A stretch of DNA of 64,000 nt from Amaurobius ferox (taxonomy: Eukaryota; Arthropoda; Arachnida; Araneae; Amaurobiidae): the NCBI GenBank assembly GCA_951213105.1, contig OX578136.1:156433178-156497177 (forward strand), given 5' to 3'. The notes below the pieces were generated by a model that had not been told where the DNA came from, searched no databases, and saw only the letters and a program-made list of their open reading frames with translations. Both the position numbers and the translations under genes were made by a program. Position 1 is the stretch's first letter, and every line of letters starts with the position of its first letter. Positions 1 to 64,000 of this stretch are shown here, piece after piece.

Positions 1-164
1 AGTTGCCTAACGAAACGAAGATGCAATAAAAAAATATGAATTCGATATAATATCAGAAAATTATCCATATTATTTTCTGCAATTAAACTCAATGCATAAT
101 GAAGTAAAAAATTACAAAATGAATTTGAATCTGCAAGGAAAGTCATATGCTGCTCACATCAGAT

Positions 165-1058
165 TTTTACTTTCCCTGCAATACATGGTAATGTATAGGG
201 AAAGTATTGGAATCGTGTTGAAAATCGCAACTCGAGTTTTCGACGGATCTGCACATTTTGGGACCTCTAGAACAAGAAAATACTATTTTTAATGTGACGT
301 CTATGTACGTGCCTGTATGTGTGTGTGTTTGCCTGTCTGTGTGTGCGTCTGTTTGTCTAACTGTGTGTCTGTCTGCGCAATGTATGTATCCACTCTAACT
401 CAAATAAAAAATGGACCGAATTTCATAAAATTTGGCAGGTAAGTGTATGACCCTGTGTATGACCCTGGTGCTGATTAGTTTTGTGTACCATTTGGTATAA
501 AAGAACCCGCCTTTTTTTTGCAAAATAGCCCACATAAATTGCCTGAATCCACTCTAGCTGAAAAACTAATGGACCGAATTTCAAAAAATTTGGTAGATAA
601 GTCACCCGTGGGTTACACTGATGCTGATTAGATTTTGGTACTATTCGAAAAAAATAACCTGCTTTTTTTTTGCCAAATCTTCCTCAAAAATCGTCAAAAC
701 CAGAAATGAAAGACTAAGTATGCTCAAATATATCAATTAAATGCTTGCATTATACGTAATATTTAACGATAAAGATATTAAAATCAACCTCATTACACTA
801 GGACTAGCCGTTCTGGAGATATTTTAGTTTTTTAGCATTTTCGCTAAGCCACCTTTGACAATAAATCCTGTTACCAAATAAGAGCACAAATTGAATTAAA
901 AGTACAAATTGAATTAAAAGTACAAATTTTGTGTTATTTTAAATAATTATGGGTGTTATTTTGTGCAATTAAACTCAATTTAATGAATTATTGAAGAAAT
1001 AAAGAGAACGTGAATATGAGTCTCCAGGGAAAGTCATGTGCTGCCTACATCAAATTTT
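165..1058 (-). repeat. Family A dispersed repeat (non-autonomous, microsatellite-core element), copy 1
   Basis: The family is defined here by comparing copies within the window. Read on the minus strand, a copy begins near ATCTGATGTGGGCAGCACAT, carries a simple-sequence core, and ends with a hairpin whose arms are ACTTTCC/GGAAAGT followed by AAAAAT. This copy lies on the minus strand: the hairpin end is at 165-206, a TG-rich core at about 305-375, and the other end at about 1,013-1,058. No coding capacity is seen. The architecture (central microsatellite, one terminal stem-loop) resembles Helitron-related non-autonomous elements, but that class assignment is an inference. Confidence 0.6.
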
Positions 1059-1574
1059 ATACATTATTATCCATTTACACACTCTCAAAACGATTGTGTA
1101 AATGGATAGTATTAGATATATTTGTAGATTGATGTTCTTAATTTCGTAGTTGACATTTAAAAGTAGAAAAGTATATTTATAATTTTACACATTAGTTTCA
1201 CATATTATAGTTTTTTAAACGTTAGTGCACACGCACAAAGTTCTTGTGTAGATGAATAGTATTAGATATATTTGCAGATTGACGTTTTTAGTTTTGAAGT
1301 TGGCATTTAAACGTAGAAAATAAAACATTGCGGTAACAGTTCAACATACGGAACACTTGTTATTTGTTTCTATCTTACTAAGAACTACAATAAAATACTC
1401 TATGACTTTTATTATATCCCCTAAAGTCCAGCTACCAAATTCTATTTCTATTTAAAGATAAATAATAAGTGCTGATGGTAAAAAGTGTTTTTACCGCTTA
1501 TATTTCACACAGCTAACTCATTTTTAACCTTTTTTATTTTAGAATAAAGCACATGCTTATTATCCCCCCGCCAA

Positions 1575-2347
1575 AAAAAATCTGATGTGGGCAGCACATG
1601 ACTTTCCTTATATAATGCAATGAATTTACTACTTTTACAATAAAAAAAATATAGGTTATTTTTATAGTAAATATTTATATTCTTTCCAAGATGTTAAATT
1701 TTCGTCAATGAGTCGCCATTTTCATTGATTTAGCGTCATTTTTATCCATTTGGCAAGTTTTTCGTTAACTTGGCAACATTTAAAAAGTCGCCAAGTTGAC
1801 GACATTCCACCAAATTCGTCGCCAAAATCTCACCAAGCGTTATGGACGGAAAATAAGTTATTCCTACAGCACATAAATGACTATTGACGTTCAAATACAA
1901 AATTATTAATCAAAGTATATTTTTTCATGAATGGAATGAGCTAAATCTACGAGAATCATGTCACCCAATTTATCACATGGTATTACATATGAAAAGTGAA
2001 CATGTTTCTCAATAGGAAATATTTTTTTTTATTTTATATGATTTTTTGATAATTTTTTTGAAAAATGTGTAATATCTCGAGAACTGTTCATGTTAGCCTT
2101 CTAAAATATATGTCAATCGTTTCCTAATGAAAAATTACATAAGACATGTCTATTTTCGTAACTTTATTAGAGGTTTTGATTTTTTGACGATTTGTTCAAA
2201 ATTTCACTCGAAAATTTAGAGGTTTCTGAACATTCGATTGCGTATAAAAATAATAGACTTCCGGTGTTTACATATTGTAATTTTTGTTCCAAATTTCGTT
2301 CGAATCTGTCCATTCGTTCGTCAGTTATCGTCTCCACAGACTCACTG

Positions 2348-2382
<35 letters not shown>

Positions 2383-2383
2383 A

Positions 2384-2424
<41 letters not shown>

Positions 2425-2425
2425 A

Positions 2426-2466
<41 letters not shown>

Positions 2467-2614
2467 ATTTCACACACACACACACAGTCATCACTTCAAA
2501 AATTCGTGATCAGGGATGCTTGAAACGTGCTCTCCCGTCGAAAATTCAAATTCGAATTTTCGACCCATTCACTATACTTCCCTTATACATTATTGTATAT
2601 AAGGAAAGTAAAAA
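1575..2614 (+). repeat. Family A dispersed repeat, copy 2, long (CA)n subfamily
   Basis: This is a plus-strand copy with the family start at about 1,582 and the terminal hairpin plus AAAAAT at about 2,578-2,614. It belongs to the longer subfamily. That subfamily has an internal block of repeated GTCGCCAA/TTGGCGAC-type motifs at about 1,695-1,845 and a (CA)n core at 2,348-2,486 interrupted by TAATTTCA spacers. Open frames through the CA tract are Thr-His repeats and are not genes. Confidence 0.65.
2348..2486. repeat. (CA)n microsatellite with periodic TAATTTCA interruptions
   Basis: Four runs of CACACA are separated by the same TAATTTCA spacer about every 40 bp, so the array has a higher-order period and is not a plain dinucleotide run. 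It lies in the core of family A copy 2. Confidence 0.9.
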
Positions 2615-2865
2615 TAGTTCAAATGAATTTTCGAGACATCATATGTCTTATCTCTTTTGTTTCAAGCACTGGATTTCAAAATTTAAGGACAGGTTCTTAA
2701 GCTTGATAAATTCAAACAAACGAGATCATTATTTTATGGCTAGACTTCAAAAGGGGTAATTTAAGCTTTAGTTATTATTCTTCAATTAATCTCATTTACC
2801 GTATTAAGCCATGCAAGTAAGATTGATATATTTATAGACAAGCAAGCTATCCATTATATAAAACA

Positions 2866-3553
2866 TGATGTGGACAGCACTGGCCTTTCCCTACAGACTG
2901 AAATTCATTGTCCTTTTATAATCCATAAAATTGAGTTTGATAACCCAAAATAAAATGGATACTGATTTGATATATGCAATTCGCAATTTTAATGCATCTT
3001 CATTTTCATGTAACAGCTTAGCATTTTGAAACTTCTCAGAATTCCTAAAAAAACTTACCCAAAATACCTCGAGAACGGTTCGTCCTAGATTAATGGGATT
3101 GATTTTATTAATTTCTTGGTTGAATATTACGCATGAAACAATCTTTCAATTCATAACCTTCAGCATATTTCATATTTCATCTTTGATTTTGGATGATTAT
3201 TGTGGGCTATTTCGCAATAAAAAAGGCGAGTTTTATTTTTCGAATCACACCAAAATTTAATCAGCACCAACACCCACAAGTGACTTACCAAATTTTGTGA
3301 AATCTTTTCGAGTAGATTTTGTGCTAGAGGAGGCACATACATTGTGTAGTCACAAACATACACACACAAGTAAACACACATGCACACACACACGCACACT
3401 CGCACACACACACAGCCTCGGACGTTATGTTGAAAATATCTTTTCGTGCTTTAGAGTATCGAAACGGGTATATAGTAGAAAACTTAAGTTCGATTATCGA
3501 CCTTATTCTATTACTATCCATATACATTATCATGGAATGTGGGGAAAGTAAAT
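2866..3553 (+). repeat. Family A dispersed repeat, copy 3, short form
   Basis: The start matches the family (GATGTGGACAGCACTGGCC) and the end has the CATTATCATG hairpin followed by GGGGAAAGTAAAT. The core is a CA-rich tract at about 3,357-3,414. It is shorter than neighbouring copies and non-coding. Between it and the repeat pair at 3,768 lies about 215 bp with nothing recognisable. Confidence 0.55.
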
Positions 3554-3767
3554 AGAAAAGTTAAATATGCTTAACATATAAACATGCTCTAATTTACACA
3601 ACCCATTTCGTCGAAAATATTATCAGCCAATGTAGTTGAATATTGCAAAGATTTTACTATATACATTGTAACACATTTGCAAACTTTTCTCATTTTTTTC
3701 AGCTACTTTGCTGATAATTTAGGCAAACTAATAATAAGAAAAGCCGTAATTACAGGCGTACATGAAA

Positions 3768-3850
3768 GTTCCAGCTTCATTTCTGAAATATTCAGCTAAT
3801 TATCAACTACCAAAGCGTTATTTTTGTATTTTTATATTTGTATACATATA
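3768..3850 (+). repeat. Direct repeat, left member, flanking the Penelope-like element
   Basis: A segment containing CCAGCTTCATTTCTG and AAGCGTTAT recurs at about 5,718-5,800 in the same orientation with a few substitutions. The pair brackets the inverted-repeat element at 4,301-5,530 and could be LTR-like ends or the remains of a tandem duplication. Confidence 0.5.
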
Positions 3851-4176
3851 TATATAATAATAATAGTTTGAAAATCCAAAGAACGAAAAGTAAGAAGATG
3901 CAACACGACAAACCTAACTTTCTAAAACACCCACAGAGTAAAATATAAAACAGCAAATCATCAATCAAATGGAAAAAAATACAAAACACGAGTTATCAAG
4001 TTACAGAAAATCAACAAAATTTAAAGGTATGGAAACGAATAAAGAAAACTTAAAAAATCAAGCAATATAGCTTTACACGTGGAAAAAGGGCTAAGCCTAA
4101 ACAAATGGAAATGTTCACTTCGTAAAATTCGTTCTCAAGTCCAAGTATTTTGACGAAGCAGACACAAAATATGTAT

Positions 4177-4221
<45 letters not shown>

Positions 4222-4262
4222 ATAATATATATGATGTATACATATATATATACATATGTATA

Positions 4263-4300
<38 letters not shown>

Positions 4301-4302
<2 letters not shown>

Positions 4303-4551
4303 CTAAGCAAAAGCTAGGAGACAAATATCGGAAAGGTGAGGAAAAAGGACCAACTGGGAATACATAAAAGGCCTAGGGGGATGGTGACCCCTTGTTCCCG
4401 GTTAAAAGTCGACTTTTACACCAAAGGTAACACTCCCAGAGCCATATATTACCTGAGGTCCGATTTCAGAACAACGTCAAAACCGAAGACGAACCCACAA
4501 CAAGAACATGGAACCGATAGAGATATAATATAAAAAATATAAAATATTCGA
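4301..4551 (+). repeat. Terminal inverted unit (left) of a Penelope-like element
   Basis: It begins AGCTAAGCAAAAGCTAGGAG directly after a (TA)n run and is repeated in inverse orientation at 5,280-5,530 with only a few differences. The mirrored open frames in both units (65 codons) are by-products of the repeat and are not genes. Diverged relatives occur at about 6,134-6,290 and 8,985-9,130, sharing the conserved block around CTAGGGGGAT and GTCGACTTTT. Confidence 0.7.
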
Positions 4552-4654
4552 AATCGAAAAGATGACCTTTTTGAAAAACTCACCGATTCCTCTTTCGTCA
4601 CACCTCTGACAACAACGCTCAATAAATGATTCGTATGAATTTAAAATTCAGTTA

Positions 4655-5209
4655 TCAGTAACGTTGCCAATTATAACTTGAATCGAAGATGTTGCCAAAA
4701 TCCCTTTTAAAAGCATTGTCAAATTTATTATACTGAGTATTGTAACAATGACGTAGGAATGCAAGAGGATAGAGCTGTACTATAGCCTCCTTGATGAAAA
4801 CAGTATCACTTTTGATACGATCCGCAGTATAGGTATGCATACGTGCATTACGTATGAAATGATTCAGTACAATATTACGAAAAACCATGTGACTCGAATT
4901 AGAATTCCAATTTATTATATAATGTATATTGATCTTGAATTGGCGTCTTTTATCGTATATCTTCGTATACGTAGCACTTTCATTTGAAAAATGAATACTT
5001 ATATCCAGATAATTTATTTCTTTTGTCGTATTATTAGGAGTTTCCAACAAAGTTAAATTCGTAGGATAGAAAGTGAAATCAAAGTTGATATTAGTTTGTT
5101 GCTGTGCAATAAGGATGTCATTGACGAATCTAAAGTATGGTAACTCACTTAATATGTGAGTACTTTTTCGTAATGATGGAGGTAAAGATTTGCTAATTAT
5201 GATGAGCAT
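4655..5209 (-). pseudogene. Reverse transcriptase fragment, Penelope-like (tentative)
   Basis: This is a 184-codon minus-strand frame. It shows a degraded catalytic neighbourhood near residues 25-32 (FRFVNDILI, where YVDD would be expected), then LDISIHF, then YDKRRQFKI at about residues 83-91, then a NWNSN/FRN/IR tail. The same order of motifs appears in the better preserved fragment at 11,504-12,261, which has GIPMG and YVDDV. The catalytic DD is changed to ND and the upstream RT domain is missing, so it is dead. The inverted terminal units around it and the TA-rich flanks fit a Penelope-like element. The family assignment is an inference without a database search. Confidence 0.55.
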
Positions 5210-5279
5210 CCACTTCCCATCGGTACACCTTTAATTTGTCTGAAGAAATTTATACCATTAAATAAGATATTTTCATCAT

Positions 5280-5530
5280 TCGAATATTTTATATTTTTTA
5301 TATTATATCTCTATCGGTTCCATGTTCATGTTGTGGGTTCGTCTTCTGTTTTGACGTTGTTCTGAAATCGGACCTCAGGTAATATATGGCTCCGGGAGTG
5401 TTACCTTTGGTGTAAAAGTCGACTTTTAACCCGGAATTAGGGGTCAACATCCCCCTAGGCCTTTTATGTATTCCCAGTTGGTCCTTTTTCCTCACCTTTC
5501 CGATATTTGTCTCCTAGCTTTTGCTTAGCT
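5280..5530 (-). repeat. Terminal inverted unit (right) of a Penelope-like element
   Basis: It is the reverse complement of 4,301-4,551 and ends in GCTTAGCT. Downstream, 5,531-5,622 matches the sequence that follows the related unit at 9,170-9,256, so the full terminal unit extends past the inverted portion. It then runs into (CA)n and (TA)n. Confidence 0.7.
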
Positions 5531-5620
5531 GTATTTCTCGACATTTACAAGCTGCATCGCGCTTTTATCTCTAGTTACCTTTTTGGTACACTCTGTACAC
5601 ATGTTTATTTTCGTTTTATG

Positions 5621-5626
<6 letters not shown>

Positions 5627-5684
<58 letters not shown>
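5627..5684. repeat. (CA)n-(TA)n compound microsatellite
   Basis: CACACA runs directly into TATATA immediately after the terminal unit of the Penelope-like element. A second TA tract lies at about 5,792-5,828, next to another reverse transcriptase relic. Confidence 0.9.
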
Positions 5685-5687
<3 letters not shown>

Positions 5688-5717
5688 TCATGTCATATAG
5701 AAAAATCATCTTTCATT

Positions 5718-5785
5718 AAAATTCCAGCTTCATTTCTGGAATATTCAGTTAATTATCATCTGCAAAAGCGTTATTGTTGTATTTG

Positions 5786-5800
<15 letters not shown>
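5718..5800 (+). repeat. Direct repeat, right member
   Basis: It matches 3,768-3,850 (shared CCAGCTTCATTTCTG and AAGCGTTATT), about 1.95 kb away in the same orientation. Confidence 0.5.
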
Positions 5801-5833
<33 letters not shown>

Positions 5834-5835
5834 TA

Positions 5836-5990
5836 TAGGGATGATCGTATCAAAAGTGATAAAAAATTCATAAAGGAAGCTTTGAAACAGCACTATCCAC
5901 TGGGATACCTCAAACACCACTATAATGCTGTGCACTGCAAGGAAATTAATGCATTTGATAGTGATATTGGCAACACCTATTTTATATAAT
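5836..5990 (+). pseudogene. Reverse transcriptase C-terminal fragment, Penelope-like
   Basis: About 50 codons (DRIKSDKKFIKEAL...YPLGYLKHHYN...DIGN) align with the C-terminus of the minus-strand fragment at 4,655-5,209, which has DRIKSDTVFIKEAI and later DFGN. It is on the opposite strand and follows a TA tract directly. Only the C-terminal tail remains. Confidence 0.5.
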
Positions 5991-6133
5991 ATAATGGCAA
6001 CGCATCGAATGATTCGGCGCTTTATATTTGAATTGAAGAATGATCTGTCATTCGGGTTAACTTCTTATTTCAACCTGTCTCAATCGAAATTATTTTTCTC
6101 CACTCAGTCCTTGCATTCACTTCTGGCATACGT

Positions 6134-6290
6134 CTTTTGCTTTGGCGTTCCAGGGAAATATGGCCACAGGCACGTAACGGTTCCGTGAGTGTTTCCTCAG
6201 GAGTAATAGCTGGCTATAAACGGGAACAAGGGGTCACAATCCCCCTTGGCCATTTGTTATTTCCCTGTTGGCACTTATTTCACATCTCGA
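6134..6290 (+). repeat. Diverged terminal unit of the Penelope-like family
   Basis: It shares the order CCGTGAGTGTTTCC, then GGGGTCACAATCCCCCTTGG, then a TTATTTCCCTGTTGG block with the units at 5,280-5,530 and 8,985-9,130. It follows the RT tail fragment at 5,836-5,990 in the order expected for the 3' end of such an element and is followed by (TA)n at 6,308-6,350. Confidence 0.5.
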
Positions 6291-6304
6291 TCTTTTTTGA
6301 TCTT

Positions 6305-6353
<49 letters not shown>

Positions 6354-6354
6354 T

Positions 6355-7310
6355 AAAAGGTGTCCCAAAAACATTGACCTCAGCCTTTATTCCTTAAATA
6401 TTAATCTTAGACATATATAATAAACTACAAAGTTGCGTAAAAAAATACCGAAATTTATGAAATCGATTACAATTTTCAAAGAAATTAAATTCTAAGAAAT
6501 ACGAAATTTAAATTTTTATACTGCCCCCGTACAAAACTATTTCCAATGAGTAAAATGTGCCCCATACACTAATAAGATGATGTACAAAAATTCAGCACTT
6601 TATCATAAAAAGTCGCAGATATATGAAAACTCAAAAATACTGACTTAAACTACTTTTCGATGCATCGACATGCGTTCTTAGAGGGGAAAAATCATGTCGG
6701 CAAATCGCGTTTCAGGGATCATACACAAATTACGAAAGAAAGCAATGATTACATAAATAAATAATAATTTTGCTATTTATTGGTACAAAAGTATCTACGC
6801 TATGTAGAAATAATAACTTTACACAAAGGTTGCAAAGCTTGTTCAAAATGTTTTCCATCCATGCCAAAGATCCATTAAAGATAAGAGGCAGATATAATTT
6901 GCCTATGATGCATTTCTGCGTTGCATCATTTGCACTCTTTCTGTAAACATTTACATTTTAATTTGTGATTAATCCCTCACCAACTTTGTTCAAACAAATC
7001 TTTGGCAATCTTTAAGATAAAATGCTGAAATTTTGTGCCCAATCTTATTATGCACTTATGTGCATCAATTATGTGCATCATCTTATATGTATGGGGCGCA
7101 TTTTACTCATAGGAAATGGTTTTGTACGAGGGCCGTATAAAAATTTAAATTTTGTATTTCTTCAAATTTAATCCCCTGAAAATTTTTATCCATTTCATAA
7201 AATTCTGTACCTCTTTCTCGCGACTTGGTAATTTATTATATATGTCTAAGATCAATATTATAAATATTTAAGGAATAAAAGCGGAGGTCAATGTTTGTGG
7301 GACACCCTGT
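6355..7310. mobile_element. MITE-like element with terminal inverted repeats of about 240 bp
   Basis: The left end, GGTGTCCCAAAAACATTGAC near 6,359, is the inverse of GTCAATGTTTGTGGGACACC near 7,287. The inverted similarity extends inward about 240 bp on each side, including CCTTTATTCCTTAAATATT and the TGCCCC/GGGGC blocks. Both ends sit in TA-rich sequence, so a TA duplication is possible but cannot be proved. There is no ORF. The termini resemble mariner-type ends with GGGTGTCCCA. The class is inferred. Confidence 0.65.
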
Positions 7311-7329
7311 ATATATATATATATATATA

Positions 7330-8122
7330 CAATTTTGTTCCTATTTTATTCCTGAACATATTTATACCTATTCAGAACTATAAGCTTACAAAATTCAGCC
7401 TTCTACGTGACCGGAAGGCTTCTGGAGGGTCGGGAAATAAAAAACACATTAGCCAATAGGTGGCAGGTGTTCAATTTCAAAATAAATATAGAAAAGATGA
7501 AAGAACGTAATGAAATATAAAACGATATTTTTCCAAACTTGTTATTTGTCTTTTCTGTGATCCTATGAAAGACATTTTAAAGACTTCAGAGGATTCAATA
7601 ATAACGACAAAAATATTTTTTTACTGTTCATATCAAAGATAAATAAGATTATCCGTACAAGGATCTATTGCTGCAATATGTTTCCTTATATTTAATTTAG
7701 TTCTTTGTAACTGTAACAAAATCGTAAAAATTCTATCTCCAGAAGCTTTCAATTGCAAGAAATGCTTTTAACTTTTTTTATAATTACGTTTGTTAAACTC
7801 GTAATATCACAGAGAGGTTGATAAGAAATTGCAGATTATATAAAATATCAATAGTCATTAAACAAAAATATTTCACACTGTGTTTTTTTTTGTTTGTTTA
7901 GGAACATAGTGTTAACCTGTATATTTTCATACGTAGGCTGTCAAGTAACCACTAAAAATGTTTAGAACAATTTCCCTTATCGTACTCATTTGTAAGAAAT
8001 ATTAATGGATTTTATATGTAAAGAAAAGTAATCTAGGATAAAGTTATAAATCCAGTTTTTGCAAAGGAGAAACCATACTTCTATGGCTGTCACATTTATA
8101 AGTACTGTTAAATGTGTAATTG
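7330..8122. other. AT-rich intergenic stretch, nothing recognised
   Basis: I see no repeat shared with the rest of the window, no convincing ORF and no RNA gene here. Confidence 0.4.

Positions 8123-8123
<1 letters not shown>

Positions 8124-8170
<47 letters not shown>
8124..8170. repeat. (TA)n microsatellite
   Basis: A plain TA run directly precedes a family C unit at 8,172. The same arrangement, TA run then family C unit, recurs at 9,262-9,515. Confidence 0.9.
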
Positions 8171-8171
<1 letters not shown>

Positions 8172-8175
<4 letters not shown>

Positions 8176-8400
8176 TAACAAATACGCAAGTGTAGGAGTG
8201 CAAATCAGTAAATACAGTATCAAACCGCAGGCAATATAATACCGTGTATTTAATAGCAAAAAGCAACGAGGAAGGGCCGGAAAGAGTAAGGATAGGCTAC
8301 GACAAGGAAAATACATTAAAGAATAGTATATCTGCCAGAAACGTATTCAGGGGCATATCCTACAGATATACTAAAATCCGTTGTTTCTATGATAGACAGA
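8172..8400 (+). repeat. Family C repeat unit, copy 1
   Basis: About 225 bp starting AATAACAAATACGCAAGTG and ending near ACTAAAATCCGTTGTTTC. It aligns with 9,298-9,515 along its length, including AGCAACGAGGAAGGGCCG and ATATCTGCCAGAAACG. It has no coding signal and may be a transposon end. Confidence 0.6.
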
Positions 8401-8586
8401 CAGACAGCTAAGACGCCAATATATTGCAGCACAGCTAAGACGCCCATTGAAATATATTCATGAAGTTACGTACACACAGTGATGTGTCAGCGTTCAGACG
8501 AGAGCCAATAGTGTGCCGTCTTATATATATATGTATTAAAAATATGTAATAATAAAAAAAATTCAAGTAATATTAATATTACCAAA

Positions 8587-8611
<25 letters not shown>

Positions 8612-8630
<19 letters not shown>

Positions 8631-8830
8631 TTATGACTTTGTTGATGCTGTCTGTCTGTCTGTCCGTTCGCACGATTACTGCTGTAATAATGACTGTATC
8701 ACAATGAAATTTTACTATATTGTTCAAATGGTATGTGGACCATATGAGAATATAAATGAATAATATCATCCAATTAATTTTAGATTGATCTAGGGGTTGA
8801 GAAAATGAAATATTGAATCCGAACTATTTA
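8612..8830 (+). repeat. Family B dispersed repeat, copy 1
   Basis: It contains the signature CTGTCTGTCTGTCCGTT..CGATTACTG..CAATGAAATTTTA and ends near GGTTGAGAAAATGAAATAT. The other copies are at 49,914-50,160 (minus) and 53,475-53,722 (plus). About 230 bp, non-coding, short-interspersed-like. Confidence 0.55.
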
Positions 8831-8984
8831 CGCGTATAAAATTAACGTGAGTAATTTGGATGGAAGTATGGTATTTGTTGTTCGTATATTGAGTAGGTTC
8901 AGTCGTATGTGTCGTTTCAATTAAATATTGCTCTTATGTTGGGGGATTTTTTTCCTTTTACGATTAATATATACTTCGTATGGA

Positions 8985-9256
8985 CGTCTTCTGTTTCGAC
9001 GTTGTACTGAATTTAACCGCAGGTAATGCATGGCTCCGTGAGTGTTGCCATTGGTGCAAAAGTCGACTTGTAAACGGCAACTAGGGGTCACAATCCCCCT
9101 AGGCCTTTTATGTATTACCTGTTGGCTGACTTCATGTCAAACCTTTCAATTTTTACTTTTATACTATTCTAGACTACTTCAAGCTGCATTGCGCTTATAG
9201 GTCTAGATAACTGTTTTTGTACTATTTGTACTATGGTAGTTTCTGTTATATGACAT
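8985..9256 (+). repeat. Terminal unit of the Penelope-like family, isolated copy
   Basis: It matches 5,325-5,622, including GTCTTCTGTTT, AAAAGTCGACTT, the block ending CCCCCTAGGCCTTTTATGTA, and the downstream CAAGCTGCAT/TTATATGACAT portion. It is followed by (TA)n and a family C unit. No RT frame is attached. Confidence 0.6.
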
Positions 9257-9264
9257 TTTATATA

Positions 9265-9297
<33 letters not shown>

Positions 9298-9301
<4 letters not shown>

Positions 9302-9515
9302 TAACAAAAACTAAAGTGCAAGAGTGTGAATCAGTAACCACAGTATCTAACCGCGAGCAAAATAAAAGCGTGTGTGAAAAGCAAAAAGCAACGAGGAAGG
9401 GCCGAAAAAGCAGAGCACGGAGAGGCCAGGACAAGGAAAATATATTAAAAAATAGTATATCTGCCAGAAACGTCTTCAGGGGCACATTCTAGACAGATAT
9501 ACTAAAATCCGTTGT
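9298..9515 (+). repeat. Family C repeat unit, copy 2
   Basis: Second copy of the 8,172-8,400 unit, again immediately downstream of a (TA)n run. The open frames over it on both strands differ from those of copy 1, which argues against coding. Confidence 0.6.
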
Positions 9516-9859
9516 TTCTATGATTGCATAAAAACACGTGGTTAAAATATTATGCAATCTGTGCCCAACAACGGAATAACAGAAAAAAACCAAATAGGAG
9601 AAATTCAATTATATAACATAAAATACCACATAAACATGAAATATAAAATACCACATAGACATGAACATGAAAAATATAGCGCACAAATATACGAATTTGC
9701 AAAAAAGAGCAACTCACATGTCGAAAGGTCGTCACCGTGAATAATCTTCAAATGATTCCCCCACATGCTACAATCTGTACGCTTACCTCGCTGAATACCA
9801 CGTGGGAATAATCCAGACCAGAAGAAGTGGAAGTAGCAGTACATAGTTTCGGAGAGATA

Positions 9860-9862
<3 letters not shown>
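9516..9862. other. Non-repetitive stretch between family C and a TA block, nothing recognised
   Basis: Short overlapping frames exist on both strands but none has recognisable similarity or a clear start context. Confidence 0.3.

Positions 9863-9863
<1 letters not shown>

Positions 9864-9951
<88 letters not shown>
9864..9951. repeat. (TA)n microsatellite, about 88 bp
   Basis: An uninterrupted alternating TA run. Tyr-Ile repeats encoded in all frames are artefacts. Confidence 0.95.
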
Positions 9952-9953
<2 letters not shown>

Positions 9954-10130
9954 AAATGTAATAATAAGAATTATGTAAAAATAAAAAAAATAAAAATACA
10001 ATTCAAGTAATATTAACATCACCATAGAAGCAAATTCACGGCCATAATGCCGATAAGAGAAAAGAACAGAACCTTCCCAAATTCGATGATTAATCAGAAT
10101 TAAATTCCTCTTCAGGTCTGAGTATTTAAC

Positions 10131-10214
10131 TCTATATATATATATATATATATACTATATATATATATATATATATATACTATATATATATATACTATAT
10201 ATATATATATATAC

Positions 10215-10258
<44 letters not shown>

Positions 10259-10297
10259 TATATATATATATATATATATATATACTATATATATATA

Positions 10298-10351
<54 letters not shown>
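10131..10351. repeat. (TA)n block with periodic CTA phase breaks, about 220 bp
   Basis: Alternating TA is broken repeatedly by TACTATA and TACATATATATAAATA steps, so it is a mosaic of short TA runs. It is followed by sequence vaguely related to the Penelope-like terminal units (about 10,352-10,470). Confidence 0.9.
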
Positions 10352-10353
<2 letters not shown>

Positions 10354-10659
10354 CTAAGAAAAAGTTAAAATATGTAAAGGGGGGATGCCAGATAAATTGC
10401 ATATAAATGGCTGAGAGCATATAAACCTCTCATTCCCGTTTAAAGTACTTTTATGTCTAGACAACGCTCACGGAAACCAATGCAATATATTGACAGGTCC
10501 CCGATATATGTGCAAAATCGAAGGCACTAGAACGAAGACAGAAAGGGATTATCGAGAGGCGGAAATTTATAATGTCGATCTGACAACCATACAAACCGGA
10601 ATGCACAAAACTCTTCCTAAAGTAAACATTTTAACGCATGCGTACATCGATATACACTG

Positions 10660-10914
10660 TTATGATGTCATATTACCTATGTCTTGTCTAAATGAGTATT
10701 CTTCTTCTTTAAAAAAGGAATTATAATGATGTTTAAGAAAATTTAACGGGTAATATTTGTTATATGCTTCTTGGATGATTCTTCTGTTACTTATGATACA
10801 ATCATTTTTGAAAGTATTATTGTGGAGATTTCTTCTGAGGTATCCTGTGATGATATTACGGAAAATATTCTTAGTCAAATTTGAATTCCATTCTATGATT
10901 TGGTTAATCTTCAT
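10660..10914 (-). pseudogene. Reverse transcriptase C-terminal fragment, Penelope-like
   Basis: An 84-codon minus-strand frame with WNSNLTKNIFRN..., IIQEAYNKYYPLNFLKHHYN and DIGN. These match the tail motifs of the fragments at 4,655-5,209 and 5,836-5,990. The RT core upstream is absent and the sequence runs into the large TA block at 10,958, so only the terminus survives. Confidence 0.5.
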
Positions 10915-10957
10915 ATCAAAATTGTCACGTTTATGGTATAATACCGTATGAATTCCT

Positions 10958-11182
<225 letters not shown>

Positions 11183-11503
11183 AAATTGAAATATAAAAAG
11201 TGAAAAAAACATGTAAAAAACATGTAAAAAAGGAAGGATGGCTCGGCAAAAAGCTTACATTATGGCGGTAAGGGGTTGTGACCTTACTCCCCAGTTCAAC
11301 GAGCTCGTCAAAATCGCCGCGGCATTTTCACTCCTGGTCGCCAGCCCTGGCCCAAGCCAACCTCCGGAGTGACTTTGAAATCATCACGAGACCTGGATAG
11401 AGATGTGTACGAGAGCCATATCACCACAAATAAAGCCAACTGAATTGCCGACTCAAATGAAATGTAGTTCCATCCGCGGTCCTGTGATCACAGTGCGGTC
11501 CTG

Positions 11504-12261
11504 TCATATGGAGGGTTCGATGATTTTGTCTCTAATTGAACTCAAAAAATACTTAAGTCTTACACCATATGCAAAATTGTTTCTGTATAAATTATCAATA
11601 TTTTTGATCATAAAGGAAATTGGATATTTATTAAAAAATGCTTGTTTTATAAATTCTTGATCAAAATTAATACGTAAATGTTCCTCTTTGATAGTTCTTT
11701 TTATTCTGATTAAACCTCCCAAGAAAACATTGCGAAACACATTCAAATGTATGTTGGAGTTCCAATGTATAATTCCAGTAATAGGTAGTTTAAATTGTTT
11801 TCTTTTATCATAGATGGTGAATATGAGAGGGATTTGACTATAGTTGATATTCAAATCCAAAAATTCGACCTCTTTGTTATTTTTAAGAGGGTTTTCTTTC
11901 AAGATGAGGTTTGGTGGATAAAAATCAAAGTTCATTGTGTAGTTTTCGTTCTCATATCCAATAATTACGTCATCCACATAACGTAGGTATATGATTTCGT
12001 TGTTTATATGAGATCCTCTTTCATAAAAACTAAGATATATATCAGCCAATATGGAAGAACATCCCCCCCCCCCATGGGGATGCCCTTAATTTGTTGATAA
12101 ATAGACAATCCGTTGTAAAGGTAATTTTCTTTAATACCTATTTTGATTATAGACTTGAATTTATTGAATTCCAGACTCCCTTTTAAATCAAATTCTTCAA
12201 ACAAGCTGTAAAGTATATTTGTCATGTCATCTAGATCTATAGTATTAAATCTAGATGACAT
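11504..12261 (-). pseudogene. Reverse transcriptase fragment, Penelope-like, frameshifted at a C run
   Basis: This is the best preserved RT relic of its family. The upstream frame (12,261-12,004) has YNGLSIYQQIKGIPMG, the RT motif before the catalytic box. The downstream frame (12,049-11,504) has ADIYLSFYE, YLRYVDDVI (catalytic Asp pair at residues 25-26), FDFYPPNL, FLDLNINY and then YDKRKQFKLP, WNSN and FRNVFLGGLIR. The two frames meet at an 11-C run at 12,063-12,073, where an indel has shifted the frame. The motif order is that of a reverse transcriptase. Penelope-like affiliation is my reading. No GIY-YIG endonuclease domain is visible. Confidence 0.6.
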
Positions 12262-12429
12262 GACAAATATACAAATATACAGAATAAGAGAAGAACGGTT
12301 ATATCAACTAATGCAATTTTAGTGTTTACATTTAACATATACAAACGTGATCTGGATGTTTTATATTTCAGATCTGAAAATGCAGATCTGCGAATTTCAC
12401 GAGATATCGCTAACTTTGTAATTTTTCTT

Positions 12430-12850
12430 AAACGTTGCCAAATTGACGGAAATGTCGCCAAATCGATAAAAATGACGCTAAATCAATGAAATTAATTTTG
12501 TTTTGTTAGAAGAGAGTACTGAAATGATGTTTCGCTAGCATTTGTCGATCAGTCCATCCATCCTACTTAGTAACACATTTAGCGAATTTTTACAATATCA
12601 CCAAAATTATAAAAATGTTTGTAAATCCATAAAAAATATCTTGAAATTGATAAAATTGTGCTAAATAAATTAAATGAATTGTGTTTTGTTAAGGAATGGT
12701 ATTGTAATGATGTTTCGTCAATTTGTCGACAGTCCCATGTGGTGATAAATTTAGCGATTTTTTAAAATATCGCTAAATCGACGAAAATGTCGCCAAATTG
12801 TAAAATGACGGTAAATTTGTCAAATTGACTCCAAATCAATGAAAATTCAG
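12430..12850 (+). repeat. Degenerate array of GTCGCCAAAT-type motifs
   Basis: Blocks of the form TCGCCAAATNGANNAAAAT recur irregularly, interleaved with a longer repeat containing TGATGTTTCG and TTTGTCGA (12,520 and 12,710). The same motif vocabulary lies inside the long subfamily of family A at 1,695-1,845, 54,915-55,020 and 59,470-59,620, so this is probably an expanded internal piece of that family. Confidence 0.5.
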
Positions 12851-12904
12851 TATTTTGTATAGAGTTCGATTTTCTAGATAATTTCTGCTGTTTTATGATA
12901 ATTA

Positions 12905-13397
12905 AAAAATATTTTTTCTAAATTCGTTTACAAACTGGGCCAAGATGCTTTATTCTTCAGATCTGCTTATGAAGATATTTTTGTATATCGAGCCCAGAGA
13001 TTCTTATACATTTTTAGAAAAATTAAATTAAATATTTTAATGGAATGTTTTGAATAACAAAATCATTTAGAATAGTATAGGAATTTGCACATGATTGTGA
13101 ATTTTAGGCTTCTTTATATTATATATTCCGTGCGAAGAACGTGTATGTAGTACAGATAATCTTCTACTAAACACAAGGGCATATTTTCTAATCTACGAGA
13201 ATGTAAGTTGTAGGGTGTGCATCTTCCCATACAATTTTAGCACTTTCATTTTGACATATATTGAAATCATTTACGACTGTTTGGTTTAAAGATTAGGGGG
13301 ATTATTGATATTTTCAATTTATTACCTTATCTGATATTTTTTAGCAAATATATTTGAAACGCATATGTTGTCGACTGGTAATCATTTACTGATACAC

Positions 13398-13436
<39 letters not shown>

Positions 13437-13775
13437 CATATATATCTTCTAATATTTGAGAATACAAGCATTACGGGTATATCTTCCCATACAACTTTAG
13501 CGCTTTTATTTTGGCATATATTGATTTAATTTTTTTTTTTTTTTGTAGAATTATTTACAAGCGGAATCAGCATATTTTATTCATCAGATCTTCCTATGAA
13601 GATAACTGTATATAGTAAGAACATAGATTTTAAATTTCCTTTTAGGAGCAATAATTCAAACATTTTGATAGAGTTCTTTGAATAACAATGCCATTTAAAA
13701 TATTATAGGAATTTACACTTGATTGTGAATTAAGTTTTTTTATCTTATATACTACGTATGAAGAACGGGCATGCT
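12905..13775 (+). repeat. Diverged direct repeats separated by a TA run
   Basis: Segment 12,930-13,150 (CAGATCT..CTTATGAAGATA ... GAACG) recurs at about 13,535-13,775. The block with ATCTTCCCATACAA and TTTTAGC at about 13,190-13,290 recurs at 13,446-13,525. A (TA)n run at 13,401-13,432 lies between. Non-coding, with the order rearranged between the copies. Confidence 0.5.
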
Positions 13776-13779
13776 GTTG

Positions 13780-13823
<44 letters not shown>

Positions 13824-13827
13824 TTCC

Positions 13828-15246
13828 TGTTTGTAAAAATTGCAACACCATGCAACAATTATTGTAACCAAAATTTCAACAATCATCAGAATTAAATAAA
13901 CAATCATCAATCAACAATCATCAGAATTAATTCCATAAATGACCTGTATTGATAAAAATAAACTATTAATTTTACAAAGGAAAAAAATTTTACATGTCGA
14001 CAATCAGTATTTGGTGAAGACACCACGCGCTAAAATAAGTGCTTCCATACGACATGGCATCGGATCAAATATATTTAGGATTTATACCTGAGGAGGAGCA
14101 TTCCATATTCCTTCTATCAGAATCCAAATTTGAGCTGTATTAGCTACGGGACGAGCATCACGAGCAAGAAGCCGACAGATGAAATCCCAGACATATTCAA
14201 TACGCGACATATTCGGTGAATGGGCAGGCCAAAGAAGAAGTTGTATCTGTTGTGCTTAAAAGAAGTCTTGAATATTCCTAGCAGCATGTGGACGGGCATT
14301 CTCCTGGTGAAATACAGCTCCAGAAATGCATTAAAGAAAGGGTACGACTTCGGGCTCTAGAACTTCTCTGATGGACCGATTGCTATTGAGATTATTCACA
14401 ATTCTTAATATTTGAGATCGACCAAGATACCCAATGGCGCTCAGACCATCAGGCGTGGCGTTCATTGAGTATGATGTTGGATAACACACTCCGGCAGCGG
14501 GCGTTCACCACTATAGCGTCTAACGTGAATGCGCCAATCACTATACCCAAAATTAAAGCGGGATTTATCAGAAAATACGATTTGTTGCCAATCGTCCCGC
14601 CAGTGTCTATGTTGATATGTCCATTATAGCCGCAGGCGTCGACGGTTTTGCGTCAGGGGAATGCTGTACAAAGGAATTCTTACATACAGGCCCCTGTGCA
14701 TCCGACGCCGACGAATTATTAAAGCAGACAGTTACACACCTGTAGCCGTGCTCCAACGCTCTGCCAACTGTCAAGATGAAGCTGTACGGTCCATCACTGC
14801 CAAGCGGATGAGGTGTGTAGCATGCTATGATGACATAACACTTCATCGCTCACTTTCGGATTTGCGACTCGTCCCGTTCTCTTCAGTCCACTGCTTTCAC
14901 ATTCACATCACTGTCCACTGCGCTCCATACGAGCTGCTAAGAAAAACCTTTTTCGTACCCGTTCAAACTCCGTAACTTGCTCATATGGCGCCCTCTGTTG
15001 TCGTAGAGGCATAGTGACTTTTCATGAAACGTTTACCGTTAGCAGGCAACCATAGACTATGTTCAGCAACCCTCTACAGATCTCTATTTATCCGGCTAAA
15101 ACATCGGTTCAGAGGGCGCTACTCAGCCCACGCATGCGCGTTGACTCTGAAATTCTAACCATTTCTATAGACCACCCAATTTGCATTTGCTGTAAGTTTC
15201 AGCTCAATCGCGTGATTCCATCATGATGTTGCAATTTTTACAAACA
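13828..15246 (-). pseudogene. Tc1/mariner-like DNA transposon, decayed transposase
   Basis: The ends are inverted repeats, TGTTTGTAAAAATTGCAACA at 13,828 and its inverse ending at 15,246, in TA-rich flanks. The minus strand reads as a DDE transposase in interrupted frames. WRDDWQQIVFSDKSRF at about 14,565-14,610 carries the first catalytic Asp. ARPHAARNIQDFF lies at about 14,265-14,310, with the Asp before ARPHA unclear. SPNMSRIEYVWDFI lies at about 14,185-14,230, a variant of the usual SPDLNPIEHVWD. Several stops and frameshifts make it inactive. The length of 1.42 kb is typical of the family. Confidence 0.75.
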
Positions 15247-15249
15247 TGA

Positions 15250-15320
15250 GCACATACACACACACACATACACACACACACGCACACACACACATGTATA
15301 TATATATATATATATATATA
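15250..15320. repeat. (CA)n-(TA)n compound microsatellite
   Basis: CACACA runs with ATA interruptions pass into a TA run directly outside the right end of the Tc1-like element. Confidence 0.85.
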
Positions 15321-16435
15321 GCCTATTTCAATTTATGATGTCAAGGAGTCCTCAATTTTTTTTTAAATGATGTGGTCCTTGAATTTAAAATTTTGAGAAC
15401 CACTCACTGTTCTAGGTCATCAAAGAACTTCTTGAGGGTCTTTACTAGCTTTGAAATGCAAAAGTACTACAAAAAGTGTCTTTTCTCAAACGTATTAGCT
15501 ACGCTGATAAAATTGTAATACATCTGTAACGCAATATTATGTATATAGAAAGCAAATTGAATTTAACGGTATTGAACTCATTCAAAAATTATGTGTCTTG
15601 AGGAAATCAAATTTGAAATTCTTGTAATATTAAAAAAAAAATTTGAGAAAATATGTAGCATATTTCTAGGCCATGTAATGCAAATACATTTTAACTATTA
15701 AGGAAATATGACAGTGTAACACGTGTTGCAAATATTGTTGGGAAGATGCATTTGCTAATGGCAATATATAAAATGTCAGTTTATATAGCGTTGTAACTAC
15801 TTGTGGGAATGGCTGTTACCGTAAATCAGTAGATTGACGTTAATTTATAGAATACATTTATTCCCAGTGGTAATAGCTATTTGGTATTTTAAGCAGTTCC
15901 CGGAGCTGTTCAATCATTAGATTATCGTTCAGTGATATGCATTTGCCCAACGGCTTTCTTTAAATGCCTCTATATGTAGTAAATTTTTTAAGTCACGAAG
16001 GATTCATATTATTATTTTTACTAATTTTTCACGATGATTCGTTTTTTACGTTTTTCTTAACTCATTTTTGTGGAAATTAGAGTGACATAAATGTCTGGGT
16101 GGTTTTTTATCTTTTAAAATAAAATCTAGAAAATGATATTCATATCTCGTTTAATGGTGGCTAATAAAGTTATTACGGAAGGTATTTGAACGAAAGAAGA
16201 ACGAATATTGCAATGGAATAAAAATTGCGTTTAATTAACGGATATTTATAATGTGCAAGTAATCTTTATGACCTATGAGTGATTAAAAAACAAGAACAAA
16301 ATGCGAGTCATGGATGCAATAGCAGCCTAAATAACTTCTATAAAAACATCTTCCATAAATAATACTTTAACATTTAAACAATAACTAAAATATCTGGAAG
16401 ACACGCCCATTACAAACAATAGAAACCACCCCTAA
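15321..16435. other. AT-rich intergenic stretch, nothing recognised
   Basis: No coding region, no repeat shared with the rest of the window, and no structural RNA were found by eye. Confidence 0.35.
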
Positions 16436-16439
16436 CAGC

Positions 16440-16805
16440 ATTTTTTTCCACAGCGACGTAAGATTTACGTCAGATTGTGACTTTGGGACTTCACTGGACG
16501 TTGCAGTACGTCTCGGTAATGTCATATTGAGGTCACAGCGAAGTCATTTTGGTCATTTTCATGGTCGTTTGTGACGTCGCATAGTAACTTGTTTGTGACG
16601 TCACATTGTAGTTTCCATTGTAATGTCGTCATATTGTTATGTGTTAATAAAATTGTGGAAACGTCACAGAATATAGTCACAATGAAGTTACATCGTTACT
16701 AATATGTAACGTCGATAGAAGTCACAAATATGAGGTCACATTGTGACCCATGTGTCATGTGACAACAATGTCACTGGCATACATGTGACTATCTCTTACT
16801 GTGAG
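16440..16805. repeat. Dense cluster of GTGAC/GTCAC and GTGACGTCAC motifs
   Basis: It opens with a hairpin (GACGTAAGATTTACGTC at about 16,455) and contains a dozen or more GTGAC or GTCAC pentamers, including TTTGTGACGTCGCA and TTTGTGACGTCACA in tandem near 16,570-16,605. It looks like the body of a palindromic MITE or a degenerate satellite. The TGACGTCA core also matches the sites in the Polinton ends, but the contexts differ. Confidence 0.45.
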
Positions 16806-17277
16806 GGATGTGCCACTTACAATAAGTTCGTCGGCATAGAGTAGCCGTTATTCGCCATAGCAGCAAGAAAACTTACTATATACAGCGATTTTAGCAAACT
16901 TCTATGGGAACTAATAATTTCAGTCCTTCCACGTAGCTGGCATCAAATTCTTAATCTCCCTTCATTTATTTATTTCAATGTTAATAACATCTGTGGTTGA
17001 GATATCTCTGACTGAAATCCGAGTGTTACGAAAAATGTAAATACATCGAACGTGTGTATATCCAAACATAATAGATGTGAAAAATTTCCTCCCACGCTCC
17101 CGCTTGCAAAACTTATGTTTAAAAAAAAAAAAACTCAAACACCATGCACCACTGCTCAAGATATATAAACACTTTAGACGTTAATACCTACGACCCTAAC
17201 ATAAAAATGCAAACAATTTATACTTATTTTGTTAGAAATAGGGTTCTATTTATGAATATGGTGCTTTAATTAAAAAA

Positions 17278-19062
17278 ATTAGTTATCCAGAAATTCAGAT
17301 CCATCCTTATAACCTTAGAATGTAACCCCGATGTCGGAGGACACATCTTAACATTATATACCCAACCCATTCTATTTAAGTGACTCCTGTACTGAAATAC
17401 GTAACATGATGTTATACAACTCATGGTGACAATTGGACTTTTATATTTTTTTATATTTCTCCAGCTACACTTTTTTTTTAATTTTTAGTGACAAGCATTT
17501 ATTTTAAAAATATGTAGCCATCAAACATGCAATGCCGACATGTGGGGCTTTGTGTCTTCCCAGCAACTTTTTTAAAGAAGACAATTGGACCTGCGAGCTA
17601 TTGATAGAGAAACTGACTACTGTAACATATACAAATGACATGGTAAGCATTTGATCGTCTTTGTAAATGGTACTCGCAGAGAAACGTTCGCCACTTCTTC
17701 TGGATGTCCTTCTAGTCATCCATAGATGAAAGATTTTTATTTAGTTATCTTTATTGTTTAGGCTGATTCCTAAAAGTAAAGATTTTATTCTAACTTACCA
17801 CCTGAATAACAATATTTCACAAATATTATAATAGCATATATGTCAGCTTTGAGTATTTAAACTTATTAATCGGATTGGTTTGCTTAAAGACAGGGTATAG
17901 CAGATGGGATGTAGAGTATTAGTTCCACCCTGAAGCACAATGCATTCGTGATAAGGTATCAAATGGCGGAAGGAAGGTTGGTTTAATTTATAAATTGCAT
18001 TCCATTTACATACCTGATCATCATATCTAAATGGATTGAATACTCACAATTGTTTCTAAGGAATTATAATTAATGGAAGTTAGTGGCATAAATGATTGAA
18101 GAGTGGTACAAGATAATTTGGAATATCAGCAACACACAAATTTATTAATTTTAATCAAAAGTAAACTGACTGAAAGCACCTGCATATATATTATATAAAG
18201 TTGTTTTGCTGTATAAATAGTAAAAAAAAAGCTGATGTTCGCAGAACATGGACTCTCACTACATAATGCAATGAATTTGCTTTTGACAATGATTTTATGA
18301 TCTAAATGATTTACTGCGTAATATTTCTGGCATTGAGTTTATACCACTTAAATTTGATGCTTTTGACAACTTATAGTCCCAAACACTTTTAATTCAATTT
18401 TTGGTTTTATTTGGTAATTGAACATTTTTCCGAAATCGGCGTATCAAAAATGCAAGAAATCTCAAATATCTTGAGAACGGTTATTGCTAAAGTATAATGG
18501 AGGGTGTTATGTTATTTTCCTCTTCAGAAATTGCGTATAACACAAGAATTTAATTGATACATTTGAGCATACACTACTTAGTCTTTTTTTTTTTAGATTT
18601 AGCGATTTGTGCGGGCCATTTCGTACAAAATGGCAGGTTACCGAATCGTACCAAAATCTAATAAGCACCGGAGTATCCCCCCAGTAACTTATCTACCAAA
18701 TTTTGTGAAATGTGGTTAATTAATATTTTAGCTAGAGCGGATAAATGAAATTTTTACGGGCCATGTCTCAAAAAAAGGGGAAGGGGGTTCTGTCTTTACG
18801 AATCGTACCAAAAACTAATCAGCACCAGGGTTATATCCAAGTGACTTATCTACCAAATTTTATGAAATTCGGTCCATTAGTTTTTGAGTTAGAGTGGATA
18901 CGTACATTGCACAGACACACACACAGACGTCACGCTAAAATAGTTTTTCCTTATTCTAGAGGTCTCGAAACGTGTAGATCCGTCGAAAACTCGAGTTGCG
19001 ATTTTCGACATGATTCCAATACTTTCCCTATACATTACCATGTATTGCAGGGAAAGTAAAAA
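17278..19062 (+). repeat. Tandem segmental duplication, unit 1 (about 1.8 kb)
   Basis: It starts at TTATCCAGAAATTCAGATC and contains about 950 bp of unique-looking sequence followed by a family A copy (18,233-19,060). Unit 2 begins at 19,063 with the same text. Shared landmarks include CCCCGATGTCGGAGGACACA, TATACAACTCATGGTGA and AGGTATCAAATGGCGGAAGG. Divergence is moderate, so the duplication is not recent. Confidence 0.7.
18233..19060 (+). repeat. Family A dispersed repeat, copy 4
   Basis: It begins GCTGATGTTCGCAGAACATG and ends with the terminal hairpin and GGGAAAGTAAAAAT. The second half, from about 18,390, is of the GACA/GTCACGC subfamily (ACAGACGTCACGCTAAAATA at about 18,920). Confidence 0.65.
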
Positions 19063-20866
19063 TTATTTATCCAGAAATTCAGATCTATCCTTATAACCTT
19101 AGACTGCAACCCCGATGTCGGAGGACACACATCGTAACATTATACACCCAACCCATTCTAATTAAGCGATTACTGTACTGAAATACGTAACATAATATTA
19201 TACAACTCATGGTGATAATTGAACTTCTATATTTTTTTATATTTATCCAGCTACACCTTTTTTTAGTTTTTAGTGACAAGAATTTATTTTTAAAGTCTGT
19301 AGCCATCAAACATACAAAGCCGATATGTGGGACTTTGTGTCTTCCCAGCTAATTTTTAAAGAAGACAGGTGGACCTGCGACTTATTGATAGAGAGACTGA
19401 CTACTGTAACATATACAAATGACATGGTAAGCTTTTGATCGTCATTGTAAATGGTACTCGCAGACAGTTATGAGAAACGTGTGTCCACTTCATCTGGATG
19501 TCCGTCTAGTAATCCGTAGATGAAAAATTGTTATTTAGTTACCTTTATTGTTTAGGATGATTCATAAATGTAAGGATTTTATTCTAACTTACCATCTGAA
19601 TAAAAATATTTTACAAATATTATAATAGTATATATGTTAGCTTTGAATATTTAAATTTATTAATCGGATTGGTTTGCTTCAAGACAGGGTATAGCAGACG
19701 GGGTATTAGTTCTACCCTGAAGCACAATGCATTCGTGATAAGGTATCAAATGGCGGAAGGAAGGTTGATTTAATTTATAAAATGTATTCTATTTACATAC
19801 CTGATCATCATATCTAAATGGATCAAATACTCACAATTGATTCTAAGGGATTATAATTAATGGAATTTAGTGGCACAAATGATTGCATGGTGGGACAAGA
19901 TAATTTAGAATATCAACAACACACAAATTTATTAATTTTAAATAAGAGTAAACTGACTGAAAGCATCTATATGCATTATATAAAGTTGTTTTGCTGTATA
20001 AATAGTAAAAAAAAAGCTGATGTACGCAGAACATGGATTCTCACTACATAATTCAATTTCTTTGTTTTTGACAGTGATTTTATGATCTAAAAGATTTACG
20101 GCATAATATTTTTGGCATTGAGTTTATACCATTTAAATTTGATGCTTTTGACAACTTATAGTGCCAAACAGAATGAAATAGTCATACTCACGTGCTAAAT
20201 CCTCATCAAAATGCAATGAACATTTAATTAATATACCGTGAGAAAAGTGAATATTAACGAATTCTTTGGCGTCAAAATACAAAACTATTACAAAATGTAT
20301 CTTCGCTGGGGGATGGAACGAACTAAATCCGCGAGAATGAGGTTAGTTGATTTGTTGTATAACATTACTTATGGAAAGTGACTATATTTGGCGATAGTTG
20401 ATGATTTTTATAATTTACATAATATTTTTAATAAATATATTTGAAAAACGTTCAATTTATACAGAACGGTTTATAATGGCATTATAAAGATTTGAAAAAA
20501 ATACGTATGAAATGGCTATTTATTTGTCATTTTTGAAAGTTCTGATTTTTTAATGATTAAAAGAAATTCGAAAATTAGGGAATCATCTGAGCATTCGATT
20601 GCATTTAAAAATAATAGGGTTCCAGTATTCATTAATTGCAATAATCGTACCAAATTATTCTCAAAATTCTTCACTAATTCGTGAGATATCGCGGTTACAG
20701 ACTAAGAGAACAAACACACACACAGAAACATATTCTGAAAAACGTTTGATTCCAGTTCCGGGATATTTAAAACGGGATTTTACATCGAAAACTCGAATTA
20801 AACTTTTTGACTCCATCAGAATACTTTCAATGTACATTATGTTATGCATGTAGGAAAAGTTAAAAT
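19063..20866 (+). repeat. Tandem segmental duplication, unit 2 (about 1.8 kb)
   Basis: It repeats unit 1 from its first base through the start of the embedded family A element. The two units stop aligning about 155 bp into that element (18,388 versus 20,168). Confidence 0.7.
20014..20863 (+). repeat. Family A dispersed repeat, copy 5 (chimeric relative to copy 4)
   Basis: The first 155 bp matches copy 4. The remainder instead resembles the long (CA)n subfamily (TTCGTGAGATATCGCGGTTA near 20,680). It ends at a diverged hairpin with GGAAAAGTTAAAAT. Confidence 0.6.
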
Positions 20867-20869
20867 GTT

Positions 20870-22440
20870 TATCACGATGAATGAGGACATAAGTCAGTTT
20901 TAATTTTTTAGCTCTCTTATCTAGATATAGTTCCGCATCCTATTATTTAAGCAAAATTTGCAATGTCTTACCTAATCTACAAAATATTTATTTATTCCAT
21001 GTATATCTATATTTTTACAAAACGTATTGTAAGGTCCACTTCAAAAATAGAAATAAAAATCATCTTTTAACCAGATGAATATTAATGCATTAATTTCTCA
21101 ATAACTACTGGCTATATGTAATAAAGAAGCTTGTTGTAAATATGATAAAATCTGTAGAGCATAAATACAAAAATATTTTATTTTGGTGAATTCATTTATT
21201 CTTGAGTCATGCATGTATACTCAAAAAGAGAAGTATCTTGCTAACAGTTGTCGCAACGTGTTCAAGACGTCTTAAAACCTGGCTCCATACAATCTCGAAA
21301 CCGAATTTTTCTGTTAATGAATATGGTCTTTACATCAAAATTGGAAAACGTAAAAATCAGTTTTTAAAAATATCGTTTTGCGTTTGTAACGGTATTTTAT
21401 AACAGCCTCATACCCCTTTTGAAACAAAAGTATCAAGTTTGAATGGAAACTTCTCTGTAAACGAGTTCGAGTTACTGATAAATTGTCTGATATTTTGCTT
21501 TTATATCTCTTCCGAGAGAATTTATTTTGTTGGCTGAAAAAGTTATTTTGTTAGTTGAAATATATATATATCTAAAACAAAAACCATGTATCTCGCAACT
21601 ATTTTACAAATTCAGTAACTATAAAACAATTTTGCCCGCATACACTCAATACACATTTAGCAACTAGTAGGTAAAGCAACGCGAATTATGTTCGTTAGTA
21701 TACAATGTTGAAAGATATATTTTTACAAATTTGTATTTATACTTGCAGAATCCACCTGTATGGGGCGTTCTCAAAGTTATGGTCATGGCCCCATTGCAGA
21801 TAACAGCATTTATGGAACAATTTTGTCCTTTTTAAACACTCGCTAGCATGGATAATCCGATACTTGTAATGGCAGCAAGTAAACTTGTTATAAGCCTCAT
21901 TTTTACGAATCTATGAAGAGCGGTAAATTCACAGATGACTACTGTGCCAGCTTCAAATTTCTTTAACAATATTCCGTTATCTTCAATGGAAGCGCGATCT
22001 CAACTTTGGACAACGTCTCTATAGAAGGGTTCTGTAAATACGAACTTTGTTGTTGCGGTCTCGTACAACCTATATCTTCCAAAAAAACCTTCAACTCCTG
22101 AATGTCAGTTATGCGATAGGACTTATTTTTTGGGGTCTCCATAAAGATTCACCAAATTGTGGTAACAGTCTATCTTGCTGCCATTACAAATATTGGCTGT
22201 TCCGTATATGCACTCCCCCAATTTCTTCTATTTATGCCCATTTTATTTTTCAATAAGAAACCTATGCAACACTAATGTGTTTGTGCAGCCTATGATTGCG
22301 TATACATGACTCCAACAGGCCTCCGTGTCTACGCTACTAATGTAAGCTGCGCCCGATTGTATACGTGTATTTGATACAATTAAAGGATAATGTAAAGCAA
22401 AGGATTTAAAATTCGTGCCTGTTATTTATGGGTCAAAATA
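20870..22440. other. Intergenic stretch, nothing recognised
   Basis: Several frames of 60-70 codons exist (for example 21,202-21,402 and 22,047-22,256) but none shows a recognisable motif, and codon content looks random. The 21,740-22,260 portion is less AT-rich than its surroundings and could be an old transposon fragment. Confidence 0.3.
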
Positions 22441-23690
22441 TACACTATCCGACACAGAAAATGCAGCACCGTGAAAGAGCGAATAGAGTGTGATGATAAA
22501 GGACACGCAGACAGAAATGGCTTATATAAATAAGTAATGTTAATTTCAGACAAATAATGCAATACAGTATTATCATAGACAGGGTGATCAGTAGGCAGTT
22601 GGGTCACCTTTTGTGGCAATCCAAGCAGCAGCTCTTTGAGGAACAACAGATGCAATGAGCCTGCGGATAGTTTCCTGAGGGATGGATGACCTTATACCTT
22701 CAACCGTACACAAGTTGTCCTCTGTTGGAGACGGGGGCAGGACAATCAAACGAGCGCTAATCACATCCAGTACATGCTCGATGGGTGAGAGATCTAGAGA
22801 CAGCAGAGGATAAAAATCTGATGTGGGCAGCACATGACTTTCCCTGCAGACTTATATTCACGTTCTATTTATTTAATTTAAATTTAATTCATTTTTAATT
22901 CAATTTTCGTTCTCATTTGAAAACTGGACTTATTTTCAAAAATGGGGTAGGAAAAATACGAAAAACTAAAATATCTCGAGAACGGCTAGTCCTAGTGTAA
23001 TGGGGTTGGTCTTATTCTTTCCTTCGCTAAAAATTACGTATTAAACAAGCATTTAATGGCTATATTTGAGCATACGTAGTTCTTAAGTTTAGATTTTGAT
23101 GACTTTTGCGGGCCATTTTGCAAAAAAACGCAGGTTATTTTTTTCCGAATCGTACCAAAATCTAATCAGCACCAGGGTGACCCACAACTGACTCATCTGC
23201 CAAATTTTGTGAAATTCGGTCCATTAGTTTTTCAGCTAGAGTGGATACAAGCTTTTGCGGGCCATTTCGCAAAAAAAGGCGGGTTCTTTTATTCCGAATC
23301 GCACCCAAAACTAATCAGCACCGGCCCCGCCCACAAGTGACTTACCTACAAAATTTTGTGAAATTCGGTCCATTAGTTTTTTTGTTAGAGTGGATACAAA
23401 ATCTGCACAGACAGACAGACGGACAGACACACAGACAGACAGACACACAGACAGACACACAGACACACACACAGACGTCACGCTAAAAATGGTTTTTTCG
23501 TATTCTAGAGGTCTCGAAACGTGTAGATCCGTCGAAAACTCGAGTTGTGATTTTCGGCACGATTCCAATACTTTCCCTATACATTACCATGTATTGCAGG
23601 GAAAGTAAAAAAGAACCTGGATACCTTGCAAGGCTTGTCTGCTGATGTTTTTGGTGTGGGTTATCTTGCTGGAACAACCCCAGCTATTAC
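22441..23690 (-). pseudogene. Tc1-like transposase C-terminal relic interrupted by a family A insertion
   Basis: On the minus strand, 23,690-23,612 reads FQQDNPHQKHQQTSL, the QQDN region around the second catalytic Asp. The frame resumes at 22,811 with LLSLDLSPIEHVLDVI, followed by IPQETIRRLIASV, to 22,588. The 3' terminal repeat TACACTATCCGACACAGAAA is near 22,441. Removing the family A element restores continuity around the DLSPIEH motif, so the insertion is clean. The N-terminal half of the transposase is absent. Confidence 0.65.
22813..23611 (+). mobile_element. Family A element inserted in a Tc1 relic, ends defined
   Basis: The host Tc1 frame is interrupted between 22,811 and 23,612, which fixes the family A boundaries within a few A residues. 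The start is AAATCTGATGTGGGCAGCAC and the end is GGGAAAGTAAAA. No target duplication longer than one or two A residues is evident. The core holds a (GACA)n tract at 23,405-23,475. Direct repetition of ATTTTGTGAAATTCGGTCCA within the copy shows internal duplication. Confidence 0.75.
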
Positions 23691-23743
23691 AATTTGAAAT
23701 ACGCTTAAAACTGCTACTCTAAAATCAAAAATTTTTAGATAGT

Positions 23744-24334
23744 ACTTTAAAAATAAAGACCACCAAAAATTTTCGGCCTCTATTTAAAGTGTTTTATTAA
23801 ACCTCCTTTTTACGACATACAGAAATCACATGGTCATAGCTCTTACAGACATTACTATGTACTTCATCAGTGGCGAATGGCGAAGTGGAAATAAGGGGGC
23901 TAACATGTGCTTAAACATAGGTCATAAACGCCAGCCAAAATTTACATATTAAATTTACATATTTTTTAAATTTTTAAATAAGAAGTATTTAAAATACAAT
24001 TTAACTATGACATACAAATTACAATAATATTTAATGTTATTTAAGAACCTTTTTTCTTCTATTGTAATTTGTATGTCTTGGTTAAATTATATTTTAAATG
24101 ACTCGTATTTAAAAATGTAAAAAATGTAAATTTATTATGTACATTTTGCCTGGCGGTTACTGCTTATATTTAAGCACATGTTCACCTCCTTATTTTCACT
24201 TTGCCACTGCTGAAGGGCATAGTAATGTCCAAAAGCGCTATGGCCGTGTGATTTGTGCACATCGTAAAAAAGATATTTTAATAAAATAATTTTATTTGTG
24301 GCCGAAATGTTTTTGTGCTCTTTATTTTTAAAGT
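23744..24334. mobile_element. Foldback element (near-palindrome, about 590 bp)
   Basis: ACTTTAAAAATAAAGACC at the left end is mirrored by TTTATTTTTAAAGT at the right. Inverted similarity continues through AATTTTCGGCC/GGCCGAAATG, CACATGGTCATAGC/GCTATGGCCGTGTG and TTTTACATTTT-like blocks to a centre near 24,045 (TACAAATTACAATA..TATTGTAATTTGTA). No coding capacity. Probably a MITE. Confidence 0.65.
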
Positions 24335-24339
24335 ATTAA

Positions 24340-25268
24340 CTATTTAACGTGATACCATATTATTTTATGTTTAGATAGCATTGTATAACAGCACATAACA
24401 TAACAAGAAGAGTATTAGAGGCTGGTATTGCCCTGCCGGGTTGATGGCGCAGTTATTTTGATCTGAAGAAGGAGGCTGTTTTTCCATCCGAAATAGGTTT
24501 ACATACTTATTATAGTTACATGATGTTTCATACTAAGCATTTGAAACCTTTTTGAAACATATCATATTAAATGCTGTGTTTGGTTATAAAGTGCCTATAA
24601 AAACAAAAATATGTTTATTTATGGATAAAACTATTAACAGTAAGTAAGTCTCATTATTAATTTTATAACTCTGCTTCAACACCTCATGCAATAACTTTCT
24701 TCTACTTACTCTTTTCGAACTGTAAGAGTTTAGTTTCAATGGAAATTTTCGCAATGAATTTTCAATGAAAAATTTTTGCAAACGAGATTCAGTTGCAGAT
24801 AAATTCCATTCCATTCAATTCAATCCAACCCATTACGTTATGGAAACACAGTTGCAAGTTAGTAAGAGTCTGTACAAGTACTTGCTGAAGAGGAGTTAGT
24901 TTCTGTACGTTATGGCGAAGTTATATGTCTGTGAGTGATGTTAACACTAAACGGCGAATGATGCGCATACAAGAACCACCAAGTAATTTATTATATATCT
25001 TATCTGAGGTGGTTATATAGATCTGACTCTAAGTCAAGTAATACAAAATGGCACCGTTTCGCATATACAACATTCCAGCAGAAAACTTTGTAATATTGGT
25101 AGCAGATAATATGTGCGAAGTCGAGTATAAAGTATTAATTGTGAATACAATCATGGGGGTAGTTAATATAAGTAATTTTATAAAATTTAAATGTGAGCAA
25201 ATGTATGTCTATTCACAATGCCAGGCTGAATAATTAATTGAATGTATAATAAAGCATTTTACTTTCAG
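24340..25268. other. Intergenic stretch with one short unassigned ORF
   Basis: Nothing clearly recognised. A 61-codon plus-strand frame at 25,048-25,233 begins MAPFRIYNIPAENF with acceptable composition. It lies just upstream of an exon-like segment at 25,269 and may be part of an unidentified split gene, but support is weak. Confidence 0.25.
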
Positions 25269-25346
25269 TTAACACCAGACAACACACAATGGTGGGTTAC
25301 CACAACAGGAAGTACTATTTACGTACATCAGCTAATAATAAATAAG
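25269..25346 (+). other. Possible internal exon (78 nt, open, with splice-site consensus)
   Basis: TTTTACTTTCAG precedes and GTAAGT follows a 78-nt segment that is open for exactly 26 codons (reading LTPDNTQWWVTTTG...). Both splice sites are near consensus. Neighbouring exons cannot be identified, so this may be chance or a relic of a host gene or of an intron-containing transposase. Confidence 0.25.
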
Positions 25347-25809
25347 GTAAGTATAATTTACGACACAGCCGCAACAAGAAGCAAACAGCTATTATAATTT
25401 CTGCCACGTTTAACTATAATTTTCATCGCTACATTCTGGTTCATGACCACCTTTTCTATTAATTTTTATCACCACAGTCTAGACACTTCGTTTAAACAAA
25501 TTGTGGAAGTAACATATCTCTAATACTGAAACCATGTATATTTGAAATCTTCTACAAAGTTAACTGTTATAGAATATATTACCACTTATACTTAATTTCC
25601 ATTTATCAATCTGGAGTTGATGGAATTGAATGTGCTGTCTGGACTATTTTAACCATTTCTTTCCTAGTATGCATAATCATGATAAAACCTTAAAATTATT
25701 TATTACCAGGAAATGTACCCGTCGTACCCGGGATTTAAAATATAATAAAACAAGATAGATCAATCATGCTTAAAACATTGATTATGAAACACTGTCCAAC
25801 TTCAATGCA

Positions 25810-26300
25810 ATTTTGTTTAAACAAGTCTAAAATGCAATACATTCCCCGGTAATATTTTGAAAATTATTACAATACTGCATTAATTTATTATATTTGAAAA
25901 CTTAAACCTTCATCGAAAAAAATGAACTTCATTCAAATGACGGCATTGAAATATAAATTGCCTGGTTTAAACATCTCTAAAATGTTATACATTCCTCGGT
26001 AATAGTTTTAGAATTATCATAATACTACGATAATTTATTATATTTGAAAACTTCATCGAAAACAACTGAAATTAATTCAAATGACGTCATAGAAAAAATA
26101 ACACGCCTGGATCTCTCTATAAAAACAGGATTTCATTCATAACTTTCTCCCATTCATTTCATTCATCACAATACTATAATAATTTATTTTATTTAAACAT
26201 TTTGTTTAAGACCATGGAGCTACAAATAATTAAACTCTATGCTTAAAACTCCATCGAAAAAAATCGTCCTTCTCTTTATAAAATCAATTAATATTTCATT
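25810..26300 (+). repeat. Degenerate tandem repeat, about 140-165 bp unit, three copies
   Basis: Blocks with TAAAATGNNATACATTCC, CGGTAATA, AATTTATTATATTTGAAAAC, TTCATCGAAAA and CAAATGACG recur at about 25,830, 25,978 and, more diverged, 26,110. Non-coding. From 26,300 to 26,830 nothing is recognised apart from a 25-bp direct repeat, GTGATCGTTTCATAT, near 26,630 and 26,650. Confidence 0.5.
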
Positions 26301-26831
26301 CATATCAGCCATGCAGACTCCATGGACTAAATTATTTTGTGTTAAAAAATACAGGAATTCTAATATAACTCATTCTACATATTTTGCTGTTTACATTTTA
26401 CATAGGTGAAAAATAGGCTTAGTTGTAGAAATAATCAAATTTAGATGAGCATTTAAACTCAAATATATTGTCATTGCGTTGTTTCAGTATGTAGATGCAC
26501 AGAATTTAAGCAAAAATAAAGTAGTTTTAGGACGGATACAACACACAATATGAATTAAAAAGAACTTAAAAAAGTCACGATTTTGAAACAAGATGGATGC
26601 CATATATTATTTTGAAGTGGGTCATGTGATCGTTTCATATCATGGTCACGTGATCGTTTCATATAAGAGGTGTAATTATTATTTTAATTTTTATTTAAAA
26701 AACTGCTGAATATATTTCGCTGATTTTTTTTTTTTTATATATTTTATGGAACAATTTGAATATTACCTAAAATTTTCGAAGCAATTTGTGAATTTTAAAT
26801 TCGCTTAAAAAATGTTTGAAAAATTAGGTCC

Positions 26832-26837
26832 CATACG
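26832..26837. repeat. Left target-site duplication of the Polinton-like element
   Basis: catacg lies immediately before AGTAGAAG. The partner at 49,908-49,913 is catagg, five of six bases identical. Six-bp duplications are the known hallmark of Polinton/Maverick insertion. Confidence 0.65.
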
Positions 26838-26887
26838 AGTAGAAGAGAAAGGAGAGTTCAAGCTCAGCAGGCGCAGCGCCGCAGCAG

Positions 26888-27051
26888 TGACGTCACGGAG
26901 GATGACGTCATGATGACGTCACGTTATCTAATCAGATGACGTCATCGGCTTATCTTATCAGATGACGTCACTGATAAGCTTATCTTATCGGATGACGTCA
27001 TCGGCTTATCTTATCGGATGACTCATTCGATAAGATTATCGGCTGACGTCA
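26888..27051. promoter_or_regulatory. Terminal array of seven TGACGTCA (CRE/ATF) sites, one TGACTCA (AP-1) and GATAAG motifs
   Basis: Perfect TGACGTCA palindromes start at 26,888, 26,903, 26,914, 26,937, 26,963, 26,993 and 27,044. TGACTCA is at 27,019. GATAAG or its inverse CTTATC occurs about eight times between them, including a palindromic GATAAGCTTATC at 26,973. CREB/ATF and GATA factors are the known binders of such words. A role as enhancer, or as an initiation or packaging region at the end of a protein-primed element, is inferred. Confidence 0.6.
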
Positions 27052-27171
27052 TGTACTGACACAGACAGTGAGGTTGAAGAAGACCTTGGCGGCCATCTTG
27101 GAAATTTTGGTGGCGCCCTCTATGGACAGGTTGGAGAACTGTGTTGGCTAAAAGGAAAGAATTGGTTCTGG

Positions 27172-27240
27172 ACTGAGCTGGATTCGAACTGGGGACCCCT
27201 TGCACCGTAGGAGACTGCTTTAACCAGTATACACTTTGAG
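27172..27240 (-). other. tRNA-like segment (box A/box B resemblance)
   Basis: On the minus strand CTGGTTAAAGCAG followed by CCCAGTTCGAATCC resembles a Pol III box A and box B at tRNA-like spacing. The anticodon and T stems do not pair properly, so it is not a functional tRNA. It could be the head of an old SINE. The same segment is in the right arm at about 49,509-49,572. Confidence 0.3.
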
Positions 27241-27258
27241 ACTTGTAGGCAGATGGTG

Positions 27259-27845
27259 AATGAATGATATCTTTCCTGCAAAAGGAGTTGGGTACTTAGA
27301 ATATTTTCTGAACTTCTACGAGGCGATGGTGCGAATGAATTAAGATTTTAATTAATTTTTAATAAATGAATAAATATATTATGAAAAAAAAATGGAATAT
27401 AGTCATAATTTAATTTTAATAAGGGGATTATTTTTTTAAATGATTGGGTAATTATTGTTTTTATGGAATGTTTAGGAAAGTGCTTGAAGACATTTACGAA
27501 ATTTTAGATGGCGGTGATGGCGCCCTCTATTGACACTTGAATGAAATAATGAATGATGTCTTCCCTGCGAAAGGAGTTGGGTACTTAGAATATTTTCTGA
27601 ACTTCTACGAGGCGATGGTGCGAATGAATTAAGATTTTAATTCATTTTTAATAAATGAATAAATGTATTATGAAAAATAAAAATGGAATATAGTCATAAT
27701 TGAATTTTAATAGGAGGATTATTTTTTTTAAATGATTGGCTAATTATTGTTTTTATGAAATGTTTTGAAAAATGCTTGAAGACATTTACGAAAGTTTAGA
27801 TGGCGATGATGGCGCCCTCTATTGGCACTTGAATGAAATACATGC
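27259..27845. repeat. 289-bp tandem repeat, two copies (left arm)
   Basis: GGTACTTAGA at 27,291 recurs at 27,580, giving a period of 289 bp. Landmarks CGAGGCGATGGTGCGAATGA and GATGGCGCCCTCTATTG are in both units. The mirror-image array is at about 48,905-49,490 in the right arm. Confidence 0.8.
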
Positions 27846-29340
27846 GATGAATAATAATAGAATTAATTTCAGAATGCGGTTTTTGTGTTCTTTTAATTAG
27901 GTAGTCGAACGATGACTTAATAATTTTAGCTTCATGCTCATACATGTTTTAATGAATGAAGATAATTTTTTTTTTACGTTGGTCGTTCATCAGTGATTTT
28001 TTAAGGACGGGGTGTAAGTTTTTGAATTTTATTAATTTTAATGAAATGATTTTTGGGGTGTTTTTGAATGAAGGAATGGGGGATTTCTATAGCGAACTAG
28101 CATATCGCATGTTTGATGTTACCACAAGTTGAGAACAGGATTTGACCCTTTTAGAAGAGGTGTGCGCGTATGCCAGCCATGGTAATTAATTTTTTAATGA
28201 ATTAGTAGGGGAGTTTGTGTTAAAACTGACATGTTTTAAAGGATTGCGAGATTTTAATACTAGGTTATAATACTCGCTGAACACGTTTCGACAATTTTTT
28301 TTTAATTTTACTAGAAATGTTGTCACATTTATTTTTTTATTTTATTTTTTTTCAATGATATTCATAAAATTGTTAATTAATGCGAAACTTTAAATATTTT
28401 AATTCAGACTGAATGTCTATAAAAGTATGTTTTAATTTTATTTTTATTGGGTTGTAAAGTTTACTTTTGCGTCTGGATTCGAACCTGCTACTAAGAGTCA
28501 TATAAAATGTTATGTATTAGAAAATAGCAAGATCCATTTCTATGTAGAAATAGTACATGCATGCCATACATTAAAAAAGAAATGAGTGTATGCCATTTCT
28601 AGTTTAGAAAATAGCCTATAATGTATTCGAAAATCATACGATCCATTTCTACAAAGAAAGGATATATGTTCGATTTTCTACTTAAAAAAAAAAAAAAAAT
28701 GATACATGCATGTTATACATTAGAAGAAAAAATGTTAGTAAAAGTGGGAAATGTTAGCAGCAGAAGAAGAAAGTGGGAGCGTTTCCAACAGTACCTGGGA
28801 GGTGACGCAAGCTGTCGTTTCACTCTTTATGGGCAGTGTTCCCCACCAACGTGAAATAATTTTCTTAAATATGGATTTAAAAATAATTATGAATTTTAAG
28901 TTAAGTTACTTGTAATTGAATGCTAAGATAGAAGTTTATAAAAACATAAAATAAACTTTAATGCTTTTAAAACATTTAAAAAAAAAATATGAATTTAGAT
29001 ACTTGTAATATTTTTTTTCATTACAAGGTTATGAAAAAAATGTTACAAGATAGAAATGTAATGAATTTAAATGTAAAGTGACAAAATTAGATTATTTCAC
29101 ATTGGCAGGCCTATTTTCCCCCCCAAAAAAAATTATACAAAAGTACACATTCACTTGATTTTTCTTTATAGGTGAATTAGAAAAAAATATAATATTTAAA
29201 ATAAATTAATTTAAGATGAATGTATATAAGAATTAAACTGAAAAATTTAAAAAATATTTAAAGATAAAAAAAAAAGAACTAACGAATTTAAAGACAAAAA
29301 AAAACTAACGAATTTAAAAAAACAAAAAAACAAGTAAATG
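27846..29340. other. AT-rich non-coding spacer of the left arm
   Basis: No convincing gene. It contains a locally repeated GATCCATTTCTACNNAGAAA motif (28,530 and 28,640) and a 77-codon plus-strand frame at 28,621-28,854 that is the same in the right arm (48,123-47,890, minus). That conservation reflects recent arm duplication, not proven selection. Homopolymer runs are frequent in 29,260-29,340. Confidence 0.35.
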
Positions 29341-29345
29341 TGTAC

Positions 29346-30362
29346 TCACATAAGCCCATGCTTATAGGCGTTCATATCGAGGCCCGCAAAACACTTTGAA
29401 TCCAAGTATGAGGCCAAGCTGTGTTCACTTATATTGTTTTGAATGTTGCATAAGTTTACGTGAAACAGTGCACTGTCACCCACAGAGCGCAGCTTGTCCT
29501 CTATCATCGTGTTGAGACAAGCGTGTCGCCTTTGTGAGGGGTGATCGACGACGCACCCCTCGCAGTAAAACAGCTTTTCCCCAACACGTTGAATTTCACT
29601 GCGTACACATTCTAGTATGTGTTTGTGTAAAATATCTTCATATCCTATTGGCTTAGGCTCTGCGGGTCTTAATTGTTGCATTTTCAAAATCCTGCTAGGT
29701 AACACCTTCTCATATAGCACTTCCAAGATAGCATATGCAATGTCATCACACACTTCTTTTAAATTAACGATATGTTCCATGGAGAGGGTAATTGCCGATG
29801 GTTTCAGATGAAACGGACCCTCTCCATTTTTATACATTTGCTGTAAATGACATTCCCCGTCTGCATTCAGCACAATCAGTTGATTATTAGCTATAAAGCT
29901 AGCACTTGTATAAATGTTGTTAAATTCATATAGTTTGCTCGAAAATTCACGCCACGTTGCAGCGTTCATGATCACTCCATGTTGGGTGGCACGCCCCTCT
30001 TCATACTTTCGTATGTGAATACGAACGTTCTGTTTGAAAATGAAAATTTGCAGATGGACACTCAACCCCAATGAAAATGAATAGTGCGGTTCATAGGGTG
30101 TAGGGGCAGCAGGTATAACAGCCACAATAACTGGATCGTCATCAGTGGCGGTGGTGGGGCTGACTGCGTTGCTTAGATATGCCGGCTCATCCGAGTTGTT
30201 AGCACAAGTAGAATTGTCCAAGTTACTTGTATTGGGTATAAATCCAAAACCTGAAAGGATTGTAGACTGGTCAGTAACTTCTGCAGATACTGGCGATTCA
30301 GGCCTACCATAAACGATCGTCATCCAGTCGACCTCTGGTAAATCACCGTACGAATGAGACAT
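29346..30362 (-). CDS. PC4-domain protein with C-terminal Cys/His motif, Polinton accessory gene (left arm, full length)
   Basis: A 338-codon frame with ATG at 30,362. Residues 1-90 are acidic, low-complexity and likely disordered. Residues about 103-143 (HLQIFIFKQNVRIHIRKY...TQHGVIMNAATWREF) match the pattern of the PC4/p15 single-strand DNA-binding coactivator domain: strands with IHIRKY, then a GVxMxxxxW segment. A C-terminal cluster C267-x2-C270-x3-H274-PSQ-x2-H280-x-C282 suggests a metal-binding module. PC4-like proteins bind ssDNA and could act in replication or transcription of the element. That role is inferred. The LINE insertion lies directly upstream, separating the gene from the TATA region at 40,095. 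The stop codon overlaps a GTGAGT donor-like string, so a further exon cannot be excluded. Confidence 0.7.
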   Translation of the reverse strand: MSHSYGDLPEVDWMTIVYGRPESPVSAEVTDQSTILSGFGFIPNTSNLDNSTCANNSDEPAYLSNAVSPTTATDDDPVIVAVIPAAPTPYEPHYSFSLGLSVHLQIFIFKQNVRIHIRKYEEGRATQHGVIMNAATWREFSSKLYEFNNIYTSASFIANNQLIVLNADGECHLQQMYKNGEGPFHLKPSAITLSMEHIVNLKEVCDDIAYAILEVLYEKVLPSRILKMQQLRPAEPKPIGYEDILHKHILECVRSEIQRVGEKLFYCEGCVVDHPSQRRHACLNTMIEDKLRSVGDSALFHVNLCNIQNNISEHSLASYLDSKCFAGLDMNAYKHGLM

Positions 30363-30430
30363 TGTAATTTAAAAAGCAAAAAGCGAGAACTAAAATCTGA
30401 AGATAGAGAAAAGTATGTTAAGAATAATAC
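30363..30430 (-). promoter_or_regulatory. Residual leader of the PC4-domain gene and 3' target duplication of the LINE
   Basis: Read on the minus strand it contains TCTTAACATA (30,423-30,414), the 10-bp LINE target duplication seen in full in the right arm, then TATCTTCAGATTTTAG, a possible initiator context, and 45 bp to the ATG. Before the LINE insertion this leader presumably adjoined the TATATA box now at 40,095-40,100. Confidence 0.4.
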
Positions 30431-30643
30431 GTAGTGTCGTACAAGACAGAGCACCAGGCGCGAAGCGCCTTTAATCTCCAGTTTCAATATGTGGTTCTTA
30501 TCGTCAAACTGTGACATTAATTCAGTGACCCTAATTGGAGGTTCGAGGTTTTTATTTACTACTTTTTATTATTTATCCTAGTTCCTAGTGTGGCAGTTTG
30601 TTGCACATTTAGAGTTTAAGCAGTTTGGGGGGTTGATGCAGAT

Positions 30644-32962
30644 CTAAGGGTTACCTAGCGCTTTTTTGATTAAGTTCGTTACGTGCTGTTTCCAGGTTAG
30701 GTGGGAATCTATCGTTACACCTAGGTATTTAGTAGATTTTTCCGCTTTTAGGGCATGGTTGTTTATGTACAGAGGCGGCGGAGGTTTACGTTTTCTTGAG
30801 AAATAAATCCAATGACATTTATTGGGGTTTAATTTTATTCGCCATTTTTCCAGCCAAGTTTGGAGTATGTCTAAGTGTTGTTGTAGCTGTCTGTGCATTA
30901 CTGAGACATAGGGGTGTTTTGCAAGTATCGCACTGTCGTCTGCATAGAGTGCCAGCTCTGTGTTTGGAGTCCTAGGGATGTCGTTCAGGTATATGTTAAA
31001 GAGTGTCGGGCCCAGGATAGAACCTTGCGCTACACTACTTTTAATGAGCTTGGGTGTAGATAAGTTACCTCCTACTCTGACTTGAAAGTGTCTGTTATTT
31101 AAGTATGAGATTAAAAGTTTGACAATAGCGTCAGGGACTTTTAAAGTGATCAATTTGTACGCTAATCCACAGTGCCATACTTTATCAAAGGCTTTTTGTA
31201 TGTCCAGAAAAATCGCAGCTGTGGGTGTCTTGTTATTGAGACCAGAAGATATGTACTCTACCACTCTCAGCAATTGATGAGTGGTGGAGTGCTTTGGCCG
31301 AAATCCAAACTGCTCCGGAATGATAATGTCATTCTCACTAAGGTGCGTGTTCAGTCTCTTAAGAATAATTTTCTCAGTAATTTTACTAAGTGTCGGTAGC
31401 AAGCTAATTGGTCTATAGTTGGCTGGAATTGTGGCATCCTCACCAGGCTTATGGATGGCTATAATTATCGCTTCCTTCCATTCTTTGGGAAAATAGTTTA
31501 GTTTTAATATTTTATTTATTAAGATTGTCAAGTAACATATTACGTTTAAGGGTAGGTTTTTAACCGCAATATTTCTGATTTTGTCGTGTCCTGGGCTTTT
31601 ACGGTTTTTGAGATTTTTAATGATTTCTACTATCTCCTGCGGGGTGGCTGGGCTAATCTCAGCCGTTACCGGGGAATTCCTGAAATTATTTAAAGTTTGT
31701 CTGACCATTCTTAGGGTGTCCTGACACATTAGATCGTGGTTTGGTTGGAATTGTTTTTCATAATGGCTTGCGAGCGCCTCGGCTTTTTCCTCGTCTGAGT
31801 ACGCGATTTTAGCACCATCTATTAGTGGCGGGAGCTTAATTTGAGGTTTCCTGAGTCTTTTTGCGAATTGCCAGAGCGATACATCTTCTGGGCTAAGGGA
31901 TTCGATTAGTTCTTTATACTGTTGCTGCTTTTCTGCAACAATTTTTTCCCTGACTTTGCACGTGAGTCTGTTAAGCTCCCTTTTAAGGGCGGGGTCTCTG
32001 TTAGCCTGCCATGTCTTACGTATTCTGTTTCTTTGCCTGACTAATTGTTTTACATGGTGGGAAAGTGTGGGCATTTTTGGAGACTCACGATGTGTTGTGG
32101 CAGAGGCAATTGCTCTCTTGATTTCTGTTGTGAGTGTGTGCGTGGCAGAGTCAATATCCGCCGTGCTCATTATGTTAGGTACTGCTAAGTGCGGCTCGAA
32201 GAGTGCTCTTTTGAATACTTCCCAGTTGACCCTCTCTTGTCCCAAAGAGGCTGGAAGAGGTGTGTTCAGGTCGAATGTCACCAGTACCGGCAGATGATCC
32301 GAGTCGAATTCATCCAAGGTACTAATAGTGTGAGCGTAATCTATGTTTCGCGTTAGGACAAAGTCTATAAATGAGCCGTTGGCGCCTGAGAAGCAGGTTG
32401 GTGTCGACGGTACAATAATGTTAGTGTTTGTCGTGTTCAGCAGTCTGTGTATCTGTGTACCGCGTGAATTGTCTCTCCTACAGCCCCACGCTCGGTGGTG
32501 CGCGTTGAAGTCGCCTGCGAGTATAGTGTTTGGATATCGCGCGAAAAGCAGTTCCAGTTGCGCAGCTACATCTACTCTACTCATATTTTTGACATATGTT
32601 GAGGTTAGGATAAACGGGCTAGTATTATTAATTTTAATTTTTATACTAGTATTTTCTATACCTTGAAGATTTATGTTGTTTAGTTCCTCGTGGGGAATAT
32701 TTCTTTTAATGTATACTGCTGTTCCTCCATGGGGCGTTCTAGCATTAGTATTTGAGCTAAGATTATGATAGCATATATAGTTGGCTATGTTTAGTTTTTT
32801 ACTTTCTCTAACTTTAGTTTCCTGAATTAATAAGGCGTCTACGTCATTTTCATTTACATAGTTCCTAAGTTCATTTATTCTTGGAGATATGCCGTTCGCA
32901 TTCCAAAATATTATTTTTAAGGATTCTTTTTGGGACCTAGCCATGACGGGTTTGATTCTCAC
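30644..32962 (-). pseudogene. LINE ORF2, endonuclease-reverse transcriptase, 3'-truncated (copy 1)
   Basis: 772 codons. The APE-type endonuclease occupies residues about 16-230 with N21 (FWNANGI), E48 (IQETK), D151/N153 (GDFNAHH) and the SDH triad end at 221-223. Reverse transcriptase follows, with PANYRPISLLP, the FLDIQKAFD block, QGSILGP and the catalytic YADD near residues 673-676. The VPQGS Pro of the sister copies is Ala here (SSVAQGS). The normal roughly 125-residue C-terminal region after LIKKA is lost and replaced by a few residues read from the tail. The start overlaps the end of ORF1, as in the other copies. The lost C-terminus makes autonomous activity unlikely. Confidence 0.8.
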
Positions 32963-35013
32963 TGTTATTTTTAAAGTCCGCGATTATTTTAAGGGCCTCA
33001 AAGACCATTACCATAGGATCACTCTTTTTTTGTACTAACTCTGCGAACTGAATCAACAGATGTTTTATGTCGTCTAGATTGAACATGCTAATAAATCCTC
33101 TGATGAGGTTGATGATATCCTCCATCTTTTCAGCATCAGATTTATCAGTCGGTTCAGTCTCAGCTTCCATTTCCTCAGCCTCAACCGCGGTTTGCACTTT
33201 TTTGTGAGTGTCCTTTTGGAACTCGATAGTTTTTGCTTTTTTTCACCCGTTTTAACTAACGGCTGGGTTTGCGCGATCTCTTCATCCCTGACTCGTTTAT
33301 TTTGTTTCCAATCCTCAACCTTAATGTCAAGCCTATCCTTTGCCTGTCTGGCTTTTTCTATTTCCGATCTCTTTTTAATGGCAGCTGTAGCTGCTCTTGC
33401 TTCCTCCAGGGTCAATTCTCTGGAGGTCGATGATTTGGGGGCCTGCTCTTGCACCGATCTGGTAGGTGCTGAAGGTTGGGGTCTTTTTTCCTGTGGCACT
33501 ATGTGCGAGGAGCCCTGAGGGGGTGCCTGGGGGTTTAGTCCGAGGGCCTTTTGCCTCCAAGGTGGTATCTGATTTTTTGGGGGAGGGGGGCATACTCCGG
33601 TGCCTTTCCTCTGTTCCAGGGGTTCTTCGGGCATTGCCTGAAGTTCGCTGGATGGTCTCCATTACAATTTGCACACGTTGCCTTCTCTGTCCTGGGTCTC
33701 TGGCAGTCCCGTGTGAAATGATCTTGTGCACACTTCAGGCACTTTGGTGGCATACTGCAGTTCTCAGAGGAGTGGTTGAACTGCTGGCACCGGTAGCAAA
33801 TCTTAAAGCCCCGTGCTCTGAAGGCCTCTACCTTCACAGCCAAGTATCCTAACCTTGTCAGTCTGTAAATCCTCTGCCAGTCTTCCGTGGGCCTAAGGCT
33901 GAGTAAGAAGATCGGCAGGGGTAATCTTGTTTTTGTGTTTCTCAATTGAGAAACCCGGACTACATCTAATCCAATGGATGTTAGCGTCATTTTAATCTCC
34001 TCAATGTCATAGTTAGTTGGTAGCCCCTTCAAAACTACCTTTTTTGGCCTTTCAGTTTTTAGGTTTAAACTATGGAAGGGGATTTTCTCGTTAGTCAAAT
34101 GGCGCTGAACAACCCTATAGGAGTCAGCGTCATTGGGTATGAGTTTGAGCATATCTCCTGAGAGTTTGCCAGATAATTTATTGCCTGTAATTTCATTTAG
34201 CTTTTTAAGGAGAGCCTGGTAGTTGTCTCTAAACTTTATGAAGAAACATTCTGCTTTTGGTTCTTTTTTTTCTACCTCCATAATATTTTCTCTAACACTA
34301 TTTTCAACCGCTTTAGGTTTAGGTGCACTCTTAAATTGAACCGGTTGCGCGGCAATTTCAGCATAAGTCTTAGTTTTAACTTTTTCATTTACAGTTACAA
34401 CATTATCACTAACCTTTTCATTTACAACACTATCACTAGCAGCATTACAGTCCATGTTATCATGGTCATTAGATTTTAATTTTAAATTTCCATCCTGGTT
34501 TTTAGTAGGAGTTCCCTCAGTGTGAGACTCCTCTATCCTAGCCCTTTTACAAGGATTTACAACCGTTTCAGTTTTGTCAACAAGTTTAATTTCATTTATT
34601 AGTCCTAACTCTAACAGTTTAGCTCTAATTACTCTATCATTATACTCCTCAACTGAGTTAAAGATCACATAAATATCTCTATCACAATTTCTAAATTTAC
34701 CAATGTCACAGCAGAACAAAAAAGAATTCACAAAATTGAACGAACCTAGAATCCGGGAGAATTGATCCTTGTCCTGTCCGAGGAGTCCATACTTGAGCAT
34801 ATCCTGGATATGCAGTGTCAGCACGTAGATCACCATTCCACAATAGTTCACCGCATCCTTCACTTCCTGGGTCTTTGCGGCAAGAAGTCCAGTGTCCGGC
34901 AGGCGTCCAAGATACGCATCCATTGCATCCTTGAGAGGCCGAGCATCGTCACCCTCCAGCTCACTAGCAACTTCCTTCGTCTTCTCCAAAAGGTCGTTGT
35001 CAAGATCCATCAT
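32937..35013 (-). pseudogene. LINE ORF1, RRM/zinc-knuckle nucleic-acid-binding protein, frameshifted (copy 1)
   Basis: It starts at MMDLDNDLLEK (ATG at 35,013) and is open for 492 codons to 33,535. The middle carries an RRM-like segment (KKVVLKGLPTNYDIEEIK). Three zinc knuckles follow: CYRCQQFNHSSENC, CLKCAQDHFTRDC and CANCNGDHPANFRQC. The frame breaks at the G-rich run near 33,577-33,594, continues in a second frame to about 33,200, and after a second shift near 33,240 reaches the true C-terminus (NSENQTRHG) at 32,937. Such ORF1 proteins bind LINE RNA. This copy keeps a 5' portion that copy 2 has lost. Confidence 0.75.
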
Positions 35014-35019
35014 AAATCA

Positions 35020-35254
35020 GGGTCAAATAACTCGAAGTACGAAAAGCCCAACCACGTGGGAAAAACACACGTGGCAATCCAAGTTCGAACAGCACAAAAT
35101 GGCGATACACAGAAAAGTTGAAGATTACTTAGCCTGACGTGCTCTATCGTAACTAGATATAACACGCCCAAGCGTAAGTAAGAAAAGTCACCACAAGATA
35201 AAAACAGTAGCTTCGCAAAATCACAACCTCACACTTCGAAGTCTGAGCTCCGAT
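35020..35254 (-). promoter_or_regulatory. LINE 5' UTR (copy 1)
   Basis: About 235 bp upstream of ORF1. It includes a CACGTG-type inverted repeat (CCACGTG...CACGTGG at 35,053-35,075, imperfect) that is perfect in copy 2. LINEs of this clade normally use internal promoters. The start TCAGAC near 35,245 is initiator-like. Confidence 0.45.
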
Positions 35255-35508
35255 GTCGTAGTGTCGTACAAGACAGAGCACCAGGAGCGAAGCGCCTTTA
35301 ATCTCCAATTTCAATATGTGGTTCTTAACGTCAAACTGTGACATTAATTCAGTGACCCTAATTGGAGGTTCAAGGTTTTTATTTACTACTTTATTATTTG
35401 TCCTAGCTCCTAGTGTGGCAGTTTGTTGCACATTTAGAGTTTAAGCAGTTTGGGAGGTTGATGCAGATCTAAGGGTTACCTAGCGTTTTGGCAGTTTAGA
35501 GTTTAGAA

Positions 35509-35531
35509 TTTTTTTTTTTTTTTTTTTTTTT
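35509..35531 (-). repeat. Internal A tract of LINE copy 2
   Basis: A run of about 23 T on the plus strand, 20-30 bp after an AAATAAA signal in the LINE sense. It looks like a true poly(A) end, yet it is followed by the 230-bp tail S in both complete copies. Confidence 0.8.
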
Positions 35532-35587
35532 TATAAAATAATAGTCGCGAGTTTTATTTAAAATTCAGATGTTTGAGGTGGGATCTT

Positions 35588-38307
35588 TTAATTCCGATTA
35601 TCGATGTTTAGAACAGCGCGGGGTCTCTTACGAGATTTGGCCTTGCGATGATCATAGTCATGCAGATTGAATAACAGTTCGTTTGGAACGGATGGCAAAT
35701 TTCTGTAAAATTTAAGCGCTAGCTTTTTAATTTGGGCTCTAACAGTTTTTATTTTGAAGTCATTCCTAATTACCGAGTTTCTTAAGTACCTGGGAGCTTT
35801 CCTGATAATCCGTAGGATTTTGTTTTGTTTTGTCTCTAGGAGGTCTATTGTAGTTTTACAGGCATATCCCCATACGGGTGCTGCATACAGCATTCCCGGG
35901 CGGATGACCGATTTATAAATTAGGAGTTTATTTTGATAACTTAGATTTCCGTTTCCTATCATTGGGTATAAGGCTCCTGTGGCCATATACGCTTTTTTGA
36001 TTAAGTTCGTTACGTGCTGTTTCCAGGTTAGGTGGGAATCTATCGTTACACCTAGGTATTTAGTAGATTTTTCCGCTTTTAGGGCATGGTTGTTTATGTA
36101 CAGAGGCGGCGGAGGTTTACGTTTTCTAGAGAAATAAATCCAATGACATTTATTGGGGTTTAATTTTATTCGCCATTTTTCCAGCCAAGTTTGGAGCATG
36201 TCTAAGTGTTGTTGTAGCTGTCTGTGCATTACTGAGACATAAGGGTATTTTGCAAGTATCGCACTATCGTCTGCATAGAGTGCCAGCTCTGTGTTTGGAG
36301 TCCTGGGGATGTCATTCAGGTATATGTTAAAGAGTGTCGGGCCCAGGATAGAACCTTGCGGTACACTACTTTTAATGAGCTTGGGTGTTGATAAGTTACC
36401 TCCTACTCTGACTTGAAAGTGTCTGTTATTTAAGTATGAGATTAAAAGTTTGACAAGAGCGTCAGGGACTTTTAAAGTGATCAATTTGTATGCTAATCCA
36501 CAGTGCCACACTTTATCAAAGGCTTTTTGTATGTCCAGAAAAATCGCAGCTGTGGGTGTCTTACTATTAAGTCCAGAAGATATGTACTCTACCACTCTCA
36601 GCAATTGATGAGTGGTGGAGTGCTTTGGCCGAAATCCAAACTGCTCCGGAATGAGGATGTCATTCTCACTAAGGTGCGTGTTCAGTCTCTTAAGAATTAT
36701 TTTCTCAGTAATTTTACTAAGTGTCGGTAGCAAGCTGATTGGTCTGTAGTTGGCTGGAATTGTGGCATCCTCACCTGGCTTGGGGATTGTTATGATTATC
36801 GCTTCCTTCCATTCTTTGGGAAAGTAGTTTAGTTTTAATATTTTATTTATTAAGATAGTCAAGTAACATATTACGTTTAGGGGTAGGTTTTTAACCGCAA
36901 TATTTCTGATTTTGTCGTGCCCTGGGCTTTTGCGATTTTTGAGATTTTTGATAATTTCTAATATCTCCTGCGGGGTGGCTGGGTTAATCTCAGCCGTTAC
37001 CGGGGAATTCCTGAAGTTATTTAAAGTTTGGCTAACCATTCTTAGGGTATCCTGACACATTAGATCGTGGTTTGGTTGGAATTGTTTTTCATAATGGCTT
37101 GCCAGCGCCTCGGCTTTTTCCTCGTCTGAGTACGCGATTTTAGCGCCATCCATTAGTGGCGGAAGCTTAATTTGAGGTTTCCTGAGTCTTTTTGCGAATT
37201 GCCAGAGCGATACATCTTCTGGGCTAAGGGATTCGATTAATTCTTTATACTGTTGCTGCTTTTCTGCGACAATTTTCCCCCTGACTTTGCTCGTGAGTCT
37301 GTTAAGCTCCCTTTTAAGGGCGGGATCTCTGTTAGCCTGCCATGTCTTACGCATTCTATTCCTTTGCCTGACTAATTGTTTGACATGGTGGGAAAGTGTG
37401 GGTAATTTTGGAGACTCACGATGTGTTGTGGCAGAGGCAATTGCTCTCTTGATTTCTGTTGTGAGTGTGTGCGTGGCAGAGTCAATATCCGCCATGCTCA
37501 TAATGTTAGGTACTGCTAAATGCGGCTCGAAGAGTGCTCTTTTGAATACTTCCGAGTTGACCCTCTCTTGTCCCAGAGAGGCTGGAAGAGGTGTGTTCAG
37601 GTCAAATGTCACCAGTACCGGTAGATGATCCGAGTCGAATTCATCCAGGGTACTAATAGTGTGAGCGTAGTCTATGCGTTAGGACAAAGTGTTCGCGTTA
37701 GGACAAAGTCTATGAATGTGCCGCTGGCGCCTGAGAAGCAGGTTGGTGTCGACGGAACAATAATGTTTGTATTTGTGGTGTTCAGCAGTTTATGTATCTG
37801 TGTACCGCGTGCATTGGCTCTCCTACAACCCCACGCTCGGTGATGTGCGTTGAAGTCGCCTGCGAGTATCGTGTTGGGATATCGCGAGAAAAGCAGTTCC
37901 AGCTGCGCAGCTACGTCTACCCTACTCATATTTTTGACATATGTTGAGGTTAGGATAAACGGGCTAGTATTATGAATTTTAATTTTTATGCTAGTATTTT
38001 CTATACTTTGAAGATTTATGCTTTTTAGTTCCTCGTGGGGAATATTTCTTTTAATGTATATTGCTGTTCCTCCATGGGGCGTTCTAGCATTAGTATTTGA
38101 GCTAAGATTATGATAACCTGAGTAGTTGGCTATGTTTAGTTTTTTACTTTCTCTAACTCTAGTTTCCTGAATTAGTAAGGCGTCTACGTCATTTTCATTT
38201 ACATAGTTCCTAAGTTCATTTATTCTTGGAGATATGCCGTTCGCATTCCAAAATATTATTTTTAAGGATTCTTTTTGGGACCTAGCCATGACGGGTTTGA
38301 TTCTCAC
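35588..38307 (-). pseudogene. LINE ORF2, endonuclease-reverse transcriptase, one frameshift (copy 2)
   Basis: The ATG at 38,307 (MRIKPVMARSQKES) overlaps the ORF1 end. The first 211 codons give the endonuclease N-terminal part. At about 37,676-37,707 a partial tandem duplication of GCGTTAGGACAAAG adds a net 14 bp and shifts the frame inside the endonuclease. The rest (37,612-35,588, 674 codons) is intact: full RT with YADD at about residue 457 of this part and the C-terminal region through KRPRAVLNIDNRN. Apart from the insertion, it is close to a full-length ORF2 of about 900 residues. Confidence 0.8.
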
Positions 38308-39813
38308 TGTTACTTTTAAAGTCCGCGATTATTTTAAGGGCCTCAAAGACCATTACCATTGGATCGCTCTTTTTTTGTACCAACTCTGCGAACTGCATCA
38401 ACAGACGTTTTATGTCGTCTAGAATAAACATGCTGATAAACCCTCTGATGAGGTTGAGGATATCCTCCATCTTTTCAGCATCAGATTTATCAGCCTGTTC
38501 AGTCTCCGCTTCCATTTCCTCAGCCTCAACCGCGGTTTGCACATTTTTGTGAGTGTCCTTTTGGAACTCGATAGTTTTTTGTTTTTTTTCACCCGTTTTA
38601 GCTAACGGCTGGGTTTGCGCGAGCTCTTCTCCCTCCCTGACTCGTTTAGTTTCTTTCCATTCCTTAACTTTGCTATCCAGTCTATCCTTTGCCTCTCTTG
38701 CCTGTCTGGCTTTTTCTGCCTCCGATCTTCTTTTAATTGCAGCTGTAGTTGCTCTAACTTCCTCCAGAGTCAATTCTCTGGAGGTCGAAGGTTTGGGGGC
38801 CTGCTCTTGCACCGATCTGGTAGGTGCTGAAGTTTCGTACCTGTTTATCTGTGGCACTAAGTGCGAGGAGCCCTGAGGGGGTGCCTGGGGGTTTGGTCCG
38901 AGGGCCTTTTGCCTCCAAGGGGGTATCTGATTTTTTGGGGGTGGGGGGGCATACCCCGGTGCCTTTCCCTTGTTCCAGGGGTTCTTCGGGCATTGCCTGA
39001 AGTTCGCCGGGTGGTCTCCATTGCAGTTAGCACACGTCGCCTTCTCTGTCCTGGGCCTCTGGCAGTCTCGTGTGAAGTGTCCTTCACCACACTTCAGGCA
39101 CTTTGGCGGCATACTGCAGTTCTCTGATGAGTGGTTGAATTGCTGGCACCGGTAGCAAATTTTAAAGCCCCTAGCTCTGAAGGCCTCTACCTTCACAGCC
39201 AAGTACCCTAATCTTGTGAGTCTGTAGATCCTCTGCCAGTCATCGGTAGGCCTAAGGCTGACTAAAAAGATCGGCAGGGGTAATCTCGTTTTGGTGTTTC
39301 TCAATTGAGAAACCCGGACTACATCTAATCCATTGGATGTTAGAGTCAATTTTATCTCCTCAATGTCATAGCTAGTTGGTAGCCCCTTCAAGACTACCTT
39401 TTTCGGCCTTTCACTTTTGAGGTTTAAACTATGGAAGGGGATTTTCTCGCTAGACAAATGGCGCTGAACAACCCTATAGGAGTCAGCGTCATTGGGTATC
39501 AGTTCATGTCACGGTAAGACAGAAAAGAATACACAAAATTGAACGAACCTATAATCCGGGAGACTTGGTCCTGTTCCTGTTCGATGAGTCCATTCTTGAG
39601 CATATCCCTGATATGCAGAGTCAGCGTGTAGATAACCAGTCCTAAGAAGTTGACGACTTGCATCACATCAGTTGGCCACGTGAAGCACGATCCATCCTGC
39701 GGCAGAGAGTCACTGTACAAGTTCATGGCATCCTTGAGAGGCCGAGCACATTCTCCATCAAGCTCACTAGCAGTAATCCTCGTAAGCTCCAGATGATCCT
39801 TGTCCAAATCCAT
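38282..39813 (-). pseudogene. LINE ORF1, internally deleted (copy 2)
   Basis: The start MDLDKDHLEL (ATG at 39,813) is open for 104 codons to 39,499. Compared with copy 1, about 550 bp (the equivalent of 34,153-34,702) is missing at 39,497-39,510, which removes the linker before the RRM-like region and breaks the frame. The downstream frame 39,457-38,282 (391 codons) is intact: RRM-like segment KKVVLKGLPTSYD, three CCHC-type knuckles, a coiled charged stretch, and the C-terminus NSENQTRHG overlapping ORF2. Confidence 0.75.
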
Positions 39814-39814
39814 A

Positions 39815-40076
39815 TCTTCAGTTGAGAGTAATCCAAAAAGTCACTACCACGTGTAAGGCACACGTGGTGAATCCAAAATTGAGATAGCTCGAAAGCACAA
39901 AATGGCGGAAATCCGCACGCAAAAAAGTTGAGAATTACTTAGCCCGACGTGCTTTATCGTAACTTGATATAACACGCCCAAGCGTAAGCAAGAAAGTCAC
40001 CACAAGGTAAAAGCAGCAGCTTCGCAAAATCACAACCTCACACTTCGAAGTCTGAGCTCCGAATCTCTGAGCTCCG
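39815..40076 (-). promoter_or_regulatory. LINE 5' UTR with CACGTG hairpin (copy 2)
   Basis: It contains a perfect 9-bp inverted repeat, ACCACGTGT-AAGGC-ACACGTGGT, at 39,846-39,868, with one E-box core CACGTG in each arm. The duplicated TTCGGAGCTCAGA lies at the extreme 5' end (about 40,049-40,076). Confidence 0.45.
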
Positions 40077-40094
40077 AACTGTGTGCACCCACTC

Positions 40095-40126
40095 TATATA
40101 CCCTCAGCATTACACACCTTATCAGT
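40095..40126 (+). promoter_or_regulatory. TATA box and TCAGT initiator at the arm/core boundary
   Basis: TATATA at 40,095-40,100 and TCAGT at 40,122-40,126 put the initiator A 29 bp from the first T of the TATA box, which is canonical arthropod core-promoter spacing, directed into the core genes. The same sequence in the right arm (TATATA 42,932-42,937) has CCAAT, TGACGT and TGATAAG on its plus-strand upstream side and points toward the PC4 gene, so it may be a bidirectional element. Confidence 0.45.
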
Positions 40127-40128
40127 GA

Positions 40129-40440
40129 TTGGATAACAAATCATTCATCTGTCACGTCATTCGTGCGTATCACACTCTGTTCCCTGGATTTAACCAAGAC
40201 AAGGGAATTCACCTGACCCGAGACGAATTTGCAAAGGGCTATACCTTGTACGCTTTTGATTTGTCGCCCGACATGTGCGATGGGCCGCATATGAATTTGC
40301 AGCAGCAAGGTAATTTACGTGTAGAAGTGAAATTTTCTAAAGCTCTTCGAGAAACCATTTCCATCTTGGTGTATGCGGAATTTGAAAACGTGATTGAAAT
40401 TAACAAGTCTCGTCATATTCTGTGTGATTTTGCCAATTAA
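40129..40440 (+). pseudogene. C-terminal fragment of a capsid-type (F54H12.2-like) Polinton protein
   Basis: About 103 codons, open from a stop at 40,126 with no ATG near the front. The first in-frame ATG is at codon 49. The motif region GYTLYAFDLSPD, followed by NLRVEVKF, ISILVYAEF and VIEINKSRHILCDF, is the pattern I associate with the C-terminus of F54H12.2-like proteins found in Polinton-type elements, likely the last jelly-roll strands of the major capsid protein. The homology call is from memory of the family and needs a profile search. The inverted-repeat boundary (40,161) falls at codon 11, so the missing N-terminal part, probably several hundred residues, was removed by arm expansion. 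The next gene starts 2 nt after the stop. Confidence 0.6.
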
Positions 40441-40442
40441 AA

Positions 40443-40919
40443 ATGGATACCAAGCAACTGCACAAGGCATTGTCCAAGAACATTTTTACGAGCGATTCCT
40501 TTTTAGGTGTTTTTGCAAGCGACAATCTACCTGAAAAGATTGAGCGATATCCCACCTGTTTCGTGGCTAACGCAGACTCTTCGACAGAACCTGGAAGTCA
40601 TTGGTTAGCCTTTTACTTGCCTTTTCGAGATTGTTTGGAATTTTTCGATTCCTACGGACATTCACCCGACACATTCCAAGGAGCTATATCGGACTATGTA
40701 TCATCTTTTCGGCATATGGACTATAATTGTATGCCCCTGCAAAGCAATGTTACGGCCGTCTGTGGTCACTATTGTATTTATTATTTATATTCTAGATGTC
40801 GCGGAACTTCTTTGAAAGATTTTATGTTATCTTTTGTACCCCACGAATTATCAAATGATATAAAAATTTATAATTTTGTAACCAAGCATTTTAAGATTGC
40901 TACACCTTTTTACCAATAA
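40443..40919 (+). CDS. Adenain-like (C5-type) cysteine protease
   Basis: 158 residues with ATG at 40,443, 2 nt after the capsid fragment stop. The catalytic set of adenovirus-type maturation proteases is present in order: His53 in GSHWLAF, Asp69 in FFDSYG, Gln100 in MPLQSN and Cys107 in VCGHYC. In such viruses and in Polintons this enzyme cleaves capsid precursors during maturation. It is shorter than adenain (about 200 residues) but complete relative to Polinton homologues as far as I can judge. The stop is followed within 2 nt by the ATPase start, and an AATAAA overlaps this junction, indicating a compact cluster that probably shares transcripts. No lesions are visible. Confidence 0.88.
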   Translation: MDTKQLHKALSKNIFTSDSFLGVFASDNLPEKIERYPTCFVANADSSTEPGSHWLAFYLPFRDCLEFFDSYGHSPDTFQGAISDYVSSFRHMDYNCMPLQSNVTAVCGHYCIYYLYSRCRGTSLKDFMLSFVPHELSNDIKIYNFVTKHFKIATPFYQ

Positions 40920-40921
40920 AT

Positions 40922-41590
40922 ATGGATGTGCACAAACCTGTGTCCTCATTTGTCATGGAGTTTCCAACTCTGCAACACCCTTTTACGATGGTCATTTCAG
41001 GTCCTACGGGCTGCGGAAAAAGCTTCTTTGTTCGCGATTTATTAAAACACAAGCGGGAGATGTTTTCGCCGCCCCTCGATAAAATTGTGTGGTTTTATGG
41101 AATCCACCAACCTCTTTACGATGAAATTCCCGATGTTACTTTTGTGGAAGGCCTACCCGGAAATTATCGAGAATATTTGGAATCCAACACGCTTTTTATT
41201 ATAGACGACTTGATGTCCGAGTGTGGCAACGATAAACGCTTAACGCACTTGTTTACCAAGGGAAGTCACCATTTGAATTTGAGTGTCGTGTTTATCACGC
41301 AAAACTTTTTTCACAAAGGAAAAGAAATTCTTGAAATTACTTTAAACGCCCACTACCTCCTTCTTTGTAAAAATCGAAGAGATTTGAGTCAAATCACGCA
41401 TTTGGGAAAACAGTTATATCCCAGGCAGACACGATATTTTCAAGAAGTGTACGAAGACGCTACTAAAAAACCGTATTCGTATCTGTTTATAGATTTGCGC
41501 AGTGAAACAGCCGAAGAAATGCGTTTGCGCACCAATATTTTACCGGGCCAGACGCAATATGTCTACCAAGTGAGACATGTTTTTGCGTGA
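40922..41590 (+). CDS. A32/FtsK-like genome-packaging ATPase
   Basis: 222 residues. Walker A GPTGCGKS at 27-34, Walker B LFIIDDLM at 91-98, and a downstream VVFITQNFF motif at 122-130, in the position of the sensor segment of HerA/FtsK-type packaging ATPases. These motors pump DNA into capsids in Polintons, adintoviruses and related double-jelly-roll viruses. The preceding stop is 2 nt upstream. The frame is uninterrupted with no missing motif. Together with the protease it is the strongest evidence that the 23-kb structure is a Polinton-class element and not a simple inverted duplication of host DNA. Confidence 0.88.
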   Translation: MDVHKPVSSFVMEFPTLQHPFTMVISGPTGCGKSFFVRDLLKHKREMFSPPLDKIVWFYGIHQPLYDEIPDVTFVEGLPGNYREYLESNTLFIIDDLMSECGNDKRLTHLFTKGSHHLNLSVVFITQNFFHKGKEILEITLNAHYLLLCKNRRDLSQITHLGKQLYPRQTRYFQEVYEDATKKPYSYLFIDLRSETAEEMRLRTNILPGQTQYVYQVRHVFA

Positions 41591-41611
41591 AAGCATAACA
41601 TAAAAATTTTG

Positions 41612-41619
41612 TATAAAAA
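41612..41619 (+). promoter_or_regulatory. TATA-like box upstream of the basic-protein gene
   Basis: TATAAAAA, 18 bp upstream of ATG 41,637 and 36 bp upstream of the next in-frame ATG at 41,655. With normal TATA spacing transcription would begin near 41,642, so the functional start may be the second ATG. Confidence 0.4.
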
Positions 41620-41636
41620 CGTAAAGTGTTGGTGTC

Positions 41637-41984
41637 ATGTCATCACTTGAAAAGATGACGCTGACCCAAGAACAACTAAGACAATTGCAGTTGCTGCAGA
41701 TTTGCCCCTCGAAATTACGAAAGAATCTACTGAAAAAAATTCCATCTTCATGTATAAAGGCTCTCTGCGAGTGCACTCTTAACACATTAAAAGGAAATAT
41801 TCCTCTCACGAAGCACCAAAAAGTAAAGCTCCGTAAACACAAGACTACCTTGCGAGAATTGGCGTACAAGCGTAAACCTCTGTACCAAAAACGAAAACTA
41901 CTCATCCAAAAAGGTGGATTTTTAAACTTGCTAATTCCTGCGGCACTGAGTGTGATTACAACACTTTTTAATGGAGCACGCTAA
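41637..41984 (+). CDS. Small basic structural protein with hydrophobic C-terminus (PX/core-like)
   Basis: 115 residues, or 109 if translation starts at Met7 (41,655). Residues 25-92 are strongly basic (KLRKNLLKK, KVKLRKHK, KRKPLYQKRK). A QKGGF hinge at 91-95 precedes a hydrophobic stretch, LNLLIPAALSVITTLF. Small proteins of this build are common between the ATPase and late genes of Polintons and adintoviruses and have been compared with adenoviral core or minor capsid polypeptides. The exact role is unknown to me. The end overlaps the next gene's start by 14 nt. Confidence 0.65.
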   Translation: MSSLEKMTLTQEQLRQLQLLQICPSKLRKNLLKKIPSSCIKALCECTLNTLKGNIPLTKHQKVKLRKHKTTLRELAYKRKPLYQKRKLLIQKGGFLNLLIPAALSVITTLFNGAR

Positions 41985-42159
41985 AAAATATGCACTGATT
42001 CCTGAAGAGTCTCTCTCCAAGCATGTACCCACCGAAAAGCACATGACAGCTTTCGACAAGGAAATGGCTCGCATTTTAAATAGTTCTCTCGGCGAAGACG
42101 ATAAAGTTAAGTTGTATTACGAACTTTTGCAAATGAAACTAAAGATGAATTTTTTTTAA
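41971..42159 (+). CDS. Late structural-type protein, N-terminal part of an apparently split gene
   Basis: 62 codons (MEHAKKYALIPEESL...) ending in KLKMNFF at a run of eight T. The next frame, 42,149-42,613, is open across this run (+1 relative), so the two are probably one gene of about 210 codons broken by a one-base indel in the T tract. It has an amphipathic, charged composition. The homologous late protein of Polinton-like elements, as I remember it, carries both parts in one chain. Function unknown. Confidence 0.55.
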   Translation: MEHAKKYALIPEESLSKHVPTEKHMTAFDKEMARILNSSLGEDDKVKLYYELLQMKLKMNFF

Positions 42160-42193
42160 TACACCTATTCAAGCATCGATTCACAAGGAAGAT

Positions 42194-42613
42194 ATGGACG
42201 AAGAAAGCATTTTAATTAAAAAGGAAAAACCTGAAAAGAATTTGAATATCAAAGAAAGTGTGAACAACTACGATGGGATTCTATTAAACAGTGTGCCTGT
42301 AAAATTGAAAAGATATGCCGGTGAAATGATTTCACTCATAAAAAGGCATCCCGACATCTTGGATTGGAACGAAAGCGGACAGATTCTACATCATGGAAAC
42401 ATTGTCCCCAAATCCAACATTGTGGACTTGTTTAATCTGATATTCACCAACAGGAAAAGTGAAGTTGTCGCCAAAGAACCTTTTCTAGCAGCTTTAGATG
42501 AAATGAACATTCCACGACACTATGTAAAAAATAAACATGTATATGCGCATCCCTACAAAAGTACTCCAGCAAAAAGACGAAAAACTACTGTGAATTGGTT
42601 GAATTTTAAATAA
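42194..42613 (+). CDS. Late structural-type protein, C-terminal part
   Basis: 139 residues from ATG 42,194. The frame is open upstream to 42,149. The central block (KRYAGEMISLIKRHPDILDWNESGQILHHGNIVPKSNIVDL, about residues 39-79) is the recognisable conserved part: helix, then W-N-E-x-G-x-x-x-x-x-G, then a PxSNIVDL segment. A basic tail, PAKRRKTTVNW, follows. It belongs to the structural/late cluster by position. Specific function unknown. An AATAAA overlaps the stop region (42,609-42,615) as a plausible polyadenylation signal. Confidence 0.65.
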   Translation: MDEESILIKKEKPEKNLNIKESVNNYDGILLNSVPVKLKRYAGEMISLIKRHPDILDWNESGQILHHGNIVPKSNIVDLFNLIFTNRKSEVVAKEPFLAALDEMNIPRHYVKNKHVYAHPYKSTPAKRRKTTVNWLNFK

Positions 42614-42871
42614 AAAAAGAAATGAAATAACCTGTGTCTTTATTTCTAACACACACATTTAAACAAGAAATATATACTTACCACCTTCCAAACCTACTCC
42701 AACGAATGTCCAACTCCAAATGAATCACTCGCCTTGTGTTATCAGTAAAATCTTATCTTGCTACCATGGTTACGCGCATTGTTCATGTTGCACTATCAGG
42801 AAAGCGTTATCGGTATCCCATGACAGCGCAAATACTTGCGCATGCGCACCAGCATCCCCTGCAAAGTAGCC
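42614..42871. other. Non-coding end of the unique core
   Basis: 258 bp after the late gene. Nothing coding on either strand. A CCAAT and a TGACGTG half-CRE at 42,870-42,880 open the right arm and read toward the PC4 gene. Confidence 0.5.
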
Positions 42872-42931
42872 AATGACGTGCAGATGAATGATTTGTTATC
42901 CAATCACTGATAAGGTGTGTAATGCTGAGGG

Positions 42932-42937
42932 TATATA
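42932..42937 (+). promoter_or_regulatory. TATA box, right-arm copy, ancestral promoter of the PC4-domain gene
   Basis: TATATA is preceded by CCAAT/TGACGTG (42,870-42,880) and TGATAAGG (about 42,908). It lies 17 bp before the LINE target duplication. Without the LINE it would sit about 100 bp upstream of the PC4 ATG. Confidence 0.4.
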
Positions 42938-42964
42938 GAGTGGGTGCCCACAGTTCTTAACATA

Positions 42965-43713
42965 GCTAACTGCAATGGAGACCACCCGGCGAACTTCAGG
43001 CAAGGCCCGAAGAACCCCTGGAACAAGGGAAAGGCACCGGGGTATGCCCCCCCACCCCCAAAAAATCAGATACCCCCTTGGAGGCAAAAGGCCCTCGGAC
43101 CAAACCCCCAGGCACCCCCTCAGGGCTCCTCGCACTTAGTGCCACAGATAAACAGGCACGAAACTTCAGCACCTACCAGATCGGTGCAAGATCAGGCCCC
43201 CAAACCTTCGACCTCCAGAGAATTGACTCTGGAGGAAGTTAGAGCAACTACAGCTGCAATTGAAAGAAGATCGGAGGCAGAAAAAGCCAGACAGGTAAAA
43301 GAGGCAAAGGATAGACTGGATAGCAAAGTTAAGGAATGGAAAGAAACTAAACGAGTCAGGGAGGGAGAAGAGCTCGCGCAAACCCAGCCGTTAGCTAAAA
43401 TGGTGAAAAAAAACAAAAAACTATCGAGTTCCAAAAGGACACTCACAAAAAAGTGCAAACCGCGGTTGAGGCTGAGGAAATGGAAGCGGAGACTGAACAG
43501 GCTGATAAATCTGATGCTGAAAAGATGGAGGATATCCTCAACCTCATCAGAGGGTTTATCAGCATGTTTAATCTAGACGACATAAAACGTCTGTTGATGC
43601 AGTTCGCAGAGTTGGTACAAAAAAAGAGCGATCCAATGGTAATGGTCTTTGAGGCCCTTAAAATAATCGCGGACTTTAAAAGTAACAGTGAGAATCAAAC
43701 CCGTCATGGCTAG
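42965..43713 (+). pseudogene. LINE ORF1, 5'-truncated and frameshifted (copy 3)
   Basis: It begins within CNGDHPANFRQ, so the RRM-like region and the first two knuckles are absent. The frame runs to about 43,400, where copy 2 has ACGGGTG and this copy has ATGGTG (one base lost). The C-terminal part continues in another frame from 43,453 to the NSENQTRHG end at 43,713, overlapping ORF2. Confidence 0.75.
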
Positions 43714-46393
43714 GTCCCAAAAGGAGTCAATAAAAATTATATTTTGGAATGCGAACGGCATATCTCCAAGAATAAATGAACTTAGGAACTATGTAAATGA
43801 AAATGACGTAGACGCCTTACTAATTCAGGAAACTAGAGTTAGAGAAAGTAAAAAACTAAACATAGCCAACTACCCAGGTTATCATAATCTTAGCTCAAAT
43901 ACTAATGCTAGAACGCCCCATGGAGGAACAGCAATATACATTAAAAGAAATATTCCCCACGAGGAACTAAAAAGCATAAATCTTCAAAGTATAGAAAATA
44001 CTAGCATGAAAATTAAAATTCATAATACTAGCCCGTTTATCCTAACCTCAACATATGTCAAAAATATGAGTAGAGTAGACGTAGCTGCGCAGCTGTAACT
44101 GCTTTTCTCGCGATATCCCAACACGATACTCGCAGGCGACTTCAACGCACATCACCGAGCGTGGGGTTGTAGGAGAGCCAATGCACGCGGTACACAGATA
44201 CATAGACTGCTGAACACCACAAATACTAACATTATTGTTCCGTCGACACCAACCTGCTTCTCAGGCGCCAGCGGCACATTCATAGACTTTGTCCTAACGC
44301 GAAACATAGACTACGCTCACACTATTAGTACCCTGGATGAATTCGACTCGGATCATCTACCGGTACTGGTGACATTTGACCTGAACACACCTCTTCCAGC
44401 CTCTCTGGGACAAGAGAGGGTCAACTGGGAAGTATTCAAAAGAGCACTCTTCGAGCCGCATTTAGCAGTACCTAACATTATGAGCACGGCGGATATTGAC
44501 TCTGCCACGCACACACTCAAAACAGAAATCAAGAGAGCAATTGCCTCTGCCACAACACATCGTGAGTCTCCAAAATTACCCACACTTTCCCACCATGTCA
44601 AACAATTAGTCAGGCAAAGGAATAGAATGCGTAAGACATGGCAGGCTAACAGAGATCCCGCCCTTAAAAGGGAGCTTAACAGACTCACGAGCAAAGTCAG
44701 GGGGAAAATTGTCGCAGAAAAGCAGCAACAGTATAAAGAATTAATCGAATCCCTTAGCCCAGAAGATGTATCGCTCTGGCAATTCGCAAAAAGACTCAGG
44801 AAACCTCAAATTAAGCTTCCGCCACTAATGGATGGCGCTAAAATCGCGTACTCAGACGAGGAAAAAGCCGAGGCGCTGGCAAGCCATTATGAAAAACAAT
44901 TCCAACCAAACCACGATCTAATGTGTCAGGATACCCTAAGAATGGTTAGCCAAACTTTAAATAACTTCAGGAATTCCCCGGTAACGGCTGAGATTAACCC
45001 AGCCACCCCGCAGGAGATATTAGAAATTATCAAAAATCTCAAAAATCGCAAAAGCCCAGGGCACGACAAAATCAGAAATATTGCGGTTAAAAACCTACCC
45101 CTAAACGTAATATGTTACTTGACTATCTTAATAAATAAAATATTAAAACTAAACTACTTTCCCAAAGAATGGAAGGAAGCGATAATCATAACAATCCCCA
45201 AGCCAGGTGAGGATGCCACAATTCCAGCCAACTACAGACCAATCAGCTTGCTACCGACACTTAGTAAAATTACTGAGAAAATAATTCTTAAGAGACTGAA
45301 CACGCACCTTAGTGAGAATGACATCCTCATTCCGGAGCAGTTTGGATTTCGGCCAAAGCACTCCACCACTCATCAATTGCTGAGAGTGGTAGAGTACATA
45401 TCTTCTGGACTTAATAGTAAGACACCCACAGCTGCGATTTTTCTGGACATACAAAAAGCCTTTGATAAAGTGTGGCACTGTGGATTAGCATACAAATTGA
45501 TCACTTTAAAAGTCCCTGACGCTCTTGTCAAACTTTTAATCTCATACTTAAATAACAGACACTTTCAAGTCAGAGTAGGAGGTAACTTATCAACACCCAA
45601 GCTCATTAAAAGTAGTGTACCGCAAGGTTCTATCCTGGGCCCGACACTCTTTAACATATACCTGAATGACATCCCCAGGACTCCAAACACAGAGCTGGCA
45701 CTCTATGCAGACGATAGTGCGATACTTGCAAAATACCCTTATGTCTCAGTAATGCACAGACAGCTACAACAACACTTAGACATGCTCCAAACTTGGCTGG
45801 AAAAATGGCGAATAAAATTAAACCCCAATAAATGTCATTGGATTTATTTCTCTAGAAAACGTAAACCTCCGCCGCCTCTGTACATAAACAACCATGCCCT
45901 AAAAGCGGAAAAATCTACTAAATACCTAGGTGTAACGATAGATTCCCACCTAACCTGGAAACAGCACGTAACGAACTTAATCAAAAAAGCGTATATGGCC
46001 ACAGGAGCCTTATACCCAATGATAGGAAACGGAAATCTAAGTTATCAAAATAAACTCCTAATTTATAAATCGGTCATCCGCCCGGGAATGCTGTATGCAG
46101 CACCCGTATGGGGATATGCCTGTAAAACTACAATAGACCTCCTAGAGACAAAACAAAACAAAATCCTACGGATTATCAGGAAAGCTCCCAGGTACTTAAG
46201 AAACTCGGTAATTAGGAATGACTTCAAAATAAAAACTGTTAGAGCCCAAATTAAAAAGCTAGCGCTTAAATTTTACAGAAATTTGCCATCCGTTCCAAAC
46301 GAACTGTTATTCAATCTGCATGACTATGATCATCGCAAGGCCAAATCTCGTAAGAGACCCCGCGCTGTTCTAAACATCGATAATCGGAATTAA
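43688..46393 (+). pseudogene. LINE ORF2, endonuclease-reverse transcriptase with one nonsense codon (copy 3)
   Basis: A 901-codon frame that is intact except for TAA at 44,096-44,098 (codon 137), where the sister copies have a Glu codon after AAQL. Before it are FWNANGI and IQET. After it are GDFNAHH, SDHLP, then the RT from codon about 450 with NYRPISLLP, FLDIQKAFD, VPQGSILGP and LYADDSAIL. The C-terminus KRPRAVLNIDNRN is complete. The protein would be nearly full-length but for this single change, so the copy is young. Confidence 0.85.
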
Positions 46394-46423
46394 AAGATCC
46401 CACCTCAAACATCTGAATTTTAA

Positions 46424-46726
46424 ATAAAACTCGCGACTATTATTTTATAAAAAAAAAAAAAAAAAAAAATATTCTAAACTCTAAACTGCCAAAACGCTAG
46501 GTAACCCTTAGATCTGCATCAACCTCCCAAACTGCTTAAACTCTAAATGTGCAACAAACTGCCACACTAGGAGCTAGGACAAATAATAAAGTAGTAAATA
46601 AAAACCTTGAACCTCCAATTAGGGTCACTGAATTAATGTCACAGTTTGACGATAAGAACCACATATTGAAATTGGAGATTAAAGGCGCTTCGCGCCTGGT
46701 GCTCTGTCTTGTACGACACTACGACG
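46424..46726 (+). repeat. LINE 3' region: AATAAA, A tract and tail S with terminal hairpin
   Basis: AATAAA at about 46,424 precedes an A run at 46,449-46,469. About 255 bp of tail S follows, with a GGCGC-TTC-GCGCC hairpin at 46,684-46,696 and an end at CACTACGACG. All three LINE copies carry S. Confidence 0.7.
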
Positions 46727-46802
46727 TCTTAACATACTTTTCTCTATCTTCAGATTTTTGCTGTCCAGATTTTAGTTCTCGCTTTTTGCTTTTTAAATTA
46801 CA

Positions 46803-47615
46803 ATGTCTCATTCGTACGGTGATTTCCCAGAGGTCGACTGGATGACGATCGTTTATGGTAGGCCTGAATCGCCAGTATCTGCAGAAGTTACTGACCAGTC
46901 TACAATCCTTTCAGGTTTTGGATTTATACCCAATACAAGCAACTTGGACAATTCTACTTGTGCTAACAACTCGGATGAGCCGGCATATCTAAGCAACGCA
47001 GTCAGCCCCACCACCGCCACTGATGACGATCCAGTTATTGTGGCTGTTATACCTGCTGCCCCTACACCCTATGAACCGCACTATTCATTTTCATTGGGGT
47101 TGAGTGTCCATCTGCAAATTTTCATTTTCAAACAGAACGTTCGTATTCACATACGAAAGTATGAAGAGGGGCGTGCCACCCAACATGGAGTGATCATGAA
47201 CGCTGCAACGTGGCGTGAATTTTCGAGCAAACTATATGAATTTAACAACATTTATACAAGTGCTAGCTTTATAGCTAATAATCAACTGATTGTGCTGAAT
47301 GCAGACGAGGAATGTCATTTACAGCAAATGTATAAAAATGGAGAGGGTCCGTTTCATCTGAAACCATCGGCAATTACCCTCTCCATGGAACATATCGTTA
47401 ATTTAAAAGAAGTGTGTGATGACATCGCATATGCTATCTTGGAAGTGCTATATGAGAAGGTGTTACCTAGCAGGATTTTGGAAATGCAACAATTAAGACC
47501 CGCAGAGCCTAAGCCAATAGGATATGAAGATATTTTACACAAACACATACTAGAATGTGTACGCAGTGAAATTCAACGTGTTGGGGAAAAGCTGTTTTAC
47601 TGCGGACTGGACTAA
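46803..47615 (+). pseudogene. PC4-domain gene, C-terminally truncated (right arm)
   Basis: 270 codons, nearly identical to the left-arm gene through EKLFYC. It then reads GLD and stops. The C-terminal 70 residues, including most of the Cys/His cluster, are lost because 447 bp of the left-arm sequence (29,114-29,560) is absent here and replaced by 26 bp of filler. The PC4-like domain (about residues 103-143) is intact. The leader also has a 15-bp insertion (TTTGCTGTCCAGATT) relative to the left arm. Confidence 0.7.
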
Positions 47616-47639
47616 TTGTTTTACTGGAAATAGGCCTGC

Positions 47640-48900
47640 CAATGTGAAATAATCTAATTTTGTCACTTTACATTTAAATTCATTACATTTCTATCTTGTA
47701 ACATTTTTTTCATAACCTTGTAATGAAAAAAAATATTACAAGTATCTAAATTCATATTTTTTCTTTAAATGTTTTAAAAGCATTAAAGTTTATTTTATTT
47801 TTTAATAAACTTCTATCTTAGCATTCAATTACAAGTAACTTAACTTAAAATTCATAATTATTTTTAAATCCATATTTAAGAAAATTATTTCACGTTGGTG
47901 GGGAACACTGCCCATAAAGAGTGAAACGACAGCTTGCGTCACCTCCCAGGTACTGTTGGAAACGCTCCCACTTTCTTCTTCTGCTGCTAACATTTCCCAC
48001 TTTTACTAACATTTTTTCTTCTAATGTATAACATGCATGTATCATTTTTTTTTTTTTTTTAAGTAGAAAATCGAACATATATCCTTTCTTTGTAGAAATG
48101 GATCGTATGATTTTCGAATACATTATAGGCTATTTTCTAAACTAGAAATGGCATACACTCATTTCTTTTTTAATGTATGGCATGCATGTACTATTTCTAC
48201 ATAGAAATGGATCTTGCTATTTTCTAATACATAACATTTTATATGTCTCTTAGTAGCAGGTTCGAATCCAGACGCAAAAGTAAACTTTACAACCCAATAA
48301 AAATAAAATTAAAACATACTTTTATAGACATTCAGTCTGAATTAAAATATTTAAAGTTTCGCATTAATTAACAATTTTATGAATATCATTGAAAAAAAAT
48401 AAAATAAAAAAATAAATCTGACAATATTTCTAGTAAAATTAGAAAAAAATTGTCGAAACGTGTTCAGCGAGTATTATAACCTAGTATTAAAATCTCGCAA
48501 TCTTTTAAAACATGTCAGTTTTAACACAAACTCCCCTACTAATTCATTAAAAAATTAATTACCATGGCTGGCATACGCGCACACCTCTTCTAAAAGGGTC
48601 AAATCCTGTTCTCAACTTGTGGTAACATCAAACATGCGATATGCTAGTTCGCTATAGAAATCCCCCATTCCTTCATTCAAAAACACCCCAAAAACCATTT
48701 CATTAAAATGAATAAAATTCAATAACACATACACCCCGTCCTTAAAAAATCACTGATGAACGACCAACGTAAAAAAAAAATTATCTTCATTCATTAAAAC
48801 ATGTATGAGCATGAAGCTAAAATTATTAAGTCATCGTTCGACTACCTAATTAAAAGAACACAAAAACCGCATTCTGAAATTAAATCTATTAAAATTCGTC
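47640..48900. other. AT-rich non-coding spacer of the right arm
   Basis: Inverse counterpart of 27,850-29,110. It contains GGTTCGAATCC at about 48,269, a perfect Pol III box B match without a paired box A, and the 77-codon minus frame at 47,890-48,123. Confidence 0.35.
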
Positions 48901-48904
48901 GCAT

Positions 48905-49490
48905 GAATTTCATTCAAGTGTCAATAGATGGCGCCATCATCGGTGTCTAAACTTTCGTAAATGTCTTCAAGCATTTTCCAAAACATTTCATAAAAACAAT
49001 AATTAGCCAATCATTAAAAAAAGTAATCCTCTTATTAAAATTCAATTATGACTATATTCCATTTTTATTTTTCATAATACATTTATTCATTTATTAAAAA
49101 TGAATTAAAATCTTAATTCATTCGCACCATCGCCTCGTAGAAATTCAGAAAATATTCTAAGTACCCAACTCCTTTCGCAGGGAAGACATCATTCATTATT
49201 TCATTCAAGTGTCAATAGAGGGCGCCATCACCGCCATCTAAAATTTCGTAAATGTCTTCAAGCACTTTCCTAAACATTCCATAAAAACAATAATTACCCA
49301 ATCATTTAAAAAAATAATCCCCTTATTAAAATTAAATTATGACTATATTCCATTTTTTTTTCATAATATATTTATTCATTTATTAAAAATTAATTAAAAT
49401 CTTAATTCATTCGCACCATCGCCTCGTAGAAGTTCAGAAAATATTCTAAGTACCCAACTCCTTTCGCAGGAAGGATATCATTCATTCACC
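48905..49490. repeat. 289-bp tandem repeat, two copies (right arm)
   Basis: Inverse of 27,259-27,845. The outer unit retains GGCGCCATCACCGCCATC and the inner unit GGCGCCATCATCGG. Confidence 0.8.
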
Positions 49491-49508
49491 ATTTGCCTAC
49501 AAGTCTCA

Positions 49509-49572
49509 AAGTGTATACTGGTTAAAGCACTCTCCTACGGTGCAAGGGGTCCCCAGTTCGAATCCAGCTCAG
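49509..49572 (+). other. tRNA-like segment (right arm)
   Basis: TACTGGTTAAAGCA and CAGTTCGAATCC at box A/box B spacing, with poor stem pairing. Inverse counterpart of 27,172-27,240. Confidence 0.3.
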
Positions 49573-49693
49573 TCCAGAACCAATTCTTTCCTTTTAGCCA
49601 ACACAGTTCTCCAACCTGTCCATAGAGGGCGCCACCAAAATTTCCAAGATGGCCGCCAAGGTCTTCTTCAATCTCACTGTCTGTGTCAGTACA

Positions 49694-49857
49694 TGACGTC
49701 AGCCGATAATCTTATCGAATGAGTCATCCGATAAGATAAGCCGATGACGTCATCCGATAAGATAAGCTTATCAGTGACGTCATCTGATAAGATAAGCCGA
49801 TGACGTCATCTGATTAGATAACGTGACGTCATCATGACGTCATCCTCCGTGACGTCA
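49694..49857. promoter_or_regulatory. Terminal CRE/GATA array (right arm)
   Basis: Inverse copy of 26,888-27,051 with the same seven TGACGTCA sites, one TGAGTCA and the GATAAG/CTTATC words. No site has been lost in either arm. Confidence 0.6.
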
Positions 49858-49907
49858 CTGCTGCGGCGCTGCGCCTGCTGAGCTTGAACTCTCCTTTCTC
49901 TTCTACT

Positions 49908-49913
49908 CATAGG
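49908..49913. repeat. Right target-site duplication of the Polinton-like element
   Basis: catagg, against catacg on the left. Confidence 0.65.
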
Positions 49914-50160
49914 GCTCAATGTATTTAATTTTTTCGACCAGGGTTCAATCCAAAACTAATTGGGTGATATTATTCATTTATATTCCCATAGGTCCTACAG
50001 ACCGTCTGAACAACATACTAAAATTTCATTTTAATTAAGTCATTTTTACGGCAGTTATCGTGCTAACGGACAGACAGACAGACAGACAGAATGAACAAAG
50101 TCATAAACACTTTTCAACTTTGTTGTAAAGTGCTATAAAAATCAAACTCATAAATACTAC
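49914..50160 (-). repeat. Family B dispersed repeat, copy 2, abutting the Polinton right end
   Basis: It reads in inverse to 8,612-8,830 and 53,475-53,722 (AATCCAAAACTAATTG, GACAGACAGACAGACAG, CAACTTTGTTGTAAAGTG). The Polinton target site is at the very edge of this copy. Confidence 0.6.
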
Positions 50161-51081
<921 letters not shown>

Positions 51082-51334
51082 ACAATTTTCTAATTAACTT
51101 AACGTAGTCTAAAAACTTGCTATTATTTATCGGATTACTTAAGGGGTAGAAATAAAGTTCTTTTATTTGTGATTTTTGAGATTAAAAGGTTTGTTTTTTA
51201 TTTCGTTAATTTATAATGCTTCTGTGACTTTAAAGATAGAAGCATGAACGACAATAGAATCCCGTTGTCGGGTTTTGAGATGCATTTATTGTAGATAGGC
51301 TCAAAGAATCAGTTATATCACGTTAAATTAGAGG

Positions 51335-51470
51335 CTCAAATAAAGATTGGGCCTCGTTTGTCTGGAGGCTTATATAACAATTGGGTCTCGTTTGTCTGGA
51401 GGCTTATATAACAATTGGGTCTCGTTTGTCTGGAAGCTTATATAGCAATTGGGTCACATTCAAATTGAAA
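51335..51470 (+). repeat. 34-bp tandem repeat, about 3.5 copies
   Basis: GGAGGCTTATATAACAATTG followed by GGTCTCGTTTGTCT recurs with a period of 34 bp (51,364, 51,398, 51,432), flanked by partial units. Confidence 0.8.
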
Positions 51471-53160
51471 AAATAGTCACAAGGATGTAGAGGTAGAAAG
51501 ACTGACATGCACCACTACTTTAAGTGGAACCTTACCAAGGCTAATCAATAAACTTTCATGAAATTCGGTTCAGCAGTCCTCCTGCGATGATGAGACAAAC
51601 ATATTCACTTCCGATTTCTTTATATAAATAAAGTTTATCTAATATGACCACTGGCCTCTACTCTAGAGGTTAGTTAATGGGAGACTTGCACACCCAATAA
51701 AAGTTCTGAATATCAAAAACAGTTTCAAATTTAATCATAAAAATGGCACACAATTTATAGTTCTATTAGCACGGAAATTACGGTATGTAAAACATCAGGT
51801 CACCTCCTATAACTGTAGGTTGCCATATTTTTATCATTTCAGATATTTAAATCAAATAATCAACTAATTACAGCATTATTTTTCAATCGTTTGATTAAAA
51901 AAAATATTCAAGCTAACAATTTCGGTATTTGAAACCTAACTTGGTTAACCTAGTTAACACATTCAAAAACCATAAATAAATTGATAAAATATACTAAAAA
52001 GAATCGTTTGCTTACACATGGAATTAAAAAAAGTCAAAAGGATATGAAGATAAACGGGCAGAAGGAAGCCTCAATTTTAAGTGGAACCTTACAAAAATAC
52101 CCATCAATAATTTTATGAAATTTCGGCGCAACTGTTGTCCTGTGATGGTGAGACAAACAAACACAGAGATATATTTTCAATTTTGTTTATATACATTTGT
52201 CAATTGTCTCTTTATCCACATGATTCCTATATCTATTCAAAAATAGATTTCATGTGTCTGTTAGTCAGTAGATGAGTCATTCAATCTACAATAGGCTCGC
52301 ATTCAATCTACAATAAGGGGGGGGGGGAGGTAATGGAACCCTTTTTTTTACTTTACAAAATTTCATCATGTCGTTCTACCAACGATCGGCTACTAAGCGC
52401 CGCTTACTTAAGATGTATCAAATGAGCTTATTTAGGGCGTACAATGAGCATGTTTGAGCATGAAGAACACGAACCACGGAAAATATTTTAGTTCAATTCA
52501 GTCAATTTGGAAATGAAGTGGTGGTATTGTTATCTGTGTTATTTAAGTAGCAGGAACCAAGATAACGCCGTGTAATTGGTTCGGGTTCTAAAAGAATCCA
52601 ATCATATAATATTAACACGTGCATTTGAATTATTATGTCTTCGCTTAATAGCTACATACAGACACACTTTTGCATCGCCCAAAACTTAACAAAACGTATA
52701 TGAATGTCTTAAAACATGTTCCATTCTTAATGTATAAAATTTTGGAAGAAACAGTGCCTGTAAATTTTAGTAGGGGAAAGTGGAAATCAGTTTTGAAACA
52801 TACAGTTTTATTTTAATACCACATTCTATGTAACTGTCTTTTCAGTTTCAGGAAAAATGATTTAGAGTAAAAACTTAACCTCATGTAACAATATCCTCTT
52901 GCTGATGAATTACTTTCAGGTATTTTTGTCCTTTAGTCCCACTTCGTTTCTTTCGACGGTGGAAGAGACATAAATCATTCTAAAACCAAACCCAAGTTTA
53001 TCTCCATTGTGTCACAAAGTGAGTTGTTAAGAAATGACTTTGCCCTTTCGAACAAATGTCCATTTATCAATCAAACAGCAGATGTAACCGACGTTGCTCA
53101 GGATTGCGCAAAGGATGATATGATGCTTTAAAAAAATGATAAATTATTTATAATTCCCTT
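51471..53160. other. Intergenic stretch, nothing recognised
   Basis: It contains an 11-G run near 52,318-52,328 and a weak internal repetition of AAGTGGAACCTTAC (51,521 and 52,080), but no gene or known element. Confidence 0.3.
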
Positions 53161-53164
53161 AAAA

Positions 53165-53474
53165 AATATCTGATGTGTTCAGCACATGACGTTCCTTATA
53201 CATATAATGCAATGGATTTACTTCTTTCACAGTGAAAATGATATAGTATATTGTTCACGACACAATGTTTTTAACATTGAATTGCACATTTGGCGCTTTT
53301 CCGGATGACAACATGAAAAATAATTCCAAAGTACCCAATTATCTGGTATTTCGTGCAATTCTAGATTGACAATTATCAATAGCATCCGCACTAACCAATA
53401 GAGGCTATATTTTAAAATATTTTATTAATTATATCACCAATTTGGCATTATTTTCATTAATGTAACGTTATTTT
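53165..53474 (+). repeat. Family A dispersed repeat, truncated
   Basis: It begins ATCTGATGTGTTCAGCACAT and includes the start of the internal TTTGGCATTATTTTC block. The rest is replaced at about 53,475 by a family B copy. Confidence 0.5.
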
Positions 53475-53722
53475 TAACACTTTACAACATAGATGAAAAG
53501 TGTTTGACTCCGGTCATTCTGTCTGTCTGTCCGTTTGAACGATAACTGCCGGAAAATTGACTTTATCAAAATGAAATTTTATAATAAAGAGACGGTCTGT
53601 AGGACATACGGAAATGTAAATGATTAATATCACGCAATTAGTTTTGGATTGAATCCGGGTTGGCAAAATGAAATACATTAAAACCTGGGTTCAATGTATT
53701 TCATTTTGTCAACCATTTTGTT
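53475..53722 (+). repeat. Family B dispersed repeat, copy 3, with terminal 22-bp hairpin
   Basis: It carries CTGTCTGTCTGTCCGTTTGA and ends in a near-perfect inverted repeat, 53,658-53,679 against 53,693-53,714 (one mismatch in 22), loop 13 bp. Confidence 0.6.
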
Positions 53723-53976
53723 TTATATCGGTCTATTTCTGTCCTTCAAAAAGATAACAAACTTAAAAGTACAAATAGGCATTCTAGTTATGATATTGCT
53801 TTGAACATTGAATTCGCAGAAATTAGGAAACTTATGTACTTATTGTTATTGCACACACCCAGAATAAATGACAAATATACATAGCCTGTAATATACTAGG
53901 CTAGTGATAAGGCTTACATGGATAAGCATTTACAAAGATTATATGCTTCTCCGGCATTCTAATACTTTGTTTCGTA

Positions 53977-54300
53977 TTGCGGCCCCAAACCCCAAATACT
54001 AGACTATTCCTAGTCATCATTGTATCGATTGGTGTTTCCTTTTTCTCACTAGTCGAATCCTTCATCGTCTACTCAAAAACCCTTCTTTCATTCCAAGAAC
54101 TCTCTACTCAAGAACACACTATTCATGAACACTCTACTCAAAACACTACTCAAGAACGCACTACTCAAGAACACACTACTCAAGAACACTCTACTCAAGA
54201 GCACACTACTTACACAGCCACTACTCAAGAAGTCACTCTAACTCTCACGATCAGAAACATATTCCTATTCTACCGTAAGAACGTAAATAATGCTGATTAG
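53977..54300 (+). other. ORF over a 15-bp minisatellite, doubtful gene
   Basis: 107 codons. The first part is hydrophobic (LFLVIIVSIGVSFFSLV, which could be a signal anchor). The second half is the translation of a 15-bp repeat (ACTACTCAAGAACAC, about 54,108-54,235), giving TQEHT repeats. The repeat unit is a multiple of three, so it stays open by construction. The start codon is not a clear ATG. Coding is doubtful. Confidence 0.25.
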
Positions 54301-54475
54301 GTCAGTGATTCGTCTAACAACCAAACCAGTTAGGATGGTTAGTTTAAAGAAACATAAATTATAATACAAACTGCAGGAGATAATAATCGAAAGGTTATTT
54401 AGACCTCACATCCTTTAAAGGGAAGTGTGACATACTGTAATTGAAAACCTCTGACCAACGATTTTTCAAATTATC

Positions 54476-55286
54476 TCTTATAGGAAAATTATTGTGACGG
54501 GTGCGAAAATTCGAGTTTTCGCGAAAATAACACCTTTCAAACATCCCTGAACTCAAATCGAACATTTTTGAAGTTTTGCGCGTGTGTGGATGTGTGTGTG
54601 TGGAAGCCATATCTCACGAACGAATAGAGCGATTTAAAGAAATTTGGTACGATTGTTACAATCGGCGAATGTTAGAAACCTACTGATTTTAAACGAGATA
54701 GAATGTTCGGTAGACCACCGTAATTTTCGAATGATTTTTTTAAAAAGTCGTTGAAAAATCAGGTCCTTTTATAATGTTAAATGATTAGTCATTCTTTACG
54801 TAATTTATCATTAGGAAACGAATAGCACCCACTTTAGAGCGCGTGCATGGACTGTTCTTGATATATAGCACGCTTTTAAATAAAATTATCAAAATGTTCT
54901 GTAAATAGTTTTTCCTTGGCGATAAAATTGGTAACCTTTGAAAAATGTTGCCAAATCAACAAAATGTAAAAAAATTGGCAAAACTAACACTTGAGTAACG
55001 AAAATAACGGTAGAATTAACAAAACATTCTAAAGATTAAAATCGTTTAGTATATGTATTATATTATTTAGCGAATGTTAAAAATATTTCTAATTGCCTTC
55101 TTAGATTTCTGCGAAATCAAAATAGTTTTATATACATTGCCATGCAGAAGAACGCCGAATATTAATGTACAATCGAACGTTAAAAACATTGTATCATGGA
55201 TCTTGTACATCAATAGTTTGTTCTGAAAGAAATAAAATAATTTTATTGCACAGGAAAAGTCATGTGCTGAGACTTCAGATTTTCTT
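54476..55286 (-). repeat. Family A dispersed repeat, long subfamily, minus strand
   Basis: It matches 58,745-59,737 (GTGACGGGTGCGAAAATTCG, ATCTCACGAACGAATAGAGC) and ends with GAAAAGTCATGTGCTGAGAC..CAGATTTTC at 55,286. The hairpin end is degraded. Confidence 0.55.
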
Positions 55287-55697
55287 TTAAATATATAAAA
55301 TTAATCGGATAAAGATGTAAACAATTTTTGCTGATGATTTAACAAACTTTTAATTGCAATTCTGAGTTGAGGTACAGGGAACAAACAGAACAACACTTAA
55401 CTTGATAAAAGTTTTGTAACTGGAACTCAAGATAAAGACCACAGAGACACCTGAAAATTGGTATGTGCCAAGATAAAATACTATTTCAAGGTAACCATGG
55501 TTACCGATGCGATAAGTTTATGATCTAAGGATTCTTAAAAATAGTATCTTCAAATTCGAGAAAATATTACCGCATAACGGAAAATATTTGTTTCTGTCTC
55601 TATTACTTTTGACATTAAGAGAATGAAACAGTAAAAACTAGACATTACACAGACTAAATTTTGTGTTGTTTTCGCAGTGTAATATACTGGGAAGAAT

Positions 55698-57010
55698 CAC
55701 AGTGTGACCACCTCCTACTTTTGACGTAAACAGCGCGTAGCCAATGACAGAAGGCGCATGTCGAGCTAGCTTGTGGTGTATATAATATGTGTTGTAGGCA
55801 TTCTGAAAACATATCACTCGTTGCTGTCATGGCTAAAAGGAGCGATTTATCAGATTTGGTAAAAGGAATGATTATCGGGTTTCGGGTCAGAGTGACAGTA
55901 TTTCCGAAGCAGTACAATATGTGAACTGTCCGCGTACTGCTGTGGTTAAAGGGTATCGTTAATGGAGAAATGTCACCATTGCGAATGAGTGACGTGTAAA
56001 CTGCTGAGCACTGTGTGCAATTGATGTGAGAGGTGAACGTTGTCTCCAAAGGTTCGTGTGGACTGATCACTGCTCTACAGTGGAGCAACTTACTTGTCGA
56101 ATAAACCAGGGTGAACCAGGAATGAACCAGGCTGAACCAGGAATGAACCAGGGTAAACCAGAAATGAACCAGGCTGAACCACGAATGAACCAGGGTGAAC
56201 CAGGCTGAACCAGGAATGAACCAGCTCGAATGAACCAGTGGGTCTTAAATAAAAGTTCAGTGAACCCAGCTGCGCGCGTATAGGCCGCCGAAGGAGACGG
56301 ATTGTTACTGCACCTATGTTAATGAATGTACATCGACAGAAAAGGCTTACATTTGCACGGCAGTATCGGAATTGGACCTCCGCTGATTCGCAAAACGTTA
56401 CATTCTCCAATGAGTCACGTTATCTTCTTTATCGAGCGGATGGGCATTGGCGTATAAGGCTTGAAAGATCGGAGAACAAACACTTATCAACCATTACAAA
56501 AGAACACAAGGCGATGGTGCAGTGATAATGGGAGTAATCTCAGGAATGTTTTCGTGGCGTTCTTTGGGTCCACTCATACCTGTAGAAGGCCATATGAACC
56601 GAATTCGTTATCCATCCTTTCAGCCCACATAGACCCATACATGCTAATCGTCTTCTCTAGGGTGGACGGGATCTGCCTTCACAACATTGCGACGTGTCAC
56701 ACAGCGAGATCTGTCATAGAGTGATTGGAGGAGCCCAATGAAAACTTCAAAGTACTTCTCTAGCCTCCAAAATCCTCAGACTTAAACCCAATTGAACATC
56801 TGTGAGACCACCTCGCTCTGCTTGTTGGTTTTATGGATTCTTCACCAAGCACTCTTCAACAGCTGTCAGATACATGGCAGTTAGCATGGCTCCACATACT
56901 TGTAAACACCTTTCAGCACCTTATTGAGTCACTCCTAGACAGTCTAGCTACTATCCGTGCTACAAACAGCGATTACTCCTGCTGTTAGCTGGTTGTCACA
57001 ATAATGTGAC
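55698..57010 (+). pseudogene. Tc1/mariner-like DNA transposon, decayed
   Basis: The ends are diverged inverted repeats, CACAGTGTGACCACC at 55,698 and GGTTGTCACAATAATGTGAC ending at 57,010. The transposase is readable in broken plus-strand frames: MAKRSDLSDLVKGMIIGFR at 55,829, KRLTFARQYRNWTSAD and VTFSNESRYLLYRADGHWRIR at 56,340-56,460, then SSDLNPIEHL at about 56,773-56,805. The first catalytic Asp region (FSDE) reads FSNE. Multiple stops are present. A 12-bp minisatellite has expanded inside the coding region. Confidence 0.75.
56103..56230 (+). repeat. 12-bp minisatellite (GAACCAGGNNTG-type) inside the Tc1 relic
   Basis: About ten units alternating AATGAACCAGG and CTGAACCAGG/GTGAACCAGG. 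It encodes NQGEPGMNQAEP-like text in one frame, but lies in a dead transposase. Confidence 0.85.
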
Positions 57011-58744
57011 TACTGTATGGTATATAAAATTTTATTAGACTCAAAAACCTATGTCTATTATTAGGAACATCTAATTAGGTTATATCTGGTTTTTAGGCTG
57101 TATAAGGTATAAATGCTTAAAATATGCATTAAAATGAAAAAGGAAAGGGTTTAAACAAAATGCTAAAGGAAAGAGGTAATTTTTAAAGCGTTGATTCACT
57201 TACTTTTAATAAACATTTGTTTCAAATTCCTCCAATATTCTAAAATTGCCTCTTCTAATATTCAGTTGGAAATAATTTCGTTTTGAGAGTTAAACTATTG
57301 ATATAAAATAATACTAAATTCACAGTCGCAGTAATCATACCTTTATAGTTCCACAATGCGCCGATAAAAGTATTCTCGGAGCAAAGATTCACTCAGTAGA
57401 ACATGCATAGTTGGATGCATTCCATGCTTTTCGCGCGTTTCAGCATCGAATAACCGATAACTATACTAGCAGAAAGGAAACTTTATTAGCATGACTGACA
57501 TTATGAATCAAAGTAGAAAATTGAAAAATTGCTGTACATAGCACATTTTGCTGCCAATTATCATATATTCCGCTTTGAAGTCAAAATGTTCTACACCAGG
57601 TGTAGGGAGTGTGAACCGAAATATAAGTAAATATTTTACAGAAAATTTGAAAAAATATATAATTTCAGGACATACCATTTAGTGGAGCGAAAATTAAGTG
57701 CAGGAAAGTTGTAAAATACACGGTATTTCTTTCAGGATTTCATGGCCGGGGAGGAGGGGGGCGAATGAAACTGTAGGGGGGCAAGTTTTCCAATTGCCCT
57801 ATATAAATATATCTAAATGCTGTCACATAAATATAAAATATGGTATCCTAAAGATTCTTCGTGGGGGGGGGGGGGGGATAACCTACCCCTGGGAGCTTCG
57901 CTCCTGCGGATGTATGCCTGAAATAAACATTAGAAATGTATAGTACAGAAATTACTATTTTTTCTATCTTTACAGTAGAAGGAAATATAAAGGAAAAGTA
58001 TTAGAATCGGAATTTAAGTTTTTCAATGTGGTACGCGTTTTGGGCTATCTAGAACACGAACATATGGTTTTGAATATCATGTGGTTGTGTGCCTATGTAT
58101 AATATATGCATCCACTGTAGTTAAAGAACTTACAAAATATAAAAGTCAAGTTATTTTTGTGTTACTGCCTTGCCTCTTATATTTTGATGTGATTTCAAGA
58201 TATAAATAAAACATTATCGAGTTTTTCTTTACGGAATGACTGACCTTAAAAAAATAACAAAAATCTTCAATAAAAGCTTAAATATACTTAAATGTATTCA
58301 TTAATTATTTATATCATACATAATTTTAGGTGGTAGAACAAATAAAACCAACCGCATTATTCTAGAATAAAGTGATCTCAATATATTTCATCTATTTTGT
58401 AATTTTATCTATTTAGTGATGATTCAAGATAAACTAATCATTGAAAGAAAATTTAATATGGAAAAAATAATTTAAATTTACTGCAATATAAAATAAATAA
58501 CTGTTTTATATATTATTTTCTGTGATAAAATATAACACCATAATTCGTATCTCTACATAATATACACTGAACTGACTGAGCGAGTGATGTATAAAAATTA
58601 TCAAGCACCTCCACTCTAGCTAAAATATTGGTTTTTGCCTCATTCAAACAACAAAGAGATAAGAAGTTCAAATCAGGTGTGGCGATATAGAAGGACTTTA
58701 TAAAAATTACACCATTTTGCCTCTCAAAAACGTTCACCGTTCCA
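57011..58744. other. Intergenic stretch, nothing recognised
   Basis: It includes G-rich patches (57,745-57,782 and a run of about 15 G near 57,864-57,878). No gene or shared repeat identified. Confidence 0.3.
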
Positions 58745-59737
58745 TTTTTACTTTCCTTATATACATAATGTATAAGGAAAGTATTGTGACGGGGTCGAAA
58801 ATTCGAATTCGAGTTTTAAACGGTAGAGCACGTTTCAAGCATCCCTGATCACGAATCGAAAATTTTTGAGGTGATGTCCGTCTGTGTATGCGTGTGTGTA
58901 TGAAAGTATGTGTGTGTGTGTGTGTGTGTGTGTCAGTGAGTCTGTGAAGACGATATCTCACGACCGAATAGAGCGATTCGAATGAAATTTGGTACACACA
59001 ATCCGTAAATCACAATCCGTGATTGTTAAATCACAATCTGTGGATACTGGTAGCCTATTGTTTTAAAACACAATCGAATGTTCAGAACCCCCCTACATTT
59101 TCGAGTGAAATTTTAAAAAAATCATCAAAAAATCAAAACCTTTAATAAAGTTACGCAAATTGACATTTTTTATGCAAATTTTCCTTAGAAAACGATTGAC
59201 ATAAACTTTAGAACGCTAGCATGAACCGTTCTCGAGGAATTGCACATTTTGCAAATAAATTTATCAAAAAATCCCATAAATTAAAAAAAATATTAACTGT
59301 TAAAAAATATGTTCACTTTTCATATGTAATATCATTCGATAAATTGGGTGACATCAATCTCGTGGATCTAACTCGTTCCATTCACAAGAAAATATACTTT
59401 GAGTAATACTTTTGTATTTGAATGCAATAGTCATTTATCTGATGTAAGAATAACTTATGTCTCTGTCCATAGCGCTTGGCGAGATTTTGGCGACGAATTT
59501 GGCGGAATGTCGCCAACTTGGTGATTTTTTTTTTTAAAATGCTGCGAAATTAACGAAAATCTCGCCAAATGGATAATAATGACGCCAAATCAATAAAAAT
59601 GACGACTATTTGGAGAGAAATCAATATCTTGGAAAGAATATAAGTATCTACTATAAGAATAACATTTTTTTAACTGTAAAAGTAGTAAATTCATTGCATT
59701 ATATAAGGAAAGCCATGTGCTGCCCACATCAGAATTT
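58745..59737 (-). repeat. Family A dispersed repeat, long subfamily, best-preserved minus copy
   Basis: The hairpin end TTTTTACTTTCC..GGAAAG is at 58,745-58,784, a TG core at 58,905-58,932, the TTGGCGAC motif block at 59,470-59,610, and the other end, AAAGCCATGTGCTGCCCACA, at 59,709-59,737. Confidence 0.7.
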
Positions 59738-60650
59738 TATGTTTAAATTCGAAACGGTTTTTAAGATTTAAAACTTTTATAGTGCAGATATCACATTTAG
59801 TGGCTACTAATCCTTCAGAATGTGCGAAACGCGGGAGAATTGGTTGGCTATTTAATGCATAAAGAGAAAGAAAACAAGGAATAAATTATTTTAATTCTGT
59901 AGCCAAAGTTATCTGCTGCTCACATAAGACTTCTGCAGATATATCAGAGTTTAAAACATGAAACTGATAACTAAAGAATTGATTAGAGATACCATTTTGA
60001 GCGATGATTCAAATAGCGGACATCGAACAGAACTGATAAGCAGTTCATAAAAGTTTTCAACCCAAACTGTAAGGATGAAGACCATAGTCCCTCGAGGCAA
60101 CCGAAAGCGAACATAAAATACCGTTATGAAGTAACCATGGATACGAATGGAGATATCAACCATGATGTATTGAAAAGCGTAGCTTCAAATCTGAAGCAGA
60201 ATTGGACTTTTATGTGCTAGTCTATTTGTTCAGGCCTTAATAGGTTTCCTTTTATTTTTCTTTTCATTACAAAAAATGATCATAGGTTTAGGAAGAAAAT
60301 ATTATTTAAAAAACTGTTATACATTTTTCGATAAACCCTTGTCTCAAATTTAAAGTTAAATTAAATTTTATCGCATGTTACTAAACCTTATCAGAGGGGT
60401 TGCAACGTCGGTACCTATTTGAGATTCCTATTACAGACGAGAGGTCCTTAACCTATTGCTCGCAAGCAGGAAATTGGTGTTTTACAAAAGGCAATAAAAT
60501 GAAAATCCAGAGAACTGAAAAGAGTATTTTAAAAAATTCCCGAATTTTATTTTTTATTATATTAAAATTTATTTTCCTTATAAGTCATAAAATTACCTGT
60601 AAGAGCTCTCAAAACACTATCCCTATAAAAAATGTTTGTTTAACGCTTTA
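59738..60650. other. Intergenic stretch, nothing recognised
   Basis: A short relic, TCTGCTGCTCACATAAGACT at 59,911, resembles a family A end. Otherwise nothing. Confidence 0.3.
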
Positions 60651-60651
60651 A

Positions 60652-61880
60652 TTTTTACTTTCCCTGCAATACATGGTAATGTATAGGGAAAGTATTGGAT
60701 CCATACCGAAAATCAGAATTCGAGTTTTCGACGGGTCTGCACGTTACGAGACCTCTAGAATAGCTTACTATAAAGCTCTAGAATACGAAAAAACTATTTT
60801 TAACGTCACGGCTGTGTGTGTGTCTCTCAGTATTTCTGTGCAGATATTGTATCCATTCTAATTTCATAAAATTTGGTAGCTAAGTTACTTGTGGGTGACC
60901 CTAGTGCTTATTAGTTTTGGGTATAATTCCGGATAAAAGAACCCGCCTTTTTTTTTGCAAAATGGCCCACAAAAATTGCCTGTATCCAATCTAGCTGAAA
61001 AATTAATTTACCAAATTTCACCAAAATCGATTGTTAAAATTGATCGCTTGTGGGTCACACTGGTGCTAATTAGATTTTGGTACGATTCGGAAAAACATAA
61101 CCTGCCAATTTTGCGAAATGACCCGCAAAAATCGTAAAAAATTATAGCAAAAATCTACGTATGCTCAAATATATCCATTAAATGCTTGTTGTATACGTAA
61201 TTTTTAACGATGAAAAGAATAAGACCAACCTTATTACATTAGCACTACCCGTTCTCGAGATATTTTAGTTTTTTTTAATGTCTCTACGCCACCTTTGAAA
61301 TTAATGTCAGATACCAAATGAGAACGAAAATTTAATTAAAAGTGAATAGGAAGAATACGAACTCTAGAATACGAAAAAACTATTTTTAAGGTGACGTCTG
61401 TATGTGTGTGTCTGTGTGTCTATCTCTCTGTCTTTCTCTGCAATGTATGTATCCACTGTAACTAAAAAACTAATGGACCGAATTTCATAAAATTTGATGG
61501 GTAAGTCACTTGGGTAAGACCCTGGTGCTGATTGCTTTTTGGTAGGATTCGTAAAAATATAATCCGCCTTTTTTTTGCGAAATGTCCTGTAAAAATTTCA
61601 TGTATCCACTCTAACTAAAATACTAAATGACCAAATTTCACAAAAATTGGTAGATAAGTTACTTGTAGGATACTCTGGTCCTGATTAGAGTTTGGTACGA
61701 TTCGGAATAGAACAACCTGCCTTTTTTTACGAAATGGCCCGCAAAAATTCCATGTATCCACTCTAGCTAAAATACTAATTGACCACATTTCACAAAATTT
61801 GGTAGATAAGTTACTTGTTGGATACTCTGATGCTGATTAGATTTTGCTACTATTCGGAATAGAACAAGCTGCCTTTTTTT
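60652..61880 (-). repeat. Family A dispersed repeat, two joined partial copies, minus strand
   Basis: The hairpin end is at 60,656-60,697. The GACA/GTGACGTC subfamily body appears once to about 61,345 and again from about 61,350 (GAATACGAAAAAACTATTTT recurs at 60,781 and 61,367). Internally AATTTCACAAAATTTGGTAG-type blocks repeat four times. Confidence 0.6.
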
Positions 61881-61882
61881 AG

Positions 61883-62457
61883 TGACTGAGTCTCCTTATA
61901 CCAATTTAGAAATGCCACCTTTTGTCAAGTTCCCCCAATATTTCTTCTAATTTCTTCATAACTGTAGCCATGTTCACTTAATAGTACTATTTTACATCGC
62001 TTTCTGGGTGACCAGTCAACTTTTTGAGCCATTTCTTTAATTTTATAACGTTTTACAAGCTCACTAAATCAAAGAACACACAAAAAAGAACCCAACTTGA
62101 TAGCAATCACATAACACAATGATAAATGTCCTATGACCTGTTGGCTCATTGCCAAAATAAGATGACTCCTGATTGGCTCTCTAAATACTCATGCTCATTG
62201 GCTACATTCAAATGAAGGAAATCTACTAATCTATTTCATATAAACCTAAGCAAGTCCTGCTTCTTTTTTCTGGTTATTTGGTTATAACTTTTGATAGAAT
62301 ATAGATAATTGAACAAATGTTATTGCATTACAATTTTGATTAAATTATATTTTATAGATATATATTTTTATGGTATTGGTATGAAAAAAGTGATGTTATG
62401 AGCCATCAAGCTACACTTTTTCCAAAAGGTTTCCACAATTTTGTCCACTACTGTACA
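61883..62457 (-). pseudogene. Tc1-like transposon, 5' fragment
   Basis: The terminal repeat on the minus strand, TACAGTAGTGGACAAAATTG at 62,457, is typical of Tc1 relatives. An N-terminal frame on the minus strand begins MAQKVDWSPRKRCKIVLL at about 62,032 and includes GYSYEEIRR, a helix-turn-helix DNA-binding start. It is cut at 61,883 by the adjoining family A sequence. Confidence 0.6.
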
Positions 62458-63536
62458 CAACTACGACTTACCATAGTGTCTCAAGTTTACTCAGATATCG
62501 TAGTAGTGTCAGCTGAAAAATTACGTACATTGTGTTGACTTTTATTTAAGGAATCCATATGATTTTGTAGCCACTAAATGTTATTAAAGTAACACATATT
62601 CTACGTACACTAATTATGCAAAACATTACATAATTAAATATTTACCTCACCTGACTGCCTTCCCCATGACGTAAATTTAGATTTACCATACGCCGAAAGT
62701 CGAAGACGGGTTGTCAAATTTAACGATTTACCACCATTTTGCCGATTTTCCGAAAGTCCGAAAAGGACAGCGGAACAACGATTATTCTACGACATGTGAG
62801 ATATTTCTAGAAGTTTCTACAGTGACAGACTATAAAGGGAGTCATCACTCAGTTAGAGAGAATTTGACGCGACATAAGCAAACATTAAATTGTGATTTTT
62901 GTCAATGTTTTGAGAACAGTGTTTTGTTAAATGACTTTCGTCAATGTTTTGAGAACAATGAAGATGGTTTCGTTAAATGATTTCCTCAATATTTTGAGAA
63001 TAATATCGGTTATTCTGTGAAATTGAAATTAGTAGAGCATTTAAGTTCTGTTTTACTTTATATTGGTCTTGCTTACGCTGTGCTTATGAATAAACGTGTT
63101 AATTATACAGAAATTCGGACCTACTCTTGTATCCTGAGCATACACCCACGATTTCAGAGTATATGTCTTGACAATACGTTGCTCAAGTTTTCCTCCTTCA
63201 CTCAAAAAATATATTTTTCTTTAATACTTTTAACCTTCAATACGTACATAATATATGTGTAGGAAATGTGTTATGACACGATTAAATGTTATAATTTAAG
63301 CTTTTAACAGTTAAATACGTTTGAGACACGCTTGAATATACATCGAATGTTTCTGAAGCGCTATATGTGTATAGGTGAGGGTATGAACATTATCTCTCAC
63401 GGCAAGCTATTCAAACGAAATGTTTGTCTGTTTGCTACAGTAAATGTTAATGATTAATCACTAATCCTGCCTTATGAAGTAATATATCAAAATGAATATT
63501 ATCTATCACATTCTACAGGGTCAAGCCACATTTTTG
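62458..63536. other. Unassigned stretch with two short ORFs
   Basis: Frames at 62,711-62,980 and 63,017-63,262 have no recognisable motif. The first covers a short imperfect repeat (GTCAATGTTTTGAGAACA at 62,901 and 62,940), so it is probably not coding. Confidence 0.25.
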
Positions 63537-63705
63537 TGACCACCTCTTACATTTGACGTCAACAATGCATAACCATTTGAAGAAGGCACGGGTTGTGAGC
63601 TGGTTTGCTGGATATATAAGGCGTGGTGTTGACATTCTGAAAACTATCACTCGTTGATGTCATGGATAAAAGGACCAAATTATCAGATTTGAAAAAAGGG
63701 ATGTG
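63537..63705 (+). pseudogene. Tc1-like transposon, 5' end fragment of the 55.7-kb family
   Basis: CACATTTTTGTGACCACCTC at 63,531-63,552 and the following 150 bp match 55,698-55,855, through ATGGATAAAAGGACCAAATT, the transposase start. It breaks off at about 63,705. The remaining bases to 64,000 hold nothing I recognise. Confidence 0.6.
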
Positions 63706-64000
63706 TCGCAGTAAATTATGGTTTACACAACATATTTAGGACATTTTACCAAAAATTTGACTTTAATTAATAAACACCACCATTTTATTTTACTGTGTCA
63801 CTTTACGACACACTGCAGCTAACGCTCTTTTTTTAATTCTTTTTTTACAAGAATTTCTTTCACAAGAACACAAGATTCCTAGTTGCGAGATCAAGTGCAA
63901 CCGGGTTTTCGAAAACATTCCAGCAGAAATGCCAGATGTTTCCCATCGTAAAATGACCAGTGCACATGTTACACAAAAGAAAATAATATTCAGTTCCCTG

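Follow-up and report, generated by a model that had tools for sequence, protein, structure and literature searches.

The window analysed here, a 64,000-nucleotide stretch of the Amaurobius ferox genome, contains a Polinton-like element that is mostly inverted repeat. We asked how an element of this kind comes to carry the same end twice, and whether such symmetric forms move.

Arms, core and target site

Inward from 26838 and 49907, the arms were similar in inverse orientation up to 40161 and 42872, the limits given in the preliminary description; judged from sequence, similarity over such a length cannot be chance. The termini were AGTAGAAGAG...CTCTTCTACT, and the ends of the family AGTAGAAGAG / AGTAGTAAAG. 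The left arm was 13.3 kb and the right arm 7.0 kb, with a unique core of 2.7 kb (40162-42871) between them (Table 1). The Polinton-derived sequence, approximately 3.2-3.7 kb of each arm, comprised 26838-30423 and 40078-40161 on the left and 46727-49907 and 42872-42964 on the right, and held a terminal repeat, a PC4-like gene, and a promoter-like segment. The outer Polinton-derived arms were 98.6% identical (45 differences in 3160 aligned columns), and the inner segment of ~84 bp differed between the arms by one substitution and one 1-bp gap.

Table 1. Features of the window element and its target site.
Feature	Position	Strand	Basis or remark
Left target-site duplication (TSD) CATACG, one base off CATAGG	26832..26837	.	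Flank comparison with L020
Left terminal inverted repeat (TIR), PC4-end type; ~290-bp tandem duplication at 27259-27844	26838..28485	+	Sequence comparison, TIR tree
Remainder of copied PC4 end, left side	28486..30423	+	One-sided in relatives
PC4-like gene, left copy, 338 aa, open frame	29346..30362	-	No direct Pfam match
Non-LTR retrotransposon A; ORF1 PRE_C2HC, ORF2 endonuclease and RT; ~500-bp internal deletion	30424..~35254	-	
Non-LTR retrotransposon B, adjoining 5' end of A	~35255..40077	-	
Inner part of copied end: promoter-like TATATA segment	40078..40161	+	Arm alignment
Turnaround joint with MCP, CATT microhomology	40158-40161		Joint unique in genome
MCP gene 3' fragment, aa 343-435 of 435	40159..40440	+	
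Adenain-like protease	40443..40919	+	PF00770, E 0.0092, under the curated cut-off; relatives have a near-identical frame
Packaging-type ATPase	40922..41590	+	PF04665, E 5.2e-7; PF02456, E 4.1e-5
115-aa ORF	41637..41984	+	Counterparts in relatives
139-aa ORF	42194..42613	+	Matches later part of ~216-aa ORF of relatives
Inner part of original PC4 end (promoter-like) and 5' copy of C's TSD	42872..42964	+	
Non-LTR retrotransposon C, 5'-truncated, 10-bp TSD (5' copy 42955-42964)	42965..46726	+	
Original PC4 end, comprising the 3' copy of C's TSD, a PC4 gene lacking ~445 bp, and a TIR	46727..49907	-	
PC4-like gene, right copy, 270-aa frame, shortened by ~445-bp deletion	46803..47615	+	
Right target-site duplication CATAGG	49908..49913	.	

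The TSDs agreed at five of six bases (CATACG left versus CATAGG right). L020, a paralogous flank that lacks the element, had a single CATAGG at the site and read GGTCCCATAGGGTTCAATG; a second paralogue, L015, had CATTTG at the corresponding site. Inverted repeats of such length are difficult to assemble, and the structure was judged here from the assembly alone. Nevertheless, the flanks differ, bear a TSD, and have an empty paralogue; the arms differ at 45 positions, in indels and in retrotransposon content; and the symmetry recurs at other loci. An artefact of collapsed or mirrored reads is scarcely credible on these grounds.

As previously described, the unique part held only late genes, namely the MCP fragment, the protease, the ATPase, and two small ORFs. 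The reported lack of integrase and PolB was likewise upheld: tblastn using the integrases of two relatives yielded no match in the window, and a genome-wide PF03175 search, in which 76 of 4221 candidates were scored, yielded no row for the window and at least 76 PolB loci elsewhere. No viral contigs carrying the MCP were found.

Most of the arm length was filled by retrotransposons A, B, and C, so, contrary to the earlier inference, the arms are not a single copied terminal region. A and B, in tandem, occupied ~9.65 kb (about 72%) of the left arm, and C occupied ~3.76 kb (53%) of the right. APE endonuclease and RVT_1 domains in A, with RVT_1 also found in C, identified the inserts as non-LTR retrotransposons, which we take to be Jockey-like; the TSD and 5' truncation of C are those of target-primed insertion. 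A and C had entered the two arms at an identical nucleotide position, and their sites and that of an insertion in the C22 copy lay within 1 nt of each other. The shared nucleotide would fit retrotransposon insertion preceding the end duplication. This is very improbable, as the 3' tails differ between inserts, the 5' ends differ (full-length B/A versus truncated C), only C has a 10-bp TSD, and C is closer to B (98.9% identity) than to A (94%). Copying along with the arm was therefore rejected on the tails, truncation, and TSD.

The neighbouring sites raised the idea of a retrotransposon specific to the Polinton end, but the retrotransposon is not exclusive to it: the genome held 1631 3' ends at ≤2 mismatches, and none of 20 sampled from the first 100 listed (exact matches on contigs C1-C3) lay in the TIR. 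The exact filled-site pattern had at least three matches genome-wide, and the insertion point near the Polinton end stays a local hot spot. Separately, three of the 20 sampled 3' ends shared another repeated target.

Intact relatives and the overwritten end

A search for intact relatives, as earlier recommended, revealed copies with integrase and full MCP in the same genome, arranged TIR-integrase-capsid genes-protease-ATPase-PC4 gene-TIR. In these relatives, the PC4-gene region occurred on one side only, and the other side carried the integrase, 246-aa and 144-aa proteins, and the full MCP. The window element had the PC4 end on both sides and no integrase end. Based on TIR matches, the relatives were ~11-15 kb long; the matches spanned ~0.9-1.9 kb where both ends were comparable and were longer in L019/L020, so normal TIRs here are not very short, contrary to the initial statement. 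In a tree built on 331 bp of the TIR, the two window TIRs formed a group (support 0.95) whose next neighbour was the C22 copy's PC4-end TIR (0.98), not its integrase-end TIR.

The relatives' gene order indicates that the integrase end of the window element was overwritten by its PC4 end. The one-sided PC4 region and the TIR tree thus bear out the proposal that one end had been copied onto the other. The accompanying proposal that replication and integration genes were overwritten holds for the integrase, given the relatives' layout, but is not supported for PolB: none of ten relatives read had a PolB-sized open frame, so PolB was probably not among the genes lost.

The window PC4-like protein had no Pfam match, and relative L010 gave no PC4 match even at E 5; the PC4-like assignment came from more distant relatives. 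Among 993 candidate outside homologues, none reached E 0.001. The dN/dS of the gene was 0.09-0.30, based on seven non-independent pairs of palindromic copies with few changes each, which hints that the gene, kept by the palindromes, may have a role in their own propagation.

Symmetric elements at other loci

The suggested check for further symmetric copies was productive. Inverted copies of the same end occurred at six further loci, and the integrase (left) end was duplicated at one locus. One palindrome joint was common to 16 sites in ~11 loci, all with 0 mismatches (control, 0); the window element was not among these sites. Visual inspection of 124 rows from a large subfamily (100 of 3568 candidates scored) revealed no symmetric form. 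All three symmetric elements with both ends in hand had exact 6-bp TSDs: ACTGGT, TATATT, and TGTGGA. Exact TSDs at these loci indicate that symmetric forms moved, the TSDs themselves showing integration only. As copies without an integrase bear exact TSDs, the earlier inference that such elements need help in trans is reasonable.

At least five distinct turnarounds were found. One had TGTT/AACA and a 23-nt loop by comparison with an unrearranged TIR. Candidate priming signatures of 4 nt were present in two turnarounds, and only ~1 nt of homology in two others (L049/L050 and C5:42.65). The L053 turnaround had one extra base, and the centre of L052 was deleted. In a tree, the arms paired by element in seven of seven cases (node support 0.75-1.0).

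Donors with the same end exist, and the window's left arm might have come from a palindromic element or another copy by recombination between two elements. This is improbable and disfavoured by the trees: the left arm was nearest its own right arm, then the L053 or C22 copy, rather than other palindromes, and the palindrome joint is absent from the window element.

Snap-back replication as a possible origin

Mirror-image elements with signs of movement suggest that such elements replicate with a fold-back error of a type described for small DNA viruses. We consider it probable, with some reserve, that the symmetric elements arose by snap-back, as DI-like derivatives of a Polinton lineage without PolB, and were mobilised in trans and later invaded by retrotransposons. 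The element would replicate outside the chromosome by strand displacement, and a strand extending from the PC4 (right) end would stop inside the MCP gene. Its 3' AATG would anneal to CATT further back on the same strand, and extension back to the right terminus would yield a snap-back molecule that has a 2.7-kb loop and carries the PC4 end on both sides. This molecule would then have integrated, as the TSD and paralogous empty site indicate, using integrase presumably supplied in trans; the polymerase is assumed, since no PolB was seen in the lineage. Related molecules turning around elsewhere would give palindromes or near-palindromes, one lineage of which spread to ~11 loci, as its shared joint and TSDs show. 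Later, members of one retrotransposon family would have inserted close to the start of the PC4 gene, A and C at a single position common to the two arms and B next to A, inflating the arms.

Snap-back replication is favoured by the relatives' structure and the PC4-end type of both window TIRs; by the AATG/CATT and TGTT/AACA turnarounds, the other distinct turnarounds, and the left-end case; by the window's own TSD with its empty paralogue and the single genome match of its joint; by the six further loci, the shared joint, exact TSDs, and arm pairing by element; and by the geometry matching that of AAV snapback genomes. Conversion between chromosomal inverted repeats could also yield such pairing, and the ~1-nt homologies, the extra base of L053, and the deleted centre of L052 count against snap-back.

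Within the window copy, divergence between the arms was higher for the TIR (27/1647) than for the inner segment that was copied (9/1490; Fisher p 0.007; excluding the tandem repeat, 15/1062 versus 9/1490, p 0.06), whereas a single copying event predicts equal divergence. This counts against snap-back here and fits conversion after integration, in which the element's own right end would have served as template, by inverted-repeat gene conversion or break-induced replication, to repair a break close to the left TIR, the inner end being joined to MCP by 4-nt microhomology. The joint is also private to this copy: it had a single genome match at up to 3 mismatches, and no second locus in the assembly had it with a different TSD. 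Conversion leaves unexplained the short-loop turnarounds and the symmetric copies, which at several loci combine a common joint with TSDs of their own. Applied to the window copy alone it is tenable, and overall we judge it unlikely.

Foldback-type transposons have arms that are arrays of short repeats; the window element is likewise mostly inverted repeat, but in its case the arms correspond to one end of a known element. According to PMC4028283, Polintons/Mavericks are 15-20 kb long and have PolB, TIRs, a 6-bp TSD, capsid, protease, and ATPase genes, and an rve integrase. The window element shares the TIRs, the 6-bp TSD (one base differing; empty paralogue), and these genes, the MCP being only a 3' fragment and the protease scoring below the curated cut-off; the RVE integrase was present in relatives and not in the window element. 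Unlike in Polintons so described, protein-primed PolB gave no row for the window element among the 76 candidates scored and no PolB-sized open frame in the ten relatives read, the copies were ~11-15 kb, and one end, present twice in the window element, carries a PC4-like gene. Tlr elements of Tetrahymena and PLVs, as outlined in PMC11071308 and PMC4028283, are also Polinton-related without the usual PolB; their other replication enzymes, such as helicase fusions, were not recognised here. According to PMC8235507, AAV snapback genomes are self-complementary, of the left or right moiety, and symmetric or asymmetric with a loop. The elements here have that geometry, one end forming inverted copies around a loop and reaching the terminus; however, AAV is a single-stranded parvovirus, and these are integrated elements with TIRs and TSDs. 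Among the literature matches listed, no title or abstract start referred to palindromic Polintons, none on Polintons used the phrase 'lacking PolB', and no paper was found joining PC4 with a Polinton.

More broadly, and with somewhat less than even confidence, we propose that PolB-less Polintons of this genome replicate extrachromosomally through single-stranded intermediates that may snap back, as in AAV, and that the palindromes are spreading satellites, with the PC4-like gene under selection and integrase (and polymerase) provided in trans. To our knowledge, Polinton replication has never been watched directly. If the proposal is true, the genome-fixed snap-back turnarounds, which involve either end and differ in breakpoint, would document strand-displacement replication outside the chromosome and provide a signature to seek in other genomes. 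Symmetric elements moving without their own integrase or capsid genes would be to Polintons what DI genomes are to viruses, namely satellites.

Architecture of the window element

Sequence comparison within the window showed genuine inverted similarity between 26838-40161 and 42872-49907. The inverted arms proposed in the preliminary description stand in this respect, but most of their length consists of three copies (A, B and C) of one non-LTR retrotransposon. Without these, a single Polinton end of ~3.2-3.7 kb remains on each side, comprising the TIR, a 338-aa gene and a promoter-like TATATA segment. The right copy of the gene is interrupted by a ~445-bp deletion. In the outer parts of the arms, 45 of 3160 aligned columns differ (98.6% identity); one substitution and one 1-bp gap separate the inner ~84-bp segments. 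The element is bracketed by CATACG and CATAGG; a paralogous flank without the element carries a single CATAGG. Outside the element, window positions 10131-11181 contain dense short tandem and inverted repeats, and 1576-2375 and 58906-59738 are diverged inverted repeats.

Features of the window element
Feature	Position	Location	Details
Retrotransposons A + B	30424-40077	left arm	tandem
Retrotransposon C	42965-46726	right arm	5'-truncated; 10-bp TSD
Core			C-terminal 93 residues of MCP, protease, ATPase, two small ORFs

The insertions in the two arms have unlike tails, 5' ends and TSDs, and C resembles B more closely than A. On these grounds, copying of the retrotransposons along with the arm was rejected; they came later than the end duplication. 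B was inserted after A, abutting its upstream edge. The insertion points of A, of C and of the retrotransposon in the copy on contig C22 lie at most 1 nt apart (30424, 42965 and position 3496 of stretch L011), beside the TATA-like segment of the PC4 gene. An exact-pattern search of the genome (3 matches) revealed no fourth filled site at this nucleotide. The retrotransposon family has 1631 3' ends in the genome, and 0 of 20 sampled copies lay in a TIR of the window element's family. Thus, the insertion point is a hot spot, and the Polinton end was rejected as an exclusive target. Another repeated target is common to three of the 20 sampled copies (L034, L038 and L045), whose tails differ.

Relatives and the replaced end

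The window occupies C5:156433178-156497177. Searches covered its 3.56-Gb genome (276 contigs), probably that of a spider: among hits to a relative's MCP that bear an organism name, the best-ranked are from spiders. Ten relatives were examined to either side of the ATPase (20 stretches). The gene order of the nearest relatives is TIR, integrase (rve domain), 246-aa, 144-aa, MCP, protease, ATPase, 115-aa, ~216-aa, promoter-like segment, PC4-like gene and TIR. Lengths were 11.9 kb (L017/L018) and 11.3 kb (L025/L026) end to end, and 13.2 kb (L027/L028) and about 14.5 kb (L019/L020) by TIR matches. Integrase loci were matched for seven of the ten relatives (best 117 of 11301 candidates scored); the frames are broken or split in two others (L023 and L025), and no integrase was among the matches listed for L015/L016. 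In the normal copies L017/L018 and L011/L012, TIR pairs differ by ~7-12% with most frames open; the two TIRs of an element may therefore sometimes differ already at integration. In L023/L024, a second element core, inverted and ~76% identical, adjoins a copy of the 95% subfamily. Among the matches listed, contig C19 holds two same-orientation arrays: PC4 and integrase rows at ~14-16-kb intervals at 13.76-13.92 Mb, and clustered PC4-gene rows ~1.2 kb apart at 11.735-11.758 Mb.

Compared with the one-sided layout of these relatives, the window element has the PC4 end on both sides and lacks the integrase end and everything up to MCP residue 342, bearing out the proposal that one end was copied onto the other. 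A tree built on 331 bp of the TIR pairs the two window TIRs with each other and places the PC4-end TIR of the C22 copy beside them; the integrase-end TIR of that copy falls elsewhere. The window joint is CACGTCATT followed by CGTGCG, CATT being common to both parent sequences. As it had one genomic match at ≤3 mismatches, the joint is private to the window copy.

The suggestion that PolB was also overwritten is probably wrong. The sole frame of ≥500 aa in the relatives' stretches (908 aa, L011) lies within a retrotransposon insertion; thus, reading for open frames, as distinct from broken PolB genes, revealed no open PolB frame in the ten relatives. The profile search, performed genome-wide, yielded at least 85 PolB matches at at least 76 loci (76 of 4221 candidates scored). 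By eye, among the matches listed, the nearest to an ATPase of the window element's family was 13 kb away.

Sequence comparisons indicate that the TIR-adjacent protein is PC4-like. Matches to PF02229 were found for an AlkB-PC4 fusion of the 84% subfamily (E 1.1e-8) and the protein beside the L023 copy (E 5.6e-10); main-subfamily proteins gave E 3e-4 to 4e-4, below the cut-off, and the window protein itself had no Pfam match. The latter aligned with the fusion over 111 residues (E 3e-21, two-sequence comparison). In L026, of the 84% subfamily, positions 1889-2899 encode a fusion of a PC4 domain with an AlkB-type 2OG-Fe(II) oxygenase. Values of dN/dS were 0.09-0.30 for seven palindromic-copy pairs and 0.26-0.67 for nine other pairs of PC4 genes, with few changes in each.

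Symmetric elements elsewhere in the genome

The PC4-protein search (119 of 3285 candidates scored) yielded at least 48 rows at ≥75% identity and at least seven outward-facing pairs, including the window. Each of the other six pairs (L049, L050, L051, L052, L053 and L054/L055) consists of the PC4 end in two inverted copies, so the symmetric structure first described in the window recurs. Their arms differ by 0.05-0.43% over a 1.45-1.89-kb segment. All six have a common internal core/TIR joint, at both arms in L050, L051 and L054/L055 and at one arm in L049, L052 and L053; genome-wide, this joint occurs at about eleven loci (16 sites, no mismatch at any; control, 0). Both arms of L049-L052 keep the PC4 frame open, as do the left arm of L053 and L055; in the L054 arm, the gene holds a retrotransposon. 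In the arm alignment, arms paired by element in 7/7 cases, window included. The window pair differed by 1.3%, which we read as partly misalignment at the 445-bp deletion.

Exact TSDs (ACTGGT, TATATT and TGTGGA) bracket all three symmetric elements with both ends read, L050, L051 and L052 being left out. Thus, symmetric elements moved as such. Open-frame reading revealed no integrase frame in the six, from which we infer that their integrase came from elsewhere. Among the matches listed, C4:137615909-137623037 has three successive PC4 genes and two same-orientation palindrome joints, an arrangement resembling the insertion of one palindrome into or beside another.

Turnarounds and a proposed mechanism

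In L051 and L054/L055, the TIR runs to GGGAACA and then reverses as TCAAAAATGCG, the unrearranged TIR continuing as GGATTTGACC; AACA pairs with TGTT around a 23-nt loop. L049 and L050 have a common second turn (24-nt loop, ~1 nt of homology). In L053, the turn leads from the TIR to the PC4 gene around a ~1.5-kb loop, the window loop is 2.7 kb, and the centre of L052 is deleted. Among the matches listed in the integrase search was one inward-facing pair (C5:42645870/42653169), which encloses an ATPase; no PC4 row was among those listed there in the PC4-gene searches. This locus (C5:42645870-42654206) has the integrase end on both sides and is the mirror image of the window event. Its turn joins MCP at ~residue 124 to the ~216-aa gene at an 18-nt local repeat (701 + 251 bases read). 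There are thus at least five different turns, some from one end and some from the other. By eye, no symmetric pair of the larger subfamily was seen among the matches listed in the PC4 and integrase searches.

Post-integration conversion is possible for the window copy only, whose arms diverge more in the TIR (27/1647) than in the copied inner part (9/1490; p 0.007); without the tandem repeat, the figures are 15/1062 and 9/1490 (p 0.06). For the symmetric elements, the window copy included, we propose a fold-back during replication. AAV snapback genomes, as described in PMC8235507, hold the left or the right moiety and are either symmetric or looped, a geometry equal to that observed here. In the proposed route, strand-displacement replication would occur outside the chromosome, and the growing 3' end would fold back and be extended to the terminus. 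The resulting symmetric molecule would then be integrated by an integrase acting in trans.
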